From: Effrenium voratum
Lineage: Eukaryota; Sar; Dinophyceae; Suessiales; Symbiodiniaceae
DNA length: 64,000 bases
Assembly (NCBI GenBank): GCA_963377175.1
Contig: CAUJNA010002112.1
Span: 547,497 to 611,496 of the forward strand
Reading direction: 5' to 3'
This document shows positions 1 to 64,000 of the stretch, in pieces. The notes beneath the pieces are model-generated. The model was not told the DNA's origin and did not search any database. It was given only the letters and a program-made list of their open reading frames with translations. A program made the translations under genes and the position numbers. Numbering within the stretch: position 1 is the stretch's first letter; each line of letters begins with the position of its first letter.

Positions 1-42
1 TTTCTGCACATACAGCATGCTTGACTCATCGACATCCAAGAC
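1..42 (-). CDS. Channel gene, possible EF-hand exon cut by window edge
   Basis: After a CAG acceptor the frame reads VLDVDESSMLYVQK up to the window edge. DVDESS resembles the start of an EF-hand calcium-binding loop, and channels of this type in dinoflagellates commonly carry EF-hands after S6. The phase (0) fits the preceding exon if that exon ends at 1,084. The exon is short and truncated, so this is a tentative call. Confidence 0.45.
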
Positions 43-294
43 CTGGTGCGCATGCTAGCAAGAAGGTAAGTTAAGCTTCGAATCGAGCAAGCAGCTTCAA
101 GGAACACCTGTACCCTTTCAGTCAGCCGTCACTGGCACGCACCTGAGATGCTCCCGTCTTTTTTTGTTCAAGGCCCAACTCATTGGCCAGACGATACAAA
201 ACCCCCCAGCCACAAACACGGAAGACAATGTTCCTTTAAAACGGACCCTGTGGGTTCAGCAAGAAAAATGATGTAATCTTGGTTGACGTTGGAA

Positions 295-395
295 GGGGAG
301 CAAAAATATAAATGTTAGCAGTTAAGTGGGGATTTCCCACTAAGCCACAATAATTAGGCAAACATGTAAAATGTTTCCCAACAACAACCATGTAA
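295..395. repeat. Family I repeat
   Basis: GGGGAGCAAAAATATAAATG, TTAGCAGTTAAGTGGGGATT, ACCACAATAA and ATGTAAAATGTTTCCCAAC define the family. Confidence 0.75.
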
Positions 396-834
396 TTAGC
401 TTGCCGCCTACATAAGTATGATGTACCAAGTTGCAACCCAGAACCCGGAAACTCACATGCCCCTTGCAGCCTTCAAAATTAAAAAGGCACGGCTTCAGCC
501 GACCGACCCGGATGGTCGCCATGGTGGCAACGAGAACAGAAATTCCTTTTAACAGCCCCCCCCCAACAAAATAAAGCAAAACAGTGAATACCTCGGGAAC
601 CCTGAAAGCCGTAAGCGTGTCAGGTCTCACTGTTTGCTCAACTCGTAGATGTCATTGGTGTTTTTGCCCGTCAGTTCTTGCGGCGACAGAGATGCACACC
701 TCAAGTCTCAAGCTACGCTGAGATAAACCAAAAAAAAACAAATCCACCCTGGGAATTTAGCTTCAGGCAGGTAACGAACAACTGGTGGCTTAGGTTTTCC
801 CAGCCCGAACAGGGTTTTCACAGACCCTTCTACT
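396..834. other. Intron or flank without recognised gene
   Basis: Holds a C9 tract near 557 and no motif I recognise; open frames here have no codon bias. Confidence 0.5.
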
Positions 835-960
835 GGGCTGTCCCTTTATCGATCCCTTGCTAACAAGTTGAACTTGTGGGCTAACTGGAAACCCAACCAA
901 ACAACAAAAATGATAAAACCATCTAAAAACCAAAGGAACCGGATGGCTGGGAACCACGAA
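835..960. repeat. Family J repeat
   Basis: Begins CTGGGCTGTCCC..GATCCC, then an inner palindrome around GTTGAACTTGTGGGC, A-rich stretch and GGATGGCTGGGAACCACG. Reference copy for the family. Confidence 0.75.
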
Positions 961-1083
961 GTCTACACATTGGAAACATGAGGGATGCTTATTTTGTTTG
1001 GTTTGCTCGGACTAAAGTTGGCCGAAGCCCAGATTCCTATAGAGAAAGCCCTTGCAAAATCGGCCTGGGAAGTCGGACGAAGC

Positions 1084-1148
1084 CAAACCCGCCTCAAAGA
1101 GGGACTGCATCTTCTTGATGTGCTGGTTCCGCTTCTTCTCAGTGTTGC
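1084..1148 (-). CDS. Channel gene, C-terminal cytosolic helix exon
   Basis: Reads NTEKKRNQHIKKMQSLFEAG, a basic amphipathic helix of the type that leads from S6 to an EF-hand region in dinoflagellate channels (KKM..LFE). It enters in phase 1, completing an Arg codon with the previous exon, after an AAAG acceptor. Two GC donors are possible: GCTTCG after 1,084 (phase 0, matches the edge exon) or GCCGAT after 1,065, which would add six codons. Low-coordinate neighbours are intron. Confidence 0.85.
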
Positions 1149-1507
1149 CTTTGCCAGAATCCAAAAAAGCAATCCCAGGCGTGAGAGACATTTCAGGCTC
1201 CCCTTCTCCACACGTTGCTGATGCATCGCCTCACCAAAAATATGGACTCTCAAGCCACCAATTGAATTGGGTTGTGAAAAATTGGGGGTGGGGGGGACAT
1301 TATGAATCCAACTTGCAAACGTGGTGGATCACTACCACACCATCTGGCATGTGGATCAAGGATTGTCTTTGAACAGCACGATTGACGGGAATCATATATA
1401 CATTGGACCCTGCCCCCACCCAGCAGCAGCGGATGATGGACATTTAGATCAACCACCACTCAAATGGTCTTCCAAATTGTGGACTGTTGGTGTTTGGGGG
1501 AAGGGTC

Positions 1508-1509
1508 CA

Positions 1510-1540
<31 letters not shown>

Positions 1541-1546
1541 ATTATA
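1508..1546. repeat. AT microsatellite
   Basis: Alternating TA interrupted once by GT. Confidence 0.9.
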
Positions 1547-1564
1547 CACACACACGTCTGGAAA

Positions 1565-1860
1565 CCTGTCACTTGGCCTCACAGTTCCTGCAGTTGCAGA
1601 CTGGAAGTTGGACAAAAAAGACCCAACAGCTCCGGGCAACCCTCATCCCTCTCGCTCGAATCATGTTTTTAAAACACAAATGCGAAAGCGCGACCCAACA
1701 TGGGAACCAAGATGAGCCATGATCCTGCAGTTGCAGTCTGGAAGTTGGACAAAAAAGGCCCAACTGCTCAGGGCAACCCTCATCCCTCTCGCTCGAATAA
1801 AATTCTTAAAACAAAATGCGAAAGCGCGACCCAACATGGGCACCAAGATGAGCCATGATC
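1565..1860. repeat. Tandem duplication of about 150 bases
   Basis: CCTGCAGTTGCAGACTGGAA...GATGAGCCATGATC occurs twice in a row (about 1,588-1,722 and 1,723-1,860) with few differences. Confidence 0.8.
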
Positions 1861-2089
1861 ATAACCTGGTATTTTAACGGCATACCCAAAGTCATTGAAG
1901 ATTAAGAGGGCGGAATATCCGCACACATTTATGGCTAGGACTATCCCTTACTAAGCTTCCTCTCGCATTGAGGCCGATTCATCTGCGAGTCTGCTGGAAG
2001 TCGCTCCAGGATACGAAACCTCGTCCCGGTTATAGGCTTCCCGCGGTTTCGAAAGGCTGGTTCCCATAGATACTAAATGGAAAAGGGAA

Positions 2090-2190
2090 ATCTCAAGGGC
2101 TACCTTCTTCATTCTTGGGATCCGAATCTTTTTGAGGAAACCATCCACAAACCAAAAGAATGGTTGAAAAGAATGGTTGGAATCAAGCCC
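2090..2190. repeat. Family E element, diverged
   Basis: Family E ends CTAGGGGTTGATTCC and GGAATCAACCCCTAG, with inner AGAAAGAAGGATCCCTGGAA. This copy: GGCTACCTTCTTCATTCTTG to GGAATCAAGCCCTAG. Confidence 0.65.
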
Positions 2191-2247
2191 TAGAATAACT
2201 AGGCTGATCGTTTTCAGATCCCCCGCTAAAAGTCACTTTTTGTTGGC

Positions 2248-2377
2248 TAAGGTACCTTCCGTTTCCATTCTTTCCAGGGATCCTTCTTTCTAGAAAACCT
2301 CCTGAAACCGAGGGAAAACGGATCCTGTTTTTGGAAAGAACGATGGTTAAAAAGAATGTGGAATCAACCCCTAGAAG
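2248..2377. repeat. Family E element
   Basis: GGTACCTTCCGTTTCCATTC to GGAATCAACCCCTAG. Confidence 0.82.
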
Positions 2378-2609
2378 GTTGTTGGGAATGAACCTAGGGA
2401 TTCCACTAAAGGAAACCAGATGGGATGGGTCTTAGGACCCCTTTTGCCTGGTTCGTTGTTTAAAGAGAAGCTAGCGGCAAACCGACGCCCTGCCACCAGA
2501 AACCGATAGAACATAGACTGCCCACTCCAATACCCGACCGGCAAAACAGATAGGGGTTCACCTAAAACTGATACCCCGGCAATATCGACCCTCCGCGGAG
2601 ATACGGGGC

Positions 2610-2673
2610 GTATCTGTTGGTTCAGGCGGCGCATCATGATCTTGTCGTCATTCTCGGCCGCTGAAAACGTCTC
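2610..2673 (-). CDS. Channel gene, post-S6 exon
   Basis: Reads ETFSAAENDDKIMMRRLNQQ followed by an Ile and a split Arg codon. The pattern ETF..A..DD.IMM is the characteristic sequence immediately after S6 in this channel family. Acceptor is TTAG; the donor is GCCCCG. The exon is 64 nt and its phase 1 end matches the following exon exactly. Confidence 0.9.
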
Positions 2674-3049
2674 CTAACCGCTGGGAGATTATGTATAACC
2701 TACATACTTAGTGGAGTTAGCTTTGTCATTCAAGGGTGACCCAAGGGTATATAGGGCGTCTTGTTTCAGATTGGACCCCCAAAATGGCTGGCGTTCCTTG
2801 TGGTTTCCCTTCAAACCACCAAAAAAGGCATACACGCAAGAAAGACACACCCAATATGAATAGGTGCTACACGAGTAATACTCGAAGCACCAAGCACAAC
2901 ACTTCAGGCACAGCATGCACCTCGAGACGTCTCATGGTTTTGTCAGCCCAAGTTGGTTTGGCTAAACAAAAAGAACTGGCGCACAGGGCCCATGGGTTTC
3001 AACCCATGGGCTCCGAACTCGGATGCTCCACAGGAATGTCCTTCACTTG

Positions 3050-3170
3050 GTTGCTGGCGAACCCCCCTGCAAAAAGTGAATAACTGTTTGGGGGTTTAGT
3101 GGAAAACCCAACTTGATTTCAACCAAAAAAGTTAAAGTTTAAAGATCCAACCCAATAGCAGTCAACTTCA
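3050..3170. repeat. Family J-like repeat
   Basis: Variant with CCCCCCTGCAAAAAGTGAAT and GATCCAACCCAATAGCAGTC; the same variant recurs at 5,135 and 36,724. Confidence 0.7.
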
Positions 3171-3675
3171 GTGCAAATCGGAACCGGCGTCTTAGAATCC
3201 CATGAAAACCATACCCCTGACTGGGCATTCTAAAAAGATGGCAGAGCTCGCTAAGCTCCCGCAGAGCTCCCGAATGCCCAGAAGGCTGCACTTGTTGATT
3301 GCCCCAAAGTAGACTCAAACCCAAGGGTTTCTCTTTTGGGGACTTGGGGACAACCACCCCTGGGATTAAGTATAAATTGGGCGGGAATCAACAATTCTGA
3401 CTAAAAGAGGTGTCTGGGAACAACCAACAAATTATGAATCCGTAGTTGGCTTCCTTTAGGGGAAATCTGAAAAGAAGACATGGGAGCAATTCTCAGTGGA
3501 TGCATTTACCTGTATAGTAGCTAACCAAGGAATCCACCCTTTCCAACCCAAACGACCGGTAACTGGGAGCCACTACGAGGACAGTTCGACAAATTCCGGA
3601 CTCTTCGGCCAATTGGGGTCATTTCGACAAATATTGACTGGATGACTATTCGGCGAATTGGCACCGGAAAAAAAA

Positions 3676-3716
3676 ATATCAAAATAATAATAATAATAAT
3701 AATAATAATAATCAAC
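3676..3716. repeat. AAT microsatellite
   Basis: Ten or more AAT units. Confidence 0.9.
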
Positions 3717-3848
3717 AACACACACACAACACCTTACCCTCCGCATCAGTGGGTTGTCCCTCCATTGCAGGGGTTACGAGGTTGACCTCAACATGGGCCC
3801 TGAGGGCTCGCGCTGGAATCGATGCGTTTGTTGCATCGACTCTCATAT

Positions 3849-3979
3849 TTCTAGGGGTTGATTCCAACCATTCTTTTTAACCATCGTTCTGTTCCAAAAC
3901 CGGATCCGTTTTTTACGGGGTTTCCGGAGGATGTCTAGAAAGAAGGATCCCTGGAAAGAATGGGGAAGCTACCCCTTGA
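3849..3979. repeat. Family E element, opposite orientation
   Basis: TTTCTAGGGGTTGATTCCAA to GAATGGGGAAGCTACCCC. Confidence 0.82.
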
Positions 3980-4161
3980 ATATTCATCAACCACTCCTTT
4001 TTATTCATAGGGTGGGGGGTCCCTCAAGTGATCTCTTGTTTTTTTCCCAGGTTTCACCCAGGGTGACACCGGGACCCCAATAAATAAACCGGTTGCAATG
4101 AGTCTTTTATGGGGTGAACTATATAAAAGGCATCGACTCCCTTCGACTCCCAGTGCCCGTC

Positions 4162-4212
4162 CTTGAGGAAAACGCCGTTGATCACCGCCAGCAAGGCATA
4201 GCCCACCGTGAT
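4162..4212 (-). CDS. Channel gene, S6 exon
   Basis: A 51-nt exon encoding ITVGYALLAVINGVFLK, the pore-lining S6 helix; AVINGVF is the conserved inner-gate region of these channels. Acceptor CTCGAG, donor GACGGG (a GA donor). The same GACGGG donor follows the exons at 21,340 and 40,280. Both junctions are phase 0 and join HK upstream to ETF downstream. Confidence 0.93.
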
Positions 4213-4269
4213 CTCGAGAAGCCGAAGACCCGAAAAGTCGAGTGCCGAGTCGGGGCGATCGGGTACGTC

Positions 4270-4360
4270 AGGTAAGTGGTGAGTAAGCCATGTTATAACC
4301 CACGGAACGGAGACTTATAACCATAAGTGGGTTGTAAGCAGGCTTACGAACCACTTACGA
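4270..4360. repeat. Hairpin next to the S6 exon
   Basis: GTAAGTGGTGAGTAAGCC with ATAACCCAC pairs with GTGGGTTGTAAGCAGGC and TTACGAACCACTTAC; a unique stem of about 35 bases. Confidence 0.65.
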
Positions 4361-4382
4361 AGTACCATGCCCCTCTAAGTAG

Positions 4383-4478
4383 AGGAGTCTCCACGACCCT
4401 TGAAAATGGTTGGTCATGACACAAAATAATTGGGGGTGCTGGACCTATGTTTGAAGGGGCAGAAGGAGACTGCAGGTA
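4383..4478. repeat. Family A palindrome, degenerate
   Basis: Family A is a 90-100 bp hairpin whose arms read CCTGGAGTCTCCATGACCCT and its complement. Here the left arm is GGAGTCTCCACGACCCTTG and the right arm is worn. Confidence 0.65.
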
Positions 4479-5046
4479 AATTCAGGCGGAAGGAGGCTCA
4501 GGAAGGCCCGGACCGCCTAATGACCTCAAAGGTCGATATGCAAAATCTCCCTAGTTCGGCCACGATGCTAAGAGCTATTACTTACCTGGAAAAAAACCCA
4601 ACACGTCCCCCCAAATAAGTCAGGGTTCTGACCAGGTCAGAACACCACTTAAGACCAACATTCAATTCAAGGGAGCCAAAAGGAGAAGACATACCAATGC
4701 CCAAGGGGGGTCGAATTTGTCTCTCCTGAGCTAAAAAGTCCCGGGCCCTTACTATGTCTTATCCACTCGGTTCGACTTCCTCCCACCAGTTCCTTATATA
4801 AAGAAAAGCAAACAAATGGAAAAGGGAAGGGCGCCTCCTGCGTCGTTGCCCTGGTTCGAGCACCTTCTAATCTAAGGTACTTTAACCCCTCGAAAGATTC
4901 TACCAGCCCTCCCCCCCAAAAAAAGGAGCATCCCCAACGGGCCCGCTTTATACTTACCCTCTCTTCCATGAATCCTTCGTCTCGAACGCCTACCCGGAAA
5001 AAGCCGAGCCCAACTTCCCCGTGTCTTCCGGCGGTTTCTCTTGCGC

Positions 5047-5101
5047 CTTGTGCAGGATGGAGAAGACGCAAAAGGCTTCGTGGACGTGGTCCTGCAACAG
5101 C
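5047..5101 (-). CDS. Channel gene, post-filter and start of S6
   Basis: Encodes LLQDHVHEAFCVFSILHK after completing an Arg codon with the filter exon. This is the segment that follows the selectivity filter and leads into S6 (pattern R.LL..HV.EAF..F). Acceptor CCGCAG, donor GCGCAA. Reading on through the donor gives a hydrophilic tail and a stop within about 20 codons, as expected for intron. Confidence 0.9.
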
Positions 5102-5134
5102 CTGCGGTATGAACGAACGAGGACGCGACTTGGT

Positions 5135-5250
5135 TGCTGTTAACCCCCCTGCAAAAACTTTAACTGCTTGGGGGTTTAGTGGAAACCTCTTGATTTCAAC
5201 CAAAAAGTTCAAGTCTAAAGATCCAACCCTAATAGCAGTCCAGGAGATGG
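5135..5250. repeat. Family J-like repeat
   Basis: Same variant as at 3,050, starting 34 bases above the post-filter exon. Confidence 0.7.
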
Positions 5251-6800
5251 AGAACCTGAAAGAACTTTTTGCCTGGAGTCCCGGGATCTCACCCTTGAAA
5301 GAAAAATAGGGCCGCGACTCCGAAATGTGTTGGGTCATGGCTAACTATTTTTTGAAGGGTGGAAGACTCCAGGTACCCATACAAAGGGAACTGTCCAACC
5401 GTACGTTTGGGGCAAGAACTATTCTTTTAGTTGGAGTTTTGAGGGTCCAGGTACACTGAGTGGATCCAGTGGCACCTGGACCCGGAAAAACAAAAAAACT
5501 GCCATAAAAAGGTTGGAATTCATAAATTCCATATTTGTTATGTTGTATAGTAATAGCTTTTTTGCTTTGAAGTGTTTTGTTCACAGGGGAACAACTTAAA
5601 AGAAGACGTGGGAGCAGATTCCCAGTGGATGCATTCGCCTGGTAGGTAGGCAAGGGCTTGCCTCGGCTCTGGGACAGGGTTTAGGGAGTGATAACTCCCA
5701 CAAGGCAGCTAGGCCGAAACAAGTGATGCCCAAAACCGCCGAACAAGTAAAATGTTGGGTCTCCCAGAGTCATGGAGTGGTTGACAGGTGAGTGAAATGA
5801 GGCCCCCTGGGGCATCTGCAGGGTAAGCCCCCACGGACTGAGTTGCGACTCTCTTGGAGCTGTGGCCACAAGGCCAAGGAATCTTGCAACGCACATCTGC
5901 CGAGGACTTGCGCGTGAAGGTGCAAATGGTGGTGTTCCTTTTACTTCCCTAGCAAAAAGGGGTACCCTCAAAAAAAGACACCCGGTTGTTTACCACTCTC
6001 CTGCTGGTTTCCCTTTCAAGGGGGTCCACGGTCTGGGTAGAAGACAGTGTTTTTAAGCTTCCGTCTCTTAAACTAACCCTCGCTGCACGCTGCAAGCAAT
6101 CGCATGATCAGTACAGGGCGCAAACGTGAGCCGAACACACAAAACCCCAACCCCCGCGCCTGAGATCTTGGGGTTAAGCCCCTGCATACATGAGCTCCCT
6201 TGTACCAACAAAAGCAACCCAGCATGAGTAAGGTACCAGTCCCTACCCTTTCCATGCGATAGCGGAAGAGTGGCAAATAACACGATGAGGCCAAAACCAA
6301 CCACGACACCAATGCAAACAGTTCTCACTTGCCGAGCTGAAATATCAGGGAATCAACCGCATGTGGGCGGGGCACATCTTATTTCGAAGAACCCCCGCAC
6401 GTAGCTGCAAAAAGCAATATGATAATATGAACAAACACAAATGGTTCAAATACAATAAGCATCTATGTGTATATGTGATAGGTAGACCAGGCGTGTATAC
6501 CTATACATATAGCGCACATATATATATATACACACACTTTTACTTGTAGGTACTATTCTCATAACATATCACAGGGATTTCACCCCATAACTTTGAGCAA
6601 GACTCTTTTTAAGAGGCATTTTGAGGGTCCAGGTGCATTGACTCTTTCTACCGGACCACAATACATTGACCTGGACTCTCAAACTCCCATAACAAAAGAA
6701 GACATTATCCAAACGGCAAAAACCAACGTTTAAGTTGGAGTGTTGAGGCTTCAGGGACATTGACTCTTTCTACCGGACCACACGTCTACAGTCTACATTG
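5250..6800. other. Filter to post-filter intron
   Basis: Scattered remnants of family D (GAGGGTCCAGGT at 5,444, 6,628 and 6,670) and a 22-base AT run at 6,517; nothing coding seen. Confidence 0.5.
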
Positions 6801-6814
6801 ACATTTGTTTATCT

Positions 6815-6912
6815 GGCTGTGGGTCAAACATAGGCACTCCAAATGGCTTGCCCTAAGTGGAAACATGGACCAAAACCGGGCCCAATTCCTGATTGAATTT
6901 TGACCCATACCC
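6815..6912. repeat. Family F palindrome
   Basis: Family F arms are GGCTGTGGGTCAAA and TTTGACCCATACCC around GGAAACATGGACCAAAA. This copy is complete. Confidence 0.78.
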
Positions 6913-6919
6913 ATTTATT

Positions 6920-7014
6920 CCTGGAGTCTCCTTCTGAACCTTTGAAAAAAGGTCCTTCCCAAAAGCAAGGGTCATGACCTCTTTTTCTAGGGGTCAGATT
7001 CGGAGACTCTAGGT
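6920..7014. repeat. Family A palindrome
   Basis: CCTGGAGTCTCCTTCTGAAC to GGAGACTCTAGGT; follows a family F copy directly. Confidence 0.8.
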
Positions 7015-7172
7015 TCACATTGCTACCCTCCCTAACCACTAACTTGGCACCTGACAGGGGGTCAGGTAGAAGAGGAAATTCATCTTCCACCCTCCCACAG
7101 GTGCCTTCTGTTACTAAAAGGAGGCTACCCAAAAGCATCCGGGAATGTCTTGGTGACCTGGTGCCAAGGGGC

Positions 7173-7207
7173 CGCGCCACTGGGGGCCAGTTGCCCAGAG
7201 TGATCTC
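7173..7207 (-). CDS. Channel gene, selectivity-filter exon
   Basis: A 35-nt exon encoding EITLGNWPPVA plus two bases of Arg. FEITLGNW.P.AR is the filter and second pore segment of dinoflagellate single-domain channels; the Glu after the pore helix is the likely filter acid. Acceptor CCGAG, GC donor GCCCCT, phase 2 end that matches the single G opening the next exon. Part of this interval is palindromic repeat on the other strand's reading, but the exon motif is unambiguous. Confidence 0.88.
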
Positions 7208-8136
7208 CTCGGATTTGCTTTTCCATTGGGCGCTCTTCCAGCAAAACGGTCGGAGCAACCTGGGATTTGAGGGCGCTACATGTGGTCAGGTCCCAAAACA
7301 TGCCATGGGTCTGCATCAAAGCATCGAAAACCCTTAGGGTAAAGGGAACTTCATTATGGAAGGTGTTGGACCTCAAAAAGGGCCTTTTTGAGGGTCCAAC
7401 AGCTGGGCTCCTTTTCTTGCCCTGAGGGTGACCAATGGTCGTTTTATCACCTGGACCCTCAAAGCCATAAACAAGTTGGATGTTGCAACCCATTTTAAAG
7501 GGCCCCGGCATGAGCCATGGGCAAAGCATCCAGCACCAACCACACCTGAACATTTGCCTCAACGAACCCCAGCAAAACATGAGAATGTTAGCCCCGGATG
7601 AATCAGGCAATCCTACACATGGGGGCCGTCACCCACCAAAGTGAAGCATACCCATCGCGTCGTATTCATCAACCAGGGAAGGGTTAATGAATCCGGGGTC
7701 GACATGAGTCATAATCAGAACCTGGTGTTAAAATGGTCTACCCAGAACGGTGTAAAGATTAAAAGAGGCGGCTGCACCCGGTTACGGGTGGGATGTTCCC
7801 TTAACCTTCGTCTGCTCGGGTTTTGAGGACGTGGCTTCCTTCCGGACCATACTAGAGCTTCATCATGGGTGAGTTTGCTTTACATGTTCCCAGCTGGACA
7901 AAAAAATCCAAAGCCATCAGAGGCGAGTTTCTGGACCCTCAAACCCCCAAAAAGATTGGCATCCGCCAACCGCAGGTTTGCGCCAGAACCAAACTACAAG
8001 GGAACTTAAGTCCATGTTGTTCAAAAGGCTAATAATCAAATGAGACCCCTCCTCTCCAACAAAAATAGGGGAACTTACTTTATTTGGACAAACAAATCGT
8101 CAGTGTCTCGCGGCTCCCCGAGACTGGACAAGTCTC

Positions 8137-8187
8137 GAACATGGTTAAGACAGCTCTGGAGCAGGTGCCGAAGTAGAGGAAGAGCTC
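8137..8187 (-). CDS. Channel gene, pore-helix exon
   Basis: 51 nt encoding ELFLYFGTCSRAVLTMF. YFGT.SRA.LTMF is the conserved pore helix of this channel group. Acceptor TGCAG; the donor chosen is GAGACT (GA type) because it joins in frame to EITLGNW. The exon could be extended by E-T-C-P to a GT donor at 8,124, but the resulting junction would lose the filter motif. Confidence 0.92.
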
Positions 8188-8730
8188 CTGCATTCAGGAT
8201 GCTCGTTCTAGCCATGCAAGGTGACGTCCAAAGCCACTCAAAAGTTGGACATATGCGGACCGGCGTTGGCCGCGAAGAAAAATCTGCCGTGCGTCAAAAA
8301 AGAACGGGGACCTTCTCACATGGTTGGTTTATCTCCTTGCCGGGGTTTCGGGGGATGGGAACCCGGTTCGGGTCCCGGTCAACCATGTCAGTCTGTTGCA
8401 TACGCAAAACTGGCTCGCATGAATGGAAGACATGCTTGGCTTAATTTAGCTTATGTTGGAGTTGAGGGAAAATGGGTCGGCATAAAATGAACAACGAGGA
8501 AACATCACACCATTAATCTAAAAATGGGCCTACCTTGTATAAGGGGGAGAGGGGGCGGGGTGTGGCCTTGCCCATGGAGCAAGTGGGTTCCCATAAATGG
8601 AGATCTCCAGGGGTCGAACCCCCCCTGCTGGGAAATTTGGCTTCCTGTGGCCTTCTGATCAGTAGTCAGATTGGTTGGGCTGGAGAGTGGAGGGGCAGCG
8701 AAGCTAAGTCTTGGGATTCCCAGAAAGAAC

Positions 8731-8833
8731 ACCTGGACCCTCATACTTCCGACGTAAACCTGGGCTATTGCCCTACAAAATGATGCTGTGAGTTCCCTTT
8801 GTTCTGGGTACAGTAGCCTGAGGGTCCAGGTAC
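8731..8833. repeat. Family D element
   Basis: Family D is about 90-110 bp with ends CCTGGACCCTCAAACTACCC and TTTTGAGGGTCCAGG. Here the middle is shortened; ends CACCTGGACCCTCA and TGAGGGTCCAGGT. Confidence 0.75.
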
Positions 8834-9039
8834 CGCAAGCAAGCTTGTTGTTCACCAGCCATAAATTTTGGGGCAACCCTTGTTTCAGTTGGAATTTTGC
8901 GGGTCCAGGCAGAATTTGGGTGAAGCGAGCCTGAGTTATCCAAGAAGCAGAGTTTGACCCACATCTGGACACAACTTGCTAGTGCTCAGAAGGGATGACC
9001 TTCCGGGTGTTGGGTGGGACCTGAAGGGGATTCCCTTAA

Positions 9040-9132
9040 ACTGAGCTGTCCTAAAAGTTTAACTTTTAGTGGGCTAAATGGAAAACCCCACTAAACACTA
9101 AAAAGCTAAGGAACTGGATGGCTGGGAGCCAC
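9040..9132. repeat. Family J repeat
   Basis: AACTGAGCTGTCC through GCTGGGAGCCACC; the inner AAAGTTTAACTTTTAGTGG palindrome is intact. Confidence 0.75.
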
Positions 9133-9354
9133 CAAGTAATCGGGGTCATTCCAGTTCTCATTCCCTGCCTACCGAACCGATCGCAAGACAAACATGTCAT
9201 ACAGGCCAAAGACATAGAACCACTGGCCACGGTTCCCCCGAGACTTCTACTTTCAAAGCCAAAGCCAAGTGGCTTTTCTCTTGTGGGTAATGTGCAGGGG
9301 GTGGGGGAAAGCACATACATATATTCTAGATTCAAATGTATATGTATAAAAATA

Positions 9355-9378
9355 AAGAGGGAGAGGGAGAGGGAGAGA
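9355..9378. repeat. GGGAGA microsatellite
   Basis: Three to four GAGGGA units. Confidence 0.8.
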
Positions 9379-9510
9379 AAGGACATGGCTAGCCCGAGTG
9401 CAAGTCTTCGGGGGCTAGGTCTGGGATCCTTGACTATATGGGGCTCAAACTCCATCACTACTATCCTCCAGGCGTCAGCAAACCCCCCCCCTCAAGCGCA
9501 AGTGCCTGTA

Positions 9511-9594
9511 CCTGGAGTCTCCACGACCCTTTAAAGATGGGGTCATTACCCAAATTCACAGGGTCATTGTTGAAGGGTCATGGAGACTCCAGGT
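9511..9594. repeat. Family A palindrome fused to family D
   Basis: Intact arms; its right end GGTACC also opens a family D remnant (to 9,656). Confidence 0.85.
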
Positions 9595-9656
9595 ACCCAA
9601 ACTACCCATAGAAAAGGGAATAACCAATTGTTCAGTTGGAGTATTGAGGGTCCAGG
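9594..9656. repeat. Family D remnant
   Basis: AACTACCCATAGAAAAGGGA to TTGAGGGTCCAGG, sharing its left edge with family A. Confidence 0.7.
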
Positions 9657-10128
9657 TCTTCAAACCGTGACTGCGGAATCAAATTCAAATCCCCGGAGCT
9701 GTGGAACGAACTGGACGGGGAGCTGCCTTTTGATGTTGAACGCAAGCTTGCGGACCCCTGAAATTCTGAAAGCGTCGAAGTCGAAAGTATAGTTATGTCC
9801 AATCAACACGTATTGAACACCCCTTGAAGTGCTGAACACTAACCCTCACGAGAAACCGCATCCCAAAACAAGAAAACCAGGCAATATGGCAGCACCCATT
9901 TCCGAGTTGCGACTCGTGCCCTACCTCTGGACCCCGTTTGGTTCAGCACCCCTCGCGCTTCTTTGCTCTATCCCTCGATGGGCGTCATTAGGTGCTCCTC
10001 AAAATGGGGGGACTTCTTTTGGATGGTACCGCCTTTGTGTCGCTTGGAGGAAACTTGAAACATCAAGGACAACTCATCATTCCGATGATGTCCGATGCTA
10101 AAACACACTAAGATATTACTTGGTGTAC

Positions 10129-10216
10129 CTGGACCCTCAACATTCCAACTTAAACATGTGTTTTACTGCAACCCAAAATTCCGGAATCGGTGAGTTTCCC
10201 CTTTCTTTTCTGGGTA
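10129..10216. repeat. Family D element, inverted
   Basis: CCTGGACCCTCAACATTCCA, reverse of the usual order, through TTTCTGGGTACCC. Confidence 0.7.
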
Positions 10217-10221
10217 CCCTA

Positions 10222-10320
10222 CTAGGTCCTCCAGTAGAGACGCTAGAATAAGGGTGACCCTTTTCTTTTCTGTATATCTATTTTAGTAGGGGGTTGCCCC
10301 CTACCCCGAAAACAGAAACG
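10222..10320. repeat. Family B element, right end lost
   Basis: Family B has inverted ends CTAGGTCC(T/C)CCAGTAG and an internal pyrimidine/purine pair around TTTTAGTAGGGG...CCCTCCCCCAAAA. This copy keeps the left half only. Confidence 0.7.
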
Positions 10321-10817
10321 CTCAACCTTGGCACCAATTGCTGGGGGGCCCTCGCCTAGAAACCGCCTATAGACAAATTCGCCGAGCTTGAGGCTCCAGG
10401 TCCCTGCGCCTTTTGGCCCTCCTTTAGCTTCCCGATAGGAGTCCCAGAGGGCCGACATGTTTTTTTATTTGTTTTTTCCCGGGACCCGTTTGGGGGTCGG
10501 CGCTTTTTTGAGCCAGAACACCAACAACATCTGTTTCCGGGACCCGTTTGGGGGTCGTTTTTTGAGCCAGAACACCAACAGGAAAGCCAAGATCCAGGCT
10601 TCGAGCGACCCCGACACCTGCCAAAGTCCCCGGAGTCTCCAGAATTACAGTGGCCACAATCCCACAGCTACAATTCACACAGACTTCAACCTTTGCAGAG
10701 TTGCCTGTGGGTTGCTTGAGAACATCAACAGGAAAACCAACAAATTTTGGAGGGTCCACACAAAAGGACACAAAAAAACAACTCCCATAGAGCGACCGAA
10801 TTCGAACTTCCGTCCTC

Positions 10818-10862
10818 GTTGGCGTCCTTGAAGGAGACGTCTGTCTGGAAGACGATGGTGTC
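10818..10862 (-). CDS. Channel gene, S5-pore turret exon
   Basis: Encodes DTIVFQTDVSFKDAN, an acidic extracellular turret between S5 and the pore helix. Assigned by position, phase 0 at both ends, G/C-rich third positions and a clean CAG acceptor; the donor is GAGGAC. Turrets are poorly conserved, so the exact ends are less certain than for the helices. Confidence 0.7.
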
Positions 10863-10937
10863 CTGCGCGACCTTCTGCCTTGGCTTTTTTGTGGAACGCC
10901 AAGGGGCGCACCGGACGCATCGCAGAATTTAGATATA

Positions 10938-11056
10938 CCAGGTCCTCCAGTAGAGAGGATAGAATAAGGGTACCCTTTTTCTGTAGTCGATTTTAGTAGA
11001 GGAACCTTCCCCCCCCCAAAAAAAAAAGGTACAAAGGGCAGTACTGGGGGACTTAG
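10938..11056. repeat. Family B element
   Basis: Complete, with a run of A after CCCCCCCC. Confidence 0.8.
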
Positions 11057-11061
11057 TATAT

Positions 11062-11255
11062 ACCTGGACCCTTAAAACTACAACTTAAACCTGCCTGGAG
11101 TCTCCTTCTGACCCTTTAAAAAAGGGTCCATAACCCCTGTATCTGGGGTAATGACACCCTTTTGTAAGGGTCATGGAGACTCCAGGTGGTTGTTTCTGCG
11201 ACCCCACGTTCATGATGGGTGAGTTCCAATTCTTCTTTATGGGTAGCAATCACCA
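11062..11255. repeat. Family D element interrupted by family A
   Basis: CCTGGACCCTTAAAACTACA on the left; after the family A copy it resumes at GGTTGTTTCTGCGACC. Confidence 0.75.
11094..11187. repeat. Family A palindrome inserted in family D
   Basis: Lies between two halves of one family D element (11,062-11,093 and 11,188-11,255). Confidence 0.85.
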
Positions 11256-11549
11256 ATTTTGAAGTTTGACTTTTAAGGGTTTAGTCACCAACAAGGCGCT
11301 TTTGAGCGCTGGCGGATATAGGCTGCGCATGGCGAGGCGAAAACAAAAGTCACCAACAGCATGCAACATCTGCACAATGAGAAGTTGCAAACCACAGCAA
11401 CTTTGTGTTGTCGCCGTGTGGTTCGGACTGGAGGTTGCAGCGTGTTTTCTCCATTGGCTTCATCAAGAACCAGCATGCAATCTACCCTTCCTCCACACCC
11501 CCCAAAAAAGAAAACAAGGAATCGTAGAAGGCATCCTGTCACATATATA

Positions 11550-11652
11550 ACTGAGCTGTCCGTTTTCAGATCCCCGCGAAAAGTTTAACTTTTAGTGGGC
11601 GAAATGGAAAACCAACCACTAAACGCTGAAAAGCTAAAAAGGGAGCCACCAA
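11550..11652. repeat. Family J repeat
   Basis: Complete copy, GAGCTGTCCGTTTTCAGATC to GGGAGCCACC. Confidence 0.75.
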
Positions 11653-12003
11653 GTTTGAATGATGAGAAACCAGCCTTCCTGGACCCTCAAACTACCCATA
11701 AGCACCGGGGAATTCTCACCAATTCCATCACGTTGTTGCAAGAAGACATGTTTCAGGCAGCCAACACAGGTAAGGATGAGTTTCTGAGAGCCCGGTGACA
11801 GAAGTAGGTATAGCTAAGGAGAGGAGTCGCCCTGAGGAAAAGAGAGGGTTTTCCAAGAGCTGTTCCATCGCCAACTCGGCAGGTAACGCCAACTTGGGAA
11901 CGGGTGACCAATCCGTGGGCATCCCGCAGATCAACGGGTCATGAAGAATTCGGGGTACGCTACCTCCATTTGCTCAATTAAGTCCCCTGGAAGAAATATC
12001 AAA

Positions 12004-12132
12004 TACTGTGGATGGACGAGATCCATTTCACATCACCTAAGAAACCCTGGAATGGTGATTCCCCTGCAAATACCAACGAACAATGGTTTCCATGATTTCA
12101 AAGTGGTGCAGGATTTCGTCCATCCACAGTAT
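12004..12132. repeat. Family C palindrome
   Basis: Family C is a 125-150 bp hairpin with arms TACTGTGGATGGACGAAATC and CATTTCGCACCACC and their complement. Here the left arm is intact, but the right arm has lost its GGTGGTGCGAAATGG part and keeps only GATTTCGTCCATCCACAGTA. Confidence 0.85.
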
Positions 12133-12291
12133 GTCCAGTGAGATTCACCACTGAAAACCAACAGGGGAAAAAATATAGAACTAACCAAATGATAAGCTGA
12201 GAAAAGATGACGGCCAACAAAGGCAGGAGGCGCAATTGCACACAGTTGCGATGCTTCCTTCGTCATCCTTCCTCACCATCCCTCTCTCCTT

Positions 12292-12358
12292 TCTATGTCA
12301 TGTCCCTCCACAGATCTCCGGCTTATGCGATGGAGATAAGATGGACATGACATGAGTC
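12292..12358. repeat. Inverted repeat
   Basis: TATGTCATGTCCCTCCACAG and GGACATGACATGA form the arms around GATCTCCGGCTTATGCGATG. Confidence 0.6.
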
Positions 12359-12799
12359 AATGAGTTATATGGAAGGATATTAGCAAGGATGAAGAATATA
12401 GAAAACACAATATGAAACATATGGATTCAATATTCGTCATTCCTTTCCATTATATCCCAAAATATTTTGTGTACATCTTGTCAAGATTGCATTTTCTCAT
12501 CCCATTGAACGGGGAAACAGCCAATCCACCTCCCCAAGAAAAAAACGGGAACGCCCGATATGCAATGCAAACTCCGCTTGAATTTTACCTGTCCAATCCC
12601 CCAACATGCACACTAGTACCAATAAGAATAAGGAAGCACCCCCGTTTGCTGGCTTTGGTACGATTTTGGGGTTTCCCCATCACAAAGCAGGAGGCCGAAA
12701 AAAATGTTGAACCAAACCGATTTCCATCTGGTTTCGAGGTCTTTCAGGTTCAAGTGCTAAGTCTCAACCCCATTGCCGTGTGAAGTTTAAGGCTTCGGC

Positions 12800-12842
12800 C
12801 CCCTTTGGTGGACATCAGAATGTGTCCACCTGAAAAGGGGAG
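12800..12842. repeat. Short hairpin
   Basis: CCCCTTTGGTGGACA pairs with TGTCCACCTGAAAAGGGG. Confidence 0.6.
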
Positions 12843-12989
12843 GGCGATGAGAGGGTACTTGAAGGGGCGGGGAAATTACTTGGTAAGTAGGAAATAACCA
12901 TGGTTCTAACCAACTGACCATGGTTGTAAGTCTCCTAGGCGGGTTGTCATGCAGCCTCCAGGTAGTTCAGATTTTTGTTTCTGCTGCTC

Positions 12990-13052
12990 ACAGTCATGCC
13001 ACAGGAAGAGCGCGAAGATCAGCTGCAGCAGAAAGAGCCTCGGAACGGGAAG
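12990..13052 (-). CDS. Channel gene, second half of S5
   Basis: Reads LPVPRLFLLQLIFALFLWHD with a final Cys. RLFLLQLIFALFL is a typical S5 core (Q.IFALFL). It joins in frame to SVTAFWT of the preceding exon. Acceptor GAAAG; donor GAGCAG after TGT or GACTGT two codons earlier, both GA type and phase 0. Confidence 0.88.
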
Positions 13053-13120
13053 CTTTCGCTAAGAAACCAGTTGAGGCAATGCTAAGCCACCGCATCGCGT
13101 GAACGTCTGAACGCTTGCTA

Positions 13121-13213
13121 CCTAGAGTCGCCATGAGCCTTGAAAAATGGTGGGTCATTACCCAAAATTGAGGGGTGGACCCATTTTTTGAGGGGTCAGT
13201 AGGAGACTCTAGT
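13121..13213. repeat. Family A palindrome
   Basis: Arms CCTAGAGTCGCCATGAGCC and GGAGACTCTAG; 69 bases from the S5 exon. Confidence 0.8.
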
Positions 13214-13344
13214 GCTCAGGGATCCTTTGGGTAAGGTGGAAGTTAGGATACCTGGCACCTCCCAGCGTCCCAACGATGTACACCAGTTTTCTCTCCAGGG
13301 GTCCCAACACTTGCAAGTGCGGTTTCGGCAGGGAATGAGAATTG

Positions 13345-13450
13345 CTTACCCCTTAAAACTCCAAGCAACCTGGGGAAGTTCTCATCTTTTACAGACATAT
13401 AGCCCATGTTACCCAAAAAGTTGTGAAAAGTTGTGTTTTTAAGAGGTAAG
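13345..13450. repeat. Family H element with 8-base flanking repeat
   Basis: Inverted ends CTTACCCCTTAAAACT and TTTTTAAGAGGTAAG; core ACAGACATATAGCCCATGTT. Flanked on both sides by GAGAATTG (13,337-13,344 and 13,451-13,458). Confidence 0.88.
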
Positions 13451-13877
13451 GAGAATTGGAATGACGCTTGTAAACCATCCAACTGGTGGTTTCCTTTGTT
13501 CGGGAATCCCCAGGTTCATTCCCTCATTCCTGAGCACCGGCAAGAAACAGTGGTGGAACAATTACCCCTCCCCTTTTGCTCAGCTGCCCTGGATGGGACC
13601 AAGAAAAATTAAAGCTCATCAGAAAAATTAGGGAAAATGGGAACCAAATGGCGCCAAATGAAAAAAAGGTGAAAAGGTCGATTTGGGCCAGTGAGTTGGT
13701 TTCCTCTCGTCACCTTTGCCCCGGCCAAAGTGGGACACCTCTTCACCTCACGGGAGAATTTGGCATCGGGTCTCCATGGAACCGCCCAGCCCTGGGGTTC
13801 AAGATCTGTCGGTACCATGTTAGAGGGAGGACTCGTTACATATGGATATGTTCACCACTTTTGAATGGGGTCGTCAT

Positions 13878-14027
13878 AACTGCGGATGGACAAAATCGAT
13901 TTCGCACCACTTTGAAACCATGGTTGAAACCATTGTGGTATGTACGGGGATGTTTGTTGGTATAGGAAAAGCATCATGAATCATTCCAGGCATTCCTGGC
14001 ATTCTGCAGGACTTCGTCCATCAGTAG
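13878..14027. repeat. Family C palindrome
   Basis: Left arm ACTGCGGATGGACAAAATCG; contains GGTTGAAACCATTG loop typical of the family. Confidence 0.8.
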
Positions 14028-14135
14028 CGCTCTTTCAAACATCGGGTCCGGGTTGTAGTGGCGCTCGATGGACCATCCCGAAGCTGAGATTGCTTCAAAG
14101 AAACACCCCACACATCATAGCACTGGGAACCTTGG

Positions 14136-14250
14136 CTAGGTCCTCCAGTAGAGAGGTTAGAATAAGGGTACCAACTTTCTTCTGTAGTCTATTTTAGTGG
14201 GGGAACCCTCCCCCCACAAAAGGGTAAAAGGGCACTACTGGGGGACCTAG
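14136..14250. repeat. Family B element
   Basis: Complete; ends CTAGGTCCTCCAGTAGAG and CACTACTGGGGGACCTAG. Confidence 0.85.
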
Positions 14251-14439
14251 TTGGAGTAAACAGAAACCCTGGTTGAGTGCTAAGGGGCGTCTCCTTTTAG
14301 TGAAAGCTCATGACTTTTGGAGGGGAACTTTATTTTGTTAATAGGTTTCGGGTTGATGAATCTGGGGTCACCATTGATTTCCTCCAACGAGCCCAACGGA
14401 GCTTCCTGCTCTCTTAGTTCCTGAGTGGAAGGGGCAAAC

Positions 14440-14560
14440 AAGTTGGCTGTGGGTCAAAACACAATGGTACCATTTCGGGTAGGTGCACCACCCATTTTAG
14501 TCTATTTTAGTGGGGATTGGGATGTTCACCGGGGGTACGCGATTTTGACCCATGGCCATT
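14440..14560. repeat. Family G element, inner part shuffled
   Basis: Family G: GGCTGTGGGTCAAAATCCCG, CCCCACTAAAATAGGTTCTA, AATGGGTGG. Here the same blocks occur with the last part inverted (TTTTGACCCATGGCC). Confidence 0.65.
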
Positions 14561-14597
14561 TGTTAGTGTGACACTCATATGATCTTCCCAAACAAAT

Positions 14598-14668
14598 ACC
14601 TGGACGCAATCAAGATTCCAACTTAAACATGGGTTATTGCAACCCAAAAGTATGGTCGGTGAATTCCC

Positions 14669-14728
<60 letters not shown>

Positions 14729-14757
14729 CTTATGGGTAGTTCTTGTGGGTCCGGGTA
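14598..14757. repeat. Family D element carrying a poly-T run
   Basis: CCTGGACGCAATCAAGATTC to GGGTAGTTCTTGTGGGTCC; expanded by 57 T between GAATTCCCG and ATCTTATGGG. Confidence 0.8.
14670..14726. repeat. 57-base poly-T run
   Basis: Uninterrupted T inside a family D element; it creates a poly-Lys or poly-Phe frame that is not real. Confidence 0.95.
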
Positions 14758-15069
14758 TACAGTCCAGACACTCAGGAAGTGAGTATTCTGTCCTGGGGTG
14801 AAAGTTTACCTTTGGTTCTTTGCCAGGTCTTATGGATGGACTTTCATTGGGGCTGGCATCTTCTAACGTCTCCATTGAAAAGCCAGACACGTTAAAAAAG
14901 AAGCCTTTGGTCTGACAACCTGACCACTGCCTTCCAAAAGCCCAACACACCTACTTGTTCCACAATTGGGCAAAGGACAAAACACCCTTGGTGTAACCAC
15001 CAGAAAAAAAGGCAAACCAAAACATTGCTTGAACCCGCTAGACCGTTGGGAACGAGCCCAAAACTCTGA

Positions 15070-15152
15070 AACTACACCACTTTGAAACCATGCGAAACCC
15101 ATTGTTTGTTGGGTATTTACAGGGGGAATCAGCATTCCGTCGATCCACGGTA
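15070..15152. repeat. Family C palindrome, partial
   Basis: Lacks the outer left arm; ends CGATCCACGGTA. Confidence 0.65.
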
Positions 15153-15262
15153 TGAAGTTCCCCGCAGCAATTCACAGAATGACCTTCAATGCGTTGGCTT
15201 GTGTTCGACGGCTCTCGGCAACCCTGCATCCCTTACCCCCAAACCAGTTTCCCTTAAAATTA

Positions 15263-15357
15263 CCTGAGCCCTCAACTACCCATAATTACCCATAGAAAAG
15301 GGAATTCACCCAATGAGCAGTAACCCATTCTTGCGGGAATTACGAGGGTCCAGGTAC
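15263..15357. repeat. Family D element
   Basis: Tandemly repeats its ACTACCCATA motif at the left. Confidence 0.8.
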
Positions 15358-15984
15358 ATTCCGCAGAATTGCATGGTGGTTGGAAGGAATCGTCCCTTTA
15401 TTGGTATGATTTAGGCCACCTTTCCATACATTTCAAGGGGGGGCGTGGATCCTGCAGAATGATACATTAGAAGGTGCGGGGAACACCACGGTTTCGAGCA
15501 GAACTCATGACCGCGCATCCGGGATCCTAGAAAAACGCGCCCTAAGCAAATCCCTAGGGTTCAAACCACGGATAACCCAGACACTCCAATGTTGGTGCTA
15601 TTTGCCATTCGCGAACCTTGGCCTGAGAAGCCGACATTTGAATGTTAGTAAATATGACCAACATGGAGTGTGTGGGATTAAAACCGTGGGGGTGAATACC
15701 AAGCATTCTTTTCATGGGTCGAAGCCCCCAAAAAAAAGACCCCAACCAACCAACATGGAACCTGGAGGTCGCCGGTTGTGCAAGACAACTTTCCTTTGGG
15801 ACCGTCCGGTGGCTTCCCTTGCAGTTTACTGAAGTTGGGGGTTGGGGATACAACCCCGGACTTAGGCTCGGCTGGTTGAAAGTGGAACTCAAGGAAACTC
15901 GAACTTGTATGTTGGGATGCAAAATACTGGGTCGGACCTCGACCCGCCAAAAGTTTGTGATGTTTCTGCTGGTTGAAAGGGGAA

Positions 15985-16086
15985 CCTGGAGTCTCCATGA
16001 CCCTTAAAAAGTGGTTGGTCATTACCCAAAATAGTTCGGGGTTATGGACCCATTTTTAAAGGGTCAGAAGGAGACTCCATGCAGGT
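15985..16086. repeat. Family A palindrome
   Basis: Right tip duplicated (CATGCAGGTCCATGCAGG). Confidence 0.85.
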
Positions 16087-16128
16087 CCATGCAGGTTCAA
16101 GTTGTAATCTTAAGGGTCCAGGTATATA

Positions 16129-16155
16129 CTAGGTCCCCCAGTAGTGCCCTTTTTT
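16129..16155. repeat. Family B solo end
   Basis: Only the terminal CTAGGTCCCCCAGTAGTGCC remains. Confidence 0.55.
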
Positions 16156-16744
16156 GGACTTCGACCCGCTGCTGGTTGAAAGCGAAAGTGAAGGAAACCC
16201 CAAAAGGCGAAACGCCAAAAAACAGCGTTTCGAGCCAAGTTTGGCCGCGCCGGTACCCCACACATCAGCTGACCAGCCCAGGAGCATCAGGAAGGACCAA
16301 AGCAGAACCTTAGTCACAGGGGCGCCTCCATCCCCCTACCTTAAGGGGAAGGGGGGTGGGGGTCCCCAATTCCATTTATATAGTCTTCCCCATAAAAGGG
16401 AAAATGGAACCACAAATGGAATTCCAGGGGTCACCCCCTGGTCCCCCAATTCCATTTTTGAGGGGGTGCCATACAAGCAGGTGAAGCAACCTCCGACCGC
16501 AAAGCCGGCATTGAAGAGTTTCCTATTTGGTCACTTGTGTTCCGCCATAACTTGTCCCCAGCTAAATGAGAACATGATCAGTGAATTGCAGGTTTCCCGT
16601 GTGGGGCTATCCAGGAGACGCGTGAATCAGATGCTCTCTGATTTCCACTTCCTTTGGGCCAGGTGTTGGGCAGTGGAACTGTTTCGCTGGGGAAATCATC
16701 GCAATCAGACAAGAACTTGGAGGCCCACTTTGAAATTTGCGGCT

Positions 16745-16895
16745 CATACTGACGGTTTCGAAGTGCATTTCGCACCACCGAAAAAGCCCAACGGAATGAG
16801 ATGCCTCCCCTGTACCGGTAGCAGATGTGATGTGTTCAACCATGGCTTCATAAACCGTGCGAGATTCATCGGATCTCGCAACCATCCTCAGCATC
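16745..16895. repeat. Family C palindrome, diverged
   Basis: ACTGACGGTTTCGAAGTGCA...GCACCACC on the left; GTGCGAGATTCATCGGATCT on the right. Confidence 0.6.
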
Positions 16896-17041
16896 CTCAG
16901 TCCCCTCATGCGATATACTTACATCCTACTCAGGGAACTTGGCAAGCACTCAGAGCCTGGTGTACTCGCTTCCGATCGAGTGGGTTGGCCAAAGAAAGTA
17001 CCCAAACTTGGTATGTGGCACGAAATGGTCCAGACCCAAAA

Positions 17042-17167
17042 CTGAGCTGTCCTCAGATCCCCCGCTAAGAGCTTAACTTTTGGTGGGCTAACTGGAAAAC
17101 CCCGCCAAAAACAAACAAAATGCTAAACAGCTAAAAGGCTAAGGGACCGGATGGCTGGGAGCCATCA
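17042..17167. repeat. Family J repeat
   Basis: Complete copy with a longer A-rich middle. Confidence 0.75.
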
Positions 17168-17290
17168 AGAAAAAGTGACTCCAGTGCGAAACAGAACTCA
17201 GGGAGTCAGTAGAGTGTTCTGAATCACCTTGTCTGCACACCAAGGGTTGAGCCAACTATGGCCAAGCTAAGCCTTAGCGGTTGAGGAGTC

Positions 17291-17384
17291 CCTGGAGTCT
17301 CCATGACCCTTTAATGGGTCCATGACCCCGAACTATTTTGGGTATGACCAACCATTTGTTGAGGGGCAGAAGGAGACTCTAGGT
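17291..17384. repeat. Family A palindrome
   Basis: Complete; arms end CCTGGAGTCTCC and GGAGACTCTAGG. Confidence 0.85.
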
Positions 17385-17787
17385 AATTGCAAACTACATC
17401 TTACTTTTCGAATCTGAGCATTTACAGATCCCTGGAGATTTGAACAGGGCTGTGGGGAATGACCACTTCTATGATACAACAAAAAGGGCCTAACCCCAAA
17501 GACTACTTTGTTCATAAGAGGGATTCCCGAAAGTATCACAGGAGTGGTTGGAGAAACCCCGAGTGATCCCACGACCCTGGATTTGAATGTCGAGGAATTC
17601 CCAGACGTTCTGGAGCTCAGGGCGTTTTGAGCGGGCGTTTGCCCCTTTTGTGCGGGCGCTTTGCGGGTCATTCGTGGGTGTTTCCTGTTTCAAGGCATTT
17701 GCGTTTGCGTCCAAAACAGGTTCAATGCCGAGAACTAGGAAACATCCTGGACGTTTGAATCTGGTCATAGAAACTCACTGAGCAGGT

Positions 17788-17911
17788 CTAGGTCCTCCAG
17801 TAGAGAGGTTAGAATAAGGGTACCAACTTTTTCCTGTAGCCTATTTTTGTAGGGGGTTGCCCCTCCCCCAAAAAAAGAAACGGTGAAAGGGCACCTAGCT
17901 GGGGGACCTAG
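17788..17911. repeat. Family B element
   Basis: Complete, 15 bases below the S5 exon donor. Confidence 0.85.
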
Positions 17912-17926
17912 AGGTAAAGGCGGTGC

Positions 17927-17980
17927 CGTCCAAAAGGCCGTGACGCTGCCCCGGAGAGCGGTGGTCAGGATGTAGAGCGC
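17927..17980 (-). CDS. Channel gene, S4-S5 linker and S5 start
   Basis: 54 nt encoding ALYILTTALRGSVTAFWT. With the end of the S4 exon it forms GFDALYILTTALRGS, the strongly conserved S4-S5 linker. Acceptor CCCAAG, GC donor GCACCG, phase 0 at both ends. It lies immediately beside a family B palindrome that ends at 17,911. Confidence 0.93.
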
Positions 17981-18066
17981 CTTGGGAAGCCAACAAAACA
18001 CACTTTTTGCCGGGTGCAAACATCTTCGCCCCCCCCCCAAAAAAAACAAAATAACAGGAAGAGGCA

Positions 18067-18178
18067 AAAAATGGGTGTGGCTCAAAATTCAAGAGCTAGG
18101 GTTACTAAGTTACGCAGGTTTTGGTCTTTGGTTCCGTTTACAAGGTGGCATTTTGGTGTTCATTTGCTTGACCCGCAG
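18067..18178. repeat. Family F palindrome, diverged
   Basis: AAATGGGTGTGGCTCAAAAT, GGTTTTGGTCTTTGGTTCCG and TTGACCCGCAGCC. Confidence 0.6.
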
Positions 18179-18204
18179 CCAAATACAACATGGGTGTCCC
18201 CATT

Positions 18205-18298
18205 CCTTACCCCTTAAAACTCCAAGCAACCTGGGGAAGTTCTCATCTTTTACAGACATATAGCCCATGTTACCCAAAAAAGTTTTTAAGAGGTAAGA
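18205..18298. repeat. Family H element
   Basis: Flanked by ATTC on both sides. Confidence 0.85.
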
Positions 18299-18504
18299 TT
18301 CGAAAAAAGGGCCGCTGCGACTTCGATTCCTCAGATCCCTCAGGGGTTCTTGGAAACGGATTGAGGCCACCAGAAACCCAGCGAATTGGAGCCTTAGGGT
18401 GACCAAACAGGGGCTGTCCGGAAAAAAAAAAAAAAAACTAGAAAAAGGGTCGATATCCTGTTCTTTTGCGGAACGACCAAGCATTTTCTAAGGAGCTCAC
18501 TTGC

Positions 18505-18605
18505 CCAAAGGACCTGCAAATAGAAGGTGATCACCTTTGGGGACCTCTACTAAAAATAGACCAAAAAGGGAAAACCAAAAGGTCAAAAGGTCGGCTTTGA
18601 ACAAC
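18505..18605. repeat. Family M repeat
   Basis: GGACCTGCAAATAGAAGGTG then ATCACCTTTGGGGACCTCTA; the AAGGTGATCACCTT palindrome is the core. Confidence 0.78.
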
Positions 18606-18847
18606 TGAGGGAGACTCTAGGACCAATCTGTTTGAAGGAGACTCCATGAACCCTCGTGCTCTAAACCAACACTCAGCCATCCCCAATTCACGACTCCACT
18701 GGCAGCTACGAATGCGTGGTCTCACGGAAGGAAACCAAGAATTTGCTCATGTTCTATGTGGACCCGAAAGAACACCCATAGGAAAAGGGGAAAACCAAGG
18801 GAAACCAAGAGAAAAGCCACGAGTTTGGGGGTCAAAAAAACAAGACA

Positions 18848-18944
18848 CCTGGACCTTCAAACACCTATACATATATATGTTTATAATTCACCAACCATTT
18901 CGGGTTGCAATAACAACATTCAGTTGAAATTCCATGGGTCCAGG
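18848..18944. repeat. Family D element
   Basis: Carries a small ATATATAT insertion near the left end. Confidence 0.75.
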
Positions 18945-19274
18945 CACGAGGAAGTGAAAACACTGGTCTTACCCATATCAACCAAACTCTTGGGTGAATA
19001 GAGTTGCGTCGACCAAGAGCCCTTGGGAGTCTCCTTGTGTTCCTCTTTGGGCTTTCATTTCAGTTCTCACTTCAGTTCCCATGAATCCTCATTTTTCGGG
19101 GGTCCCCTATTTTCTCGTGTTTCCATCCATTCTTCGGTTTCCAGCTCATCTACGTGTTTTCCCATGAATTCCTGGGTCTCCGTTCTCCCCGTTTTTGGCC
19201 CCCCAGAATCCATCGCGCCCTTTGACCCACTGAGCACCTGAGCGCAGCTGAGCGCTCACCGCCCGCCGAGGCGC

Positions 19275-19369
19275 GTCGAAGCCCTTAAGCTTCCGCACCA
19301 GGCGCATCAAGCGCAGCAGCCGGGCCAGGCGCGCCAGGCGCAGCAGCATGGGGTCGATGGGCAGAATCC
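19275..19369 (-). CDS. Channel gene, S4 voltage-sensor exon
   Basis: Encodes ILPIDPM followed by LLRLARLARLLRLMRLVRK and LKGFD. Arg/Lys at every third position is the diagnostic S4 voltage sensor, with six positive charges in register. Acceptor GCGAG completes a Gly codon with the S3 exon; the GC donor is GCGCCT, identical to the donor of the first S3 exon. The local G/C content is far higher than in surrounding intron. Confidence 0.95.
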
Positions 19370-20233
19370 CTCGCGCGACGTGGGAAGGCGCGCGCCGAAT
19401 CCCTCGCGCACCCGAAAGCCGCGCTTGCGGGCGCAAGCCGCAAAGAACGGCTGGGTGGACTTGGTGTTCTGTTTTTCCTTTGGGGACTTTTTTGGGCTTG
19501 GCCTGGGACCAGAAAGAAAAAGTCCAAGCCTTGAAGCTTGCAAATTGCAACCCCAGATGATGGAATGGGTGCGTTCCAACTTTGGTTTTTGGGTGGTTTG
19601 AGTGTCCAGGTGGCTTTGAAGGGAAATCACCTCACCTGTTTTAAACAAAAGTTGGAAACCATAAAAAATGTCACTCGGTGTTGTTTTTGGGCGCCCGTTT
19701 TCAGAGCTGAAAGCAACTCCGAGGTAGGGTTCAGGAGGCCAAGCTCAGGTCGCCCACGCGCGGTAGATGGCAGTAGATGGCACGTTTCTCGTGCAGGGAC
19801 CGGACCCTATAGTTGGATAAGTGCAAGTAATTCGTGGTTAAGTCCCTCAAGCGGGAAGTTTTCCCGACATAACCTCATATTGCCCGCAACAATCCAACCC
19901 CCCCCCCCCCCCAATGATTTGGGGATTGACAGGAACATAAGCCTTCATACGTGCCTTCTTTTCCAACTTCAGACGTGTTGGTTTGCCGTATGCAAAACCT
20001 GTTTTCAGGCCCCTGAAGTGCTCTTTGGTTCCGTGAACACTCGAGCAAGCTTGACCCACCTCAGCAAAAGAACGGGCTTCCGACCGTGATTGATTTCTGA
20101 TATGGGGATGTCTTTTTGGGGGACCCACCGGTGGTCCTTGTGTGAAACCGACCAATAAGGGGGTCCCTCCAAAGTAGACGAGCCACCCATATATTCATTG
20201 AAGATCCCATTTCCCTCCAAAATGGGACACCCC

Positions 20234-20363
20234 TACTGTGGATGGACGAGTTCCACTTCGCGCCACAAGGAGAAATGCAACGGATGATACGATTCCCGGT
20301 AAATAGCGTAATGGTTTCAACCATGCTTTCTTAGGTGCTGCGAAATGGATTTCGTCCACAGTA
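20234..20363. repeat. Family C palindrome
   Basis: Both arms well kept, outer ends TACTGTGGATGG and CCACAGTA. Confidence 0.88.
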
Positions 20364-20617
20364 GTTCGAGCGGATCAAGCTGGCGCCGGTTTTTCCCTTT
20401 TGGGAACGCTCTTTTTGCGTTTATTCCAAGGCCAGCTCTACTTGCAACCGAGTCACCTGACCTTTTAATCAAAGGGCATTCATCAACATCTGGTTTTAAA
20501 CAGTCTTCCCAGAAGCATGCTTCAAGAATTAAAACGCTGGATATCCGCATCACAAAATGGCAAGGGGATTGTCCCTTACCCTCCAATTTCCCGACTCGAT
20601 TTTGATTGTGACTCATT

Positions 20618-20758
20618 TGGCTGTGGGTCAAAATCCCGTACCCCCAGTGAACATGTCAATCCCCACTAAAATAGGTTCTAAAATGGGTGGTGAATTCTCA
20701 CCTACCAACCAAAATGGGATCCCAAAACGGCGTTGACAACCACAGCCATTTGAGCATG
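20618..20758. repeat. Family G element
   Basis: Complete copy with closing CAACCACAGCCAT. Confidence 0.8.
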
Positions 20759-20808
20759 CTCCCAATAGCCATGGGAAACACGCCCAGGATCCGCAACCCG
20801 GAACGAGC

Positions 20809-20936
20809 TACGGTGGATGGTTGCGAAATCGATTTCGCACATGATTCCCCAACGCAAATGCGTTGACAAACGTTATGGTTTCCACTCCATGGTTTCAGAC
20901 ACCGTGCTGCGATTTCTGGATTTCGCCACCCTCGTA
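20809..20936. repeat. Family C palindrome
   Basis: Left TACGGTGGATGGTTGCGAAA; inner region shortened. Confidence 0.7.
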
Positions 20937-21339
20937 GCTTTCAGCTCAAGAAAGGGCACCCTTTCAGTCCCGGTAGGGAGGGTTCCTGGCAGACCATCTT
21001 GGCCTTTTCTCCGGTGGTTCCAGTACTGCTTGAATAGGCAGCCCTGGGAAGAAAACGGCAGCACCTTCGGGAACCCCAGCCTTTGAGGAGGCTGTAGGCC
21101 AAACAAAAGAAACAACCATGTGTTTTTGTTTGAGGAATCAAGTCCATGGACTCATGAAGTGAGTGTTTCTTTTTTGAGGGTATACGTGGTTTTAAAGAGG
21201 CGCCAGGAAACAACATATTTTAAACAACACCTTTTCTTCTTGGAAAGGCTCCAACCTTCAACAAAACACTGCCAAGTGTTGCTTACACGCGCTTGGCCTT
21301 ACCCGCCATAGCGAAACGGGCCCCGCCCGTTTGCCCGTC

Positions 21340-21373
21340 CTCGGATCACGGTGTCCACCAGCCAGCCCAACAC
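21340..21373 (-). CDS. Channel gene, second half of S3
   Basis: A 34-nt exon reading VLGWLVDTVIR plus one base. Joined to the exon at 33.6 kb it gives NWFDSITVLGWLVDTVI, a complete S3 with its acidic residues. Acceptor CCTAG, donor GACGGG, phase 1. It is separated from the first half of S3 by a 12,178-nt intron that holds the composite mobile element. Confidence 0.88.
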
Positions 21374-21504
21374 CTAGGCAGCGAATCGCATCTGGCGATT
21401 TCCACTTCCGAAAGCGGCTCAGCAACTCTGATAGGCAAGCCGGTGTGCTTGGCGTCTTGGTTGGGGGGGGGCTTTTGACAGCATGTTTTTTCCACCGCTA
21501 ACGA

Positions 21505-21592
21505 AACCCTGCAATGATATGATTCCGCTGTAAATACCAACCAAGAATGGTTTCAAAGTGGTGCGAGATTGTTCGTCCATCCAGTATGAAGC
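21505..21592. repeat. Family C palindrome, right half
   Basis: ATGATATGATTCCGCTGTAA to CGTCCATCCAGTA. Confidence 0.7.
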
Positions 21593-21631
21593 CTCAAACT
21601 ACCCATAAAAAAGCCCCCCCCAATTTTCGAG

Positions 21632-21700
21632 TACCTGAACCCTCAAACTATTCGGGTTGCAATAGCTCATTTTAGCGTGAAATGTTGAGGGTCCAGGTAC
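21632..21700. repeat. Family D element, short
   Basis: CCTGAACCCTCAAACTATTC to TTGAGGGTCCAGGT; a second remnant abuts at 21,592. Confidence 0.7.
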
Positions 21701-21769
21701 ATGGCAATGAATCCCGATGGCATCTTCGCCATGAGCCAATTTTAGGTAAGGTTTCGGCCAATTTATAGA

Positions 21770-21872
21770 CGGCTGTGGGTCAAAAATAGGACCCCAAATG
21801 GAACAATGGTAAGTGGAAATATGGACCAAAACTTGCGGTGCCCTGGTGGTTTAATTTTGACCCATACCCGGA
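21770..21872. repeat. Family F palindrome
   Basis: GGCTGTGGGTCAAAAATAGG to TTTTGACCCATACCC. Confidence 0.8.
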
Positions 21873-22079
21873 CATTGGCCAAACCAGTCCACACCGATTT
21901 GGGAAATTGCATTGGTGCGTCCCACCGTAGGGGCAACTTCCCATTCCTTGCAAGGCTTCTTTCCGGAAAAAAAGAAAAAACAAACACCCCATGCAGAGAA
22001 CCCCCCCGAAAAGAAAGCGAAGAGCGCAGAAGTGAGCAGTCCACCCACAGAACCTTCACAACGGGAGGAACTGTCACCT

Positions 22080-22970
22080 AAGAATGCCTTGTGGGGACCG
22101 GGGAAGATCGCTTTTCCAGTATCACAAGAGAAGGAGCTGATCTACACCGCTATCCAAACTGCAGTTTCTTGACCCATGCAGTTCTTAAAAAGACGTTGAA
22201 CCGAGCCACTGGCCAAGAAGGCAACGTAAAAAGCCAAATGGGTTGGTTTTATCCTTGGTCTGGGGTGTTCCAAAGGAACTTCGCATTCAAAACTGCCCCA
22301 AAAAGGGCACCCCCCAAACGGTTAACCCAACGGGGAAAATTTACCTCCATGCTATTCGTATGTTCGTCGCCTTTACGATACCAAATATAGGGGTGTCCTT
22401 TTTGAGGGTACCCAGTTGTTCGCGGCGGTTTGAAAGGAATTCCTGAGGAAAACAAAAAGCCACCATTATCTTTTTGGGGGGCATCCCTTCAAAAAGACAC
22501 GCGCTCATGTATGTATATATATATATATATGTGGGGTACCCCCCCCCCAATGGGCTCAGTTGCTTTCCTGTTTCCCCCTCTTCTTTCTATTTTTACTTCT
22601 GTACTTGCTTCATTTGTTTATGTTTCCTGTTTTTATTTACCTTTTCAGTGTTTTATTTATTTTGTTTTTTCTTTTTCACTTTGTGCTTTTGCTTTTCGTA
22701 CTTTTGGATCATTGGCTCCAGAAATTTGCTCTTTTTCCCTGACATGTCTACTTTCGGGTCATGGGGCTCCAGATCTTGCTTGGACCTTTCTCTTGTTTTT
22801 GTTTTTTTTTGGGGGGGGCCATTCATTGGCTCCTTTTTTTTCTCACTTGGTTGCGCTGGGCCATTCATTGGCTCCAGGTTTGTTTGCTTTTTTTTTGTGG
22901 CCCGCGGCGCCATAATTTTTACGTGTTCTCACTTCCGGGCCACTGGCTCCAACATGTCTCGCGGTTTTGT
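22080..22970. other. Intron stretch with T-rich block
   Basis: From 22,560 the + strand is strongly T-rich, so the + frame is full of Phe and the opposite strand is Lys-rich; no exon detected. A GGTGTCCTTTTTGAGGGTAC repeat lies at 22,391. Confidence 0.5.
22508..22532. repeat. AT microsatellite
   Basis: TATATATA run followed by a C8 tract. Confidence 0.85.
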
Positions 22971-23100
22971 ATCGGTACTGTTGGTGTGGCCAAAAAAACT
23001 TGTTGTTTTTTGGCAGACCTGTAAAAATGAACAGAACCAAAAAACTAAAAAACAAAAACAACCGGGGAAAAAAAAAGAAACATGCCAAGAACAGTGAAGC
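22970..23100. repeat. Dispersed repeat shared with 41.73 kb
   Basis: TGGCCAAAAAAACTTGTTGT, GCAGACCTGTAAAAATGAAC and AAAACTAAAAAACAAAAACA match 41,730-41,822. Confidence 0.7.
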
Positions 23101-23149
23101 TGCTGTTTTGTATCTATCCAAACCTCAGCTTTGCATGGCCAAGTGTAGG

Positions 23150-24140
23150 GTGTAGGGTTTGGGGTTTATTGACCCACGTTTACAGGAATCGGACTTACTT
23201 CTCGTAGATGCTTGTTCCATGAAGTTCAGTGGACACATGCTTCTTTGTTGAAATAACCGCACTGGTTTTGCTTGTGTGGTGTTTTTTTTGCTTGGAATTC
23301 AAAGTATTCAATAAGGATTAACAATCAAAACCTCAAATAGATGTCTTGTCTCAAAATAGAATTGAAAGCTGATTTTAAAGGACATTTTTCCAATTTCGTG
23401 CTTGTTCAATTTTCTCATTAGAATTGAAATGGAATTCAATACGGAACAAACCCTAGTAGAGTTTGTAGTTTAAAGATAACTTACATAGGATGTCTGATGT
23501 CCTTGCCGAACAAGATGTGTAATCAACATTTCCATCTGAAACTAGATGTTCAAACGTGTTGATTTGTTGGCATAGTGTCATGTTCTTTTTTAAGGACATA
23601 AGTCTAATAGAATGTCTATAGTTAAAAGATAATTTGCATAGGTGTTTTAAAAGACGGTTCATAACATTTGAAAGTCGTATTTCAAATTAAATGTACGAAA
23701 GGATGTCCTTTTCCGTGATGATTTGTTCAATCTTCTAATTAGAACTTAGATAGAAACTATAAGTGAACAACGCCTAATATAATTTCTAGACTTAAGCATG
23801 TTTCGAATAGGATGTCCGTTTTGAAGAACATTGCTATTTGGGATTCTTAGTTCAAAATATATTTTAAAGAGAACGCCCTTTCTCGGGATATTGTTTCTCC
23901 ACTTTATATTTAGGATTAACTGGAATCCAAAACAGTTTTAATTCAGCAAAGGACAATCCAAATAGGACTGCCTTTTCAATTAAAAGTGCATAATTGGAAA
24001 GATTTTGAAGGCCATTTCCTTGCTTAGGGTGAGCTCATGCTGGTCAAGTCGCATTGGGCATTCCAAATAAAACAACTGCATTCCATCTCCAAAATAGCCT
24101 TCAAACAGCAACACGACATATCCATCGCGGGGGAGGGGGG
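23150..24140. repeat. AT-rich block of diverged tandem units
   Basis: Phrases such as TAGAATTGAAATGGAATTCA, GTTTAAAGATAACTTACATA and GGATGTC/GGACATCC recur at irregular 150-300 base intervals (about 23,405, 23,605, 23,727, 23,895). The composition differs sharply from all neighbours. No coding or RNA signal found. Confidence 0.6.
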
Positions 24141-24144
24141 TTAC

Positions 24145-24182
24145 ATATATATATATATGTATATATATAAATATATATATTT
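24145..24182. repeat. AT microsatellite
   Basis: ATATATAT with two interruptions, left of family E. Confidence 0.85.
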
Positions 24183-24257
24183 CTAGTGCTACCTTCCCCA
24201 TCCTTTCCAAGGATCCTTCTTTCTTGAAAAGAATGGGAAAGGAATCAACCCTTAGAA
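24183..24257. repeat. Family E element, internal deletion
   Basis: CTAGTGCTACCTTCCCCATC to GGAATCAACCCTTAG; the middle is missing. Confidence 0.75.
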
Positions 24258-24344
24258 TATTGGCAACAGACTGCACTGGGGAAAGGCGCCTGCGCCTACC
24301 GTGCGCCAAGACTGGGATCCACTGCGCAAACAAGCCCCAAGACT

Positions 24345-24411
24345 GGGCTGCCCGTTTTCTGATCCCTTGTAAAAAGTCCACAACTTGTGGGTTAAACTAT
24401 ACGACGAGTGG
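24345..24411. repeat. Family J repeat, left half split by the element
   Basis: CTGATCCCTTGTAAAAAGTC and ACTTGTGGGTTAAACTA match the first half of the family J copy at 835-960; the second half resumes after 32,686. Confidence 0.75.
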
Positions 24412-24429
24412 CCCGGAAGCATAGAGGCA

Positions 24430-25345
24430 AGTTGATGCAGGTGAGGTAACTCTCGCAAAGTTAGCATGAGGAGTTGGCAGGCGAAGCAATTCTCAAAAAG
24501 TTGGCATGAGAAGCTGGCAGGTTAAGTAACTCTCGAATAGTTGGCTGGCAAAGTTGGCGGGTGAAGTAATTCTCGCAAAGTTGACATGAGAAGTTGGCAG
24601 GCGAAGTAACTCAAGAGAAAAGTTGGCATGAGAAGTTGGCAGGTGAAATAACTCTCAAAGAGTTGGCATGAGAAGTTGGCAGGTGAAGTAACTCTCGAAA
24701 AGTTGGCGTGAGAAGCTGGCAGGTGAAGTAATTCTCGAAAAGTTGGCACGAGAAGATGGCGCGTGAAGTAACTCTCGAAAAGTTGGCGTGAGAAGCCGGC
24801 AGGTGAAGTAACTTTCGAAAAGTTAGCATGAGAAGTTGGCAGGCGAAGTAATTCTCGAAAAGTTGGCGCGAGAAGTTGGCAGGCGAAGTAACTCTCGAAA
24901 AGTTGGCAGGCGATGTTGGCAGGTGAAGTACCTCTCGAAAAGTTGGCATGAGAAGCTGGCAGGTGAAGTAATTTTTCGAAAAGTTGCCACGAGAGGTTGG
25001 CAGATAAAGTATTTCTCGAAAAGTTGGCATGAGAAGTTGGCAGGTGAAGTAATTCTCGAAAAGTTGGCAGGTGAAGTTGCCACGAGAGGTTGGCAGGTAA
25101 AGTATTTCTCGAAAAGTTGGCATGAGAAGTTGGCAGGTAAAGTAATTCTCGAAAAGTTGGCATGAGAAGCTCGCAGGTGTAGTAACTCTCGAAAAGTTGG
25201 CATGATAAGCTCGCAGGTGAAGTAACTCCTCGAAAAGTTGGCACGAGAAGTTGGCAGGTGAAGTAACTCTCGAAAAGGTGGCATGAGAAGCTGGCAGGTG
25301 AAGTAATTCTCGAAGTTTCGGCATGAGAAACTGGCAGGTGAAGTA
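24430..25345. repeat. 40-bp tandem array, left arm
   Basis: About 23 imperfect copies of a 40-bp unit containing AAGTTGGCATGAGAAG and GGTGAAGTAACTCTCG. Because 40 is not a multiple of three and the unit has no stop in some frames, long open frames of about 240 codons arise on the minus strand; these are artefacts. Confidence 0.95.
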
Positions 25346-25399
25346 ATTAACCCTCAAAAAGCTGGAGCGGCGGAGGCGCTCCGCGTGCTACATTTGCAA

Positions 25400-25640
25400 T
25401 TTACAGTTGCGATTTTCCAGCCATTTGTATCTAAAAGTTGCGATTTTCCAGCCGGAGCTGCGGGAGCACGCTCCGCGTACTACGTCTGTACTTAAAAAGT
25501 GCGATTTTCCAGCCGGAGCTGCAGCAGCCTCCGCGTACTACGTCTGTACTTAAAAGTTGCGATTTTCCAGCCGGAGCTGCAGGAGCACGCTCCGCGTACT
25601 ACGTTTGTACTTAAAAGCTGCGATTTTCAAGCCGGAGCTG
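25400..25640. repeat. 58-61 bp tandem repeat
   Basis: Four to five units beginning GCGATTTTCCAGCCGGAGCT (25,410, 25,440, 25,501, 25,559, 25,620). The last unit runs into the tRNA-like sequence. A shortened version precedes the second tRNA-like copy near 31,300. Confidence 0.85.
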
Positions 25641-25642
25641 CC

Positions 25643-25714
25643 GCGGACCAGGGGGGAATCGAACCCGGGACCGCGGGATTGCGAAAGCAGGCGCGCACAC
25701 CACGAGACAACTTC
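25643..25714 (-). other. tRNA-like sequence, copy 1
   Basis: On the minus strand the 3' part reads CCGGGTTCGATTCCCC (T-arm, box B), preceded about 35 bases earlier by TTGTCTCGTGGT (box A-like). The 3' acceptor half has no matching 5' strand and the anticodon stem does not pair, so this is a tRNA relic or SINE head, not a functional tRNA. It may supply an internal RNA polymerase III promoter. Confidence 0.6.
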
Positions 25715-25741
25715 CAAAAGCCGTTTCGCGAGCAAGAAAAT

Positions 25742-26325
25742 CGCACGGCGCCACAGCGAGAGCGCTTCGACACGCACGATCTCCGCAGAGGGTTCATCGG
25801 GCTCAAGACAGATGCGCACGGCGCCACAGCGAGAGCGATCCGACACGCACGATCCCCGCAGAGGGTTCATCGGGCTCAAGACAAATTCGCACGGCGCCAC
25901 AGCGAGAGCGCTTCGACACGCACGATCTCCGCAGAGGGTTCGCCAAGGTCAAGACAAATTCGCACGGCGCCACAGCGAGAGCGCTTCGACACGCACGATC
26001 TCCGCAGAGGGTTCGCCAAGGTCAAGACAAATTCGCACGGCGCCACAGCGAGAGCGCTTCGACACGCACGATCTCCGCAGAGGGTTCGCCGCGCTCAAGA
26101 CAAATTCGCACGGCGCCACAGCGAGAGCGCTTCGACACGCACGATCTCCGCAGAGGGTTCGCCAAGGTCAAGACAAATTCGCACGGCGCCACAGCGAGAG
26201 CGCTTCGACACGCACGATCTCCGCAGAGGGTTCGCCGGGCTCAAGACAAATTCGCACGGCGCCACAGCGAGAGCGCTTCGACACGCACGATCTCCGCAGA
26301 GGGGTGCGTTTCGTAAGCTCCCGTC
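25742..26325. repeat. 73-bp tandem array 1
   Basis: Eight head-to-tail 73-bp units, each starting CGCACGGCGCCACAGCGAGA (25,742, 25,815, 25,888 and so on to 26,253). Units differ at few positions. The length equals that of a mature tRNA, and a tRNA-like sequence lies 30 bases away, but the unit itself does not fold as one. Open frames of up to 281 codons here come from repetition. Confidence 0.95.
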
Positions 26326-26344
26326 GGGCCTACCCCCGCCATAA

Positions 26345-26665
26345 AAAGAAGAAGAATTAAGAGTCGAGATGTGAAGGTAGAACAGAAAAGTTAGCTTGTG
26401 TTTTTAGGATAGTGAAGTAACACCCGACAAATTAGCTTGTGCTTTTAGTAGAATGAGATAACAGCCGAAAAGTTGACATGAGAAGTTGGCAGGTGAAGTA
26501 ACTCTCAAAAAGTTGACATGAGAAGTAGTTGGCAGGTGAAGTAACTCTCGACAAGTTGGCATGAGAAGTTGGCAGGTGAAGTAACTCTCGACAAGTTGGC
26601 ATGAGAAGTTGGCAGGTGAAGTAACTCTCGACAAGTTGGCATGAGAAGTTGGCAGGTGAAGTTGC
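26345..26665. repeat. Tail and 40-bp array, middle
   Basis: A unique tail (GAGTCGAGATGTGAAGGTAG) followed by degenerate then near-perfect 40-bp units, in the same orientation as the left arm. Nearly identical to 32,360-32,640. Confidence 0.85.
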
Positions 26666-26705
26666 AGCCGCTTTTAGAAGAAGAACCCTTCGCAATGCTT
26701 CCGGG
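26661..26705. repeat. Internal copy of the element's right end
   Basis: GCAGCCGCTTTTAGAAGAAG through ATGCTTCCGGG is the same as the true right end at 32,642-32,686. Its presence inside shows that the composite contains at least two end-bearing units. Confidence 0.85.
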
Positions 26706-26769
26706 AAAAAACACAAAAACAAAGACAAGGAATGCACAAAAATGTTAGACATCGAGCAGACGCCTCGAC

Positions 26770-27187
26770 CCTTGCTTGGATCACGCTCCAGGGCACACGC
26801 AATGAGTGCAATCTGCAAGTGCCTTGCCAGAGCCTCAACTGGCTGCAAATCCACACTGCCAGGAACTGCAGTTACATCTTTGCCAGCGCGAGGCAACGAT
26901 GCTTCAAACTCACCAAAGGCCGATAAACACGGCGTCGTCCATGCGATGATCTGCTGCTTGATCTGTGCCTCGCTGCAGTGGCGACCCGCCAAGCGATCTT
27001 CTGCCATCCCTAATAGCCAAGCCAAAAGACTGGCGCGACGCTGCTTGGAGGGCAGCTCAGTCTCGAGCAGCGCAGCATCAACTGGCAGACCAGCGCGGTC
27101 GGACCGCACGCATGACCAGATCCAACGCCAGCCGCGCTCAGGGAAAGCGTCGTCTGCAAGAACATCACGGCCAGCCGCTGACGCAGC
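26770..27187 (-). CDS. Element gene, 3' exon
   Basis: After a GTGGTAG acceptor: AASAAGRDVLADDAFPERGW, then RWIWSCVRSDRAGLPVDAAL and on to VPGSVDLQPVEALARHLQIA and LIACALERDPSKGRG. About 139 codons with helical, charged content and no stop. The frame stays open past the internal element end into the 40-bp array (stop at 26,432), so a donor near GTCTGC at about 26,770 or a read-through terminus is assumed. Family not recognised. Confidence 0.55.
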
Positions 27188-27648
27188 CTACCACAACTGA
27201 TAGACCGAAACCAAAGAAAACCTTGCCTCAGGCGGAGATTAGCCAACATGATGCTAGGCCTGTGAAATTTGATGATGTTCTAGGACTTCTAAGATGAGCT
27301 GGAGCTGCTAGCCCTGTAAAAGATGTCTGTGCGCAATCCCAGTGAGAACAGGTAAGCAACTGTCGACAAAAGCAAGTGTTTTAAAAAGCCATGCCTCTGC
27401 TCTGGAAGAAGGCGAACGCACAAAAGAATAAGGCGAACGCTCCAAAGCCTCTTACATTCAGGGAAACGCTGTTGACAAAAACATTCTTTTGAGCAAGCCC
27501 TCGTCTGTTCGCGCAAACACTGCTGACAAGAAACACATTCTTCACAATCCCCGGGAGAAAAGGTAAGCAACCGTCAACAAAAACAAGCGCTTTTCCTCTG
27601 TTCGCGCGAACACTGTTGACAAGAAACAAGTGCTTTGGAAAACCATGC

Positions 27649-27906
27649 CTCTGCGCTGGAAGGAGGACACAGAGATTCGACCAAGACAGCAAGCAGCTGG
27701 CCCTTGGTGCGCTGCTGGCCAGACGTGGGGTCCCTCTGCGAAACGCCTAGGCCGGCTCCAAAGGAGCGAAGCCTTGCCGCCGTCATGGAGCCATCCAGCT
27801 CGGCCCGGAGCCAGTCAGAACCTCGTGCTTCTGCTTCGGCTCGCAAGTGCTGTGCATCGGGAAGACCATGCCCAGAACTCGCTACAGCTGTCGAAGACGA
27901 AGTGGC
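27649..27906 (-). CDS. Element gene, SAP-like repeat exon A
   Basis: Exactly 258 nt, phase 0 at both ends. Reads ATSSSTAVASSGHGLPDAQH, LRAEAEARGSDWLRAELDGS, MTAARLRSFGAGLGVSQRDP, TSGQQRTKGQLLAVLVESLC. The part LRSFGAGLGV...G....KGQLL..LV fits the helix-loop-helix of a SAP-type nucleic-acid-binding motif. Acceptor GCGCAG, GC donor GCATGG. Confidence 0.65.
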
Positions 27907-28263
27907 CTGCGCTCTTATCACATAGTTCTTGAACACGCACAAAAGAGTAAGGCGACCAGCCTCTTACATTCAGGGAAACACTGTTGACAAAAACATTCTT
28001 TCGAGCAAGCCCTCCTCTGTCCGCTACGCGCGCTGAAAGACACGCTCCGGTATCTCAAGGCTTGTCGTGAACAAGTTGCGCATTGAGGGTGCCAATAGAG
28101 CTAAGCAATAAAACCAAACTTGTGGGGTCTACTTGTAGCTGCGAAACCAGGCCTCTGCGTCAGGTCGGGAAGGTACGCAACACCATGGAAATAAACAAGC
28201 CATCTACACACAGTTCAAACATCCCCACAATTCGGCGGTATATTTCCAAAAGCGACACCATGC

Positions 28264-28521
28264 CTCTGCGATGGCGGAAGGGCGCAAAGCTGCCACCAAA
28301 GCATCAAGCAGCTGACCCTGGGCGCGCTGCTGTCCAGTGGTGGGATCCCTCTGGGGAACATCCAAGCCAGCTGCAAAGGAGCGAAGCTGGCCCCGCGGCA
28401 TTGAGCTTTCCAGCTCGGACCGCAGCCATTCCTCGCCACGCGCAACTGCTTCAGCCCGTAAATGCTCTGCGTCAGGAAGGCCATCCCCAGGACTCGCAGC
28501 AGCTGTGGAAGACGAAGTTGC
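28264..28521 (-). CDS. Element gene, SAP-like repeat exon B
   Basis: 258 nt; variant module with GDGLPDAEHLRAEAVARGEE, LRSFAAGLDVPQRDPTTGQQ and AQGQLLDALVAALRPS. Same acceptor and donor as exon A. Confidence 0.65.
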
Positions 28522-28677
28522 CTGCGCTCGTACAACATAGTTCTTACACACGCACAAAGAGCAAGGCAACCAGCTTCTTACATTCAGGGAAACACTGTTG
28601 ACAAAAACATTCTTTCGAGCAATCCTCTGTTCGTGCGAACACTGTTGACAAGAAACAAGTGCTTTGGAAAACCATGC

Positions 28678-28935
28678 CTCTGCGCTGGAAGGAGGACACA
28701 GAGATTCGACCAAGACAGCAAGCAGCTGGCCCTTGGTGCGCTGCTGGCCAGACGTGGGGTCCCTCTGCGAAACGCCTAGGCCGGCTCCAAAGGAGCGAAG
28801 CCTTGCCGCCGTCATGGAGCCATCCAGCTCGGCCCGGAGCCAGTCAGAACCTCGTGCTTCTGCTTCGGCTCGCAAGTGCTGTGCATCGGGAAGACCATGC
28901 CCAGAACTCGCTACAGCTGTCGAAGACGAAGTGGC
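28678..28935 (-). CDS. Element gene, SAP-like repeat exon C
   Basis: 258 nt, identical in protein to exon A, from which it differs by a 1,029-base shift. It arose by the tandem duplication described at 27,605. Confidence 0.65.
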
Positions 28936-29292
28936 CTGCGCTCTTATCACATAGTTCTTGAACACGCACAAAAGAGTAAGGCGACCAGCCTCTTACATTC
29001 AGGGAAACACTGTTGACAAAAACATTCTTTCGAGCAAGCCCTCCTCTGTCCGCTACGCGCGCTGAAAGACACGCTCCGGTATCTCAAGGCTTGTCGTGAA
29101 CAAGTTGCGCATTGAGGGTGCCAAAAGAGCTAAGCAATAAAACCAAACTTGTGGGGTCTACTTGTAGCTGCGAAACCAGGCCTCTGCGTCAGGTCGGGAA
29201 GGTACGCAACACCATGGAAATAAACAAGCCATCTACACACAGTTCAAACATCCCCACAATTCGGCGGTATATTTTCAAAAGCGACACCATGC

Positions 29293-29550
29293 CTCTGCGA
29301 TGGCGGAAGGGCACAAAGCTGCCACCAAAGCATCAAGCAGCTGACCCTTGGCGCGCTGCTGTCCAGTGGTGGGATCCCTCAGGGGAACATCCAAGCCAGC
29401 TGCAAAGGAGCGAAGCTGGCCCCGCGGCATTGAGCTTTCCAGCTCGGACCGCAGCCATTCCTCGCCACGCGCAACTGCTTCAGCCCGTAAATGCTCTGCG
29501 TCAGGAAGGCCATCCCCAGAACTCGCAGCAGCTGTGGAAGACGAAGTTGC
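29293..29550 (-). CDS. Element gene, SAP-like repeat exon D
   Basis: 258 nt, nearly the same as exon B (1,029 bases away); differences include VPLRDPTTG for VPQRDPTTG and AKGQLL for AQGQLL. Confidence 0.65.
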
Positions 29551-29706
29551 CTGCGCTCTTACAACATAGTTCTTACACACGCACAAAGAGCAAGGCGACC
29601 AGCTTCTTACATTCAGGGAAACACTGTTGACAAAAACATTCTTTCGAGCAATCCTCTGTTCGTGCGAACACTGTTGACAAGAAACAAGTGCTTTGGAAAA
29701 CCATGC

Positions 29707-29964
29707 CTCTGCGCTGGAAGGAGGACACAAAAAGTTGACCAAGGCATCAAGCAGCTGGCCCTTGGTGCGCTGCTGGCCAGAAGCGGGGTCCCTCTTCTGC
29801 ACGCCAAGGCCGGCTCCAAAGGAGCGAAGCCTCTCCGCCGCCATGGAGCCGTCCAGCTCGGCCCGGAGCCAGTCAGACCCCCGTAGAGCTGCTTCGGCTC
29901 GCAGACGCTCTGCGTCAGGAAGGCCATCCCCAGAACTCGCAGCAGCTGTGGAAGACGAAGTTGC
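29707..29964 (-). CDS. Element gene, SAP-like repeat exon E
   Basis: 258 nt, a hybrid-looking module: its start matches exons B/D and its middle matches A/C (GDGLPDAERLRAEAALRGSD, LRSFGAGLGVQKRDPASGQQ). Suggests unequal crossing-over or gene conversion among the exons. Confidence 0.65.
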
Positions 29965-30210
29965 CTGCGCTCTTACAACATAGTTCTTACACACGCACAA
30001 AGAGCAAGGCGACCAGCTTCTTACATTCAGGGAAACACTGTTGACCAAAGCAATCTTTCGAGCAAGCCCTCCTCTGTCCGCTACGCGCGCTGAAAGACAC
30101 GCTCCGGTATCTAAAGGCTTGTCGTGAACGAGTTGAGCATTGAGGGTGCCAAAAAGAACTAAGCAATAAAACTAAACTTGTGGGGTCTACTTGTAACTGC
30201 GAAACCATGC

Positions 30211-30459
30211 CTCTGTGTCAGGTCGCGAACGTAGAGCTGCAACCACGGCTTCAAGCAGCTGGCTCTTGGAAAGCCGACTACCAGATGCGGGATCCCTCTG
30301 CTGCACGCCGAGGCCAGCTGCGAAGGCACGAAGCTTGTCCAGCTTCATCGAGCCATCCAGCTCAGCATGGAGCCAGTCTTGACCATGTACTGCTGCTTCA
30401 GCCCGTAAATGCTCAGCATCAGGAAGAGCATCCAAGGGATTCGCAGCCTGCTGCGCGCG
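30211..30459 (-). CDS. Element gene, SAP-like repeat exon F
   Basis: 249 nt and the most diverged module: RAQQAANPLDALPDAEHLRA, LRAFAAGLGVQQRDPASGSR, LSKSQLLEAVVAALRSRPD. A good acceptor (GTGTCTTTCAG) precedes it. It is the first module in transcription order. Confidence 0.65.
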
Positions 30460-30499
30460 CTGAAAGACACACGGTGGAAACCAACAGCGCAAGCCAAAA

Positions 30500-30782
30500 G
30501 TGGTAATTCCAAGAAACCAAGAGGGGTATGCGAAACAATCGTGCGCTCTCGCATGCCAACGTCCAGCCTGCGCACGTCGCTGGCGACCAGAATGCGACAT
30601 GGCAACACGACACGTCGGAAATACCCGCCAGCGCCGCGCGACTCTGATATCTTCTGGCCACCCGCTGTGTGTAACTGCTTTGACAAGATTGGTGCGCCAA
30701 GGAAACGAATCCGCACTTCGGAAGATGCGATCTGAGCGATGACACCTTCTACAGCACTAACACGGAGGACTGCCTTGAGCAT
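30500..30782 (-). CDS. Element gene, 5' exon
   Basis: Opens at ATG 30,782: MLKAVLRVSAVEGVIAQIAS, then VRIRFLGAPILSKQLHTAGG, YFRRVVLPCRILVASDVRRL and DVGMRERTIVSHTPL. The frame is also open a little upstream. Spacing to exon F is about 40-60 bases, a short intron. No family recognised; the sequence is beta-rich and basic. Confidence 0.5.
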
Positions 30783-30989
30783 GAATGCACGTGCAAGCAG
30801 CAACGACAAGCGACAGCAACCTCATGGAGCACCCCTCCAAAAAATGAAGCATAGCACCAACACAAAGAAGCCGTGTCGCCCTAATCAACTGTCGCCGCAA
30901 ACATTCTCTGGGCAAGCTCCGCTACTGAGACACTCATGACATCCAAGCTTCGGCTACTATTGCTCTTGTCAGCTGCCTATCACTCCAAA

Positions 30990-31295
30990 ATCCAACTGCG
31001 CATGTTTATTTTACAAGCCAATTACAAAAGCCAACTGCCCAATCTCACTTCACAAGCCAATGACAACTGCCAACTGCCCAATCTCACTTCACAAGCCAAA
31101 TGCACTGTCCCAAAACACAAGCCAAATTTTCGAGTGTTACTTCACTATCCTAAAGCGCAAGCTAACTTCTCGGGCGTTTCTTCGGCATCGGAAAGCGCAA
31201 GTATTTTTTTCAGGCGTTACTTCACTATGCAAAAAATTGCAAGCCGACTTTTCCTTTTCTACCTTCTCTTCTCGATTCTGAGTTCTTTCTTCTTT
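30990..31295. repeat. Inverted element tail
   Basis: Contains AGTGTTACTTCACTATCCTA and related phrases that are the reverse complement of the tail near 26,345-26,480. It faces the left arm, so the two could serve as long subterminal inverted repeats. Confidence 0.75.
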
Positions 31296-31371
31296 TTCCG
31301 GCGGAGCTGGGGAGACGCTCTCCGCGCACTACTTTTGTACTTCAAACTTACGATTTTCGCGCCGGAGCTGG

Positions 31372-31441
31372 CGCGGACCAGGGGGGATCGAACCTGCGAC
31401 GCCGCGATTGCGAAAGCAGGCGCGCAAACCATGAGACAACT
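31372..31441 (-). other. tRNA-like sequence, copy 2
   Basis: Box B is perfect here (GGTTCGATCCC) and box A-like TTGTCTCATGG lies 34 bases upstream on the minus strand, a normal polymerase III spacing. The cloverleaf does not close. Confidence 0.62.
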
Positions 31442-31479
31442 TTCAAAGGGTATTTGCGAGTAGCGACAGCAAGAGAATT

Positions 31480-32325
31480 CGCACGGCGCCACAGCGAGCG
31501 GTTTCGACACGCACGATCCCCGCAAAGGGTCTGCCAAGGTCAAGGCAGATTCGCCCGGGACCACAGCGAGAGCGATCCGACACGCGCGATCCCCGCAGAG
31601 GGTTCATCGGGCTCACGACAGCTTCGCACGGAACCACGGCGAGGGCAATCCGACACGCGCGATCCCCGCAGAGGGTGCGCCAAGGTCAAGACAGATTCGC
31701 ACGGGGCCACAGCGAGAGCGATCCGACACGCAGGATCCCCGCAGAGGGTGCGCCAAGGTCAAGACAATTCGCACGGGACCACAGCGAGAGCGCTTCGACA
31801 CGCACGATCCCCGCAGAGGGTGCGCCAAGGTCAAGACAGATTCGCACGGGGCCACAGCGAGAGCGCTTGGACACGCACGATCTCCGCAGAGGGTTCGCCG
31901 CGACCAAGACAAATTCGCACGGCGCCGCAGCGAGAGCGCTTCGACGCGCAGATCTCCGCAGAGGGTTCGCCAAGGTCAAGACAAATTCGCACGGCGCCAC
32001 AGCGAGAGCGCTTCGACACGCACGATCTCCGCAGAGGGTTCAAGACAAATTCGCACGGCGCCACAGCGAGAGCGCTTCGACACGCACGATCTCCGCAGAG
32101 GGTTCGCCGCGCTCAAGACAAATTCGCACGGCGCCACAGCGAGAGCGCTTCGACACGCACGATCTCCGCAGAGGGTTCGCCAAGGTCAAGACAAATTCGC
32201 ACGGCGCCACAGCGAGAGCGCTTCGACACGCACGATCTCCGCAGAGGGTTCGCCGCGCTCAAGACAAATTCGCACGGCGCCACAGCGAGAGCGCTTCGAC
32301 ACGCACGATCTCCGCAGAGGGGTGC
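31480..32325. repeat. 73-bp tandem array 2
   Basis: About 11-12 units of the same 73-bp repeat. The left units are more diverged (GGGACCACAG, CGATCCCCGC) than the right ones, and two are shortened (near 31,940 and 32,040). Open frames up to 312 codons are artefacts. Confidence 0.95.
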
Positions 32326-32344
32326 GTTTCGTAAGCTCCTGTCG

Positions 32345-32640
32345 GGCCTACCCCCGCCAGAAAAAGAAGAAGAATTAAGAGTCGAGAAGTGAAGGTAGAA
32401 CAGAAAAGTTAGCTTGTGTTTTTAGGATAGTGAAGTAACACCCGACAAATTAGCTTGTGCTTTTAGTAGAATGAGATAACAGCCGAAAAGTTGACATGAG
32501 AAGTTGGCAGGTGAAGTAACTCTCAAAAAGTTGACATGAGAAGTAGGAGAAGTTGGCAGGTGAAGTAACTCTCGACAAGTTGGCATGAGAAGTTGGCAGG
32601 TGAAGTAACTCTCGACAAGTTGGCATGAGAAGTTGGTGAA
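32345..32640. repeat. Tail and 40-bp array, right
   Basis: Near copy of 26,345-26,665 with fewer 40-bp units and a few small indels, ending in the terminal sequence of the element. Confidence 0.85.
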
Positions 32641-32686
32641 GTTGGCAGCCGCTTTTAGAAGAAGAACCCTTCGCAATGCTTCCGGG

Positions 32687-32775
32687 AATAGTGAAACCCA
32701 ACCACGAAACCAATTAAAAACCACAAGCAAACACAGGAACCAGAGGGACTCCTGGGAACAGAAACCACCTCTGAA
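32687..32775. repeat. Family J repeat, right half split by the element
   Basis: GTGAAACCCAACCACGAAAC and CAGGAACCAGAGGGACTCCT continue the family J sequence interrupted at 24,411. Confidence 0.7.
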
Positions 32776-32802
32776 CCAGCTAAGTATCACAAAAAACATC
32801 TA

Positions 32803-32890
32803 CCTGAACCCCCGAACTACCCCTAACAAACGGAATTCACCGCATATTTTGAACAGTAACCCATTTTTAAGAGAATTCTGAGGGTCCAGG
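32803..32890. repeat. Family D element
   Basis: Complete copy just outside the composite element. Confidence 0.8.
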
Positions 32891-33551
32891 AAATTTGAAA
32901 AGGGGAGTCTGGACTGCTGAGGTTTTACCCGCGATTTGGGTTGCTCTCCAAATATGTATGTGTGTGTGCGTCTTGATTTGAGTGTGTACCCCGTTTTCGA
33001 GTTGAAGGGAAACCGAAAGGAACACCGAAGCCGTTTTGGGGGGGGCCTCAAGATAACGGACCCAAATAGGTTCTCGCCTAAGAGGAAACTCAGCCAAAAT
33101 TAGTCTAAAGACCGCTTGGGGGTAGATATAACACCAGGGTTTGCCACTCACTACAAGTATGATGGCCGGCTACACACAGCGGCCTGCTGAACTGGGAAAT
33201 GAGACCCCTCTACACGCTGAGTTTTGGGTGCATCCCAAGCCGTCTAGACCGGCCAAGTTGGCAACTGCACCAGGCACGACCGGCTTAACTCGCTGGGGCT
33301 GAGTGAGTTCTATCCCAGTGGATTCATCCCTCCCTTCCAACCTGGCACCTCTGGGAGGTACCTGAAAAAAAGGAAGAAGATGGGTTTCCTCTTCAAACCC
33401 CATGTCTGGTGCTATGTTAGGAGGGACCCCTAAAATACCTGGAAGATTGGTTTCCTCAAACGACCCCATGGCGCTATGTTAGGAGGGGGGGCTGGCCGTC
33501 CTGGGATCCTTCGGATCTCGGATCGAACCATCCCCTACCCGACGGAGGCGC

Positions 33552-33608
33552 GGTGATGGAGTCGAACCAGTTCCAAAGATCGCAGAAGAAGATGTAGCCC
33601 ATGCCCGC
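33552..33608 (-). CDS. Channel gene, first half of S3
   Basis: 57 nt encoding AGMGYIFFCDLWNWFDSIT. WNWFD is the S3 hallmark, with the acidic residue that pairs with S4 arginines. Acceptor is a pyrimidine run ending CCAG; GC donor GCGCCT. Phase 0 at both ends. Confidence 0.93.
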
Positions 33609-34339
33609 CTGGAAAAAACTCAACGGTTGAGCCGCGGAATCAGGTCGGAAAAATTGCGAATGACCCAAGAGGAAACTTCGGAAATTTCGGAATAGGGCGC
33701 GCCCACTTGTTCCTGGACCTATAACTAAGGGAGCCTTTCGAACCCCTCAATAAGGCCTTGTTGATGGCTTACTTTTGGCTTATCCAGGGATAACCCCCAT
33801 AGCCGTTTTTTTAGGGGTGCATGACTTGTTCTGCAGGAATTCGAGCGAGTCTGTCCATCTGTCCGCACCGCAAATGGAACATAGACTTCTGGATATGTTG
33901 ACCGAGTCTCAGATCCGAGCATTGATAATAGGTTGCACTTGGACCCTCGGGGCAAGTCAAAAACACACGTGCTTCTAGTTGCCAGGGTGGTTTCGGCTAT
34001 GTTTTGCGTGGGGTGGGAACCGAGCCTTGGTTACGAATCACTGCATAATCAAAGCTCGGTGGCATAGGAGGAAAAAAAACCTTTTCGTTTTGGCGGTGGA
34101 TTTGGAAGGGCGCCCCTCCCAAAAAAGCGAAACATGGGCGCAACTGCGGGGCAAATTGTCAAAAGAAGCTCTGGCGCAACACCGTCGCACCGTTGGGCAG
34201 GGCTCAGGCACTTGCCACCTATAGGCATGGCAAGTTGTTTTCTTGAAGGACCTACCCCAATGGAGTCTCACTTCCGAATGGGGGGTCAAAAGAACCTCCG
34301 GACCTTTTCGTGCCCGCTTTCAGTACAGAAACTGAACTA

Positions 34340-34437
34340 CCTCGATCATCAAACTACCCATAAACAGTGGGAGTTCACCCATTCCATAATTTGGGGCTGC
34401 AATAACACATCTTTAAGTTGGAATTTGAGGGTCTAGC
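34340..34437. repeat. Family D element
   Basis: CCTCGATCATCAAACTACCC to TTTGAGGGTCTAG. Confidence 0.75.
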
Positions 34438-34820
34438 TATATTTGGGCAGATCTTTGCAAAGTTTCGGACAGAACATGTGAGTTCCAAACAAGTCAAACC
34501 AGGACGAAGTTGGGGTTGCCGCCACTTTCCCTTGAAAGCAACCAAACACGCTGACATACATACATTAAACACACAAATGGGCTTCCACCACAACATACCA
34601 GAAAACAGGTGCTGAGAAAGCCATTCACTTCCGGTCCAAACCCAACAAGTTCCTAACTCAGATGCCCAGTGCCCATGGGGAAAAAATGGCATCCTTTTTT
34701 GGTTGGTTGAGTTTCAAGGGGAACACTCCCCCCCAAAAAAAAAAAGGAAAAAGGAGCGGAATCCACTCGGCCACTCAACTCAGGGAGTGAAATTGAGAAA
34801 GACGACTTGAGACCAGCTGC

Positions 34821-34879
34821 CACTCTCAAGATCAGCTCGATCAGGAAGATGGACCCGAAAACCCACTCCTCAAGACGCG
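34821..34879 (-). CDS. Channel gene, S2 exon
   Basis: Reads RLEEWVFGSIFLIELILRV. LEE.VF..IF.IEL.LR is the S2 pattern, including the Glu of the charge-transfer centre. It enters in phase 1 after an AAAG acceptor, completing Ala with the previous exon, and ends at a GC donor (GCAGCT) in phase 0. Confidence 0.93.
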
Positions 34880-35189
34880 CTTTCGTTTGGAAAAAAAAAC
34901 AATTGCCCAGGTTCAGCCAAGTTGACCGTTTTGTTCTGATGCTTACGGGGACTTTCGAAATTCCAACTTAAACATGGGTTCTTGCAACCAAAAAGTATGG
35001 TTGATGAATTCCAACTTTCTTACGGAACCAAGAAACAAACATGAATAGTATCCTTCTGAGGGATCCGCTTGTTGGGGTCCATGTTCATTGGTGAGTACTT
35101 TAGGTGATCATGTCCCTTTTGTTGCCTGAAAGCTGGAAATAAACAGGCTCGGAGGCCTTTTTAAGGCGGGTCCGACTGGACACGGTTAA

Positions 35190-35299
35190 CCTACTTGGAC
35201 CCAATCCAATTTCCAACTCCAACAAATGGGGCAAATGCCAGCCCAAAAATATGGAATTGGTGAATTTAATTCTTAATGGGTAGTTTGAGGTCCCAGGTA
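35190..35299. repeat. Family D element, inverted
   Basis: ACTTGGACCCAATCCAATTT to GGGTAGTTTGAGGTCCCAGG. Confidence 0.72.
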
Positions 35300-35428
35300 C
35301 ATGGAACCAGGAAATAAACATCCTGGGCAGAGCATCCTTGAGGGATCCCCTTGTTGGGTTCATGAGGGGAGTGCCTTAGGTAATCAAGAACACCACCCTG
35401 TGAACAAACAAAAGTAAAACGAGTGGTG

Positions 35429-35571
35429 TACTGTGGATGAACGAAATCCATGTCGCAACACGAACTAAAACCATGCATGGTTGAAGCCATAACGTTTGTT
35501 GGTATTTATACGTTGGGGAATCGTATCATTCCAGGGATCCTTGGGTGGTGCGAAATGGAAATTGTCCACTT
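35429..35571. repeat. Family C palindrome
   Basis: TACTGTGGATGAACGAAATC to GGTGGTGCGAAATGGAAATT. Confidence 0.8.
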
Positions 35572-35659
35572 GAATGCTAGTTGGAACGCTCAAACGACTC
35601 AAAGGGGCGGCTTTTCACCATGGATGTCAGAAGGAATGGACAAGGGCTTCTTGCCACAC

Positions 35660-35785
35660 CTATGTGGGTGTGGCTCAAAAATATACCGGAGGGGTTGCGC
35701 GGGGCAGACCGCAGGCTTTGGTCCATGTTTCCACTTACCAGGGCAACCCATTTTGGTACCGGTTTTTTGAGCCACAGCCATGTAT
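35660..35785. repeat. Family F palindrome
   Basis: TGTGGGTGTGGCTCAAAAAT to TTTTTTGAGCCACAGCCATG. Confidence 0.72.
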
Positions 35786-35797
35786 GAAGAAGCAGTT

Positions 35798-35862
35798 GAG
35801 TGGGGACTTCCCACTAAACCACAATAAGCAAAAATGTAAAATGTTTCCCAACGACAACCAAG
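35798..35862. repeat. Family I repeat, 5' truncated
   Basis: Starts within GTGGGGACTTCCCACTAAAC, directly after family F. Confidence 0.7.
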
Positions 35863-36180
35863 TATGTATGAAGAAGCTTGGCTCCTCGTGAGGAAACGGA
35901 TACGTATTACGCCACTCCCTCCCTTCCAAGACACGTCTACGAGTCCACGCCGAGCTTCGGAGCCCTCCAGCATGGTCGAGGCGCCAGGCCAAACATCGTC
36001 TGCTGGCATCGTGTAGGTCCGCATTCCTGCCAAAAGACTCACTTCCTATCGGTTGGATTGGGTAGGACCAGTCTAAACTTTTTCCTTCAAGGGTTGTTTC
36101 AGGTATGGATTCTGGAGGTATGGAGGTTGCAAAGCGCTTATACAGGGTATATACTGCATTTACCGGTATGTAATCATGCA

Positions 36181-36240
36181 TACTGTGGACGGACGAAATC
36201 CATTTCGCACCACCGGACGCACCATGGTCGAAACTATAAA
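36181..36240. repeat. Family C palindrome, left half
   Basis: TACTGTGGACGGACGAAATC through CACCACC and the AACCATGG-like loop start. Confidence 0.75.
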
Positions 36241-36289
36241 ACATGTGTTTGTATTTTACATCGAATCATGTTTGGTCGCCTCTTTTCTA

Positions 36290-36407
36290 CTAGGTCCTCC
36301 AGTAGAGAGGTTAAAATTAAGGGTACCCTTTTTCCTGTAGCCTACTTTAGTAGGGGAACCCTCCCCCAAAAAAAGAAACGGTCAAAGGGCACTACTGGGG
36401 GACCTAG
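36290..36407. repeat. Family B element
   Basis: Complete copy, about 50 bases above a partial family C. Confidence 0.85.
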
Positions 36408-36641
36408 CATGGGTCCTCTAAACCCAAGTCGCTGGCAACCCACCGGACCGGACGAGGTTTGCTGTTTGGAGAAACGAACTTCCGCGGGGATACGGAGGGC
36501 GGAGTGATGTGGGGGGATTCCAACTTGGCGCCATTTCCCACGTCAATAGGGGGAATCCTCCCGTACTGGTTCCCCCTGTATCCCTCCCTGAGCTCTTAGA
36601 GCTCGCCCTGAAATGCGAAACAACATCCTTAAAAACCGCGC

Positions 36642-36669
36642 CTAGGGCGTAGCCCAGCTGCAGGCCCGC
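36642..36669 (-). CDS. Channel gene, S1-S2 loop micro-exon
   Basis: A 28-nt exon encoding AGLQLGYAL plus one base. FEAQYAGLQLGY across the junction matches the S1-S2 loop pattern (Q-x-x-GL..GY) of this family. Acceptor TTGAG, GC donor GCGCGG; the phases on both sides fit. Its size alone would make it invisible to most gene finders. Confidence 0.82.
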
Positions 36670-36723
36670 CTCAAGTGAGGCGAATGAAAACATAGAGGTT
36701 GCCTCCCAACTGACATGGGGGGT

Positions 36724-36825
36724 GGCTGCTTGCTGTTGACCCCTCTGCAAACAGTTTTCACTTTTTGGGGGTTTGGTGGAAAGCCCCTTGAAGTCTCAAG
36801 ATCCAACCCAATAGCAGTCAAGAAT
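36724..36825. repeat. Family J-like repeat
   Basis: Variant as at 3,050; it abuts a family F copy on its right. Confidence 0.65.
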
Positions 36826-37094
36826 AGGAGTCCAAAATGGAACCTTGGTAAATGGAAAGGTAGACAAAAACCTGCGTAACCCCAGCTTTTTAATGGTGAC
36901 CCAAAGCCACATGGAGCCGTTCAACGCTTGGGGGGTCTTGGTGTGGATCATTTTCCTTTTAAAGGGACCATTTCCCGAACGTCAGCTTCTGGCTGTTGGC
37001 TGGTGGGAGGAGGGTAACCTTCGGGTAAAACTGGGCTGTGCAAACGAATCCCCTGCTTGAAGCAAATCAAACGAACACGGGTTGTGTTCCGTAC

Positions 37095-37230
37095 TACTGT
37101 GGTTTTGGACGAAATACACTTCACACCACGGTTCAATTAAAAAAATAAGCAGACTGCTGGTAGTTACGTTGGGGAATCATATCATTCCAGCGAATCTGAA
37201 AGGTGGTGCGAAATGGATTTCGTCCTAGCT
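37095..37230. repeat. Family C palindrome
   Basis: Left arm TACTGTGGTTTTGGACGAAA, right GGTGGTGCGAAATGGATTTC. Confidence 0.82.
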
Positions 37231-37466
37231 GTGATCTTGATAACGTCCATAGGTTTCCCTGGTAAATGGATGGCATAAGACCAATCTAAACCAGTGGAAC
37301 CCATTTATTTCCAACCAAACCTGCAAAGGACACCTGGTCTCAAAATGTTCGCCTAGCCCCTGCCCGGAAAAATATTGAAGATCCAAAGGACTACCAAAGA
37401 CCACAACGGTTTAGGGGGACCCCAGGGTTTGGCTTCTCCTTTACAAATCTTAACAAAAAAACCGGT

Positions 37467-37551
37467 ACCTGGACTCTCAAAGTACCCGTGAAGGAGAATT
37501 CACCGCAGAATTTCGGCGACCAAGCTTCAAGGGAATTGTGAGGCTCCAGGA
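37467..37551. repeat. Family D element
   Basis: CCTGGACTCTCAAAGTACCC to TGTGAGGCTCCAGG. Confidence 0.75.
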
Positions 37552-38208
37552 ACCCTAACGAAAAAAAAGGATGGCTATTCCAAGTCCCCTGCATGCCAGT
37601 GGCAATCAAAACGTAAGGGGTCTACCCAAATTCATTTAATGCCCGGCCGCACCGATTCATGAATGGCTCCTTACAAACGTTCACTTGTGCAGGAATCGCT
37701 TGTGGTTTTGAAAAATGCCTCAGGGATCAGCATACCCAGGAATACCGAGCAACCTGAGTCACACTCAAAAGCTGGTATCACAGTACCTTTTGAGGCCCTG
37801 CATACATAGAATGGAGTACTGCAAGATCAATTTTAGTCATCGTTCTCATCAACACCACCAAGAAGGAAAGAAGCTGTTCACTTGTTGGACGGCTAGTTAT
37901 CCCCTCCCTGGTACATGTCCAGCCTGACTCACCCTGGTAGGGAACAATGAAATCCATCTTTTGTGAGGGTTCCACGCGCTAGCAATAACCGTTTCTTGGT
38001 TCCCAACGGGTGTTTCGTGAGACCCTCAATTCGACACCGAGTTGGTTGGCAAGGCTGACCTGTTGAGATGGTGATCTGTTTGCCTTTTGGGGTGCTTCAT
38101 CTTCTTCGGCATGGGATTGCACCGGTCCAGTTCAGTAGCCGCCACGTTCTTTTTGGAAGGCTTTTTCGCAGTCGTGAAGTTTAAAGCTTGCCATCACCTG
38201 CAAAGCCG

Positions 38209-38440
38209 TATGGCCGATTTTTAGTTATTTTTTTTCGGACGGAACCCGTGTTTGGATTGCTTTTCCCGTATGGTCATTTGTTTCTGGCCGGTGGGCATAT
38301 TTGGCCGTATGCAACCCGTATTTGTTCAACAACATGTTGACAAACAAAACAGTAAATGGCCGCATGGCCGATTTTTTGGGCCCGAGCTGGCCAAAGACAG
38401 AACAAACCGTCACATATGGGTTTCCAGGAAAAAATGCATG
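38209..38440. repeat. Family L palindrome
   Basis: A 230-bp element rich in CGTATGG/CCATACG: ends TATGGCCGATTTTTAG and GGCCGATTTTTTGGGCC, centre CCCGTATTTGTTCAACAACA. Confidence 0.82.
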
Positions 38441-38557
38441 GGGGGAAGCATTGGTTGCTATTGAGCTTCGCTTTCGCTCTTGGTTCCGTGGTTGTGAAGG
38501 CTTGTATGGGCCTTACCAGAAACACTATAAGACTATAAGACTATATATCTTATACCA

Positions 38558-38642
38558 CCTGGACCCTCAAACTACCCTTTAAAAATAAAATTCACCCACC
38601 ATAATTTCGGGTTGCAACAACCGATCATTTTGAGGGTCCAGG
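38558..38642. repeat. Family D element
   Basis: Best-kept copy, CACCTGGACCCTCAAACTAC to TTTTGAGGGTCCAGGT. Confidence 0.88.
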
Positions 38643-38814
38643 TAGAAACAAAACACTAGACGGGCTGTATTTTTGGAGGGACAGAGGGGATATTCTGGTC
38701 AATGGTTTGGTCGAATCTACAGGACGATTCTTGGGCGCCCCCAAGAAAAATCGCCCTTCCCTGTCCTGACATTTGTTTTCCAAACCCGAACTCTTTCTGA
38801 TCCCGCCGAGTGGC

Positions 38815-38940
38815 ATATTGCGCCTCGAAGGACATGATGATGGTGTTGACCACGATGATGGCGCAGATCATACTCTCGAAGAAGGGGTCGGTCACAAACT
38901 TGTAGAGCCTCGACTCCTGGTGCAGCTTTGAGCAGGGATC
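38815..38940 (-). CDS. Channel gene, S1 exon
   Basis: 126 nt (42 codons) starting DPCSKLHQESRLYKF and running through VTDPFFESMICAIIVVNTI and IMSFEAQY. F...V..P.FE..I..II..NTI...FEAQ is a textbook S1. Acceptor TGTCAG, GC donor GCCACT, phase 0 at both ends. This is the longest exon of the gene in the window. Confidence 0.94.
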
Positions 38941-39114
38941 CTGACATTGTACACCTGGACATTGCAACTTGTAAATGGTGGTGTCCCTTTATTTTGGTGG
39001 AAAAAGCCATGTTTCAAATGGGCGAAATGTATCTTGTAAGGAGCCCTGTTGAGGCAGGCGACCAACCTGGGCGTTTCGAGCAACTGATTTGTTTTCCCGA
39101 AACAGGGCTCGCTC

Positions 39115-39216
39115 CCCACATGGTTCCTTTGAACAGCACTTCGAAAATAGAAGGGAACATCACCAGGAAAGCTGCGAACACATTCCACTGAAAACCACCA
39201 AGGAAGATAGGGAACT
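39115..39216 (-). pseudogene. Orphan S3-like channel exon
   Basis: Reads FPIFLGGFQWNVFAAFLVMF then PSIFEVLFK. The W-N-x-F-x-x-F-L-V pattern with a following acidic EV is that of an S3 helix, but it lies upstream of S1 in the same gene, where no S3 belongs, and the usual Asp after WN.F is Ala. No matching S4-S6 exons lie between it and the S1 exon. It may be a relic of a duplicated domain or of a neighbouring channel gene. The exact ends are unclear. Confidence 0.55.
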
Positions 39217-39319
39217 CTCGTAAGCAAGCCAGCCCAGAGCAACTTTTTTTCAGTTGCTGCCTTGGGATCTGCCAAAAATCGGTGCCAGGACAGCACCAAG
39301 TTGACCCAAGTCGTCCAAA

Positions 39320-39415
39320 CGGCTATGGCTCAAGAAACCGGTACCAACATGGACCCCTGGTAAGTGGAAGCATGGACCAAAACCCGACCCCCCCCATCTT
39401 TAACTTTGACCCAAG
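39320..39415. repeat. Family F palindrome
   Basis: CGGCTATGGCTCAAGAAACC to TTTGACCCAAGTC. The TGGCTCAAG here belongs to the repeat, not to a spliced leader. Confidence 0.7.
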
Positions 39416-39702
39416 TCGAATCCAAATCCGCTTGGAAGGTCAAGGATCTGATCCCCGAACTTGCGGCCCAAAACAACCTCGCTCGCCGGAGAACCAGCAA
39501 GCAAGTTGGAGCCTCAACCTCCTGAAAATGGTCCTGAGCCATGGGCTCAATAAACGGGGGCCCTCAAAATGGGGGGGTTGTCCTCCAGTGGCCGCTTGTA
39601 ACCTGCACCCCAAAACGGGTACCCTCGAACAAATCCCGCGGGGAGAAAAACCAAAAAAAACAACAAAAACGTGGAGAACCCTAAGCCCCAGGACCATGCT
39701 GC

Positions 39703-39724
39703 AACACACACACACACACAACAC
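39703..39724. repeat. CA microsatellite
   Basis: About ten CA units. Confidence 0.9.
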
Positions 39725-39798
39725 ACGAAAACCCAAAAGAACCGGGAAAATCGGAAAGGGTCAGATTGGATCACCAGCCGAAAACAAGGGGGGGTTCC

Positions 39799-39898
39799 TA
39801 CTGTTCATGGACGAAATCCATTTCGCACCAACTTGAAACCATGGAAAAGAATTGTTTGTTAGTATTTAGATACAGCGGAAGTATCATTGCAGGGTCTT
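39799..39898. repeat. Family C palindrome, right arm lost
   Basis: TACTGTTCATGGACGAAATC; the right arm ends at TTGCAGGGTCTTTTTGG. Confidence 0.7.
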
Positions 39899-39937
39899 TT
39901 TGGAGTTGGTACCAACCTGGACCCTCAAAAGGGTATT

Positions 39938-40072
39938 TCTAGGGGTGCCTTCCCCATTCTTTCCAGGCATCCTTCTTTCCAGAAAATCACCCAAAACCCT
40001 GGGGAAACAGCGATCAGTTGTTGAAAAGAATGATGGTTGCAAAGAATGGTTGGAAGGAAGCAACCCCTAGAG
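39938..40072. repeat. Family E element inside family D
   Basis: CTAGGGGTGCCTTCCCCATT to GCAACCCCTAG; the bracketing sequences on both sides are CCTGGACCCTC-type family D ends. Confidence 0.78.
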
Positions 40073-40124
40073 TATTGTTGGTACCAACCTTTTTCACACC
40101 TGGACCCTCCGAAGGGTACTCTCA

Positions 40125-40250
40125 CTTGCCCAGTTCGGACCTGCAAATAAAAGGTGATCACCTTTTGGCACCTCTACTAAAAATGGGAACCCAAGAAGGG
40201 AACAAACCACAAGGTCAGATCAGGTCGATTCGCTTTGAACCACTGAGCTC
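40125..40250. repeat. Family M repeat
   Basis: CTCACTTGCCCAGTTCGGAC to CGCTTTGAACCACTGAG. Confidence 0.8.
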
Positions 40251-40279
40251 ATGGGGACCTCTCTCGCTTCGGTCCCGTC

Positions 40280-40357
40280 CTTGACCACCCGGAGGTTGCC
40301 GGACCCGGAGCGCGAGCCCATCTTCTCAAAGTGGCTGCCCTTGGTCCGGAAGCCGCT
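40280..40357 (-). CDS. Channel gene, probable N-terminal exon just before S1
   Basis: 78 nt encoding SGFRTKGSHFEKMGSRSGSG followed by NLRVVK. Acceptor CTCAG, donor GACGGG (as after S6). Phase 0 at both ends lets VVK join DPCSKLH of the S1 exon directly. The sequence is hydrophilic and Ser/Gly-rich, as expected for a cytosolic N-terminus. No domain is recognised. Confidence 0.7.
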
Positions 40358-40491
40358 CTGAGAGACCCATGAGAGCTGTTCCAACCGAAAGAGCTCCCCC
40401 TAAGGGTCCCGACTGTTTTTGGGCCCTCCAAATGGGTTGTCCTTGAGGGGTCGGGGTTCTCATGTTGATTCCCCATGAGTTGAAACTATAC

Positions 40492-40611
40492 CTCTAGGGG
40501 TTGATTCCTTCCTTTTCCATTCTTTTCAACCATCGTTCTTTCCAAAAACCGGATCCGTTCTCCCTGGGTTTCAAAGGAGGTTTTCTGGAAAGAAGGATCC
40601 CTGAAAAGAAC
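40492..40611. repeat. Family E element, right end replaced
   Basis: CTCTAGGGGTTGATTCCTTC to GAAAAGAACGGG, then family A. Confidence 0.78.
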
Positions 40612-40613
40612 GG

Positions 40614-40700
40614 GTCTGCCTCTGACCCTTAAAGAATGGGGTCGTTACCCAAAATAAAGGGTCATGGAACCATTTGTTAAGGGTCATGGAGACTCCAGGT
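40614..40700. repeat. Family A palindrome replacing the end of family E
   Basis: The left tip is missing because it is joined to a family E copy ending at 40,611. Confidence 0.75.
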
Positions 40701-40882
40701 ACCCATCAAAAAACAGTTGAAATTAGTTTAAATTCGCCAAATTTTGGGGTCGCAGTTTAAACTGAACTAAGCTTTAGGTTGGACAATTTCGAGTGTCCTT
40801 TTTCAAGTTGGATTCTTTGAGGGTCCAGTGAATTCACCAACCCGATTTTTGGGTGACTCAGTTTAACCCACTGTTTTAGCTG

Positions 40883-40974
40883 CCTAGAGTCTCCACCCTT
40901 CAAAAATGGGGGTATACCCAAAATTAAAGGGCCATGGACCCCTTTTTATATGGGGTCAGAAGGAGACTCCAGGT
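40883..40974. repeat. Family A palindrome
   Basis: Complete copy, CCTAGAGTCTCC to GGAGACTCCAGG. Confidence 0.85.
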
Positions 40975-41237
40975 GAATCGGGAACGCCATTTGGGTAGGT
41001 GTCTTGCCATGGTGCACAAACACAGCCCCCATGACGGACGTACCCTGGGTATGGGTGAAACATACCCTGTCACTAACATGGCATCTGACAGGGGGTCCCT
41101 CCAAAAGAAATTTGATCTTTCAGATACCCTCAGGTGCCATGTTAGTGGGAGGGAGGGTAGCTACCTGGACGTTTGTGGTGAAGTCCGGGTCCGGATGCCG
41201 ACCTCGAATCTTGGCTGGCGTTGGGTTAGGGGAGCAA

Positions 41238-41335
41238 AAAATCTCGAATTTTAGCAGTTAAGTGCTTGGATTTAATCCACCAAACCACAATAAGCAAACA
41301 TGTGTCCAATGTTTCCCAACCACCACCATGAAAAA
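41238..41335. repeat. Family I repeat
   Basis: GGGGAGCAAAAAATCTCGAA to CCCAACCACCACCATG. Confidence 0.78.
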
Positions 41336-41433
41336 CATGGGCAAGACCCAAAAGGCTGAAAAAAAACGGGGGGGGGGGGTGAAGTCTCCGAAAAGGGGGG
41401 TTGAGGTCTGCGACTGTTTCCCAACAAGAACCA

Positions 41434-41436
41434 TAA

Positions 41437-41469
<33 letters not shown>

Positions 41470-41476
41470 ATATATT
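41434..41476. repeat. AT microsatellite
   Basis: Long TA run broken by TATTATA; has replaced the left half of a family B copy. Confidence 0.9.
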
Positions 41477-41479
41477 TAT

Positions 41480-41542
41480 GTAATAGTCTATTTCAATAGG
41501 GGAACCCTCCGCCAAAAAGGTTACAGGGGCACCGGGGGAGCC
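41480..41542. repeat. Family B element, right half
   Basis: TAGTCTATTTCAATAGGGGA to GGGCACCGGGGGAGCC; left half replaced by an AT microsatellite. Confidence 0.6.
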
Positions 41543-41544
41543 AT

Positions 41545-41616
41545 GGAATGCTTCGCTGAGCGCGCGGCATAGGCCCGCGCAGCCCTTGCCGTGGCCTCGT
41601 CGCCCTCGCGTGTCAC
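41545..41616 (-). CDS. Probable N-terminal channel exon
   Basis: Reads VTREGDEATARAARAYAARS then AKHSM, with almost only G or C at third positions. Acceptor CTCGAG. Several in-frame GC donors (for example after the codons AGG, CGG or ATG) make the 3' end uncertain. The composition suggests a charged helix. Confidence 0.55.
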
Positions 41617-41729
41617 CTCGAGCAAAGGAGCGGGACCAGGTGGCTCGCTCCCACGGCCCGGGGGTCCCAAGAGGCGCCTCGAAACTCCAACTTCAAAACC
41701 CGGAGGTCCAAGATCTCTACTCTTGGTAT

Positions 41730-41822
41730 GGGCTGGCAAAAAACTTTTTGTTTTTTTGCAGACCCCCCAGCAAAAATGAACAGAACCCAAAAACTAAAAA
41801 AACTAAAAACATGCCAACAGCG
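41730..41822. repeat. Dispersed repeat shared with 22.97 kb
   Basis: TGGCAAAAAACTTTTTGTTT and CAAAAATGAACAGAACCCAA. Confidence 0.7.
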
Positions 41823-41824
41823 AA

Positions 41825-41905
41825 GTCCAGGTACTTCATGAGGATGGCTTTTGGAGGGTAGAACGGGATCTAAGTACCTCCTTAGAAGGTACTTGGACCC
41901 TCTGG
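41825..41905. repeat. Family N repeat
   Basis: CCAGGTACTTCATGAGGATG to GAAGGTACTTGGACCCTCTG. Confidence 0.72.
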
Positions 41906-41911
41906 GAAACA

Positions 41912-42029
41912 TCTAGGTCCTCCAGAGAGGTTAGAATAAGGGTACCAACTTTTTTTTTCAGTTTTGTCTATTTTAGTAGGGGAACCCTCCCGCAAAAAAG
42001 TTGGTCAAAGGGCACTCTGGGGGACCTAG
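41912..42029. repeat. Family B element
   Basis: Complete copy directly after a family N repeat. Confidence 0.85.
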
Positions 42030-42181
42030 ACATGTTCTGGCGCCAAAACTAGTGGATTCGTGAATTCCAATTCTGTTTTTAGTCGAGTTCCAGGTGGTTA
42101 TTTGCGGTCTTTGGGGGTTTTTCGAGGGAGAGGTAACCACCCCTCAGGTCCCTTTCGAAGGAACGGCTGCAAGGTCCCGAC

Positions 42182-42205
42182 CTGCAAGGGCACCAGGTCG
42201 AACAG
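42182..42205 (-). CDS. Possible 24-nt micro-exon
   Basis: LFDLVPLQ lies between a GGAG acceptor and a GTCGGG donor, phase 0 at both ends. The size and phase suit this gene, but eight codons are too few for a firm call. Confidence 0.35.
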
Positions 42206-42251
42206 CTCCAGTTGTGAGTTTGTCGTGTTTCGGTGAGTCCCCGAGCAAAAC

Positions 42252-42388
42252 CTGGTCTCACTTGCCCAGTTCGGACCTGCAAATAAAAGGTGATCACCTT
42301 TTGGGACCTCTACTAGTTACTAAAAATGGGAACCCAAAAAGGGAAAACCAAAAGGTCAGATCAGGTCGACTCGCTTTGAACAACTGAG
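42252..42388. repeat. Family M repeat
   Basis: Same limits as the 40.1 kb copy; includes a duplicated TACTAGT. Confidence 0.8.
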
Positions 42389-42916
42389 TGGTACTAAAAT
42401 GGTCGATCCCCAGAACTATGTAAGGAATGAAGAAGGCGGATATCCGAAGCCATTTATGGCAAGGGGATCGTCCTTTACTAAGCTTCATCTACCCGGGTTT
42501 TGATTGTGGCTCAGGTGAGTCCCCGATCGATTTGTCCTTGATCTTGCTTAAAACTGCCTCGCGTCCTGTCCCTCATTTTTATTGGGTATGTGTCATAGAA
42601 GACCCTCATGTTTGGGATTTCCTTTTGGTTTCCTGTGCGCCAGCCTGCAAAGGCATACCCTAAGAAAGAAAAACAACAACCAAAAAACACGCGCGCACAC
42701 ACAGAACACAGACGAGAACACATGTGCTTTGTGCCTTTCTTTGACAGTACTTTTTTTGGCTGGCTTTAGAGGAAACCCAAATTGCGCGGCCGGTCCCCTA
42801 CAAAACGAAACAAACACATGACATGTCTCTGTCTTGCATCTGTTTTTTTAGGGCCCTTTGCGCCTCCGCTTTGATTATCTCCATCGGTCGCGGCTGAAAC
42901 CACGGTTTTCCTGGGC

Positions 42917-42985
42917 CTTGGTCTGGCCCTGCACGCGGACCACATGAAATTCGGCGCCGCTGGTCGCCCGCTTCCTCGAACACTC
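42917..42985 (-). CDS. Probable N-terminal channel exon
   Basis: 69 nt encoding ECSRKRATSGAEFHVVRVQG then QTK. Acceptor ATCCAG, GC donor GCCCAG, phase 0 at both ends. Two other frames are open here, but this one starts exactly at the acceptor and has the best third-position composition. Confidence 0.5.
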
Positions 42986-43042
42986 CTGGATCGGCGCGCC
43001 AGGGTGCCGGATCTTGGAACACCGAGAGTTGTTGCAGCTATG

Positions 43043-43180
43043 GCTATATGGCCATGGGTCAAAACCCAAATCGTATCCCCAGTGAACATCCCAATCCCCA
43101 CTAAAATGGGTTCTAAAATGGGTGGTGCACCCATCCCCCAATGGTACCAGTGGTGTTGAACCATGGCTATATCAATGGGG
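43043..43180. repeat. Family G element
   Basis: GGCCATGGGTCAAAACCCAA to AACCATGGC; 58 bases above the N-terminal exon at 42.9 kb. Confidence 0.78.
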
Positions 43181-43286
43181 GGACCTCCTGGTTGACATTT
43201 CTTACTCGGGCAGTCATGTTTGCCCATCAACCATGGTTGAAGCCTTACCTGGACCCAATCAAAATTCCAATTTCAAAATGGATTAT

Positions 43287-43412
43287 CCTAGGGGTTCTTT
43301 CTCCGTTATTGTCTACCATCGTTCTTTTTGAAAATCAGCAATTTCCCAGGGTGTTTTGGAGGTTTTCTAGAAACAAGGATCCCTGCAATGAATTGGGGGA
43401 GGTACCCTAGAA
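43287..43412. repeat. Family E element
   Basis: CCTAGGGGTTCTTTCTCCG to GGAGGTACCCTAG. Confidence 0.75.
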
Positions 43413-43551
43413 TTATGGCAAACCAACATGATGGAATTCAAGCATTGAGACTTGGGAATTTAGGTATACTACGGAGTCGGATCCCAATGGTTATCCTGCA
43501 TATTTTCCCTCTCATGCCCTTGCAGAAGGTACCAACTCAAAAACATGACAG

Positions 43552-43643
43552 GCCTGGACCCTCAAACGACCCATCAAAAGGAGAACTCACGCCAAAATTT
43601 TGGGGCATCAGCAAGTGTTGAGGGAAATGTGAGGTCCCAAGCA
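43552..43643. repeat. Family D element
   Basis: CCTGGACCCTCAAACGACCC to TGTGAGGTCCCAAG. Confidence 0.75.
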
Positions 43644-44723
43644 CGCATTTGGGTGTGTATTTTCTGCTGCGCACCCATTTATATAGTTTTTTTTGCCCAT
43701 GAAAACCAAAGCAGCGTTCAGGAATGAGCTGAAAGGGGCATCCACTTTGGGTAAACCCGCAAAACAGGGGTACCCTCAAAAAGGGCCACACCCTTGTTCG
43801 GAATGGCCAAACAAAACACAGAAAGGCGACACGCAAAGGGAAAACTACGGCCCCGATGAATCCGAACGTCTGGGCTGCTTATGGATGTTGGGCTAGGCTA
43901 ACCCTTAACCCTCAAGGTCTCGTCCCAGGTGGTCTGGGTCACTACCATACTTCAGCAAAAACTTTGAGATCTCAAAGCAACCTATGTTTTCTTTGGGGGA
44001 GGGGTGCCAAATCCGGTATTCGACCCAGTGGTAAAACAGCCCGGGCAACTAGTGGGGCATACGCAAGTGGGGTATCACCCAGGTCACTCGCCATGTGGGT
44101 GTTTGTTTTTGATGATATTGTTGCTGTTGGTGTAACGGCAACCAAAAGGAACCCACCCTTTTGGGAATCCCCTAAAAACACACGCACCCATGAATTAATG
44201 GCCTGTTGTATACGAACACATGAACCATTTGCCTTTTTTTACCCCTGTGAACGATGACTTCCTCTAAAGCAAGCGGTACATGGGGACGTCCCTGTTGAGA
44301 CGCGCCCACTGGATGCGCAGTCCGCCTTGGAATTGAACAATAAAAGGCCGAACAGCCATCCCTAGCCAGACCCTAGGGACTCAAAAGCAACGTACCAGGC
44401 TTGTCGTTCTGGTGCGACATCTTGTTTTGGTCGCTAACCGCGCTTGCCCGGTTTTCATCAACAAGGAAAACCTCTAAAAGCTGAGCTTCTCTTAGGTGAC
44501 GTGTTTTTTTTGTTCTTCTCGGAACATGTGTGGATACCAAGCCCTTGAGACGCGTTTGGCCCAAATTGGGGCCTTAAGGCTAGTGAGGCTAGTGGCCACC
44601 GGCCCATGGGCGGAACCTTCCCAAAAATTACCACTGTTGTTTCCCGGGTTTCCCAGCTCATAGTTCTTACATGTTGGTGTCCCCTGGTTAGCTGCTGCTT
44701 GAGGGTTCCAGGTACCCTCCAAA

Positions 44724-44782
44724 CAAACACACACGCACACAAACAAACAAACACAAACAAACAAACAAACAAACAAACAAAC
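44724..44782. repeat. CAAA microsatellite
   Basis: CACACGCACA followed by many AAAC units. Confidence 0.9.
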
Positions 44783-44929
44783 CTCGGTTGCTTTCTGCAC
44801 CCCTGCTCAAAGTGAATAACTTTCAGTGGTTGACTGGCAAACCCCATTCCTCGGCAAAAAAAAACTCAAGTCCTAACATCCCGTGGCAAAATGCGCCCAA
44901 GACACACGCCGGGCCGACTTTTCCAAAAC

Positions 44930-45015
44930 GAGTCCAAGCGAGCTCCGGCCTCCGGGTCCGGCAGCATGGCCGCGTGCAGCTCCGCGTCCTTCTCTCGCGC
45001 CCTAAGCACCGGGGC
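44930..45015 (-). CDS. Exon-like island, acidic helix
   Basis: One frame reads VLRAREKDAELHAAMLPDPE then AGARLDSFWK with strong G/C third positions, between a CACGCAG (or TTAG) acceptor and a GT donor after TGGAAAA. It could be an upstream exon of the channel gene or of a neighbour. A family A palindrome starts 47 bases above it. Confidence 0.5.
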
Positions 45016-45061
45016 GCTGCGTGGGAGGACGGGGAGGAGAAAAGGACCTCGAAGAGGCACA

Positions 45062-45150
45062 CCTGGAGTCTCCACGACCCTTGAAAATGGGGTCATTACC
45101 CAAAATCATAGGGTCATTGACCCATTTCTAAAGGGTCATGGAGACTCCGG
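45062..45150. repeat. Family A palindrome
   Basis: Complete copy next to the exon-like island at 44.93-45.02 kb. Confidence 0.85.
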
Positions 45151-45631
45151 GCAGCTTCACAAAACTCGAGGTATCAAGATTTTGAGGGTGGAAAGATACA
45201 CATGCTCACAAGTCACCAATCTTGTAGAAGTTCATGATCCATCATACCTGGAGCGTCCTTCGTTACCTAAGTTTCTGCCCTGAGCCCGAATGATATGCAA
45301 AACTAAGGGTCGTCACCAAATTATGGCCAATGTACACTTTTTCATGCGTCGAGCAATTTCCCCAAAACCGAGCTGATCGGTTCTCCAAGGACAGGAACGC
45401 GCAAAAATCGAAGTGCAAACAAGCGCACATATCTGCGAAAACGAGCCCAAATATCCGCCACCGACAGCAAACTCAACGATCCTAGGAATTGCTCGCCTCC
45501 GAACACAATGAAACCAACACGCCCTGTTTTTCAAGGACCGCACGATGTTCGAAGCATCGGGCGGAAAAAGGAACACGCAGTTAAAGCAACAAAAACATGT
45601 GTGTACAATGGGTGCTCAAGGTATATGAATA

Positions 45632-45692
45632 TATATATATATATACACGTCCATCTATATATATATATACATACATACATATCAATACCTTC
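45632..45692. repeat. AT microsatellite, compound
   Basis: Two TATATA runs around ACACGTCCATC, then CATA units. Confidence 0.85.
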
Positions 45693-45989
45693 ATGAGTTC
45701 GTTGTTGTATTTCAGTATCGTCAAGATTAACTTGTAGTTTAATTTGGTAATAGGATTGTTAACCATACATGCTTGCTTCCATGTCCCCTCCTACGTTTCC
45801 TTCTTCAAGTAAGTATATCATTTATACGTACTTATCTTAATTTGTTTAACATATCAGATGTAGTGGTGTCTTGAGAACTCTCCCAACCAGTTCATAAAAA
45901 CTGAATATGGTCCTGAGTGGCCCTCACATCGCCGAATCACTGGGCTCCCCTTTGCACGGTGCACGGACCTTGCAGGAACCCAGAATGAC

Positions 45990-46101
45990 ATGATTCCCAA
46001 CCCAGATACCGTGACAAACATTATGGTTTCAACCATGGAACAAACATTGGTTTCAACCATGGCTTCTTAGGTGGTGCGAATGGATTTCTTCCAAGCAGTT
46101 T
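45990..46101. repeat. Family C palindrome, rearranged
   Basis: The loop motif GGTTTCAACCATGG is duplicated in tandem; right arm GGTGGTGCGAATGGATTTC. Confidence 0.65.
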
Positions 46102-47499
46102 GTCGGGGAAAGCCAACTGCAGGCCAAAGCGGCCCAATGTTCTCAGTCTCCTCCTGGCCGTTCGCCTCTTCCTGGCGTTGGCAGCAAACCGCCTGCTTAC
46201 ACATGTTTAGGCCCAAGTGTTTTCTTGCAGTTTCCTGATATGTTTGAACAAATACATATATGCGATCATGATTAAGTGCAAGAAACCATAAATTACACTT
46301 TTTGTATAGAGCAACTGAAATACGCCAAGTTTAACGTAGACAACAATCTAGCAACCAGAGTGTATGCTTAAACCCAACCACCTGGTCCAAGTCCGCAAAT
46401 CGTTCAAACAACATGCTCCAGCTATCACCAACAAGGAGAAACACCTATGCGGCTCACGGGGGACTTTTGGCACTGCTCACCGGACACAGAAGGGGTCTGG
46501 GGGCCTGGTGCGGTGGCCTTTCTGAGCATTCCTGAGCAAGCGCGGGGCTGAAGAAGATTTTCCGCAGTGGATGGGAATGGTGAACTGACCTGCCCGGAGA
46601 AAGGAGATCGAACCCAAGAATGTCGAGTCGGCCTTCCGTAGGCAAAAAAACGCTCGGTGGTCAGGAAACATCGGGGAAAAAGGTCTGGTTTATCTACGGT
46701 GACCAGGATCCACCAGGATGTGTAGTTGCCTTTCTTTTACAATGCTTGCTTTCTGCTCCCCTGCTAAAAGTTACTAACTTTTAGTGGTTTAATATAAAAC
46801 AAAAATAAAAAAATAAACAAAAACATTAGTTCGCAAAAAGTTAAAGTCCTAACATCCCTTAGCAAAATGCACCAAAGAACGCTGGACAAAAGCGGGCCCC
46901 CTTGCCCCATAAGTCTCCTCGCCCTGCACACCGCCCTGGCCACCATACTCTGCCTCGCCGTTTTTGCCGCTCCTTGGCTGTGACCGAAAGGCATGCTGCG
47001 TGTGTCGTTGTTGTTTTTTTCAATCGCTCCCAACCTGGGGGGGGGTCCTTTTTTGGTCTCCCGTTAAAACAGAAGAACTCAAAAAAAATGCAGTACCCTG
47101 AAAAACAGACACATCCTTGTAGTCCTAGTCGCCACTGTAGTAAAAGCAATCGTGTTCCTTTAAGTGTTCAAAGGGGTGTCTCCCGCATATGAGGTAAATG
47201 CAATCAAGGAGTAATCAATAAGGAGTAATCGCGGGAATTTCAGACAAAATAATCTTGGTTATTGGAGGCTTTGGGTTGGGAGATACCAAGAAGCCCAATC
47301 CTTAGAAGCCTCTAGCCCCGTTTTGACCCCATTGTCACAATCCAAAGCCCATGCCAAAAGCCATACCCACAGCTTCCTCTCACAAAGGGAAACCGGGGAG
47401 TTGGACTGGCATTTCCCGCTTAAGAATGCTATTGTTCCAAAATTATGAAGTAAAGTCCAACCTTTGTATGGGTAGTTTGAGGGTCCCGGTGTGATCTGG

Positions 47500-48170
47500 G
47501 TGAATTATAATATTTCACCAGCCTCTTTTCTCTTTTCTCGGCCATGTCTACTGCACTCAGCGCTAGCGGAATGCAGCAGGAACCTATGTTCACCCCTGTG
47601 AAGAGGGACACAACCACCAGACAGCACTGTCCCTCAGCTACAGGTGATGTCCTCCATGGAGGACGTCACTCCTCGTAAAACACACATGCAAGCTCAAGGA
47701 GAAATCTCGGAGCCGCTACCCATTGAATGCACCTGCAAGACCCAGGCCATGGGGGTATTTGCACCCCGCACGAAAAGCCGCTGTCCACACAGGCACACCA
47801 TGTGATGGCCGCCATCACCAATCAAAGGTGAGCACAAAGTGCTAGGGCACATCAAAAATTAAACAAAGGTATAGCTACCAGCACATCGTAACAAGCCGCC
47901 GGTCCAGGATGCACTGCTCCAGACGCCCCGACAAACAGGTGCACAGGGACAAACAACCACCATGTGTGCTACCCAGCCAAACCCAGGGATCACCATCACC
48001 AGCAGAGCCTCAATGCATCCACCTGCTGCCCAGCCATGGGGCACCTGACGCCCACAAAACTCGACACTGTATGCACAGGCACGTCCCAATGATTGCACGC
48101 CAATAAAAACCCGTAGCAGTGTAGAGCAGCATGAAATCCAGCCTCCAACCCAGGATTTAACCATTGACCC
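47500..48170. other. Repeat-poor island, lower part
   Basis: Continues the coding-like composition of the 48.2-48.7 kb gene. Minus-strand frames are open to about 47,860; I cannot choose a frame. A + strand frame starting MSTALSASGMQQEPM at 47,545 ends before a GTGATG donor. Confidence 0.35.
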
Positions 48171-48711
48171 AAGCTCGACTGAGCTGCAACTTCTGCTCTT
48201 CCGCACCCTTGCATCATTGCCAGCTCCTGGGACACACTCCAAGATGACCACCTGGATGGTAAAGAGGCACAAGTTCGTGAATTGCCGGACAGGGTTGGGC
48301 TCTGTGGCCAAGCAGCGCAGCGCCTGGCAAATCTTTGGCACCCACTCGACTTTCAAGATGGGCTCGATGCCCGCATATGTCAGTCCGAATCCCATCGCCC
48401 CAGCCGCGCGTTCCAAGCTGCTGTCAGAAAAAAGCCCTGCGCCTGGAAGCAAAGGCCTCCTCATCAACCTCAAGGACTGACGCTCCTCCACCATGTGCCT
48501 GTGCCGAACACTTGGCATTGATCAAAACCAAATGTCCATCACCACGGGGCCAGTCACCAAAGACCACCACCCTTTTCTGATGAAGGAGCGTGTGTCCAAG
48601 CATCTTCCCAGGGAGAACCGCCTCCTCCACCTCCATGGCTGGCGATCTCGGCTCTATCTGCCGTCCCAGCTCGGCCGCTGGGAGGCTAGAGCCACGAGCT
48701 ATTTCACCAGC
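48170..48711 (-). CDS. Unknown protein with methyltransferase-like motif, interrupted
   Basis: Starts after a TTTCAG acceptor: GEIARGSSLPAAELGRQ, later HQKRVVVFGDWPRGDGHLVL and VLEVDEEAFAS. The frame is then lost. It recovers 22 nt later as LERAAGAMGFGLTYAGIEP, ILKVEWVPKICQALR and NLCLFTIQ, and after a further 25 nt ELAMMQGCGRAEVAAQSSL follows. The two gaps (48,421-48,442 and 48,227-48,251) begin GC and GT and both end AG, and removing them restores one continuous frame. G.MGFGL..AGI.P...VEW.P..C..LR resembles the S-adenosylmethionine-binding motif I region of C5-cytosine methyltransferases, though the key Phe-x-Gly is altered. Alternatives: a decayed retroelement-borne gene with frameshifts. 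Confidence 0.4.
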
Positions 48712-48799
48712 CTGAAATAAGGTGGTTGGGGGGGCCATTCACCATTTCGGGTGAGGTCGTGTGAGGTCGTTATAATTCACCCAGTGTTATGTATCACCG

Positions 48800-48965
48800 G
48801 CTGGAAAGCTGTATGGCCGTTGTGTTTTGGACGTTCCCCGCATGGTCAGTCTTCGCCGGCCGGCCGGATCTGGCCGTATACAGCCCGTATCGTTCCAACA
48901 AGATGCCGAATGAGGCCATTTGTGGCCCAAGCCGTGTACATTGACAAAAAAAGCCGACACTCCCA
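48800..48965. repeat. Family L palindrome, shortened
   Basis: GGCTGGAAAGCTGTATGGCC, CAGCCCGTATCGTTCCAACA; adjacent to family N. Confidence 0.72.
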
Positions 48966-49035
48966 GAGGGTCCAAGTACCTTCCAAGGAGGTACTTCGAT
49001 CCCATTTTACCCCCCAAAAGCCATCCTCATTCCAG
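48957..49035. repeat. Family N repeat, inverted
   Basis: CCCAGAGGGTCCAAGTACCT to CCAAAAGCCATCCTCATTCC. Confidence 0.72.
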
Positions 49036-49139
49036 GCGTTCCATGGTTTCGTCTGGTTTTCCGGAAGCACTCAGCGACTCTTTCCAGCGACTCTTTGGTG
49101 AGTCACAATCCAAACCGATCGGTGCTACAGTGGTCGAGC

Positions 49140-49334
49140 CTGGACCCTCAAACTACCAACAAAAAAGGAACACCACCATCATGTTGGGGCAAAAACCCGT
49201 TGGAATCTTGACGTACCCAATTAAAAAATTCCAAGCCCTGGGGAAGTTATTTTTTTACAGACATATAGCCCATGTTACCCCCCAAAAAGTTGTTGAAAAG
49301 TGGTGTCTTTAAGTTGGAATCTTGAGGGCCCAGG
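49140..49334. repeat. Family D element interrupted by family H
   Basis: Split at 49,211/49,313 by a family H insertion flanked by a 13-base duplication. Confidence 0.85.
49212..49312. repeat. Family H element inserted in family D
   Basis: Ends worn (TACCCAATTAAAAA), core kept; flanked by a 13-base direct repeat GTTGGAATCTTGA. Confidence 0.85.
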
Positions 49335-49464
49335 CACCCAGAACCATGCTTCAATGAAGGCGGTGAAGGAAAAAACCTCTTGGGTGAGATCTTCCGTTTC
49401 ATCACTGCCCCGGGAGCTTTTTTTTCAGCACGCTCGGGTCCCCTTGATCTGACGGCTGACGTAA

Positions 49465-49560
49465 GGGGAGCAAACATTCTCAAATTTTAGCAGTTCAGTG
49501 GGTATTTCCCACTAAACCACAATAAGCAAAAATGTAAAAGGTTTCCCAACAACCACCATG
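49465..49560. repeat. Family I repeat
   Basis: GGGGAGCAAACATTCTCAAA to CCCAACAACCACCATG. Confidence 0.78.
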
Positions 49561-50213
49561 TTATACACCTGAAAGACACCGTCCTCCAACCGCTCCTGAC
49601 TCCTGTCATCTCCTGACTGCTTTCGGGGTCCTCAAAAACGGAGAGTTCTTGAGCAACCTTGCTGGGCCGAACATAGGAGCTCCATTGCAAGGTCCCTCCC
49701 CTTCAAAAACAAAAACAGCCCCCCCCCAAAAGGAAACCTAAGTTCACATGGGATTGCGGGATGTTGCTGGGGTTCAAACCACCATTGAAACAATGGGTTC
49801 ATATGACCACCATTGTTTGCCTAAGGATTGTCATCATCCAAAACCTAGAAGAATGTTGCTAGAATCTCGCCCAGAAAGGATTCCCAACCCCGAAGCTGAA
49901 GGCCCTCTTAGGGGCCCCAAAGACCTCAACAAGATCTTGGGACTCTAGGCTTTGGATATCACTGGCAACCAAACCCAAAAAGTTCCCAGAACTCAAGTGA
50001 GGTGAATCTGCTTTTCTGAGAAAAACCCTCCAAAAGCCTTCTTCCATTTGCGACTTTGTTTTTTTGGAAAAAAAAACAAGACATCTCTCCAGTTGTGACA
50101 TCGATTACTCAAAAGCCAACCCGGACCCCCCCCTTGAGGAATCATTTGTTTGAGGGCTTGGGCTAGGGAACAGAGAAAAGTAAGCACCAAATATTCCTTT
50201 GTGAATTTGCCTA

Positions 50214-50303
50214 CCTAGAGTCTCCATGACCCTCAAAAAATGGGGTCATTACCCAAAATCAAGGGGTCATGGACCCATTTTGAAAGGGTCATGGACTCCA
50301 GGT
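50214..50303. repeat. Family A palindrome
   Basis: Right arm lacks the GAGA of GGAGACTCC. Confidence 0.8.
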
Positions 50304-50451
50304 AGCCGTTGCCCCAGGCAACTTTACTTAATGGGCGAGGAGATCAAGGGGATAGAATCCCTTAAAGAAACACCAGGATGAAGTATAAAATCAAGTCATT
50401 GCAGCAAATGGAAGTTTGCAACCCAACAAAGTGACTTACGGAAGAAGCCTT

Positions 50452-50552
50452 CCTGGAGTCTCCATGACACTTTAAAAAAATGGGTCCATGACCCATTTCT
50501 TTACTTTGGATAACGGCCAACCATTGTTTAAGGGTCAGAAGGAGACTCCAGC
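50452..50552. repeat. Family A palindrome
   Basis: Complete copy touching the exon-like island at 50.57 kb. Confidence 0.85.
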
Positions 50553-50569
50553 GAGGTGTTCCAAAAACG

Positions 50570-50612
50570 CCGAGCGGCTCGTCCATCCGCAGCTCCGCCT
50601 GCTTCAAGAGCC
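50570..50612 (-). CDS. Exon-like island
   Basis: KQAELRMDEPLG in a frame with G/C third positions follows a CTTGAAG acceptor (or a CGCAG acceptor ten bases earlier). It borders a family A palindrome. Function unknown; same strand as the channel gene. Confidence 0.4.
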
Positions 50613-51487
50613 TGCGAGGCGGTTGGAAGGCGTCCCCAAAAACCCTCCCTCAGGCAAGGCATACCGTCACGCTCTGGGGGCTTTATCCCCCAAACCATTG
50701 GAGACGTGCAACTGTGCAGACCAACCGTTTCAGGGAAATGTGAGCAGTGCTTTAAACTCCTTTGTATGGCAAGGGAAATAACCCCCACACGGTTTAGCAT
50801 AAGGGTGATAATGCTTTCCTTCATGGGGGTTATTTACAGGCTACAACCCACTACAACCATGGGTGTAGAACACTGCTCATGTCGACTTGCGTTCACCTGT
50901 CAAGCTTACCTACGAGAAAGGGGATTGGGCAATAACCCATTTTCAGGGAACTTTAATGGAGGTGTGAAGCTTTAAACATGGCTGAGGACAAACATGAATC
51001 CCAGAGTAAATTGTAACCACCAGGAGGTCCCCCATTCATATTACCCAATATGCGGATACAATACCAAGTGTTCCCTAGTCAAATCCATTCCCATCTTGGG
51101 TAATTCGAGGTTTTCAAACTCCGGTTTCCCATATTTGTTCAGGACATATGTTGGACCCAAAAGGCCATGGCCAGATAAGGCTAAATGGGCTTGCTGAGTG
51201 GGGTTTTTGTGGGCTGGTGAAACCAGGGTAGCCAGATCATCATACTCTGCCCCAGAAGCAGACCGTTCTCTTGCTGCTTTCATGGGGTGGAAGCCAACCC
51301 TGTCCCGTGGGAAGAGGGGCGATCCCCATGTTTGAGCCCAAAAAAACACTCGGAAAGGAATTTCGTTGGAGGGTCCAGGGACCCTCACCCACAGCACCCT
51401 GGCCCCGAAAGGAAACCCGGAAGCAACAAGAAACCACAAGCGCTCTCCGAGCACCGCCCAACGGTTTCTTCTCGGGGTAAGTTCCAT

Positions 51488-51593
51488 ATATTCTTTCCAG
51501 GGACCCTTCTTTCTAAAACACCACCAACAATCTTGGGGAAGGTTTGAAAAGAACGATGGCTGCAAAGAATGGACAAGGAATCAACCCCTAGAA
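51488..51593. repeat. Family E element
   Basis: TATTCTTTCCAGGGACCCTT to GGAATCAACCCCTAG. Confidence 0.78.
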
Positions 51594-51717
51594 TTTGGGG
51601 TAAGTTGGCCCGAGTAGCAACACGGTACTTAGTAGCTAAACGGTGCTTACCACAAATACCAGGCATACCGTCACCCCTAGATTTCTTTGGGGAAACAAAA
51701 ACAACACATCCGCCTCT

Positions 51718-51826
51718 GGAGTTCCGAGAGCAACTCCTGGTGCCGCACTGCGAGCTCCTCCCGCTCCGCGCGCAGAGCAGTCTCCAGCCTAAAGTCGGCA
51801 GCTTCCGATCGAACCACTTCAACCCC
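51718..51826 (-). CDS. Coiled-coil exon
   Basis: After a TTCTTTCCAG acceptor the frame reads GVEVVRSEAADFRLETALRA then EREELAVRHQELLSELQRRM, a clear heptad-type coiled coil rich in Glu, Arg and Leu. A GA donor lies after the Ser codon of LLS, or the exon may run a few codons further. It is probably part of a long cytosolic region; whether it belongs to the channel protein is unknown. Confidence 0.6.
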
Positions 51827-52067
51827 CTGGAAAGAATAAACGCATATGCCCAGTAGTGGCAGATTTCAACCAAAAAAACAACAGTATTCTTAAGCAGCTG
51901 GAAGTCAAGCTGCTATGACTTTGAGGGGTAGCCTCCATTTGCGAAGAGGTTTTTCTGGAACAAAATAAAACAAACAAAACACAACAAAGTAATTAGTGAA
52001 TGATCAGTGGGGGGTCAAACAATACTAAATGCTGGGAGTTAAATATGGGCCTTGGAAGAAAATACCG

Positions 52068-52168
52068 GGCTACCTTCCAGGTCCTTTGAAACCCAGGTTG
52101 AATCGAACGATCGGTTTTTACAAAAGAACGATGCTTGAAACGAATGGAAAAGGGATCAACCCCTAATG
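52068..52168. repeat. Family E element, diverged
   Basis: GGCTACCTTCCAGGTCCTTT to GGGATCAACCCCTAA. Confidence 0.65.
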
Positions 52169-52373
52169 GAAAATCGCCCCCATGATTTTGTGGGCTAAAA
52201 CAGTTTGAAGGTTCAAGCAATAAATACAAAGGCATCAAACAGGGCCATCAAATGGCTTGAACGAACTTCTTTTGGGCATTCCGGGCCATGTGCAAGACAT
52301 TCAAAGGTGCTGGTAGTAGGTTTTGCTTGAAGCTAGAAGTCAACCAACCGCTGTCCCACTTATAACTCTGGTC

Positions 52374-52465
52374 ATACTATGGATGGACACATGGGAAACT
52401 GGGAAACCACTGGAGTTGATATTTGCAGGGGACTCAACATTGCAGGGTTTCTTAGGTGGTGCAGT
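52374..52465. repeat. Family C palindrome, shortened
   Basis: TACTATGGATGGACACATGG to TTCTTAGGTGGTGC. Confidence 0.65.
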
Positions 52466-52788
52466 AGACTAGGTGGAAAATCCGAACAAAGTATTGGCAC
52501 CTGAGTTCATAGTCCAACGGGGGGGGTTGGGGGTAGGATGCTTCTCCCGGCTGCCCAGTTGTTCTCATTTGGTCAGGAGCGGCCATGACGTGACTGCCGC
52601 CATGCCGGGCGGCGGGCGCCGAAAAAAAGTTGTTAAAGGCGGCCGCAACAAACCTCCAAAAAACCACGTGCACCTGGGCCCAAGATAGGTTGCTCTCAAA
52701 GACACTTGCAACAAAACCAAAGAAAAAGAAGAAGAAAAAAAACACGGTGACCAAACAAGCCATGATATATGTTACTTCCCCTCAGGTG

Positions 52789-52840
52789 GAAACCTGGTGA
52801 GGATGTTTTTGGCGCACTCGCGGATGCCAAAAAAGCCGCC
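52789..52840 (-). CDS. Exon-like island
   Basis: GGFFGIRECAKNILTRF follows a CTCAAG acceptor, with G/C third positions. The other two frames are also open, so frame choice rests on codon bias. No domain recognised. Confidence 0.42.
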
Positions 52841-53397
52841 CCTTGAGCCGATCGCTCTGGCGGGCGAGGTAGTTTTCCGGGCTTTGACCCGGCAAACGAA
52901 GCAGATATTTGTCTGGTTGTTGCCAGTAGACACACCGTTTGGGGAAGAAAACAGAAAGGGTACCGAGCCTGAACAAGGACAATCTGAGATGATTATGATA
53001 TTTTGTGTTTTTACGGGGGGTTCATCAAAAGGTGCGCAATACATGGGGTAGCCAGTGGGTACACGGAATTGCCAGCATGGTATAAGTAGTTGGTGATTTG
53101 AGGGATGTTGCCTCTATATGTGCTTGTGTTTTTTTTGAGGCTACGTTTTTCAGGCTGCGGGAAGCCAACGGAAACACGAACGCCATTTTGGTACGTTCCA
53201 ATGACACAAACGCAGGCCTCTCGCCTCTCGCCTTGAAACTCAATGGGGAGGACCTGCTTTCAATCCCCTGAAAACCTCCAGGTCCTTCAGTGGCCTTGCA
53301 GCTTTCTTTTTTTTTTGCGGAAAGCGCAGAGAAATCCTGGTCCAAAGGTTGCAACAGGCTCGAGCCGGCACACAGGGCTTCACATCAACTTCTTTGG

Positions 53398-53522
53398 CTC
53401 ATATGGCCATGGGTCAAAACCCCGTGCTTTCCAGTGAACGTCCCAATCCCCAACTAAAATAGGTTCTAAACTGGAGGTGCGCCGAAAGCCCCAAAATGGG
53501 ATCCCATTGGTCTTGACCTGCC
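53398..53522. repeat. Family G element
   Basis: ATGGCCATGGGTCAAAACCC to CCCATTGGTCTTGACCTGCC. Confidence 0.75.
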
Positions 53523-53534
53523 ATATTTACCCAC

Positions 53535-53640
53535 ATTCAAGACAGATCAGATCCGAACCATGGGGGAAAACATAAGACACGAGATTGACCCACCCTTCCC
53601 CGTGCGAGTTCACATCCCGAGCAAAATCTCCACGCGGGAC
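53535..53640 (-). CDS. Possible exon
   Basis: VPRGDFARDVNSHGEGWVNL follows a GTAAG acceptor and the frame stays open beyond. The opposite strand also carries an open frame starting MGENIRHEIDPP. Neither shows a known domain; the minus frame is preferred only because neighbours lie on that strand. Confidence 0.3.
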
Positions 53641-53864
53641 TTACCCTACCGCGTAATGAGGAAATGATAGCGATCGAACCACTCTGAGTGCTTGCAGTTG
53701 CCACTTGTTTGGTACATGAGGGGAAAACTTGTGCCAAAAGCAAGCGGCACACTTAACACAACAAACGGTGCCACTCCAGCAAAATCGCAACTCCGACAAA
53801 AAGGGGGTACCAAATCTGCCATTCTTCAGGGTTACCCCAAGATAAGTACCTACTGGGCCAAATT

Positions 53865-53909
53865 AAATTGCTCGGTGTTCCCGTCGGTGCAGATCTTCTC
53901 CGACCTTTG
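53865..53909 (-). CDS. Possible exon
   Basis: SEKICTDGNT after a CAAAG acceptor with a GA donor in phase; the frame upstream (PRGKLTLGLQR) is also open. Short and without a recognisable domain. Confidence 0.33.
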
Positions 53910-54251
53910 AAGCCCAAGGGTCAGCTTCCCTCTTGGTGCTTCGCATTTGCGGATGAACATTTTTGGGGTGCCGCCTAGCCTCTACGCCCAGAGGGTCCCA
54001 GAGGTACCCCAACGGCCTTGGGTTTGGTTCAAGGGGATTCGTCAGACTCTAATCCTCAATTATGAGGTCCTTGGAGCCTATACAAGAACCAGGCTACCAG
54101 GCATCCAATTCCCAGTTCCCAATTTCCAAACCACAAACCAAGGAGAACCTATCCGAATCACAAGCAAGGGCAGCCGGCGACCAAAATCCCCAGTTCCCAT
54201 CCAAACCCAGGGCACCTGGAAAAAAACAAAAAACTTGGGTGCCCTCAACAC

Positions 54252-54344
54252 CCGACGCCACTTGATTTCGGCGGCCGAACCGACTCCCACGTAACGACGC
54301 TCCTTGATGAAGGAGCTGGGCCCAGCGAGCTCCTTGTGACCCAT
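54252..54344 (-). CDS. Exon-like island, basic sequence
   Basis: 93 nt reading MGHKELAGPSSFIKERRYVG then VGSAAEIKWRR, between a GCAAAG acceptor and a GTGTTG donor, phase 0 at both ends. Begins with ATG directly at the acceptor. Hydrophilic and basic; likely cytosolic. Gene membership unknown. Confidence 0.55.
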
Positions 54345-54984
54345 CTTTGCGGTTGGACAGTTTGGACACGTCGATATTCCCGCCGTAGTTTGGGGCCAAT
54401 AGTCCATGTTTAAGGGAATCTTGGGGGTCCAGGTATATGCTTTTCTGGGTATGTCTTTTTTTGTTGAGGGTACCAGTTTTTGGGGCTGGTTTAAAGGGAA
54501 GCCAAAAGGAAAACCGGCATGTTGTGGGTTTTCAACAAAAGGCACACCCAAGGCAAACTCACCTTAAATGGTCCGGGTGATGTTAAAAAGCCACAGGGAA
54601 ATTTAGGAAACCCTGAAGCGGTGGATGAAACAAAACGTATTTCGCACCACCCAGGATGGACACCAACCCTACCAACACCCCCTACCCCAAATACCCCTTG
54701 TTTTGTATTTGTTTGGTAAAGACCTGCTTTTCCAAGGTGAATCTCCTTCTTTAGCAACGGGTCGGTCGACATCATACCCCAAAAAACCGGGCATTTGGAG
54801 GTATTTGGAGTAGGGGGTAAGGACATAAACCACCTACCCACTGGCCAAAAGCAAGTTACGAATTCCCCCACAGGACAACAAATCCGGGATCGCCCTGGTT
54901 GTGGAGCTGTGCCCGCATGCCCCTCGATGGATAGACAGCAAATGGGACCTATGGACGGAATTCGAAGCCATCCCTCCAGCCTTC

Positions 54985-55095
54985 AGGCCACTTGAGAGGC
55001 CTCAAGGCTGAAGGCCAAGGGCCTTCACGGGTTGAAGGTTGGCTTTGTTGAGGCCGTCAAAGGCCAAAAGAGGAGTTGTCCCTTGACGGGTTGAG
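54985..55095. repeat. GGCC-rich hairpin cluster
   Basis: CCTTGAGGCC, AAGGCCAAGGGCCTT and CCCTTGACGGGTTGA alternate as direct and inverted copies. Confidence 0.55.
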
Positions 55096-55380
55096 TCAGG
55101 TCAGATGGGCTCCCCCAGAAGCACATGTAACATTCCTTAGGCCCAAACTGTAAGTTTGTCAATTGGGTGTAGTACAAACTTTCAAAGGGACAGCTGTTTG
55201 TTTTGTGTGCTTGATCAGCACGGACTGAGACAGGCAGTCAGTGAAGTGTGTCCCTCGCCGGCCTTCCCATCCTTGGTTTTTAGAGTTCTGGTTAGTGTTG
55301 GTACAGGGAGCCTGCATCCTTCAGCACCCCCTAATACGACTGGGGTCGGGTTTGGCAAGCAATCGGCCAGTTTAGCAATG

Positions 55381-55466
55381 TAGAGCCTCCATGACCCTTT
55401 AAAAATGGGGTCATTGCCATTAACAGGATATGACCCCATATTTTTAGGGTCATGGCAACTCTAGGT
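55381..55466. repeat. Family A palindrome
   Basis: Left tip trimmed to TAGAGCCTCCATGACCC. Confidence 0.75.
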
Positions 55467-55584
55467 GGTCGAATTTGCTTTTTGGACCCGGCGGGTCCAA
55501 ACAAACAGATTTGTCAATTCGCCCTAAGCGTTGAATTTTGATGGCTTTCGGGCCCTCAGCGCTGGTTGACTTTGGGGGAAGGGG

Positions 55585-55770
55585 AAGGGGAGCAAAAATT
55601 ATCAAACATAGGTGTCCTTTTAGGGTAAATGGATGGCCCTGGTAGATTATTAAACTACCAGGTAAACCAGGGCCGTCTATTTTTCTGCCAAAACAACCAA
55701 AAAGGACACCGGTTCTCAATCTTTAGCAGTTCAGAAAAAAATGCTTCCAATGTTTCCCAACGACAACCAA
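55585..55770. repeat. Family I repeat split by a hairpin insertion
   Basis: GGGGAGCAAAAATTATCAAA continues only after a roughly 105-base palindrome bounded by GGTGTCCTTTT and AAAAGGACACC that includes CCCTGGTAG...CTACCAGG. Confidence 0.75.
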
Positions 55771-55984
55771 GTCAACACTGGTTGTCCTGAGGAATTCGTG
55801 GTTCTTCCTTGGAGGGCCTGGGGGTCTGCATTGGAGGGGTGCATGTAGCTGGAACTGACCTTCACTCGCCCAGTTGTTTTTCTTTGTCTTTTTTATGGTC
55901 TCCGGTGCTTCTCGGCAAATCCGTAAGGGAACAAATCGGGTCGCTTTCCAGCGGACAGGCAACTATCCCCTTTGCACAATCAAC

Positions 55985-56212
55985 CTGGAAACCCGTATGT
56001 GACGTTTTTGTTGGTCCATACGGCCTAAGCCACAAAAACATGACCATACGGTCATTTACGGTTTTTTGGCAACAATTTGTTGAACAAATACGGGTTGCAT
56101 ACGGCCAAAATACGGCCACCGGCCAGCCAAAAAAAACACATGTGAGAAAAACGATCCACATACGGGTTCCGTCCAAAAAAAATCGGCCATACGGCTTTCC
56201 AGGAATTGAATG
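55985..56212. repeat. Family L palindrome, inverted
   Basis: CTGGAAACCCGTATGTGACG to GGCCATACGGCTTTCCAGG. Confidence 0.82.
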
Positions 56213-56370
56213 GATCCATGGCTAACCATATTTCACCCACCAAAAAGCGAACAGCCGTTCGGTCGGGCAAACAAATGCCCAGTCGAATTCGGACGGGTCC
56301 GACCTCCAGTGGCGACAAAGGCCAGATAAGGTCGTTCGTTGATTTATGGGGAAGCCCTTCCAAGACACTC

Positions 56371-56468
56371 TGAACCCTCAAACTCCCCCAAAAAAAGGAA
56401 CTCACCAGATAACCGTAACCGTGGGTTGCAATAACCCATTTGAAAGTTGGAATTTTGAGGGTCCAGGA
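56371..56468. repeat. Family D element
   Basis: CTGAACCCTCAAACTCCCCC to TTTTGAGGGTCCAGG, ending at the 56.5 kb island. Confidence 0.8.
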
Positions 56469-56479
56469 AGTTGAATTGA

Positions 56480-56560
56480 AACAAGGGCACTGGAGAGCTG
56501 ACGAAAAAGTCGGGAACGTTGCCCCAGACGCAAACGTTGCCCCACACGCAACGGCTACGT
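56480..56560 (-). CDS. Possible exon with internal repeat
   Basis: RCVWGNVCVWGNVPDFFVSS has strongly G/C third positions after an ACGTAG acceptor. The motif VWGNV is repeated because an 18-nt segment is duplicated in tandem. No domain recognised. Confidence 0.33.
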
Positions 56561-56605
56561 GTCTGCAATCAAGCGCTGTTTGCTGGTTCGATGGCTCACA
56601 TGTAC

Positions 56606-56661
56606 GTAGTAGGGGAACCCTCCCCAACAAAAGGGTAAAAGGGCACTACTGGGGGACCTAG
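56606..56661. repeat. Family B element, right half
   Basis: GTAGGGGAACCCTCCCCAAC to CTACTGGGGGACCTAG. Confidence 0.75.
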
Positions 56662-56792
56662 ATTCATATTTGGACCAATTTGGAAGACCATTTTGGTGTC
56701 CAAATGTCCATTGTGGGGAGCCATACTTGGACGCCCGACACTCGACACTGCAATTTCGAAGACCCTTTTGGTGTCCCATTGGACCCAAATTT

Positions 56793-56928
56793 CTACGGAT
56801 ACCTTCCCCATTCTTTCTAGGCATCCTTCTTTCTAGAAAACCTCCAGAACCCCAAAGAAAACGGCGTTTGTTTTGAAAGGAACCATGGTAAAGAAAAAAC
56901 TACAGAATGGAGAAGGAATCGAGCCCCA
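56793..56928. repeat. Family E element
   Basis: GGATACCTTCCCCATTCTTT to GGAATCGAGCCCC. Confidence 0.78.
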
Positions 56929-57251
56929 GTAGTGAGCGATTCCCTTTAAAACCAACAAGGGAAAATACAAAATCTGATTAAGCAAATCAAAGTTTTAGTG
57001 TCCCATTGGACCCAAACGGATACACCGGCTCAGGTCTTGAGACTCGATACAAAATGGAGGCTTCTCAATCAGGCGGAGCCCCCTTTGAGTAGGCATTTGA
57101 AGAGGAAAGGAAAGGACGCCAGCTATTTTCGGGGTCCGACTTTTCTACTTTACCTGACACACCCATTTTGAGACCACAAAATGATGGCTTCCTTTTGCTT
57201 CCGCGAGAAAAAAAAAGAAAAAGAAGAAAAACAACTAGCCAAGCCGGGTCC

Positions 57252-57346
57252 CCTGGAGTCTCCATGACCCTTCAAAAATAGGTCCATGACCCCCTTGTTT
57301 CGGGTACTGACCAACCATTTTGAAGGGGTCAGAAGCAGACTCCAGG
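57252..57346. repeat. Family A palindrome
   Basis: Complete copy, CCTGGAGTCTCC to GCAGACTCCAGG. Confidence 0.85.
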
Positions 57347-57484
57347 CAGAGGTGTTTTGGGAGGCAAACCAATGTGCTGGAGAGTCCCACAAACAAAAGT
57401 TCAAACCAGAGTTTTTGTAACCCAACATGATGGTTCATGAATGCCAACTTTTTATAGGTAGTTCATTCGGGTTCAGGTGATCCT

Positions 57485-57608
57485 CGTGGAAACTGGACTC
57501 GCGTCCCAACTCGCTTTGTCCCCGAGTCTCCTCCACCATCGCCTCGAGGCGCTGGCCCACCTCTCGAACTTCGATTCGAAGCCCCAGATCTCCGAAAGGA
57601 ATTCCTGT
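57485..57608 (-). CDS. Coiled-coil exon-like island
   Basis: After a TCACAG acceptor one frame reads FGDLGLRIEVREVGQRLEAM then VEETRGQSELGRESS, which looks like a coiled coil. A second frame, EFLSEIWGFESKFERW, opens directly at the acceptor and has good codon bias at first, so frame choice is not settled. Same strand as the channel gene. Confidence 0.45.
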
Positions 57609-57754
57609 GACACCCAAAAGACCCAAGAAACCAACGGGAAGGAGCCTGTGGTTTGTTTCCCTTCTATAGGCATTGCTAGGCTGGCATCCGGCTTCAACCG
57701 AACTATTGCAACAAAAAGCTTAAGGCACCAACCCCCAAACCACAGGATTTTCCA

Positions 57755-57880
57755 TACTGTGGATGGTTGCGACATCCATTTCGCACCACTTTGAAACCAT
57801 GGTTGAGGCCATTGCTTGTTGGTTTTTACAGAATCGAATCATTCCAGGGATTCTTTGGTGCAAGATTCCGTCCATCTACA
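57755..57880. repeat. Family C palindrome
   Basis: TACTGTGGATGGTTGCGACA...GGTGCAAGATTCCGTCCATC. Confidence 0.8.
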
Positions 57881-58043
57881 CCTACTCAACCCGGAAGTAG
57901 GGCCCCATCGGATAAAATGGGCAATATGGGGGGCATTTTTTGGACCGACCCCCAACAAATCTCTCAAAACTCCTTCTCTGGGTGCTTCATTCCCCTGCGA
58001 GGAACCCAATTTCAGGGTTGCCGAAGGTCCGTGGCCAAGTCTT

Positions 58044-58191
58044 TCGTTGGTTGCGCAATCCGTTTCTCGCACCACGGTTTATGAAACCATGCTTGAAGCC
58101 ATATTATGTTGTTTGTCTTTACGTCGGGGAATCATCATTCCAGACAATTCTCAGGTGGTGCGGAAGGAATTTCGCAACCATCCACAGTATC
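58044..58191. repeat. Family C palindrome
   Basis: Right arm GTGGTGCGGAAGGAATTTCG and CCATCCACAGTA. Confidence 0.78.
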
Positions 58192-58466
58192 AAGGCCTTT
58201 GACCGACCTCAACAGTAAGGCCTTGGGACCCAGGGAAACAAACAACTATCAAGCAAACAGACAGACAGACAACAACAAAGAAACACACAAGGCAAACACA
58301 ACACAACAACATTCAAGGCATGAATAATGATCCGATACCTCAACTTCAGCTGAGCTGCATCATCGCTGTACCTGCCAAGTCAGGGTCGAGTCGAAGGAAC
58401 TTTCCCCAGGCCCAAGAGACTGGTCTTGCAATGCGGGATCCCCTGACCCTCTCACCTGGTGTATTG

Positions 58467-58564
58467 CTTACCCCTTAAAACTCCAAGCCCTGGGGAAGTT
58501 GATCTTTTACAGACATATAGCTCATGTTACCCAAAAAGTTGAGAAGTTGTGGTTTTAAGAGGTA
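58467..58564. repeat. Family H element
   Basis: Flanked by ATTG on both sides. Confidence 0.85.
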
Positions 58565-58949
58565 AGATTGGGTTCTCTTCCGTTTCCCTTTGACAGCAAT
58601 TGAGCAGCGCCCGAAACCCATTCACTTGCGGTTCCACCAAGATGGTGGTAAAGGTTTACGCAGGCCCTACTATGAACCCTATAAAACCAGGAACCAGTAC
58701 TGCATCCTAACGTGACCAAAAGAGTTTTGGGGCGCTGATGAATTGAAACCATATCCTGCAGAAAGCCCAACTTTCGCAAGAACCCAGTGTCTCTCTTTAA
58801 TTGCCTGACCCGCAAGAGGCCAATGATTTTGCATCATGCGTGCAGAAAGTTTGTGTGTCAAATTTCTTGGGATTCTGCTTGGATGACTTCTTTAGGCCGT
58901 AGATATTAGTTGCTTACTTTGTTGGGTGGTAATCCAAGTAATCCAACCG

Positions 58950-59050
58950 TTCAAAAACCCTAGAATGATGATTTCCCCTGTAAATACCACAAACATGGTT
59001 TCCCATGGTTTCAAATTGTTGCTAAATAGATGTCGCAACCATCCACAGTG
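58950..59050. repeat. Family C palindrome, left arm worn
   Basis: GATGATTTCCCCTGTAAATA to GCAACCATCCACAGTG. Confidence 0.65.
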
Positions 59051-59059
59051 TTACTCAGA

Positions 59060-60060
59060 TTCAATTCAGGAAGAGCGATCGCCTTGCACAAACTTGCCTC
59101 ACAGCCGCCAGTCAGAGCCTAAAGCAGAAATTGCCGTCCCCCCTCCCCTTGACCACCGAGCTCGCCCTGTTCAAATTCCTTGCTGTCACAGCTGACACAT
59201 TTATTCTTCATAAATATGTCCAAAATCCAAAAAGAACGTCAAAACCGGGTACCTCCGGGTACTTGAGTTTCCCTTTCTCCCTTGCGCACCTGAATCGAAT
59301 TCATGTGTTCGAGACTCAGAAAGCCCGAGGTTCCTTCAAGCTTTGGCTCAGGGGAATCGGCCAAAGACCACCCAACTGTCTGTTTGCCACGCAGATCTTC
59401 CCACAGAAAAGCACAGAAGAGTTCAGGAACTGACGGATTGAGTCGGAGTTCAAACAGGTATGCCTGGACCCTCAAACCGAGAATTGAGGCACAAGAAGAT
59501 GACCCTCAAGCTCTTCCCTTTGCAGAGGCATGTGCTTTGGATTGGGCCAACCCATTGACTTTGCCTTTTGACATGAAAATGCCTTGGGCAGCCATGTGGG
59601 CATGGGTGGCAGACTGCATCATTGCATACGTACTGTGTGCATAGATAATGCTACTGTACATTATATGCACGTATGGGGTATATATTTCTCAAGGCAACGC
59701 CGCAAGCGGCATAAGGATAACCACTGACACACTGTCATGGTTAACCAGTTAGCTACAAGCACAAACGAAACATCATAACGCATCGGGAAACTCGGCATTT
59801 TCATGCATGCCCAGAACGAGACAGCCAATCAATTGAACTCAAACGCACCGCAGCCTTCAACACACCACAGCCTTTTGAGCAAGAACTCGCTTGGCTTGCT
59901 AAGACCCAGTGCCAAGAACTGCGCTGAGTATTGTGTTCCCCAGCCCAACCCTCCCTGAAAACCCTGGACAAGATCCCACCCCTGAAAACCATGAATGAAA
60001 ACTAGCAACATCTAGCAACCGAGATAAAGTAACGGTCTTAAACCAACGCCTAGCAACTAC
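59060..60060. other. Low-repeat region with weak coding signals
   Basis: On the + strand a CTTTGCAG acceptor precedes ACALDWANPLTLPF and AAMWAWVADCIIAYVLCA before a stop at 59,642; the minus strand is also open. Not enough to call a gene. Confidence 0.3.
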
Positions 60061-60062
60061 CA

Positions 60063-60159
60063 CCTGGAGTCTCCATGGCCTTTAACAACTGGTTGGGAAT
60101 TACCCAAAACATTTCGGGTCATGGACCCAATTTTGAAGGGTCAGAGGGAGACTTCAGGC
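60063..60159. repeat. Family A palindrome
   Basis: Complete copy with GGTTGGGAATTACCC loop. Confidence 0.85.
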
Positions 60160-60344
60160 AGTTGTTGCCCCATGTGTTTCCAACCGCGTATTCCCCCAGG
60201 TGAATTTCTACCCCTAGGACCATTCAGCTGGCAAATGATCCCCCGAACCGCCAGCAACTCACTAGACTCTTTGCCAGCCTGCTTGATGGGCATATTCCCA
60301 TCTGGGACTCCCAAGACCTGCTTGGCTGGCCTATCCGTGTTCTA

Positions 60345-60433
60345 AAGCCTTACTTCTTAGTGGTTTGATGGAAACTACCGCACTCAAAAACAAAAAACAC
60401 CAAAAGCCGAAGAAGAGCTAAGGAGCCGGATGG
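60345..60433. repeat. Family J repeat, 5' truncated
   Basis: Starts at the TTAGTGGTTTGATGG part and ends GGATGGCTG, where a family B copy begins. Confidence 0.6.
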
Positions 60434-60436
60434 CTG

Positions 60437-60540
60437 CTAGGTGCTCCAGAGAGGCTAGAACAAGGCTACCAACTTTTTTCTGTAGTCTATCTTAATAGGG
60501 GGTTGCCCCTCCGCCAAATAGGGTGAGAACGGGCAGGCTG
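60437..60540. repeat. Family B element
   Basis: Left end CTAGGTGCTCCAGAGAGG; the right end is worn, next to the 60.55 kb island. Confidence 0.7.
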
Positions 60541-60544
60541 GGAA

Positions 60545-60660
60545 CCACCAATTTGGGATGAGCTCCTTTGCCAGCGGTTTCTGGCCGTGACTCCAAAGCT
60601 CGATCCCTTCGGAGTCTAAAAGCGCCAGTCGCGCCCGGCGGGCTGCTCCACTTCCACCTG
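60545..60660 (-). CDS. Exon-like island
   Basis: Following a CGTGCAG acceptor, two readings compete: VEVEQPAGRDW, ending before a stop, and GGSGAARRARLALLDSEGIE continuing to LWSHGQKPLAKELI. Both have G/C third positions. An internal TTTTAG could be a second acceptor, so this may be two adjoining exons. Confidence 0.42.
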
Positions 60661-60706
60661 CACGAAGGAAAAATGGTCTCGCCAACCGAAATTCCATACG
60701 CAAATG

Positions 60707-60770
60707 CCTGGACCCTCAAACTACCCATAAAATAGGAATTTCAGCAATTTTCTTTGCAATTTGTACACCC
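60707..60770. repeat. Family D element, left part
   Basis: GCCTGGACCCTCAAACTACC; the right end has decayed. Confidence 0.6.
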
Positions 60771-60999
60771 ATTTTAACTCATCTTACACGCACACACCCA
60801 TACGCACAAACGGTTTCGTGACTCAAAACTAGATCAAGACTTGTTGTTTTCCACTAGTCACACCAATAAAATCGTATTCCGTCCAGAAACTGGGAAAGAG
60901 AGTTGGCTATGGGGGGTGCCTTTGCTAGGATGTGTCTCAAAATTACAGGGGTCACAGGATTTTCCCCAAAATACAACATCACGCGACCTATACCCTCTC

Positions 61000-61700
61000 A
61001 ACCAAAAAACAGCCCCCCTCCTCTGTTATACAATTTCTTTTGTTGAGCGCCCAAAATTGGCAGGTCTGTGGCTTTTTGGCAATGCCTAAAGCTGCCAGAA
61101 AAAAGAAATGTGTCCAACCCTAACTGACACAGCGCATCGGCAACTTGCTCCCTCCCTCGAACAAACGCACCAGATCCTTAGACTACTGAATTTCAATGTG
61201 GTTCCTTCGTGATCCGGGTGATTTAATGCCGGAATCTGGCAGGATCCGGCAACGTCCAAAGTCGTTGCCAGATCCGCCAGATCCTGTCCGATATGCTGCG
61301 ACCGCTACTGTGCGCTGCCGCTCCCGGCCAAAAACGGTTGAGATTCACTTTTGTTCCCACGTGCTCTGCCATCAAAGGGTGGGAACAGGCCTCACAGACC
61401 CTAGGGGAAAAAAAAAAACGTGTTTGTATAATCCTCCGTGCTGCTATGACATTTTAAGGAGAGGCCTTCATCACGCGTTATCAAGGCACCAGGCGGAGGA
61501 AGCCGCCACTCGTTTAGCTGGCATGAACCGCCACGATGCAAACCCACTAAGTGGGCTGAACATCACAATATATCACAATAATTTGTTCACACTCTCCGTT
61601 TCATATGCAAAGAAATGTCAAAATCGAGAGTGACCGCTGGCATGTCATATGCTGATGGAGTAGGCTGACACGCGACTGGTGCCCACATTGGAAAGAGTGG
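61000..61700. other. Low-repeat region
   Basis: Contains an imperfect inverted repeat (CTGGCAGGATCCGGCAACG against CGTTGCCAGATCCGCCAG, 61,228-61,288). A + strand frame of 145 codons at 61,196 has no recognisable domain. Confidence 0.35.
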
Positions 61701-61717
61701 GGAAAGAGTTGGGAGCC

Positions 61718-61832
61718 AAATGGCTGTGGCTCAACATTTAAGAGCTAGGGTTACGCAGGTTTTGGTTTCCATGTTTCCACTTACCAGGGCAACCCATTAT
61801 AGAATTCCGGTTTTTTGCGCCATACCCAAATC
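61718..61832. repeat. Family F palindrome
   Basis: ATGGCTGTGGCTCAACATTT to TTTTTTGCGCCATACCC. Confidence 0.7.
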
Positions 61833-61852
61833 GGGCGGCAAAAAGCAACTTA

Positions 61853-61962
61853 GGGGCACCTTCCCCATTCCATTCTTTCCAGAAAGCCTCCTGTGAAACC
61901 CGGGTTCAAAACATGGCGATCGGTTGAAAAGAACGACCAACATGAATGGTTGGAATCGACAT
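61853..61962. repeat. Family E element
   Basis: GGGGCACCTTCCCCATTCCA to GGTTGGAATCGA. Confidence 0.72.
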
Positions 61963-62311
61963 TGGAAAATGTGTGTGCCCTTTTTTGAGGATACCTAGTT
62001 TATTTATTTTTTTGGTTTTCTAGGGGGGGGGGTTAAAGGGGGACCAACAGGAAAATCACCAATTTGGGGGGGGGGGTCCAATCTTTTAAAAAAACTCGTT
62101 CTTGCAACCACACCTTGTGGTTGGTGACTTCCAACTTTGGTTGTTCCATTCCAACCTTTTTCTGGGTAGTTTCCTGCACGTCCAGGCACACATGAGGACG
62201 AGAAAGCGCCCGCCTTCTCAAGCCACACCCCAGGAGTGCCGCCAGTACCTCCCAGCGTCAAACATCAAAAATCGCCGAGCTGGGACCGCGAAAGAACGTT
62301 CCCACCACTCA

Positions 62312-62497
62312 GACACCTGAACCCCAAGGAACTGCCCACAACAAAGCCGGGATTCACCAACTCTTACCGATTCTGTAATTTCAAACCACCTGAAATGTTC
62401 ACACCCAGGCAAAAAGCCGGAATTCACCGATGACATAAAGATTCGGGTTGCAACTTGCCCCCATTTTTTTGGTTGGAAGTTTGGGTGGGTCCAGGCA
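62312..62497. repeat. Family D element, partly duplicated
   Basis: GCCGGGATTCACC and GCCGGAATTCACC appear twice; right end GGTGGGTCCAGG. Confidence 0.65.
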
Positions 62498-63041
62498 GCG
62501 AAACTCCCAGGAACCGAATCCCTGAAAGCTGCCCCACACCACAGAGCTTGTTCGGGAGGCCCCGTAGCTTTCAGTTGGGGAACAAAAAAACGACTTGCCA
62601 TTCATTTGGTGTCCCTTGAAAACCGCAAAGCTGTGTCTCGCGATAGGGGGCCCTAAAAAAGGTCCAATGGTTGGTTTCCCTTTTGTTCGTGTTTGAAAAC
62701 CAAAAGGGGGTAAACGAAAGCGGGCTCTCCAAAAACACCCACACACCAAAAGCATGCCCTCAACAAAAGAAACACAGTCCATCCCAGGAAGCAGACAATC
62801 GACTTTCTCATAAGTGGCTTCCAGCACTCCAACGACCAAAAAGCAGGGGGAGATCAATGGCCCCAGAAAAATGTGTCTCAATGTGCTTGTGGACTTCTGC
62901 CTTTTGGGTTAACCAGTCACGGTGTATATATGTCTGGGATCGCTGGAAGTCGCTTAAAAATCCCGACTGGCATGCTTGGTTTCAGGAACAACCTCAGGCA
63001 GTTCCACCTACCCGCATGGTGGCTAAAGGGGTTTTCACCAC

Positions 63042-63133
63042 TGGACTCTCAAGCCACCGGCAAAAACGAACGGGAAGCAAGCCCAAAATGGGGGCAATGG
63101 CCCTTTTCTCAAAGCGATTTTGAGGGTCCAGGT
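63042..63133. repeat. Family D element
   Basis: CTGGACTCTCAAGCCACCGG to TTTTGAGGGTCCAGGT. Confidence 0.78.
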
Positions 63134-63134
63134 A

Positions 63135-63190
63135 GGAAATGGTGAAGAGGTTGCGGGCGATAGGCAGCACAAAACGCCAGCAACACTTGA
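63135..63190 (-). CDS. Possible exon, hydrophobic
   Basis: CCWRFVLPIARNLFTIS follows an ATCAAG acceptor with good third-position bias, ending at a family D repeat. Short; no domain assigned. Confidence 0.33.
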
Positions 63191-63277
63191 TGCATCCCAC
63201 GAAAAAAGAGACATGCATCCGAGATTGCAGCAAAATCCAACTTCCGCCTCTAAGACATGTCAGCTAAATGCGTTCAC

Positions 63278-63322
63278 CTCATTCATGTGACCGATGAGAC
63301 CGCGCTTTTCCTCCAAACGGAA
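63278..63322 (-). CDS. Exon-like island
   Basis: 45 nt encoding FRLEEKRGLIGHMNE between a CTCAG acceptor and a GTGAAC donor, phase 0 at both ends. Size and phase match the channel-gene exons. Likely an upstream exon of the same or an adjacent minus-strand gene. Confidence 0.5.
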
Positions 63323-63601
63323 CTGAGCTCGGCAAGCTTCCAGATGTTGCGGGAAGTGTCTTGGTCTCAACATGCTTGCCGTGTGACAGGGTGACACTAG
63401 GGAAAACAAGTCAACTGGGTGTGAAAATTTGACCCTCTAGAATTTTCTGCCACAAGCAGCGCATTGGCCCAGGTTTCTTGGAGCCGAAAGAAGCCTAAGG
63501 GGTCAAGGCCTCCACAGAACATCCGGCCTTGGGTACCTGGGGTTGCGATAGGGAATGACCAAGTCCGGGTGTTGGGAGAAGTGGTTTCGGGGATTCCCAA
63601 A

Positions 63602-63708
63602 TGGGTATGGGTCAAAATGAAACCACCAGGCCACCGCAAGTTTTGGTCTATGTTTCCACTTACCAGGGCTCCATTTGAGGTACCTATTTTTGACCCACTG
63701 CCAAATCA
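63602..63708. repeat. Family F palindrome
   Basis: GGGTATGGGTCAAAATGAAA to TTTTTGACCCACTGCC. Confidence 0.78.
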
Positions 63709-64000
63709 AGGAAGCCACCAGTTGGATGGTTCTTGGGGTCATTCCATTTCTCATTCCCTGCTGAGAACCAGCAAGACGAACGCCTCGGTTCAGCCTCGAG
63801 GTTCTTCGATCCACAACTTTCATTTGCTTAACTCCTATCCACCGGGATTCCCGAGACGCCTACCTCAAGAGTCCACTAAGGATCCCCCTGTCTTGTTCCC
63901 TTGAGGGTTAGGACCCCATTTTATTGAAATATACCGGGGGGGCTAACCTTTTTTCCCAAAATAAAATGAGGGTGCTAACCCCCACAAAAGTTACCGACCA

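Follow-up and report, generated by a model that had tools for sequence, protein, structure and literature searches.

Seventeen very short open segments lie scattered along the minus strand of the window, i.e. the whole stretch of 64,000 nucleotides analysed here. Do they add up to a working gene for a voltage-gated channel, and if so, what kind of channel would it encode?

Exon model and gene extent

The model starts at 38940 on the minus strand, ends at 1093 and comprises 17 coding exons of 23-126 nt and 16 introns. The joined exons form 921 nt or 307 aa in a single open frame. All exons (17 of 17) are open and in phase, the total is divisible by three, and the 307 codons contain neither a stop nor a frameshift. 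Intron lengths range from 615 nt to 12,178 nt (intron 5), and the coding share of the span is 2.4% (921 of 37,848 bases).

An earlier note, made from the letters only, had described short exons which in the right order give the landmarks of a channel, with agreeing phases and a total divisible by three. This holds, with all exons on the minus strand, which had been left unstated. Its figures stand in part: the maximal exon length of 126 nt and the longest intron of 12.2 kb are retained, but the exon count rises from 15 to 17 (E9 and E11 being extra), the minimum falls from 28 nt, the length of E2, to 23 nt, the shortest intron from 0.8 kb to 615 nt, and the coding total is 921 instead of 882 nt. 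Likewise the edge at 38940 is kept but not that at 1084, as the last exon ends at 1093, before GC. The word complete applies to S1-S6 but not to the gene, which runs beyond base 1 of the window; hence neither single-domain status nor an EF-hand is visible within it. The features are as follows (GC3, third-position GC).

38815..38940, minus strand: E1, N-terminal stretch as far as seen, and S1 (DPCSKLHQESRLYKFVTDPFFESMICAIIVVNTIIMSFEAQY); GC3 0.86
36642..36669, minus strand: E2, S1-S2 linker (AGLQLGYAL); 28 nt
35964..36026, minus strand: E3, S1-S2 linker (MRTYTMPADDVWPGASTMLE)
34818..34879, minus strand: E4, S2, carries F84 and E87
33552..33608, minus strand: E5, S3 start (FFCDLWNWFDSIT), carries D109
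21343..21373, minus strand: E6, S3 (VLGWLVDTVI); 31 nt; raises the Pfam score by 10 bits; GC3 10 of 10 codons
19275..19369, minus strand: E7, S4, six arginines, every third residue (ILPIDPMLLRLARLARLLRLMRLVRKLKGFD)
17939..17980, minus strand: E8, S4-S5 linker (ALYILTTALRGSVT)
16286..16308, minus strand: E9, S5 start (VLLWSFL); 23 nt; less certain
13000..13038, minus strand: E10, S5 (LFLLQLIFALFL)
10815..10878, minus strand: E11, S5-pore turret (QKVAQDTIVFQTDVSFKDANE); 64 nt; identified through coding composition; 3' edge may shift by a few codons
8137..8187, minus strand: E12, pore helix (ELFLYFGTCSRAVLTMF)
7173..7207, minus strand: E13, selectivity filter (EITLGNWPPVA)
5047..5101, minus strand: E14, S6 start (LLQDHVHEAFCVFSILHK)
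4162..4212, minus strand: E15, S6 (ITVGYALLAVINGVFLK)
2631..2673, minus strand: E16, post-S6 (ETFSAAENDDKIMM)
1093..1148, minus strand: E17, helix towards a possible EF-hand (NTEKKRNQHIKKMQSLFE); GC next
24418..32648, no strand: tandem-repeat composite within intron 5 (21374-33551), units of 40, 61, 73 and ~1,030 bp; outside the protein

The exon search used channel consensus probes, whereby weak exons were chosen among many candidates. An alternative for E6 at 27221-27179 resembled the consensus probe more closely (similarity 25 versus 18 for E6) and was rejected; it yields 63.5 bits in Pfam versus 69.2 bits for 21373-21343 and sits in the repeat-rich intron 5. A further alternative, LLVVFNWFRG near 32736, was dropped. 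E9 brings no gain in Pfam (70.7 bits without, 69.2 bits with it), and 1 of 25 other window intervals scored equally high. Individual small exons such as E9, and the splice edges, are tentative.

E11 was located by composition alone, outside the training set. At 10878-10815 the coding score is +18.7 bits and the phases fit on both sides; in the composition scan a stretch within the intron-5 repeats (30447-30354, 18.1 bits) came close to E11 (18.6 bits). Another candidate at 9465-9402 (IVVMEFEPHIVKDPRPSPRRL), picked at first for its resemblance to a channel linker, was rejected with a GC3 of 0.48 and a coding score of -8.0 bits. Exchanging the two candidates leaves the Pfam score at 69.2 bits. 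Since 9465-9402 was part of the earlier model, some of the Pfam, PDB, splice-site, introner and GC3 figures carry one wrong exon.

Channel domain and number of repeats

Against Pfam Ion_trans (PF00520) the joined protein scores 69.2 bits (E = 3.9e-19, curated cut-off 25), covering profile positions 2-231 of 241; a profile search of this kind had been proposed as a check. A PDB sequence search with the earlier E11 in the query gave 54 matches at E <= 0.01 (best E 2.3e-17), the majority being voltage-gated Ca and Na channels. The claim of a voltage-gated channel domain is thus borne out by both. Helix order S1-S6 and the pore loop are kept in the Pfam coverage and the PDB alignments, and S4 exhibits six arginines at spacing 3, R133 to R148. 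The hydropathy profile shows six peaks, two of them weak and S4 not among them, and alone does not settle the helix count. A Cav3.3 (alpha-1I) domain-IV fragment, searched against the window with tblastn, found the S4 exon as best match (E 0.004, against 0.035 for the best among 40 shuffles). The pore half alone gave no significant match in PDB (best E 1.4), hence the assignment rests mainly on S1-S5.

The pore motif is distributed over separate exons, YFGTCSRAVLTMF at 8187-8137 and EITLGNW at 7207-7173. This pore pattern (YFGT.SRA.LTMF then EITLGNW) is probably typical of dinoflagellate single-domain channels. The PDB chains 8j7f, 8j7m and 7x5v, which we take to be the Emiliania channel NaVEh, match the joined protein at E about 0.001 only; a two-pore channel 3 matches over S2-S5 with E 1.3e-5.

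Exons, phase, channel domain, landmarks and coding bias are established by computation. Very probably, the locus encodes segments S1-S6 of a dinoflagellate voltage-gated cation channel subunit and belongs to a working nuclear gene. The protein family is already known as very common in dinoflagellates: PF00520 ranks in the top ten of domains in four Symbiodinium genomes and many dinoflagellate genes carry it. The find is genuine and mostly ordinary.

Could the seen part belong to a four-domain (Cav/Nav-like) or two-domain channel as one of its repeats, the others lying beyond the window? Four-domain channels exist in dinoflagellates according to a published report, and the gene leaves the window. 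Moreover domain IV of Cav3.3 was the best single repeat among three PDB alignments inspected (44.4 bits, S1-S2 to S6, with the earlier E11). However, channel probes across the 64 kb revealed one channel repeat, and no second over the 25 kb that precede E1, the most upstream exon identified. Also against further repeats speaks the stretch DDKIMM...KKMQSLFE after S6, which presumably is the start of the EF-hand tail of one-domain channels. Pfam detects no EF-hand in the seen part; KKMQSLFE belongs to the last exon and any loop would fall beyond base 1. We consider a multi-repeat channel unlikely.

Searches for other content of the window gave little. No Rfam families or tRNA genes were found in it. 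Seven of its 33 reading frames of at least 150 aa were compared with Pfam, none scoring above the curated cut-off (best PF13714, 22.8 versus 31.5 bits). The protein query had no match in viral contigs, nor did query bases 7000-8400 in plasmids. Pattern searches of viral contigs returned 0 and 1 locus; the latter lies opposite a reading frame of 552 aa, in antisense orientation, and was taken as chance.

Selectivity filter and relation to known channels

The filter reads TLGNWPP, with a glycine at the high-field-strength site and no acid. As the usual acid is missing, selectivity is not to be assumed, and the filter poses a concrete physiology question: ion choice is not readable from known rules. 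With the voltage-gated cation channel superfamily (PF00520) the predicted protein has in common the whole-profile domain, S4 arginines, charge-transfer residues and pore loop. It differs by the acid-free filter and by a gene whose seen part is split among 17 tiny exons.

The domain plan is the same as in EukCatA and EukCatB, single-domain channels of phytoplankton. The respective publications report EukCats in dinoflagellates and an EF-hand in EukCatB, and give EukCat filters (TLDAWAD, TGESWSE) that carry acids where the present filter has G. The listed bacterial filters have an acid at this glycine as well. The S4 of domain IV of the T-type Ca channel Cav3.3 is alike (LPINPTIIRIMR here against LPIDPMLLRLAR), whereas Cav3.3 reportedly has four repeats whose filters all carry an acid (E/E/D/D). 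The second filter of the plant two-pore channel TPC1 (MGN) shares G-N, a likeness of a few letters only. Unlike the one repeat seen here, TPC1 is a two-repeat channel; plant TPC1 is described in the literature as non-selective.

As a tentative idea, the locus may encode a homotetrameric voltage-gated channel with an acid-free TLGNW ring, the ion choice of which would lie outside the EEEE/DEKA logic, maybe nearer to the G-N filter of TPC1, and this from a gene in whose splicing GT donors play no part at all.

Coding bias, splicing and predicted function

GC3 of the final 17-exon model is 0.87 (0.71-1.00 in every one of the 17 exons) with an intron GC of 0.49. When 17 open segments were drawn at random 3000 times, mean GC3 was 0.51 and the maximum 0.63, this null being computed on the model with one wrong exon, GC3 then being 0.83.

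These values also bear on whether the locus is a pseudogene, i.e. a recently decaying dinoflagellate channel copy with repeat-swollen introns and exons still looking intact. Large introns suit decay, in particular intron 5 with 12.2 kb and large tandem repeats; 2 of 16 acceptors lack G after AG, and the filter glycine could be read as lost function. On the other hand the reading frame is uninterrupted, GC3 is high in each exon, and the S4, charge-transfer and pore landmarks are retained, which renders decay highly improbable. That the pattern was assembled by chance by readers knowing the channel consensus, as consensus probes, weak exons picked from many candidates and the one wrong pick (9465-9402) might suggest, is refuted for the model as a whole by the Pfam match, GC3 and the tblastn result.

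Returning to a working channel gene, the 16 introns of the model show 12 GC, 4 GA and 0 GT donors; all acceptors are AG, and in 14 of the 16 the next base is G. According to published work, GC/GA donors and AG-then-G acceptors are the dinoflagellate splice signature. This signature supports the dinoflagellate assignment made in the earlier note, independently of the pore motif. With donors shifted by <=24 and acceptors by <=36 bases, 10 of the 16 junctions in the earlier model have an in-frame GT...AG alternative that changes the protein by 0-5 residues and 6 have none, whereby 2 of the 10 permissive junctions involve the rejected exon 9465-9402. Hence 'no GT' is the reading of the model and no proof.

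We found no sign of introners. Inverted repeats of at least 8 near both intron ends occur within 30 bases in 1 of 16 introns (20 of 2000 random pairs) and within 60 bases in 2 of 16 (107 of 2000), using the earlier model; the matches fall on the two introns bounding the rejected exon 9465-9402.

For the predicted channel we infer that the gene is expressed and spliced as modelled, that the protein assembles, and that it is gated by voltage and controlled by calcium, as follows. Splicing of the primary transcript would use GC/GA donors and AG(G) acceptors and unite ~17 small exons within the seen part. The protein would sit in the membrane and assemble around a pore, with four subunits if single-domain. 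Upon depolarisation the S4 arginines would pass the F84/E87/D109 centre and the S6 gate would open, and a C-terminal EF-hand may provide the calcium control.

Among the titles and abstract beginnings returned by a literature search on dinoflagellate microexons, nothing addressed the subject. The earlier note expects standard gene finders to miss most of these exons, and they may well do so; a publication on the P. cordatum annotation pipeline states that Minimap2, PASA, AUGUSTUS and MAKER needed modification for such splice sites. The present channel gene is readable from raw genomic DNA at an exon share of 2.4%, with a model devoid of GT donors, and its 17 exons can serve to test methods that look for genes in dinoflagellates.

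A channel gene in small exons

The final model comprises 17 exons in order on the minus strand from 38940 to 1093, together 921 nt or 307 codons without a stop. Exons average 54 nt, and the 16 introns range from 615 to 12,178 nt with a mean of 2,308 nt. Anchor exons were found by motif search first; consensus probes for channels, both generic and dinoflagellate, were applied next, and the edges were set by phase last. After E17 the gene goes on beyond base 1. Exons and one intron named individually in the text are:

E1, 38815..38940, minus strand, first exon of the model
Intron 5, 21374-33551, minus strand, between E5 and E6
E6, 21343..21373, minus strand, S3
E7, 19275..19369, minus strand, S4
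E8, 17939..17980, minus strand, exon before E9
E9, 16286..16308, minus strand, exon between E8 and E10
E10, 13000..13038, minus strand, exon after E9
E11, 10815..10878, minus strand, S5-pore turret
E17, 1093..1148, minus strand, last exon of the model

Lengths of exons E1 to E17 (minus strand, nt)
126, 28, 63, 62, 57, 31, 95, 42, 23, 39, 64, 51, 35, 55, 51, 43, 56

An earlier note had claimed 15 exons and 882 nt. The gene itself stands; count and total differ in our model. Its 28-nt and 126-nt exons correspond to E2 and E1, its 12.2-kb intron is intron 5 and its start at 38940 is the edge of E1; thus essentially the same gene was seen. We think that E9 (23 nt) and E11 (64 nt) are the exons absent from those 15, of which no list was given.

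Three lines of evidence are independent of the consensus probes, namely a Pfam match, coding bias and a tblastn search with a Cav3.3 fragment. Against Pfam Ion_trans, the translation of the joined exons scores 69.2 bits (E 3.9e-19) and covers profile positions 2-231 of 241. An early draft, made of 14 pieces whose edges were still rough, reached 57.4 bits. Third-position GC (GC3) is 0.87 in the final model versus an intron GC of 0.49. For the model as it then stood, with one wrong exon, GC3 was 0.83, versus a mean of 0.51 and a maximum of 0.63 in 3000 random sets drawn from the same strand, each with 17 open segments similar in length to the exons. Searching the window with the Cav3.3 domain-IV fragment returned the S4 exon as top match (E 0.004; best of 40 shuffled windows 0.035), the remaining matches being non-significant with the S2 exon third (E 1.3). 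With the channel consensus as query, the best chain reached E 2.4e-10, and 40 shuffles came no lower than 0.12.

According to the excerpts available, PF00520 is among the top ten domains by abundance in each of four Symbiodinium genomes (PMC6123633), voltage-gated ion channels are in the top 20 for each taxon (PMC6249206), and EukCats are stated to be present in dinoflagellates. Hence the gene adds a member to an already known kind of channel.

Weaker exons and coding composition

A rival candidate outscored E6 against the consensus probe. Pfam in turn favours E6 at 21373 (69.2 versus 63.5 bits), the Ion_trans score drops by 10 bits without it, and all 10 of its codons end in G or C. The score of E9 (28) was reached by none of 300 shuffles of its own interval (best 27) and equalled by 1 of 25 other window intervals. 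Alternatively, a longer E8 might be spliced straight to E10; including E9 brings no gain in Pfam score. We retained E9 since its 23 nt supply the exact phase that a piece lying after E8 (phase 0) and before E10 (phase 2) must have. A first candidate for E11 (9465-9402) was ruled out by coding bias. E11 at 10878-10815 comes from a composition scan (GC3 0.95, +18.7 bits), is the best of its interval and fits the phases on both sides.

With a threshold of 11 bits, a scan of the whole window picked out 13 minus-strand and 4 plus-strand stretches. Of the former, seven coincide with model exons, namely six from the training set plus E11 from outside it; the other six are not in the model, one of them (18.1 bits) lying within the intron-5 repeats. 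Two of the four plus-strand stretches are antisense to E1 and E7.

Upstream of E1 on the minus strand, 40399-40249, 45047-44946, 48323-48236 and 50611-50569 show the same coding bias as the exons of the channel (12.5-16.0 bits). These possibly represent N-terminal exons, another gene or chance. As a lead from composition, 40399-40249 is a candidate N-terminal exon.

Voltage sensor and pore

S4 carries an arginine every third residue, six in all, from R133 to R148. Aligned with solved channels, F84 and E87 fall on S2 and D109 on S3, residues that correspond to the charge-transfer centre. The hydropathy profile has six peaks, although the S1-S6 pattern is not clean and S4 is hidden. With the earlier E11 (9465-9402), 54 PDB matches were obtained, mostly Cav and Nav channels. 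Domain IV of Cav3.3 is the best single repeat among the three printed alignments (44.4 bits). The 54 also include a two-pore channel 3 (E 1.3e-5) as well as 8j7f, 8j7m and 7x5v, single-domain entries that are presumably NaVEh of Emiliania, with E about 0.001. Queried by itself, the pore half had no significant match in PDB (best E 1.4). E17 ends in KKMQSLFE, which may fit the first helix of an EF-hand; Pfam reports no EF-hand in the part of the protein seen, through E17.

The selectivity filter is TLGNWPP, with glycine at the high-field-strength site and no acid among the seven letters. FEITLGNW spans eight residues from phenylalanine through tryptophan; bacterial and Cav pores typically have one residue more over this span. 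In the accessible part of PMC8002053, the high-field-strength site is the third letter of the filters of NaChBac (TLESWAS), EukCatA (TLDAWAD) and EukCatB (TGESWSE), that is E, D and E in contrast to G here. Plant TPC1 has the filter MGN and is non-selective, as given in an excerpt of PMC11085791. Thus a voltage-gated cation pore is to be expected, with no prediction as to the ion.

Splice sites and repeats

The 16 introns of the final model have 12 GC, 4 GA and no GT donors, and all acceptors are AG, followed by G in 14 cases; the lack of GT is not to be pressed, because an in-frame GT alternative is available at 10 of 16 junctions (earlier model, one wrong exon). Six genome columns in the table excerpt of PMC10666404 list 25-58% GC, 0.1-24% GA and 24-75% GT donors with 80-97% AGG acceptors. 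A seventh (99.9% GT, 57% AGG) probably represents the parasite Amoebophrya, judging by similar figures given in the available part of PMC7245778. Compared with these columns, the window fits a dinoflagellate. Introns of Prorocentrum cordatum average 4709 bp there, those of Amphidinium 3732 bp and those of Polarella 1408 bp, and three columns taken as Symbiodiniaceae give 486-869 bp, so that 2.3 kb lies inside the known range; our 54-nt mean exon is short against 99-240 bp in the six columns (PMC10666404). P. cordatum is an improbable source by GC (CDS 65.9% versus 58% in the channel exons), and A. gibbosum differs in GA donors (0.1% versus 4 of 16).

Intron 5 contains a composite (24418-32648) in which 40-, 61- and 73-bp tandem arrays are combined with a roughly 1,030-bp unit, in four reading frames of which no Pfam family exceeded the cut-off. 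The unit is directly repeated (27594-29204 and 28623-30233, 96% identical), and the 73/40-bp arrays recur in the same order at 31.5-32.6 kb (95% over 887 bp). A short palindrome whose ends read ACCTGGACCCTCAAA / TTTGAGGGTCCAGGT is present across the window (e.g. 38557-38643) and looks like a MITE, with one full (87 bp) and two diverged copies; its 14-mer CCTGGACCCTCAAA is found 13 times outside 24.4-32.7 kb. In a second short repeat family, AGGGTCATGGAGACTCCAGGT, 14-mers occur 7 to 8 times across the whole window outside that region.
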